Positions 1 to 19,131 of a stretch of DNA of 19,131 bases are shown in pieces (the first letter of the stretch is position 1; each line of letters begins with the position of its first letter). The translations under genes and the position numbers were made by a program. Origin of the DNA: a bacterium (GTDB lineage: Bacteria; JACRDZ01; JAJRWM01). Location of the stretch: positions 1 through 19,131 of the forward strand of contig JAJRWM010000197.1 of assembly GCA_024276815.1 (NCBI GenBank), given 5' to 3'. A model generated the notes under the pieces. The model ran no database searches and was not told the origin of the DNA. It worked only from the letters and a program-made list of their open reading frames with translations.

Positions 1-1
1 C

Positions 2-820
2 TGGACAGGAAAAGCGTATCGAATTCCAAGAGGAAATGTTAAGGATTGTGCTGATCGTTCTGAGCTAAAAAGCACAGCTGTATATATTCTATTCGGTGGG
101 GCGGAGTCATCGGCTAAAAAGCCAAAGGCTTATATTGGTGAAGCTGAAAATGTATATAGTAGGCTTGTACAACACGTTTCAGAAAAAGAATTCTGGAATG
201 AAGCTGTTGTGTTCATAAGCAAAGATGAAAACCTTAATAAAGCCCATATCAAATATCTTGAGTCAAGATTATTTGAACTAGCCTCTGATGCCAAAAGGTA
301 TGAAATCCAGAATGGAAATAGGCCTACTAGATCATCTATTTCAGAATCTGATCAAGCTGAAATGGAAGAATTTATCGAATATGTCAGGATGTTGGTTAAT
401 ACTTTGAATTTTAAAGTTTTTGAACCATTAGTAAAAGAAACCACAAGCATAGAAATGGATTCTGAAGAGCTATACCTAAAAGGAGCAAGAGGTGCTGCTG
501 GTCGAGGCAAGAGGGTAGTAGATGGATTTGTCGTTTTTAAGGATTCAGAGGCTGCATCATCAACTGTTCCATCATTCCCTAAAGGCTTCAATTCGCTAAG
601 AGATGAATTGATTGAGAATTAGGTAATAAAGGAAGAGCAAGGAAAGTTTGTATTCACTTCAGATTATTTGTTTAGCAGCCCATCAGCTGCTGCCACCGTT
701 ATTATGGGTCGTAGCGCCAATGGTCTGTTGGAGTGGCAAGATAAATCAAAAAAAACTCTCAAGGATATTGAGTCAAGTGAAATTGAAAAAGCGAACAAAG
801 CCATTCTACCAGTGGCTTAA
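2..820 (+). pseudogene. GIY-YIG nuclease with C-terminal DUF4357 domain, 5'-truncated by the window, broken by in-frame TAG
   Basis: The frame is open from the window edge. The GIY-YIG core starts near codon 27 (VYIL), followed by AYIGEA near codons 43-48, the SRL arginine at codon 54 and KYLESRL with the probable catalytic Glu at codon 87. From about codon 150 the sequence matches the DUF4357 family (GARGAAGRGK, VPSFPKGFNSLRDELIEN). A TAG stop lies at 620-622 (codon 207). The same frame continues with VIKEEQGKFVF, SSPSAAATVIMGRSANG and ends at TAA 818-820, which is the normal remainder of DUF4357. The gene is therefore complete apart from one nonsense codon. GIY-YIG/DUF4357 proteins are presumed DNA nucleases of unknown role, often near restriction or mobile loci. 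The region is more AT-rich than the rest of the window, suggesting acquisition by transfer. Family assignment is fairly sure; the cellular role is not known. Confidence 0.8.
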
Positions 821-857
821 AACAGGGGAATCTCGGATCAAGTCTTAACTACTACAC

Positions 858-1019
858 TTAAGGGGTCTTTCTTCGTATTGCTTCCAATTTTTCCAGGTCT
901 TCGATATCTTCTAAACGTTCCAGCATTTCCTGATATTCATTAATATCGAGAATTACAGCAGTTGGTTTACCTTCCCGCATAATTATTTCGGGAGCTTTTC
1001 TTTTTGATTTAGGCTTCAT
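858..1019 (-). CDS. Short Phd/YefM-type antitoxin, orphan
   Basis: A 53-residue reading frame begins at an ATG preceded by GGAG six bases upstream. It contains the motif typical of Phd/YefM antitoxins: a basic N-terminus, then GKPTAVILDINEYQEMLERL and a charged helix DIEDLEKLEAIRR. In the family the N-terminal part folds as a DNA-binding dimer and the C-terminal tail neutralises a RelE/Doc-type toxin. Here the protein stops at RRKTP, shorter than the usual 75-90 residues, so most of the toxin-binding tail is missing. No toxin gene follows; downstream lies the convergent GIY-YIG pseudogene. A good promoter lies just upstream. It is probably a decayed or solitary antitoxin. Assignment rests on motif recognition only. 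Confidence 0.72.
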   Translation of the reverse strand: MKPKSKRKAPEIIMREGKPTAVILDINEYQEMLERLEDIEDLEKLEAIRRKTP

Positions 1020-1053
1020 TGTCTTCTCCAAATAACAGCTATTTATGTACTTG

Positions 1054-1082
1054 ATTATAAAACATTGCGCTTTATTTTACAA
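1054..1082 (-). promoter_or_regulatory. Sigma70-type promoter for the antitoxin gene
   Basis: On the minus strand TTGTAA (1082-1077) and a perfect TATAAT (1059-1054) are separated by 17 bases, placing a start near 1047 and a leader of about 28 nt before the ATG. ACTTG and CAAGT flank the promoter as an inverted pair, with TAAAA/TTTTA inside it, a possible autoregulatory operator as expected for Phd-type antitoxins. Confidence 0.6.
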
Positions 1083-1099
1083 GTATTATCATAAATATC

Positions 1100-1168
1100 A
1101 AAGTTTTTGTGAGGGGGTTGTAGGGGGAGCGGTTTTTTTTCGAAAAAGAGTTCCCCCTACGAATCGCT
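1100..1168. repeat. Palindromic dispersed repeat, copy A
   Basis: The element begins AAAGTTTTTG and forms a hairpin: GTAGGGGGA (1120-1128) pairs with TCCCCCTAC (1152-1160), with TTTTTTTTCGAAAAA in the loop. A second copy at 16379-16445 shares the lead-in, the loop and the trailing TCGCT, while its stem differs in sequence but still pairs. It lies downstream of the minus-strand gene cluster and may also act as a terminator. Confidence 0.7.
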
Positions 1169-1174
1169 TCTAAA

Positions 1175-1210
1175 ATCCTTTGACGTTATCCTTTGACGTT
1201 ATCCTTTGAC
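1175..1210. repeat. 13-bp tandem repeat (ATCCTTTGACGTT)
   Basis: Two exact 13-bp units (1175-1187, 1188-1200) are followed by a partial third (1201-1210). A related TTTGACGTT recurs at 1225-1233, ending at the stop codon of the guaA remnant. Three close units are far too few and too short for a CRISPR array. Confidence 0.85.
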
Positions 1211-1231
1211 TTTAATATATTGACTTTGACG

Positions 1232-1348
1232 TTACTCCCATTCGATGGTGGCGGGTGGTTTGGAGCTTATATCATAGGTGACCCGATTAACGCCTTTGAC
1301 TTCGTTGATTATGCGATTGGAGATTATCGCCAGAACGTCCTTTATCTC
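1232..1348 (-). pseudogene. guaA: guaA (GMP synthase) 3'-end remnant
   Basis: Read on the minus strand, the last codons before TAA (1232-1234) give [15 protein letters not shown] and then [15 protein letters not shown], the hallmark C-terminus of glutamine-hydrolysing GMP synthase. Recognisable similarity begins around [10 protein letters not shown] (about 1335-1348) and nothing upstream resembles the rest of guaA; 57 bp further up is the stop of the secretin-like gene. It is therefore a detached piece of roughly 35 codons with no start. The 3' end of guaA is a known integration hotspot for genomic islands, and insertion there leaves just such a displaced fragment at the far end of the island. 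That explanation is inference; a deletion or duplication scar is the alternative. Confidence 0.8.
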
Positions 1349-1404
1349 GGAATGTCTGGGAATCGCGGATCGCTTATCCCGATATCGGGGGCCGGCCAGC
1401 CTTT

Positions 1405-3228
1405 TTATTCCACACGGCAGTTCAAAACAGCCATTACCTCAAGAGGCACCCGGTCAACGCTCTCGCTGGCCGTGACCTGGCCCAAAAGCGGTATCTTCCG
1501 AACCAGGGATTTCCGCTCCTGAGCCAGTTTGTCCTTCGAACGAATAATGCCGCCGATGATGAGAACGCCGGGAGCGGCGCTTTCCACTTCCTTTTCCACA
1601 GCTCTTTTTATTACCAGTGGTTTATCCCTGACGCCGGAAACAGGTATGACGCTGGCAAAGGCGTTTATCCCCAGTTTTATCCCTTTATCGGTCACCTCGC
1701 CCCGCAACACCATTTTGTAGCCCAGATCAAAGAAAGCTTTCTCCAGAACCAGGCTTCCCCCCGCGTCACGTTTTTCCAGGAAATATTCACCGCGCTGACC
1801 AAGAACCACCCGCTCTTGTTTGTTTTGCTTTATGAACAGAGAGCTGTTGTTGATGATTTTCACATCTTTGTCCCTGATCATTTGCTTTAAAGTTTTCTCA
1901 AAAATCGTTTTATCCTCAGGAAGGCCTATTACCAGTTGCTTGTTGTAAGAACCTTTGAAGGGCTGCCAGATTATCCTGAGCCGATCCTTGACCAGTGAAT
2001 TAAGCTGGATCAGTTTAAGTTCCACGACAATTTGCCGGGGCTTTTGCTGATTCCGGGATTCCGGTCGGCTAATAAACGGTTTCTTGCTCACTTGTTTTTT
2101 CTGTTCCTGTTGCTTAATCAGTGTGAAGGTATTACCTTCGCGGGTATATTCATAAGAACAAAGAGATAAAATCTCCGAAATGGCTTTCAGGACAGAAACG
2201 TCTTTCAGTTTTATGGAGATACGGTTACGAGGCTTGTTGTCCCCTTGGAAAGTCACGTTATATTTCCGGGCCAGCAGGTTGAATACCTGGTAAGCCGGTT
2301 TGTTTTGGTAGTGCAGGCTGATTGTCTGGTTGAAAATAGAGAGCGTGGGCGGAGCTACCCGATCAGGCTTGGGCAGCGGCGGCGACGCGGCGGCGGTTTT
2401 GTCAACCGGCGGCGGTAAAGTTAAAATAGGAATAGCGTCTTCTTTTTTCTTTTCAGCTTTTTGAGTTTCAATAACCAGACCCGGTCTACCGTTAAAATTT
2501 TCCAGATAATAATTGACGGCTCTGTCGAACTGAAATACTACTCTGGCGACCGGATTTGGTTGGGATTTAAATTGACCCAACCGCACTTCCGCCAGGCCGC
2601 TCCGGTTTACAACATGTTTTTTAGACGCCCTGGGGGCCAGAACAGCCTTGATATCCAGTACCTGCCGCTCCGGCTCTTTGAGGGTAAAGGTTTGATAATT
2701 AAGCAGAGACTCGCCATCAACGATGAATACGAGTTGATTATTCTCTTCCCGCGTCAGGATATTGGTAATTTTACCCACAAGGTTCGGATTAATCGTGGGC
2801 TTGTTCTGACGTGGTTTCTCACCCAAGTAGACCTGTTTTCCGCCGCCGCCGCTTTTAGTGTGAATAAACTCAATAGCAAGACTGTTGCCGGTCTTGTTCA
2901 GGTGATACCGGGTGTCTTGAGTCCGGTCGATGACTATCCTGACCGCTCGCTCGCTTTGACTCAGGCGAAGCCCGAGGATGACGCTGTCCTCAACCAAGAG
3001 ATAACGTTCCTTCCAGGGATAGGAGCTTTTTTCGATGTCGACAACCAGACGCGATGGTTCCAAAAACTCCAGTATTCTGTACTCAAACGGGGCGTCCGCC
3101 TGTATTGAGACCCTGGTCGTTGTGTCGGTGGTGTTGACAGTGATGTTTGACAGTTTCGCGGCAAAAAGCGAGAGGGTGAACAACAGGTTTAATATGATTA
3201 AGGTTAAAACTATTCGGATGTATCGCAC
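1405..3228 (-). CDS. AMIN-domain secretin-like outer-membrane protein (PilQ-related)
   Basis: The chosen start is GTG at 3228, because AGGGAGG lies five bases upstream and the protein then opens with a signal peptide ([16 protein letters not shown], residues 2-17). An upstream start at 3321 has no ribosome site. The 607 residues contain two AMIN domains (about 26-120 and 148-258), a proline-rich linker (265-295), a secretin/TonB short N-terminal domain (296-372) and a secretin-type segment (398-607) ending [24 protein letters not shown] domains bind peptidoglycan in PilQ-like secretins. The secretin segment is only about 210 residues and lacks the usual VPxLGDIPxLGxLF and FITPxIV endings, so a normal pore is doubtful. 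No other pilus genes are nearby. It is the last gene of the minus-strand cluster, 135 nt after the MoxR gene. Confidence 0.8.
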
Positions 3229-3363
3229 GAAATCCTCCCTTTTCCATTGCGCCATTTTAACTTTACCAGGATTTTGACCGGGACATTCTGGCTTAGATTG
3301 ATTTTTTAGTGAACCTATCATTCGGATCAGGAGCAGGGTCCACCCCGCAAAGGGTTGATTAAG

Positions 3364-4383
3364 TTACTTCGATTCGGGGACGTCCTGGAGCAGCTTATTA
3401 ATTATCTTCATGGTATCAACGCCCTCCGCCTCGGCATGAAAAGTTGTCACAATCCGATGCCTCAGAACCGCCGCCGCCACCGCCCTGATATCGGAACAAC
3501 TGACCGCGTATTCACCTCTCAAAATCGCCCGGGCTTTAGCGCCCAGAATCAGGTTCTGCGAAGCGCGCGGGCCGGCCCCCCAGCGTACCCATTCATTGAT
3601 ATATGACAATGAGCCATCCTGATGCGGCCGGGTGGCCCTGGTTAAGCGGACAGCGTATTCTATGACGTAATCAGCGGCCGGCACTTTGCGCACCAGGTCC
3701 TTGAGGTAAATAATTTCCTGAGCGTTCAGGACATGTCGCAACTCCGCTTCGTAGGCCGAGGTGGTAAGTTTGACAACATCAGCTTCCTCGCCGGCTGAGG
3801 GGTAATCAATATAAATATTGAACATAAAACGATCCAGCTGGGCTTCAGGTAAGGGATATGTGCCTTCCTGTTCGATAGGGTTTTGTGTTGCCAGGACGAA
3901 AAAAGGCAAGGGTAAATCATAAGTCCTGCCGGACACCGTAACCTTGTCTTCCTGCATGGCTTCCAGCAGAGCCGCTTGTGTTTTTGGCGGAGTCCGGTTT
4001 ATTTCATCAGCCAAAATAATGTTACCGAAAACCGGCCCTTTAAAAAAAACAAATTCGCGTTTGCCGGTATCAGGATTTTCCTGGATGATCTCGGTACCCG
4101 TGATATCGGAAGGCATCAGGTCCGGAGTGAACTGAATGCGTTGAAATTTCAGGTCCAGAACGCGGGCAAGCGTGCTGATCAACAACGTTTTTGCTAAACC
4201 GGGCACGCCGACAAGCAGGCAATGTCCCCGGGAAAGCAAGGCGATTAAAAGGTCTTCGACAATATGCCGCTGACCAATGATAACTTTTTCGATTTCGCCA
4301 AAAATCCGATCTCTGGCTTCCTTGACCTGGGCGATGTTCGCTTCGTCAGATTGCTGACTGGTGATACTCACGTCTACTGCCAT
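3364..4383 (-). CDS. MoxR-family AAA+ ATPase
   Basis: The 339-residue protein has the full MoxR signature: Walker A GVPGLAKT (59-66), Walker B IILADE (122-127) followed by INRTPPKTQAALLEAMQE, sensor 1 ATQNP (165-169), the arginine finger in LDRF (R185) and a sensor 2 arginine in GPRASQNL (R273). The start ATG is preceded by AAGGAG with good spacing. MoxR ATPases are cytoplasmic chaperone-like enzymes that mature or insert metal and cofactors, or assemble envelope complexes, usually together with DUF58 and von Willebrand factor A proteins. No such partner follows here; the next gene is the secretin-like one. It probably works on an envelope protein encoded in the same cluster, but its substrate cannot be read from sequence. 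Confidence 0.95.
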   Translation of the reverse strand: MAVDVSITSQQSDEANIAQVKEARDRIFGEIEKVIIGQRHIVEDLLIALLSRGHCLLVGVPGLAKTLLISTLARVLDLKFQRIQFTPDLMPSDITGTEIIQENPDTGKREFVFFKGPVFGNIILADEINRTPPKTQAALLEAMQEDKVTVSGRTYDLPLPFFVLATQNPIEQEGTYPLPEAQLDRFMFNIYIDYPSAGEEADVVKLTTSAYEAELRHVLNAQEIIYLKDLVRKVPAADYVIEYAVRLTRATRPHQDGSLSYINEWVRWGAGPRASQNLILGAKARAILRGEYAVSCSDIRAVAAAVLRHRIVTTFHAEAEGVDTMKIINKLLQDVPESK

Positions 4384-4525
4384 GTCTTCTCCTTAGTATT
4401 TGAATCGCAAAGTAAAATTTAACTCTGACGAAGTATTCACAGCTAATTTTACCTTAAAAACCACAGTGTTGGAATCATTAATTGTAAACAGGCAGGGCAA
4501 ATACGGCCCTTCTCAAAAAAGCAAA

Positions 4526-5800
4526 TTAACGCCTTTGGCCACCCTCCATTAATTTATTAATTATCTTGCGATATTTCGCGATCGCTTTCAACAGTTCCTT
4601 ATTCGCTTCCTCTAACTTGCCGTTGTTAGCCAGAAGTTTACCCAGTTCAGCATGCACCTGCGCTTCGTTGGGGTTCAGACGAACCTTTTTCGCGCTGCGC
4701 TTTTTCCTCATCATATTAAACAGGTCGCCCTTGCCTGACGAGGTGGAGCTGGTGGTTTTCTCTCCTTCAAAAAGGGCGATGGCTTCCTTGAAATTAGCGA
4801 GCGCCTCTTTTTCATTCTTCTGAGCCAGGCTCACCAGACCCAAACCGAATAAACCATCGCCGGAGTTAGGTGATAATTCCTTGATAAGCTCGAACTCAAG
4901 CTGAGCCTCAACCAGATTTTTCTGTCTTAACAGGAAAAAGCCGTAGTCTTTATGGAGTTTGACATTTTCAGGAGTCAAAACGATAGCGTTGTTGTATTCA
5001 ACGGTAGCCTCGTCAACTTTGCCTTTTTTATCATATATCTTGGCCAACAAGGTGTGAGGCGGAGCGAAGTCAGGATCTTCCTTGATCGAAGCCTGGAGTT
5101 TTTTGATCGCTTTATCCAAGAAGCCCATCGAGTACATTTGACGACCAAATTTCAGATGTTTGGCCGCCTGCCCCGTGGGCTTATAGCTTTTCCTGACCAT
5201 TTTCTTCCTGGCCGGCGCGAATCCCAAGGCGACTCTAACTTTTTCCGTGACAATTTTATCACCGTTCAGCCTGGGATAACCCGGTTGATCGTCGACAAGC
5301 TTACCGTCTTTACCTACTATGGCCAATGAAGGCAGGGTGATGACCCCGACATCGCTGAAAACTTTCAGCCCTTCGTCAAAAAGTACCGGAAAAGTATACC
5401 CGCCCTCCGCCATAATTTTATTAACAGCGTCTCTCTCATCGCTGGTTATCTTCTCATCAGTCCGAGGACAGTAAATTGCGATCAACTCAAAGCCCTTGTC
5501 TTCGTTATACCGGTCATACAAACCCTGCAGGGTGCGCATTGCCATATCACACCGGTTGCAGGGATGTTTAAAGAAAAGGATGGCCAGGATTTTGCCTTTA
5601 AAATCCGTTAACGATATTTCGCTGCCGGCAGTATCCCGAAGCTTGAAAGCAACCATGGGGTCGCCATCGTTGACTCTCTTGAATGCCGCGACTGAATGCG
5701 GCAGGCTGACACAAAACAGGATCACGGTAATCAGACACCAAGCCAACAGATGATGACTGAATTTCCTGTGAAAAGGGTTTAGCCGATTTAAGCAGATCAT
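4526..5800 (-). CDS. Thioredoxin-like (TlpA/AhpC-type) protein with C-terminal TPR repeats
   Basis: The 424-residue protein starts at an ATG with GGAGG six bases upstream. A signal peptide or anchor spans about 17-39 (LLAWCLITVILFCVSLP), so it is exported. Residues 45-195 form a thioredoxin-fold peroxiredoxin/TlpA-like domain with the active-site pair C81-N-R-C84 in FKHPCNRCD and the cis-proline in TLPSLAIV (P157). From about 208 the protein becomes a chain of TPR helices (FGRQMYSMGFLDKAIKKL; ALANFKEAIALFE; a last unit at 385-415). A periplasmic thiol oxidoreductase or reductase with a protein-binding arm is likely. It has its own strong promoter and lies between the DUF4175 and MoxR genes. 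The partner protein is unknown. Confidence 0.87.
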   Translation of the reverse strand: MICLNRLNPFHRKFSHHLLAWCLITVILFCVSLPHSVAAFKRVNDGDPMVAFKLRDTAGSEISLTDFKGKILAILFFKHPCNRCDMAMRTLQGLYDRYNEDKGFELIAIYCPRTDEKITSDERDAVNKIMAEGGYTFPVLFDEGLKVFSDVGVITLPSLAIVGKDGKLVDDQPGYPRLNGDKIVTEKVRVALGFAPARKKMVRKSYKPTGQAAKHLKFGRQMYSMGFLDKAIKKLQASIKEDPDFAPPHTLLAKIYDKKGKVDEATVEYNNAIVLTPENVKLHKDYGFFLLRQKNLVEAQLEFELIKELSPNSGDGLFGLGLVSLAQKNEKEALANFKEAIALFEGEKTTSSTSSGKGDLFNMMRKKRSAKKVRLNPNEAQVHAELGKLLANNGKLEEANKELLKAIAKYRKIINKLMEGGQRR

Positions 5801-5839
5801 GTGATTCCTCCAGAAATATATTTAAGTATTGTCTGATTT

Positions 5840-5869
5840 ATTATACAAATTCAAGACATCGCTTGTCAA
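5840..5869 (-). promoter_or_regulatory. Near-consensus sigma70 promoter for the thioredoxin/TPR gene
   Basis: On the minus strand TTGACA (5869-5864) and TATAAT (5845-5840) match consensus perfectly, with an 18-base spacer. Transcription would start near 5833 and give a leader of about 33 nt containing GGAGG before the ATG. It allows thioredoxin/TPR, moxR and the secretin-like gene to be transcribed independently of the upstream PQQ-DUF4175 pair. Confidence 0.75.
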
Positions 5870-5933
5870 ATTAAAGCCTTACCCGCACAGGGCAACAGGC
5901 AAACTCTAATTAAAGCATTAAAAATCAAAAAAC

Positions 5934-5992
5934 AGGCATAAGCCGGAATAACACTACCTGTTCTCCCACCTCACCAGACGGGTTACACCTGA
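5934..5992. repeat. Half copy of a dispersed repeat also present at 14583-14639
   Basis: The run from GGCATAAGCCGGAATAAC through CCCACCTCACCAGACGGGTTA to CTGAA aligns with only scattered substitutions and one 1-base gap to 14583-14639 (GCATACGCTGGAATGAC, CCCACTTCACTGACGGGTTA, ATGAA). The left arm of the element seen at 14547 is absent or too diverged to recognise. It lies just downstream of the DUF4175 gene. Confidence 0.6.
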
Positions 5993-6004
5993 ACGTAATT
6001 GGCC

Positions 6005-6691
6005 TTAGTACCCGGTTGAAAGTCCGCGAAAATACTCCTGGACCAGTTGCTTATAAGGTTCGGGAATATTCTTTGCCGGGCTAACCGGCATAATACCTTT
6101 CTTTTCGTTATTTTCGGGTAACGAGACGGGCGGCGGCGAGGGCGCGCTGGTAAACTCCCGGGGCCTTTCCGCCTGTCTTCTTTTTTCTTTACCCTGACGA
6201 TGCTGTGACCTTTGAGCATCCAGGAGCCTGGTCAGAATCCGCCGCTGTTTCTCGATAATTTCCTTGCTCAGGTTCCTGTCGCCCAGGTGACGCGATACTT
6301 CATCGCTGTCCTTTGCCGCGTCGCTCAGCCGACCCAGCATCTGCCCCAGTTTTTCCATATCCTCCATGACTGATCTTAGTTCATCACTCATAACTGATTG
6401 TTCAAAAGCCAGTTGTTGCAGCATTTCCTGTTCGAAGGGCTGCAACGACTCTCCCCGCATCAGTTTTTCCGATAACATCCGGGTTAAATCGTTGATCCCC
6501 TGTTGCTGTTCCGACATATTCTGAAGGTTTTCCGTCACGCCTTCCCCCTGACCGCCGGCAGACTTGGAAAGCTGCCGGTATTGGAGCATTAACGAGGTGA
6601 TAATTGTATTAAACGATTTCAAAGCGTCTTTGCTTAACGACAGGCTGGGTTTAACTTTTTTCTGTTCGAGTTGCTCAACGCCCCGGGTCAT
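6005..6691 (-). CDS. DUF4175 protein, C-terminal part after an in-frame stop
   Basis: This frame is the direct continuation of the upstream DUF4175 frame: the stop TAA (6697-6695) is followed by AAG and then this ATG with no frame change. The 228 residues are helical and glutamine-rich (MSEQQQGINDLTRMLSEKL), then carry the family's ending: RILTRLLDAQRS, an arginine-rich stretch, a proline-rich linker and PEPYKQLVQEYFRGLS. An AGGA about 12 bases before the ATG is a poor ribosome site, so reinitiation after the stop is conceivable but weak. Alone this piece has no membrane segment or signal. Either it is a separate soluble subunit or the tail of a broken gene; the second is more likely. Confidence 0.78.
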   Translation of the reverse strand: MTRGVEQLEQKKVKPSLSLSKDALKSFNTIITSLMLQYRQLSKSAGGQGEGVTENLQNMSEQQQGINDLTRMLSEKLMRGESLQPFEQEMLQQLAFEQSVMSDELRSVMEDMEKLGQMLGRLSDAAKDSDEVSRHLGDRNLSKEIIEKQRRILTRLLDAQRSQHRQGKEKRRQAERPREFTSAPSPPPVSLPENNEKKGIMPVSPAKNIPEPYKQLVQEYFRGLSTGY

Positions 6692-6694
6692 CTT

Positions 6695-9373
6695 TTAAAT
6701 GGTCCTGGAAACCAGTAAGACCAGTTCATAATTGAACAGAGGCGATTTGTCAGCGATCCGCTGCATTTTATCCATCACCTTGCGGCTGTTTTCAATGATA
6801 TCCGTTTCCCGCTGGGCGGTATGGGAAAGTTCGGTTTTACTTAATTCGTTAACCGGCCGGCGACTCGCCTGGTCAACCTTTTCCACAAAAACCTCTTGGC
6901 GAAAGGACAGATAAAAGACATCGTTTATCACGACCTCAAGAGCCGCTAATAATTCCGTCTGATCCTCCACTTCCATCGTCTTGCCGGCGCTGCCCACTTT
7001 TTTCCCGAATTGAAACAAACCGAATAAAGATTGTTCTTCTTTGACTAAGGCCTGAGACGGTTTTTTCTGTTTTAAGCTTTTGGCGGCCTGCTTCATTTTT
7101 TCCGATATTTTCTGCTGGTCCATCTGTTTCAGCGCTTCTTCAAGCATTTTTGACGCTTTGGGATTGTCTTTTTTCATTTGTTCGGCGAGCGCCCGCATCT
7201 TTTTCTTGAGCTCATCCAGACGTTTGGCCAGCTTTTCCTGGCGTTTCGCTAATTCCTTGGACATCTGGTCTTTCATTTTTTGATTTTTCTCTTGGCTTAA
7301 CTTTGCGGTCTCCCGCTGGATACGTCTTTGTTCTTCCATGATGCTCTTGTTCTCGCTGATCAGGCTGTCGAGTTCCTGTTTGTTTTTCATTTGCTTTAAG
7401 AGTTTCAGGGTGCGCTCGACTTTTTTCTCAAAAGCTTCCGCGTTAAATTTAGCCTGCAATAATTCTTTTTGTTTATCAGTCAAATTAATGTTGCTGATAG
7501 CCTTGTTGAGTTTGTTCATCGCTTCTTTCATTTCGCTGGTGAGGACTTCGTTGAGCAGGCGGTTGATTTGTTTCATTTTTTCCATGGTCGAATATTTGAT
7601 AATTTTGTTTTCCGATAATTTTTTTACGCTTTGACTCATCTCGCTGAGAATTTTCCGCATCTGTTTGTTAATTTCCCGCTGACGTCTGGCAATATCTTGA
7701 AGCTCTTTTTTCTGCGCCCAGTTCAGGTTTTTCTCTCTCTTGAGATTGTCATACAGATTCGAGACTTTTTCCTTGATAAAACGCTGCTGTTCCATGAGCG
7801 ACCGCAATCCCGATTCCTGCATTTTTTGTTCGCTGTCCACATCCTGATAAATCTCGGCCATGGTTGGCAGGCGCAGACGCCGGCGAACGGAGAGACCTCG
7901 CTTGCCGCCCCTTACGCCGTCATTATCCCAGACCGCCGCCTGGTAGGTTAACTGGTCGCCCGGGAAATATAAAAGAGAGCTTAGGTCCCAAAGATACTCC
8001 TCCCCGGTTTGAAGAACCCTTTCCGTATATTTAACTACGGGAACAATAACCTCCTCCCCGTTGGAACGAAAAGCGATTAGCTCGATACGGTCAATGCCAA
8101 AATCATCACTGGCTTTTACGATAACTCTTAATTTCATCGATTCGTCAAGATCAACATCTGAATCGGGCGAGATTAGCGAAATTTGAGGTTTTTTATCAGG
8201 ATATACGAGTATGGGAGTAATTACCGGGTTCTTGTTGATGAACCCATCGTTGTCCTGCACGCTCAAATAGTACTTGTCGCTTTCAGTGGCGATAAACGAG
8301 GTTCGCAGACTGGCCTTGGCAATTTTTGTAATTGTTTTGGGAGCAGCCTTTTCGAATACCAGGCGGGCGCTTTTGATGGGCTTGTTGGCGGTAGCGGTAA
8401 TTGATATTTCGGTGCCGTAGAGAGCTTCTAGGGCGGCGTCAATCTCTGTTGTAGTACGGTTGGGTAAACCGGTATACTCAGGATATTTGTAGGTCACGGA
8501 CTGGGTCAGGATTTTCGGCTCATGCTGTACGTTTATGGTGTAAATCACTGAACGGGCCAGTTCGGAATCAACATAGTATTCAAAGGACTTGAAGAGATTG
8601 CTAAACGTATAATAATAGTTAATTCCGTCCCTGGTTTTCAGGGGCCTGGTTTCCCATTCACCGCCAAAATAGCGGTATTTTAACTCAGCGGAGGCGGGCA
8701 GCTGGCCCAGTGCCATAACCTTGAGAGTTAAATCCTTCCCGGTCAGAACACTGACCGAGCCGGGTTCCACCTTGAACTTGGTAGCCAGTCTGATGGGTTG
8801 ATTCCGTTCGGGAAGCAGGTACTGATCGTATAGATAAGAAAAGTAGGCGGGCGCGATCCCGACACAGGAGATATAAATCATCAGGACCGCCAGAAGCAGA
8901 AAAACACTGTCGCGCAACTGGTCCCAGTTTATTAGCCGCGCAGGCCGTTTGCCGCGAAGACGGGAACTGACCTGTGACTGTAAAAGCCTGATCAGGCCGG
9001 GCGAATACCCCAACCTCTGATCGAGCAGGTCTTTTTCCAGTTGGATTGAACTTACCAGATAGCCGTCAAAATAATCGCTGTCTTTCTCCAGGTTGAAAAC
9101 CGTATTGTTTACGTTGAACAGCTCTTTGAGATGATATGTGAAGATGAAAAATAAAGGTAAAAAAAACGCGTAGGGCAACCAGGAGATTATCAGTCTCCGC
9201 GCCGCTGGATCAATATTCACCAGGCGTTCGGCTATCAACAGAACAGCCGCTACGATCAGAAACAGGAGCGAAAAACAGGAGATATCCCGGAGCGACAGGT
9301 TAAGAAAATACAGAAACTGTGCCAGGCGGAGCCGCTTCCTGAGTTCGCTGTTCTGTATCGACTGAGCTTTCAT
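6695..9373 (-). CDS. DUF4175-type membrane protein with long coiled coil, N-terminal part
   Basis: The 892 residues show membrane helices at about 31-49, 60-82 and 155-177, then a periplasmic beta-rich region (about 200-490; YKYPEYTGLP near 295-304 is typical of DUF4175), then a long lysine/glutamate/glutamine coiled coil (about 510-790). The frame ends YELVLLVSRTI, a position where DUF4175 homologues continue into a helical tail; that tail follows in the same frame after TAA. Full length would be about 1122 residues. DUF4175 proteins have no established biochemical role. The start ATG is 29 nt after the PQQ gene and has only a weak AGGA upstream, suggesting coupling to that gene. Context points to an inner-membrane structural or tether protein acted on by the MoxR ATPase, which is inference. 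Confidence 0.82.
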   Translation of the reverse strand: MKAQSIQNSELRKRLRLAQFLYFLNLSLRDISCFSLLFLIVAAVLLIAERLVNIDPAARRLIISWLPYAFFLPLFFIFTYHLKELFNVNNTVFNLEKDSDYFDGYLVSSIQLEKDLLDQRLGYSPGLIRLLQSQVSSRLRGKRPARLINWDQLRDSVFLLLAVLMIYISCVGIAPAYFSYLYDQYLLPERNQPIRLATKFKVEPGSVSVLTGKDLTLKVMALGQLPASAELKYRYFGGEWETRPLKTRDGINYYYTFSNLFKSFEYYVDSELARSVIYTINVQHEPKILTQSVTYKYPEYTGLPNRTTTEIDAALEALYGTEISITATANKPIKSARLVFEKAAPKTITKIAKASLRTSFIATESDKYYLSVQDNDGFINKNPVITPILVYPDKKPQISLISPDSDVDLDESMKLRVIVKASDDFGIDRIELIAFRSNGEEVIVPVVKYTERVLQTGEEYLWDLSSLLYFPGDQLTYQAAVWDNDGVRGGKRGLSVRRRLRLPTMAEIYQDVDSEQKMQESGLRSLMEQQRFIKEKVSNLYDNLKREKNLNWAQKKELQDIARRQREINKQMRKILSEMSQSVKKLSENKIIKYSTMEKMKQINRLLNEVLTSEMKEAMNKLNKAISNINLTDKQKELLQAKFNAEAFEKKVERTLKLLKQMKNKQELDSLISENKSIMEEQRRIQRETAKLSQEKNQKMKDQMSKELAKRQEKLAKRLDELKKKMRALAEQMKKDNPKASKMLEEALKQMDQQKISEKMKQAAKSLKQKKPSQALVKEEQSLFGLFQFGKKVGSAGKTMEVEDQTELLAALEVVINDVFYLSFRQEVFVEKVDQASRRPVNELSKTELSHTAQRETDIIENSRKVMDKMQRIADKSPLFNYELVLLVSRTI

Positions 9374-9402
9374 AGCGTGAATAGATCCTGTCTCAGTATC
9401 GA

Positions 9403-9792
9403 TTATTCTCCGAAGCTGAAAAGATAGCCGTCAGATGTGGGAATTAACAACTGACGATTTAAAACCGCCGGATCGGCGCTTAAGCGACCGCTGGTAGAGT
9501 AACTGGCTTCCAGTGTCAAGGTTGCCACGTTGATGACATAGAGCTTGCCATCGTCGGCTCCAAGGTAAAGATAATTATCGGCGATGGTTGGAGAGGCCAT
9601 GATCTTGTCGTTAATGGCGTAGGAATTTAACCGCTCTCCCCGGTCAGCGTCCAGGACATACAGTTCACCGCCATAAGTGCTGACGTACAATTTATTTTTA
9701 TAAAGCGCCGGAGAGCCCAGCATCTTGAAACCAATTGAATGCGACCAGATAACTTTGCCGTTGGCGGTGTTCAGGCAGTAAGCGTAGCCGTC
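9403..9792 (-). pseudogene. PQQ propeller lipoprotein, C-terminal fragment after second in-frame stop
   Basis: Directly after TAA 9795-9793, without a frame change, the sequence reads DGYAYCLNTANGKVIWSHSI and on to DGYLFSFGE at the TAA 9405-9403. It supplies most of blade 5 and blades 6-8 of the second propeller, including the closing blade. The first ATG (9723) has no ribosome site and falls inside a blade, so independent expression is unlikely; without this piece the second propeller cannot close. Confidence 0.75.
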
Positions 9793-11352
9793 TTAAGCGG
9801 CCAAATAGACTTTGCCGTTCGCCGCGGCGGCCGCGTTTCGCAGCCAGCCGGCGGTTTTATAACGCCACAACTCCAGGCCGGTGTCTTCATCCACGGCGTA
9901 GACGTTGGAATCATTGGAACCAAAAATCACTTTGTGATCGGTCAGGATCGGCGTTGACAGCACCGGCCCTCCTGTTTTGAAACGCCAGACCAGTTTCCCG
10001 TTGTTTTTGTCTACGGCGTAGAGGTCTTCGTCATAGGAACCAAAAAAGACCAGCCTTTGGGAAGCCACCGGTGAGGAATTTATTTTCCCCTTTGTCTGGT
10101 ATTTCCAGACCGGCTTTCCGGAAAACCGGTTCAAGGCATAAAAATAGTTGTTATTACAGCCAAAATAGACGTTCTCATCGTCCACAAAAGCATTGCTGAA
10201 GATCGGTCCGCTCGTCTTGAACGACCATTCGCGGCTCCCGTCTTTCAGGTTGAAACAGAGAAATTCGTTATCCGTAGTGCCAAGATAAATCAAATTGCCT
10301 TTGACTACCGCGGAAGTCCTGATACCGCTCGCGGCCTTGATCTTCCACAAAACTTTTAACGGCGGCCTGGGTGCCTTATCATTGACGCCCAACCCGGAAA
10401 GGGAGCCGCGGTAAAAGTTCCAGTCCCGCGATGATCTGTCCTTCTTCGCCGATGCTTTTGCGTCTGGCTCAACAACCCCGCTTAAAGCAGCTTTCGCCTT
10501 GACAATCATTTCCTTATATTTCCCATTATCAGGATCGAGCTTTAAGGCGTCTGTGAACTGAAAAAGAGCTAGCTGGTAATCTCTTTCATCATACGCTTGC
10601 ATCCCTGTTTGGTAGAAAACAGCACCGGCTTCCACTGGCGTCATGGTTTCAAGAACCCGCAAGAACCCTCCCGTATCCGTTAAATAAAGGTGATTATCAG
10701 AAATCAAAGGGCGGGATTTTATTTTCCCTTCAAGCTTGATCCGCCAGGCTTTTAAACCGTCATCAAGCCCGATACCATAGAAGCTACCGGCATCTGAACC
10801 AACATAGACATAGTTTTTATAGACAAGCGTTCCGGCATCCACCTTGTCGTCGGCGGTGAATTGCCAGTTCAGAACACCGTTACCGGCATTGAGACAATAC
10901 ACGTTTTTATCATGAGAGCCGAAGATGACCCTCTCATCAGCGTAAGTAGCCTGTCCCCGGACCTTGCCCCTGGTGGCAAATTTCCAGACCAAGCTGCCAT
11001 TTTTGACGTTAAGCGCGTAAAAGTTTTTATCATCACTGCCAAAAAACACTTTACCATCGGCGACAATCGGGCTGGAATAAACATCCGCCCCGGTTTCGTA
11101 ACGCCAGAGCAGTTTACCGCTGGAAGCGTCAAGCGAATATAAACTGTTATCATAGGAACCAAAATAAAGCCGGCCCGAATAATAGGTCGGAGTGGAATAA
11201 ATATTGCCTTTGGTCTTGAATTTCCAGATCAGGGTGCCTTTTTTAGCGTTCAAGGCATACATCGAATCATCGTAAGAACCGATATAAACGATACCGCGTT
11301 TGTATAGCGGGGAACCTAATATCCGCCCCTTGGTTCTGAACTCCCAAAGCAC
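9793..11352 (-). CDS. PQQ-type beta-propeller protein, central part
   Basis: The 519 codons follow TAA 11355-11353 in the same frame, opening with GTG (VLWEFRTKG). They encode blades 3-8 of a first PQQ/quinoprotein-like propeller, each with a pattern such as VYxGSxDxxxYALN and GxLxWKF, then a linker with one TPR-like unit (about 260-300; VFYQTGMQAYDERDYQLALF), then blades 1-4 and part of blade 5 of a second propeller up to VYLAA and TAA. The GTG has no ribosome site. PQQ-like propellers in the periplasm act as quinoprotein dehydrogenases or as protein-binding scaffolds (BamB type). No quinoprotein active-site residues are evident, so a scaffold role is more likely. Neighbours: N-terminal part upstream, DUF4175 gene downstream. 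Confidence 0.82.
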   Translation of the reverse strand: MLWEFRTKGRILGSPLYKRGIVYIGSYDDSMYALNAKKGTLIWKFKTKGNIYSTPTYYSGRLYFGSYDNSLYSLDASSGKLLWRYETGADVYSSPIVADGKVFFGSDDKNFYALNVKNGSLVWKFATRGKVRGQATYADERVIFGSHDKNVYCLNAGNGVLNWQFTADDKVDAGTLVYKNYVYVGSDAGSFYGIGLDDGLKAWRIKLEGKIKSRPLISDNHLYLTDTGGFLRVLETMTPVEAGAVFYQTGMQAYDERDYQLALFQFTDALKLDPDNGKYKEMIVKAKAALSGVVEPDAKASAKKDRSSRDWNFYRGSLSGLGVNDKAPRPPLKVLWKIKAASGIRTSAVVKGNLIYLGTTDNEFLCFNLKDGSREWSFKTSGPIFSNAFVDDENVYFGCNNNYFYALNRFSGKPVWKYQTKGKINSSPVASQRLVFFGSYDEDLYAVDKNNGKLVWRFKTGGPVLSTPILTDHKVIFGSNDSNVYAVDEDTGLELWRYKTAGWLRNAAAAANGKVYLAA

Positions 11353-11742
11353 TTAACCGTTTGATTTACGTAAAGCGTAGACGCTGCCGTCCTTGCCGGC
11401 GACAAAAACCCGGCGGTCGTCAAGAGCGACGGCGCTCCAGATACCATCTTGCGCCTTGAATTTCCACACGATTTTATGGGTTTTCTTGTTAACCGCATAG
11501 AGATTGTGGTCCAGAGAACCGAAAAAGAGCGTTCCCTTTGATTCTTTCACCGCAGAATAAAGCGCCAGGCCGGCGCTCATCTGCCAGGAGACTTTGAAGG
11601 GCGGAGCGAAATCACTGGCGATGATCCGCGCAACCGGGTATCGCTCGCCTCTTTTTTGCGTTTTTACGGCCGACCCACACCCCTGAACCATGATTAACGC
11701 GGCCATGAAACAGCCGAATATTAATTGTCTTGATAAATGCAT
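11353..11742 (-). CDS. PQQ propeller lipoprotein, N-terminal part with lipoprotein signal
   Basis: The start is ATG at 11742, preceded by GGGGAA about eight bases upstream; TTG at 11823 lies inside the promoter and is rejected. The 129 residues begin with a signal peptide and lipobox VQGC (C22), so the product would be lipid-anchored. Residues 55-129 hold the first two PQQ-type blades (LFFGSLDHNLYAVN and VFVAGKDGSVYALR). The frame is cut by TAA after KSNG, where other blades of this protein have K, T, S, V or L before a hydrophobic-x-Trp strand; AAA to TAA is the simplest change. Joined with the next two fragments it gives a 779-codon protein with exactly eight plus eight blades. Confidence 0.82.
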   Translation of the reverse strand: MHLSRQLIFGCFMAALIMVQGCGSAVKTQKRGERYPVARIIASDFAPPFKVSWQMSAGLALYSAVKESKGTLFFGSLDHNLYAVNKKTHKIVWKFKAQDGIWSAVALDDRRVFVAGKDGSVYALRKSNG

Positions 11743-11794
11743 CTTGTTTTCCCCGGTGATTTTTTGATGAGTCAAATAGCTACACTCTGCGCTT

Positions 11795-11823
11795 AAGATA
11801 GCAGAAATCATAAAAAGCTTCAA
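11795..11823 (-). promoter_or_regulatory. Promoter of the PQQ/DUF4175 transcription unit
   Basis: On the minus strand TTGAAG (11823-11818) and TATCTT (11800-11795) are 17 bases apart, and the -10 is extended by TGC just before it. The start would be near 11788, giving a leader of about 46 nt. It is a moderate match; no other good candidate is seen before the ATG. Confidence 0.5.
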
Positions 11824-11890
11824 GTCAAATAGAGTTTAAAATGATTTAAAAGTAATTTCCCTCCTGGCGGTAAAATCACCCAATCAACCG

Positions 11891-11912
11891 TTTTTGTCAT
11901 ATTTTTGTCATA
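11891..11912. repeat. Perfect 11-bp tandem repeat upstream of the cytochrome promoter
   Basis: TTTTTGTCATA occurs twice back to back, ending five bases before the -35 box of the plus-strand promoter. The 11-bp period puts both copies on nearly the same face of the helix, as expected for an activator binding as a direct-repeat dimer. The regulator is unknown. Confidence 0.65.
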
Positions 11913-11917
11913 TTCGA

Positions 11918-11946
11918 TTGACAACAAGCGGGAAAAGCCATAATAA
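11918..11946 (+). promoter_or_regulatory. Sigma70-type promoter of the octaheme cytochrome gene
   Basis: TTGACA (11918-11923) and TAATAA (11941-11946) are spaced by 17 bases. Transcription would start near 11953, about 55 nt before the ATG. The leader contains TTATCT and AGATAA as a short inverted pair. Confidence 0.7.
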
Positions 11947-12008
11947 TAAGGTGTGTTATCTTTCATGATAGCCGCTGTTGAGATAATTAAACCGTGATCG
12001 AGAGGGAC

Positions 12009-13232
12009 ATGTTCAAAAAACTTTCGTTTGTTTTACTTTTCGTTGCGTTTTGCTCTTTTAGCTATGCGGAGGGAAAGGAATATTCCGTAAAAGACCGGCA
12101 GGATAAAAACAACGGCGGTTGCATTGATTGTCATCTTGAAATAACGCCGGGGATAGTTCGTGATTTTTTCAGCGGCGTTATGTCCAAAAAAGGGGTCACC
12201 TGCGCCTCCTGCCACGGTAACGACCACGACAACCTGGAAAGCCCCAACATATACAAATGTATGGAATGTCATGTCAAACAGTATACCCAGTTTACCAACG
12301 GGAAGCATTCGCTGGCCTGGATTGCCATGAAAAACCTGCCGGAAGTCGCCAACCAGCCCGAAGAAGTTATCAAGAGAGGTTGCGGATCCTGCCATCGCAT
12401 TGGCAGAAATGGCGGTATGTGCGACTCCTGCCATACCCGTCACCGCTTTTCCAAGGCTGAGGCGCGTCGGCCGGAAGCCTGCCTGCCTTGTCACGCCGGC
12501 ATAGAGCATCCTCAATATGAAATGTGGAAAACTTCCAAGCATGGCGTGATATACGGATCGGAGGGGGCAACAGACCGTGCTCCAACCTGCGCTACCTGCC
12601 ATATGGACGAAGGCAACCACCAGGTGCCTTCGTCCTGGAAATTCCTTGGCCTCAAGCTTCGCCAGAGCAATATCGAGTTGCCGGGATTTAGCGAGAAACT
12701 GCTGGATAAGAGAAACGTTTCGGGCAACAAACAACCAGCTAATGATGATAAAAAAACCGTTGGCGGAGCCATTCAAAACGAAGAAATGGAATGGCAGGCC
12801 AGTCGCAAAAAACAGATTAAGATTTGCCGGAAATGCCATTCTGAAAAATACGCGGAACAGACCTTCCTGGATAATGAAAACCTTCTTAAAGAAGTGGATC
12901 AATTGATGTTGGAAGCCTTCGAAACTGTTGAGAAACTATATGAGGAAGGCATCCTGGAAAGACCGACGGAGTTGCCAACGCATCCGGACCATCTGGAATT
13001 CTTCGAGTTTAATTCCATTCTGGAACAAAGACTTTATATCATGTTCCTGGAACACCGTGCCCGAACCTTCATGGGAACTTTCCACAATAACCCTCAATAT
13101 ACTTATCGTTATGGCTGGATCCAGATAAAAAGGGATTTGGCGGAAATCAAGGATGAAGCGAAGAAATTACGCGACAGCTACGATGTGCAAAAAAAATTGC
13201 AACCGTCGGGTTCCGAAAAACAAGACAAGTAG
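12009..13232 (+). CDS. Octaheme c-type cytochrome of the hydroxylamine oxidoreductase (HAO) family
   Basis: Starting at ATG 12009 (GAGAGGG just upstream; a GTG at 11994 lacks a ribosome site), the 407-residue protein has a signal peptide (FKKLSFVLLFVAFCSFSYA) and eight CxxCH heme sites at about 38, 65, 84, 125, 138, 158, 194 and 273. The segment MWKTSKHGVIYG followed by TCATCHMDEGNH, heme 8 in KICRKCH, and a long helical C-terminus are typical of HAO-like octaheme cytochromes. Family members oxidise hydroxylamine or hydrazine, or reduce nitrite. A tyrosine-rich NPQYTYRYGW (about 361-370) sits where HAO carries its heme-crosslinking tyrosine, but the crosslink cannot be judged here. The protein is shorter than classical HAO, has no membrane anchor, and no quinone partner is encoded nearby. 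Reductive activity is plausible in an anaerobe but unproven. Confidence 0.85.
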   Translation: MFKKLSFVLLFVAFCSFSYAEGKEYSVKDRQDKNNGGCIDCHLEITPGIVRDFFSGVMSKKGVTCASCHGNDHDNLESPNIYKCMECHVKQYTQFTNGKHSLAWIAMKNLPEVANQPEEVIKRGCGSCHRIGRNGGMCDSCHTRHRFSKAEARRPEACLPCHAGIEHPQYEMWKTSKHGVIYGSEGATDRAPTCATCHMDEGNHQVPSSWKFLGLKLRQSNIELPGFSEKLLDKRNVSGNKQPANDDKKTVGGAIQNEEMEWQASRKKQIKICRKCHSEKYAEQTFLDNENLLKEVDQLMLEAFETVEKLYEEGILERPTELPTHPDHLEFFEFNSILEQRLYIMFLEHRARTFMGTFHNNPQYTYRYGWIQIKRDLAEIKDEAKKLRDSYDVQKKLQPSGSEKQDK

Positions 13233-13354
13233 ACAGTTTCATTATTTTAAGTTTACGGCCTTGGTTGCCGCTTGCCCTGCATCACCCGCTGAGCGCTCTT
13301 GCGAAGTGGAAGAGTTATTAATTAAACCATGCTGTGCGGGGATATATTATAACA

Positions 13355-14479
13355 ATGGGAAAATATTTTGATTATAACGCGACGACGCCGGTGGCGCAAA
13401 AAGTTCTGGAAGCAATGTTACCCTACTTCTCCATTCGCTACGGCAATCCCTCCAGCCAGCATAAACCGGGTAAGGAAGCGGCGTTAGCCGTGAAAAAAGC
13501 CAGGGAGGCGATCGCTGATTGCTTAAAGGTCAACCCGGATGAACTGGTTTTTACCTCAAGCGGCACGGAAGCCAACAATACGGCGATTAAAGTCGTCGCG
13601 TACGCCGCTAAACACCGTGGTTGTCATTTAATCACGACCTTAAGCGAACATCACTCTGTGCTGAACACGATGAGGGAACTTGAAAACGAAGGATTTGAGG
13701 TCACCTATCTGCCGCTTGAAAATTCGGGTGTCGTTAATTTAGACGCTTTAAAGCGGGCGTTAAGGGACGACACTGTCATGGTTTCAATAATGGCGGTTAA
13801 CAATGAAACTGGTGTTATCCAGCCGCTTAAGGAAACAGGGCGAATATTAGGCGACAAACCGGTTGTTTTTCATTCTGATATGGTGCAGGCATTAGGCAAA
13901 ACACCACTGGATTTATCCGGTTGGCGGGTGGACCTGGCCTCTTTTTCGGCTCATAAAATTTACGGTCCCAAGGGTATGGGATTGTTATACGCGAAAAGGG
14001 GGATTCAGTTATGGCCGATAATTCACGGCGGCAGTCAGGAGAACCGTCGGCGGGCCGGAACTGAGAACGTACCGTCGATTATCGGTTTCAGCTCCGCGGT
14101 CAGGCGGATATTGGCAAACCGGGAGGAGGTCTGGGCGAAGCAGGCTGAGGCTCGTGACCGGCTGGAAAATTTCCTGAGACAAGTTCATCCGGCTCTTATC
14201 GTGAATGGCGAGGCGGCGAAGCGAGTAAACAACACCTCGAATTTCATAATACCCGGCGTAAACGGCAAGCGCCTGGTCAGCGATCTGAGTAAAATTGGCT
14301 ATTATATCGCGAGCGGCGCGGCCTGCGCTTCGAAACAGACTGAACCGTCGCATGTTTTGCTGGCGATGGGTATCAAGCCTGAACTGGCTTTGGGCGCGGT
14401 GAGGATATCATTGGGTATCGACATTTCAGTCTCTGAAATAAAGAAACTGGGTAGTGTCATATCTGACTGTGCAAAATAA
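13355..14479 (+). CDS. Cysteine desulfurase, NifS/IscS class (PLP-dependent)
   Basis: The 374-residue protein begins MGKYFDYNATTPV, the standard opening of NifS/IscS proteins; an upstream GTG at 13334 would add residues not seen in the family. It has the cofactor-stacking histidine in SEHHSVL (about 99), the PLP lysine in SFSAHKIYGPKG (K201), RRAGTENVPSIIGF, and the catalytic cysteine in SGAACASKQTEPSHVL (C324) in a loop the same length as in IscS. It mobilises sulfur from cysteine for Fe-S clusters or thiolated RNA. No IscU-like scaffold, IscR or MnmA gene is next to it, so its pathway cannot be fixed. No clear ribosome site precedes the ATG; a GGGGA lies about 13 bases away. A weak hairpin (GTCTT/AAGAC) with TTATTT follows the stop. 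Confidence 0.93.
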   Translation: MGKYFDYNATTPVAQKVLEAMLPYFSIRYGNPSSQHKPGKEAALAVKKAREAIADCLKVNPDELVFTSSGTEANNTAIKVVAYAAKHRGCHLITTLSEHHSVLNTMRELENEGFEVTYLPLENSGVVNLDALKRALRDDTVMVSIMAVNNETGVIQPLKETGRILGDKPVVFHSDMVQALGKTPLDLSGWRVDLASFSAHKIYGPKGMGLLYAKRGIQLWPIIHGGSQENRRRAGTENVPSIIGFSSAVRRILANREEVWAKQAEARDRLENFLRQVHPALIVNGEAAKRVNNTSNFIIPGVNGKRLVSDLSKIGYYIASGAACASKQTEPSHVLLAMGIKPELALGAVRISLGIDISVSEIKKLGSVISDCAK

Positions 14480-14546
14480 TTTGATTTGACAGTAAATCGT
14501 TAATAAATAAGTAAGGCGTCAGTCTTCCGGGGAAAAGACCTTATTT

Positions 14547-14599
14547 GTCATTCCCGTGCCAACGGGAATCCACTGGATTCCTGCATACGCTGGAATGAC
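14547..14599. repeat. Palindromic REP/MITE-like element (GTCATTCC...GGAATGAC)
   Basis: The 53-bp element begins GTCATTCCCG and ends GGAATGAC, with internal GGAATCCA and TGGATTCC arms forming an imperfect palindrome. This pattern is a widespread bacterial intergenic repeat. The following bases to 14639 are also shared with the half copy at 5934-5992, so the repeating unit extends beyond the palindrome. It lies between the cysteine desulfurase and response-regulator genes. Confidence 0.82.
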
Positions 14600-14649
14600 A
14601 TTACTGCTTCCCCCACTTCACTGACGGGTTATAAATGAAAACTTTTAGC

Positions 14650-14678
14650 TTGCAAAAAATGATGATTTAAGGTAGCAT
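14650..14678 (+). promoter_or_regulatory. Probable promoter of the response-regulator gene
   Basis: TTGCAA (14650-14655) and TAGCAT (14673-14678) are 17 bases apart, in AT-rich sequence just after the palindromic repeat. The start would be near 14685, leaving a short leader before ATG 14712. Confidence 0.45.
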
Positions 14679-14711
14679 ATTATATTAAGTATCATGATGT
14701 TAGGGACGTTA

Positions 14712-15095
14712 ATGAAGCCAAAACTGTTAGTCGTCGATGATGATCCTGATATCCTGGGATTTATCGAATTGTTGATTGATATCAATGATGACTGTGAGTG
14801 CGAACTCTTCACCGCGACAACCGGTGAAGCCGCCTGTAAAATAATTCAAAGCAATGATCTTGCCTTAATCCTCCTGGATGTTTATCTGCCCGATACCAGC
14901 GGTTATGATTTGTGCAACCTAATCAAGGAAAACCGCGCCACCCAGCATATCCCGGTATATTTGTTCTCCGCCAGCGCTTCGGGACACGATGAGTCCCGCA
15001 AAAAGAGAATAAAGCATGACGGGATTATCTCCAAGCCGTTTGATAACGATGAGTTCCTAGGCTGCATCAACAGAAATTTAAAACCCTGTTGTTAA
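14712..15095 (+). CDS. Single-domain response regulator (CheY-like receiver)
   Basis: The start chosen is ATG 14712, because AGGGA lies five bases before it; an ATG pair at 14694/14697 has no such site. The 127-residue product is only a receiver domain: the acidic cluster in VVDDDPDI, the phospho-acceptor aspartate in ALILLDVYLPD, the S/T switch region in YLFSASAS and the conserved lysine in ISKPFD. There is no output domain, so it must act through protein contact or as a phosphate relay. No histidine kinase is in the window. Its last 18 bases overlap the 3' end of the convergent RlmD-type gene. Confidence 0.92.
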   Translation: MKPKLLVVDDDPDILGFIELLIDINDDCECELFTATTGEAACKIIQSNDLALILLDVYLPDTSGYDLCNLIKENRATQHIPVYLFSASASGHDESRKKRIKHDGIISKPFDNDEFLGCINRNLKPCC

Positions 15096-15971
15096 AACGG
15101 CGATGTTTTCGATGTGAAAAGTCTGGGGAAACAGGTCCAGCGGCTGAATCCATTCAACGTTATAAGCGTTTTCGCACAGAACGGCCAAATCTCTCGCCAA
15201 GGTGACCGGATCGCAGGAAAGATAGACCAGGCGGCGGTGTTGACGTTTTACCAGTTCCCTGATTAGCTTTTTTGAGCAACCGGTTCTGGGCGGGTCAAGA
15301 AGCGCGACGTCAAATTTGTTGCCAAGATCGGTTAAAATATCCGCCACCTCGCCTCTGATAAACTTTATATTCTGGCAGTTGTTGTCACGGGCATTTGCCC
15401 GCGCGTTAACAATCGCCCGCCGGTTCTGTTCGATACCGATAACCTGTTTCGCCCGTTTCGCCAAAAACAAGCCCAGCAAACCGACTCCGCAATAGGCGTC
15501 CACCACGACGTCGGAACCACGAACCTCGCAGGCGTCCACGACGTTCTCAATCAATTGGGGCAGGATGTGATAGTTCACCTGGAAGAACCCGTCAGCCGCG
15601 TAACCTAATTTCAACCCCCTGACTTTATGATAAAGGGGTTCCACTGATCTCAAGCCGGGACAAACATAGAAACTTTTACCGCTTCCGTCCACCCTGATAG
15701 TCACGGGGGATACGGGGTTATGCCGAGCCAGCTTTGCTTTTATTTCCGGCAGCCGGTTGTTTATTGGCTCCTCCAGTAACAGGCAGGACTCTATATTTAT
15801 CAAATTCCCCTTACGTTTGTGATAGCCCAGGCTTAATTCCCCGGCCCGGGAAAATGGATGGAAGACCGCTTTGTTACGGTAATGATAAATTTCGGGGGAC
15901 GGAATGGTTGGCCTGACCTGGTCATCGTCGAGTTCAATTTTACCAATCCTGGCCAAGCTTTCAATTACCTG
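15078..15971 (-). pseudogene. RlmD/RumA-type 23S rRNA uracil-C5 methyltransferase, catalytic part after an in-frame stop
   Basis: Directly after TAA 15974-15972 the frame reads QVIESLARIGKIELDDD, the expected continuation of the N-terminal part. It contains the fourth Fe-S cysteine (IESC), the FFQVN motif, the SAM-binding DAYCGVGLLGL, LLDPPRTGC and the catalytic cysteine in LVYLSCDPVTLARDL, all intact. The only early start is TTG at 15956 with no ribosome site, so translation of this part on its own is doubtful. The enzyme family makes 5-methyluridine in 23S rRNA or tRNA; RlmD versus a TrmA-like paralogue cannot be settled here. Confidence 0.82.
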
Positions 15972-16259
15972 TTAACGCTTGATCTTAAGCTGGTAAGCGT
16001 AAGCCATATGCTGATACTGGCAACCGCCGCAGATTGTGAAATATTGACAGGTTGGCTCAATACGTTCCCGGGCGGGATTGATTATTTCAATCAGGCCGGC
16101 CTGACGAAAGCGGCTGTTGGGTTCGGGTATGGTAATCAGCGCTGTTTCACCCTCGATAACGTGAGGAACAAAAACGATGCCCGATTCCAGGCGGGACAGC
16201 CCCCAGCCGTGGTAAACTATTTTTTCAATATTAACTGGAACTTCATTATTAGAAGACAT
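15972..16259 (-). CDS. RlmD/RumA-type methyltransferase, N-terminal TRAM/Fe-S part
   Basis: The 95-residue frame begins at ATG 16259 with an AGGG only two bases upstream. It encodes an OB-fold TRAM domain (about 6-60; GWGLSRLESGIVFVPHVIEGE) and three of the four Fe-S cysteines in CQYFTICGGCQYQH (C71, C77, C80). It stops at TAA right after YQLKIKR, in the middle of the conserved KR-x-QV helix; GAA or CAA would be the natural codon. As a free product it lacks both the fourth cysteine and the catalytic domain and would be inactive. Confidence 0.82.
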   Translation of the reverse strand: MSSNNEVPVNIEKIVYHGWGLSRLESGIVFVPHVIEGETALITIPEPNSRFRQAGLIEIINPARERIEPTCQYFTICGGCQYQHMAYAYQLKIKR

Positions 16260-16378
16260 ATCCCTAGTTTATAGCATATTGGGGCAGAAAAAACGCCTGA
16301 TAATTTCAAGAGGAAAATCTTTATGATATATTAGAAAGCCACGGGCATTGTGAGTGGAGCCAACGCAATCAAATTATT

Positions 16379-16445
16379 AAAGTTTTTGGGGGAAGGTTTG
16401 GAAACCCCGTTTTTTTCGAAAAAGGGGGTTTCCAAGGTTCTCGCT
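16379..16445. repeat. Palindromic dispersed repeat, copy B
   Basis: AAAGTTTTTG leads into an 11-bp perfect stem, TTGGAAACCCC (16398-16408) with GGGGTTTCCAA (16425-16435), around TTTTTTTCGAAAAA. Copy A at 1100-1168 has the same lead-in and loop but a different paired stem. It ends about 25 bases before the FAD protein start, so it lies in that gene's leader or control region. Confidence 0.75.
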
Positions 16446-16469
16446 CTTACTTAAAAAGGTTTTGATCTT

Positions 16470-17759
16470 ATGAAGTTAATTATTCTGGGCGCCGGCTTGG
16501 CGGGCTTGAGCGCGGCCTGGCACGCTCGTGATAAATGTGATTACGAGTTATACGAGCAAGAGTTGGAAGTCGGCGGTTTATGCCGTTCGTTTTATATTGA
16601 CGGTTTCACCTTTGACTTCACCGGTCATTTACTGCATTTACGGGATCCCTACTTTCAGAATTTGATTGGTGAAATTATGGGGAAAAAATTAATTGCCAAT
16701 CAGCGTGACGCCAGGATTTATTCCAAAAACGTGTATACCCGTTATCCTTTTCAGGAGAATACCTTCGGGCTGCCGCCCCGGGTGATTAGAGAGTGTGTTG
16801 ACGGTTATCGGCGGGCAGTCGAAAATCGGCGGGAGCGGGAGCCGCGCAATTTCCATGACTGGATAATCTATCAGTTTGGCGAGGGAGTGGCCAGGCATTT
16901 CATGGTTCCCTACAACGAGAAGATGTTTACCGTGCACCCCCGTGAGATGTCAACATCATGGCTGGGCCGGTTTATTCCCAGGCCAGAACTGGAGCGGGTC
17001 ATCGCCGGCTCAGTCGCTGATATGCGTTCTGAATCCGGGTACAACGCCGAGTTCTTTTACCCTCGCAGGGGGGGGATCGGTCTCTTGGCAAAAACCTTGT
17101 TGAGCGACTTATCATCGGTAAAGCCGGGACACAAGTGTACGAAGATAGATGTTAAAGCTAAAAAAGTATATTTTGAAAAAGGCGTTGAAGCGGTATACGA
17201 TAAATTGATTACCACAATTCCCCTGCCTGAATTAATGAGCTTGATTGATGAATTACCAGAAACGGTTAAGGAAGCGGCTCAGGCGTTACGCTGTAACTCA
17301 GTATATTGTTTGAATTTAGGTGTGAACAGGGAGAAGATAAACCCCTTTAGCTGGATATATTTCCCCGAGCCTGAATATTGCTTCTACCGGGTTGGATTTT
17401 ACTCTAACCTGAATCCTGCGTCGGCGCCGCCGGGAACCAGTTCTCTTTACGCTGAAGTATCCTATTCAAACAAGAAACCAATCAATAAAAATGAAATAAA
17501 ATCCTTGATTTACAAGGACTTGGAGAAGGTTGCCATACTAAGGAACAAGGATGAAATATTAGTCGAACAGGAACTGGATATCAAGTACGCTTATGTCATA
17601 TATGATAAAAAACGGGACGCCGCTCGCAACTGCATAGTGAAATACCTGCAAACAGTTGATATTAGACTGGCCGGTCGATACGGTGACTGGTCCTATATGG
17701 CGATGGAAGATGCCATGAGAAGCGGTAAGGAAGCCAGCGAAGGAATACTACAGTCTTGA
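16470..17759 (+). CDS. FAD-dependent oxidoreductase, UDP-galactopyranose-mutase / protoporphyrinogen-oxidase-like
   Basis: The 429-residue protein opens with the dinucleotide-binding motif LGAGLAGLSAAW (GxGxxG at 8-13) and the acidic strand end YELYEQ, then GGLCRSFYIDGFTFDFTGHLLHL, typical of amine-oxidase-fold flavoproteins of the UGM/PPO type. NFHDWIIYQFGEGVARHF and MVPYNEKMFTVHPREMS match polysaccharide-cluster members that act on nucleotide sugars. AAGG lies about ten bases before the ATG. Its stop overlaps the start of a glycosyltransferase, so the two are co-translated and probably work on the same surface glycan. True mutase activity cannot be claimed without aligning the substrate-binding arginines. 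Confidence 0.8.
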   Translation: MKLIILGAGLAGLSAAWHARDKCDYELYEQELEVGGLCRSFYIDGFTFDFTGHLLHLRDPYFQNLIGEIMGKKLIANQRDARIYSKNVYTRYPFQENTFGLPPRVIRECVDGYRRAVENRREREPRNFHDWIIYQFGEGVARHFMVPYNEKMFTVHPREMSTSWLGRFIPRPELERVIAGSVADMRSESGYNAEFFYPRRGGIGLLAKTLLSDLSSVKPGHKCTKIDVKAKKVYFEKGVEAVYDKLITTIPLPELMSLIDELPETVKEAAQALRCNSVYCLNLGVNREKINPFSWIYFPEPEYCFYRVGFYSNLNPASAPPGTSSLYAEVSYSNKKPINKNEIKSLIYKDLEKVAILRNKDEILVEQELDIKYAYVIYDKKRDAARNCIVKYLQTVDIRLAGRYGDWSYMAMEDAMRSGKEASEGILQS

Positions 17760-18913
17760 GACGAATCAATGTTTTGATCTGTATTACCCAGTTGGAACTG
17801 GGCGGCGCTCAGCAGGGCGTTCTCTATTTGGTAAAACACCTGGATAAAACCAAGTTCAGGGTCGTTCTGGTCTCTTCTCCCGGGGAACTGGCGAATGAAG
17901 CTATCCAGATCAGGGACGCTAAAATTATGCTCATCGATTCACTACGGAGAGAAATAAGTCCGGCCAGTGATTTAAAGGCGCTCCGTGAATTGAGCCGGAT
18001 AATCAGAGAAGAAAAAATCGATATTATTCACACCAACAGCTCCAAGGCGGGAATTCTCGGACGGTGGGCCGGTTGGTGGCGCAAAGTGCCTGTTATTGTT
18101 CACACTATACATGGCTGGCCCTTTCATGACTACCTTTCAAGCAGGAAAAAAAAGGTCTATGTCTGGCTGGAAAAGCAGACCGCCCGGATTACCACCAGGC
18201 TGATCGCGGTCGCTCATGCCAACATTGACAAGGGGTTACGGGAGGATATCGGCACGCGTGACCAGTATCAGGTAATACGCTGCGGCATAGAACTGAAAAA
18301 ATTTCAGAGCAAGTCCGCCCGCAAGAAGGTGTTGAAAGAGTTCAGCATTCCCGAAGACGCTAAAGTAGTGGGTATGGTGGCTTGTTTCAAGCCTCAAAAA
18401 AGTCCGGTTGATTTTGTCAAGGTCGCTTCCAGGGTGGCCAGGGAAAACCCTGATGCTTATTTTATACTGGTTGGGGATGGAGTTCTGAGGCCGGAAATTG
18501 AAACCTGGATCAGAAAATACAACTTGGAGAAAAAATTTATTCTTACCGGCTGGCGGCATGATGTATCTGAAATCATGTCCGCCTTTGATATTTTAGCCCA
18601 CACATCTCTCTGGGAAGGCTTGCCGTGCGTCTTCTCGCAGGCCATGGCGAAGGGGATTCCCATCGTCGCGACCAATGTTGACGGCGCTTCGGAAGCTATC
18701 GTAGACAGTTTAACCGGCTACTTGGTACTACCGCGTGAAGTCAGGCGAATGGCTAATAAAATAAACCACTTGTTAAAAGATGAAGCCTTGATGGAGAAAT
18801 TAGGGCTGAACGCTAAAAAATACGTGGAACCATTTGACATAGATATTATGGTGCGGAAATACGATGAGTTGTTTGTCAGGCTAGCTAAAGAAAAGATCAG
18901 CGATATCAATTAG
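17756..18913 (+). CDS. GT4-family (GT-B fold) glycosyltransferase
   Basis: Translation starts at TTG 17756, overlapping the preceding TGA as TTGA, with AAGGA about 11 bases upstream; the product then begins RRINVLICITQLELGGAQ, the normal opening of GT4 enzymes. The 385 residues have an N-terminal Rossmann half (HTNSSKAGILGRWAG, HTIHGWPFHDYLS) and a C-terminal half with GMVACFKPQKSP, ILVGDGVLRPEIE and SLWEGLPCVFSQAMAKGIP. The usual E-x7-E is E-x7-Q here, a variant found in an EGLP subgroup of GT4. It probably transfers a sugar from a nucleotide donor onto a lipid- or glycan-linked acceptor on the cytoplasmic face; the sugar is unknown. Confidence 0.92.
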   Translation: MRRINVLICITQLELGGAQQGVLYLVKHLDKTKFRVVLVSSPGELANEAIQIRDAKIMLIDSLRREISPASDLKALRELSRIIREEKIDIIHTNSSKAGILGRWAGWWRKVPVIVHTIHGWPFHDYLSSRKKKVYVWLEKQTARITTRLIAVAHANIDKGLREDIGTRDQYQVIRCGIELKKFQSKSARKKVLKEFSIPEDAKVVGMVACFKPQKSPVDFVKVASRVARENPDAYFILVGDGVLRPEIETWIRKYNLEKKFILTGWRHDVSEIMSAFDILAHTSLWEGLPCVFSQAMAKGIPIVATNVDGASEAIVDSLTGYLVLPREVRRMANKINHLLKDEALMEKLGLNAKKYVEPFDIDIMVRKYDELFVRLAKEKISDIN

Positions 18914-18934
18914 TTTAAAGGCAGAAAAACAGCC

Positions 18935-18968
18935 CCACTGTAACGAGTAAAACGAACAGTAACAGTGG
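18935..18968. repeat. Inverted repeat after the glycosyltransferase gene
   Basis: CCACTGT (18935-18941) pairs with ACAGTGG (18962-18968) around a 20-base loop that holds a further CTGT/ACAG pair. There is no T-run after it, so it is at best a weak or Rho-assisted terminator. Confidence 0.4.
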
Positions 18969-19004
18969 CCAGGTCGCTCTCCGCCCCAGCAATTATAGTA
19001 CCTA

Positions 19005-19130
19005 TTAATGAAAATGTGACATAGCGCAAATTGATTTAACCAGGTGTGGACGATCAAGGTAATGTTTTAAGGCATGCTCAACCTGATCATCCAACTCTTC
19101 CACATCTTTCGTCCAGAACCAACTGAAAAA
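19005..19130 (-). CDS. C-terminal end of an unidentified protein, cut by the window edge
   Basis: On the minus strand a frame enters from the right edge and runs 41 codons to TAA (19007-19005): FSWFWTKDVEELDDQVEHAL then KHYLDRPHLVKSICAMSHFH. The composition is protein-like, and the style (amphipathic helix, then YL-x-R-P-x-x-V-x-S-I-C) resembles transposase C-termini, but I do not recognise the family with confidence. No inverted repeat or target duplication is visible in the flank. Confidence 0.4.
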   Translation of the reverse strand, partial: FFSWFWTKDVEELDDQVEHALKHYLDRPHLVKSICAMSHFH

Positions 19131-19131
19131 C

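Follow-up and report, generated by a model that had tools for sequence, protein, structure and literature searches.

In-frame TAA and TAG codons at glutamate positions in a fragmentary bacterial genome: probably a faulty or strain-mixed consensus

Why should several neighbouring genes of one bacterial contig be interrupted by stop codons while their reading frames continue undisturbed on the other side? The window analysed here, the entire contig C132 (19,131 nt; JAJRWM010000197.1, assembly GCA_024276815.1), belongs to the draft, fragmentary assembly of an uncultured bacterium (2.39 Mb in 246 contigs, 91% complete, 3% contaminated), for which a search for relatives yielded only three genomes of the same phylum. 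A sequence-only reading of the window had described five in-frame stops, and all five are present, the frame resuming at the next codon in each case. The genes and their interruptions are as follows.

2-817, plus strand: GIY-YIG-like/DUF4357 gene with one interruption, its 5' end cut by the contig end (the GIY-YIG label was given by eye only)
620-622, plus strand: in-frame TAG within the DUF4357 domain of the gene read at 2-817, seen in the sequence
6005-9373, minus strand: DUF4175-like gene with one interruption, terminating at TAA (Pfam DUF4175 below cut-off)
6695-6697, minus strand: in-frame TAA in the DUF4175-like gene, with coding potential on both sides
9403-11823, minus strand: PQQ_2/Beta-prop_ACSF4 propeller gene with two interruptions, terminating at TAA (Pfam)
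9793-9795, minus strand: in-frame TAA in this PQQ/BamB-type propeller gene (sequence, coding potential, Pfam)
11353-11355, minus strand: second in-frame TAA of the same propeller gene, with Glu in the aligned repeats of a relative
15078-16259, minus strand: 23S rRNA m5U1939 methyltransferase gene of RlmD type with one interruption, terminating at TAA (NCBIfam TIGR00479)
15972-15974, minus strand: in-frame TAA in the RlmD (RumA)-type methyltransferase gene

The earlier description of otherwise intact genes carrying nonsense codons is borne out by the DUF4357, propeller and RlmD genes, which are recognised across their stops or on both sides of them. Pfam DUF4357 is matched over positions 1-54 of 54 (residues 200-253) with the TAG at 620-622 as residue 207, while the propeller and RlmD genes have profile matches on either side, the latter scoring 312.6 bits against TIGR00479 (cut-off 183.55). 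At the RlmD stop, 27 aligned homologues have mostly Lys, Glu, Asn or Gln, and the relatives of this gene in other genomes have no stop at the matching place; a natural split there, named in advance as something that would speak against an interruption, is not seen in them. The site at 6695-6697, in the DUF4175-like gene, is the weakest of the five: there is an ATG two codons downstream of the TAA, Pfam DUF4175 scores below its cut-off, and a search for a homologue spanning the stop found none; a gene junction at this position is possible. Among the interrupted genes lies an intact one for a multihaem cytochrome c (11994-13232; Pfam Multi-haem_cyto, 110.5 bits). The window also carries, at 14511-14631, one copy of a REP- or MITE-like dispersed repeat, about 121 bases long and containing an inverted repeat; at least 11 copies, about 94-98% identical, are spread over 10 of the sampled contigs.

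The extent of the phenomenon was judged on 60 sampled contigs of the same assembly (about 610 kb, 611 kb of it readable), and the genome-wide count proposed earlier shows an effect that is spread over the genome and larger than first reported, as only the window had then been available. A coding-potential scan produced 87 candidate stops with same-frame coding on both sides. About half of these, judged by eye, are natural gene junctions provided with a start and ribosome-binding site, and 34 (20 TAA, 12 TAG and 2 TGA) were retained as interior stops, a choice made by eye and by homology. A count by homology only gave 20 interior stops among some 60,000 codons covered, as against one in 66,729 by the same criteria in G003, a relative of the same phylum. 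For this count, antisense, misframed and gene-end matches were removed from a raw list of 37, and one site in PrmC was added; among those dropped were the plus strand of L068 near 4133-4271, L106, and a match to an E. coli prfB query lacking its programmed frameshift. Family searches over the whole genome agree with this: a single TAA turned up in the 33 ABC ATPase domains and another in the 46 response-regulator domains, the 32 HATPase domains hold one TAG, and the 33 radical-SAM domains have no such stop; none was found among the ABC ATPase matches listed for three relatives (139 matches in all).

The affected genes include conserved and normally essential ones (CysS, GlmU and PrmC), and PtsI and GAPDH are affected as well. 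PrmC, the release-factor glutamine methylase (L120:9796-10530), adjoins RF1 and has in-frame TAGs at 9847 and 10360. The densest patch of the sample, L072:2204-5728, holds five in-frame TAA or TAG codons within 3.6 kb, in genes for GAPDH, a MenA-like and a ComF-like protein, and in a HAMP-domain receptor-like gene that has two of them. The sites cluster by contig (p = 0.004), with L072 and L084 among the site-rich contigs. The window itself is rich in them, with 5 where the other contigs would predict 0.94 (p = 0.003), having been picked for this very reason. The statement that frameshifts are absent holds within the window and fails in the wider sample, where two candidates (L084 at about 1270 and L127 at about 6730) stand in conserved frames against some 20 homology-supported nonsense sites, so that defects of the indel type probably do exist in the assembly at low frequency.

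Which residue has been replaced? The earlier argument was that the original residue varies from site to site and hence speaks against a single identity. The alignment of homologues at the stop sites, as then proposed, points the other way: over the 19 TAA/TAG sites with homologues, the best log-likelihood is that of all-Glu (-39.7), followed by a symmetric mixture of G>T and C>A (-42.8), a uniform single-base change (-47.2), all-Lys (-49.2), all-Gln (-49.4) and deamination (-51.6). In the fit, Glu accounts for a fraction of 0.98, and fractions down to about 0.5 stay within 2.3 log units. Homologues have Glu at the stops of CysS (HH*NEIAQ), GAPDH (WYDN*WGYS), PtsI, GlmU and YgiQ, at one of the two TAG sites of PrmC, where it is conserved, and in 19 of 22 references at the ABC ATPase column; the stop in ribosomal protein S1, where homologues have Leu and Ile, is an exception. 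The ratio of TAA to TAG (about 20:12) resembles that of GAA to GAG (4.17:2.82). From these alignments a single identity, Glu, fits best, and the underlying change would be GAA/GAG to TAA/TAG. The scatter of residues between sites is what distant homologues of one Glu position look like. Deamination damage is ruled out by the source residues. Readthrough as Gln is rejected, as it would require Gln sites to be no rarer than Glu sites, and columns in which the references agree showed no Gln site.

Of the possible explanations, we favour in-frame stops that stem from a faulty or strain-mixed consensus sequence, and hold this with moderate confidence (a probability of roughly 0.55). A single-base change from G to T at the first position of Glu codons would turn GAA and GAG into TAA and TAG, and the T would sit in the assembled consensus, outside any working decoding system. 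Base errors or alleles of minority strains could have entered the fragmentary short-read assembly, more densely on some contigs than on others. The right end of the window (18991-19131) overlaps the start of contig C95 (L103) by about 141 bases, which are 99.3% identical and show a single small difference, and such overlaps between contig ends point to short-read graph assembly. The simplest account is a codon-blind G>T error or a mixture of strains, and the clustering by contig agrees with it; together with the excess of sites preceded by T (15 of 32, as against 27.5% of Glu codons; p = 0.015), this clustering suggests a process at the level of the DNA or of the assembly. The scarcity of frameshifts is consistent with error of the substitution type. 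Moreover, such alleles in CysS, GlmU and PrmC would be intolerable to a living cell that lacks suppression. A damaged or strain-mixed consensus, listed earlier as one option among several, has thus become the preferred account, and the view that neither ordinary decay nor indel error lies behind the stops is sustained by the few frameshifts, the rejected deamination model and the affected core genes. A literature search for sequencing artefacts of this kind found nothing.

The principal difficulty for a faulty or mixed consensus is that a codon-blind G>T change must also yield Asp-to-Tyr and Gly-to-Cys/Trp replacements. At a local identity of at least 0.4, where stops occupy 6 of 1,150 Glu positions, 18 such replacements were observed against 35 expected, which is fewer even than their own reverse changes (21). 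This deficit has p = 0.016-0.035 over three thresholds with the uncertainty of the rate included, the rate itself resting on few events. Where two reference genomes share the residue of a column, Asp-to-Tyr occurs at 0 of 349 positions and Glu-to-stop at 2 of 324; nor are such missense changes clearly in excess in GAPDH, which lies on the densest contig. A codon-blind change must likewise strike the other strand, turning Ser and Tyr codons into stops, and the residue fit needs none of these. No obvious surplus of G>T is seen in the dispersed repeat, which several affected contigs carry, or in the tRNA genes, a comparison of little power; as an error gauge the 121-base repeat was set aside for having too few private changes. 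An asymmetry of base changes over all aligned codons was also discarded, being confounded by base composition and by one contig with E. coli as its sole reference. The missing missense changes count against codon-blind error or strain mixture at about two standard deviations.

The same difficulty confronts a related explanation, in which the nonsense alleles are real and segregate in a natural population, a G:C-to-T:A mutator episode being one possible origin, with the assembly sampling a mixture of strains and each cell keeping intact copies of its essential genes. It would account for pure substitutions of the single type G>T, for the clustering by contig, and for stops in essential genes, which only a mixture could tolerate. 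However, it predicts the same missense changes as sequence error, of which no excess is seen, and at the one locus tested the assembly holds no second copy of the stop-bearing gene. We regard segregating alleles as unlikely, if still the strongest competitor of a faulty consensus.

A less likely alternative is a natural ochre/amber suppressor that inserts Glu, with a UUA-anticodon tRNA, encoded in the unassembled part of the genome, reading a fraction of UAA and UAG (UAR). Changes from GAR to UAR would then be nearly neutral and could spread over all genes, whose ends would still be mostly UAR. In its favour are Glu as the best single identity, a TAA:TAG ratio like that of GAA:GAG, explicable by one UUA tRNA, the absence of the missense twins, and the otherwise intact state of the affected conserved genes. 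Termination, however, looks entirely ordinary. UAA or UAG ends 271 of 423 sampled genes (64%; TAG alone 23%), which agrees with the earlier statement that both codons still terminate, and in this sample neither avoidance nor special marking of UAR at gene ends was seen. Backup stops within five codons follow TAA in 18%, TAG in 12% and TGA in 28% of cases; with UAR this common at gene ends and backup stops rarer than after TGA, UAR terminates normally. The release factors, whose inspection had been advised, are both full length and unaltered (PVT and GGQ in RF1, SPF and GGQ in RF2). The suppressor tRNA proposed as a check did not appear: no UUA or CUA anticodon occurs among the 32 typed tRNAs (33 detected) of a set that is incomplete and also lacks those for Asn, Trp and Tyr, and a pattern search for a UUA loop gave no match. 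Lawful recoding of UAR is thus not supported, since UAR ends 64% of genes without backup stops, the release factors are normal and no typed tRNA reads UAR.

Further points against a suppressor are that no relative examined shows comparable stops, that the sites cluster by contig, and that no bacterial precedent was found. The prior for recoding is low because UAR = Glu is absent from the known bacterial code changes that PMC8629427 describes, and Blastocrithidia, which has it, is a eukaryote (PMC12153298). That UAA and UAG should mean both stop and Glu throughout a bacterial genome, an intermediate caught early, seems accordingly improbable to us. If the bases were real, one might speculate that a weak PrmC favours readthrough. 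Neither account is clean, recoding being at odds with normal termination and the lack of a tRNA, and random error or mixture with the missing missense changes. An origin of the contigs from a different, recoded organism is not supported, since 8 genes of the site-rich window end in TAA, 2 in TAG and 1 in TGA. That natural gene junctions or split genes were taken for interruptions is very improbable overall: about half of the raw candidates, by eye, were ordinary in-frame junctions and the ATG downstream of 6695 fits one, yet at 20 sites this reading is refuted by homologues that are continuous across the stop, several within invariant motifs (HHxNEIAQ in CysS, WYDNxWGYS in GAPDH), as are the RlmD relatives at their matching place.

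If the stops result from sequence error or strain mixing, this genome is unfit for claims about gene loss or codons, and counts of Glu-to-stop changes give an inexpensive check on the quality of similar assemblies. Should the bases be real, this would be the first bacterium to our knowledge to read UAA and UAG as glutamate while still ending genes with them, the ambiguous intermediate called for by theories of code evolution.

We know of no bacterial counterpart to the position-dependent termination of ciliates. The dual-meaning stops of ciliates (PMC4967479) resemble the present case in having both sense and termination use; there, termination depends on nearness to the transcript end, whereas here most genes end normally. 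As in a UAR = Glu code of the Blastocrithidia or peritrich type, in-frame UAA and UAG are found at the Glu positions of homologues. In the nonstop nuclear code of Blastocrithidia, UAR is Glu, UGA is Trp and UAA is also a stop (PMC12153298), so that both cases share UAA/UAG at Glu positions and UAA at gene ends. Blastocrithidia is a eukaryote with a full change of its nuclear code, whereas in the present genome UAR seldom occurs inside genes, UAG serves as a terminator too, UGA has not been reassigned and the search for a UAR-reading tRNA found none. False calls of stop reassignment caused by pseudogenes or contamination are discussed in PMC8629427, and our case is like these in its in-frame stops at conserved columns and lack of a suppressor tRNA, and unlike the pseudogene cases reported there (transitions, UGG to stop) in its Glu source and G>T transversion. 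More generally, the pattern does not conform to ordinary pseudogene decay, with its frameshifts, transition stops from Gln, Trp and Arg, and dispensable genes. Consensus error and strain mixture are known from low-coverage metagenome assemblies. Codon-blind error there would bring accompanying missense changes, undetected here, while the scattered substitutions, few indels, clustering by contig and fragmentary short-read assembly are features that our case shares with such consensus error.
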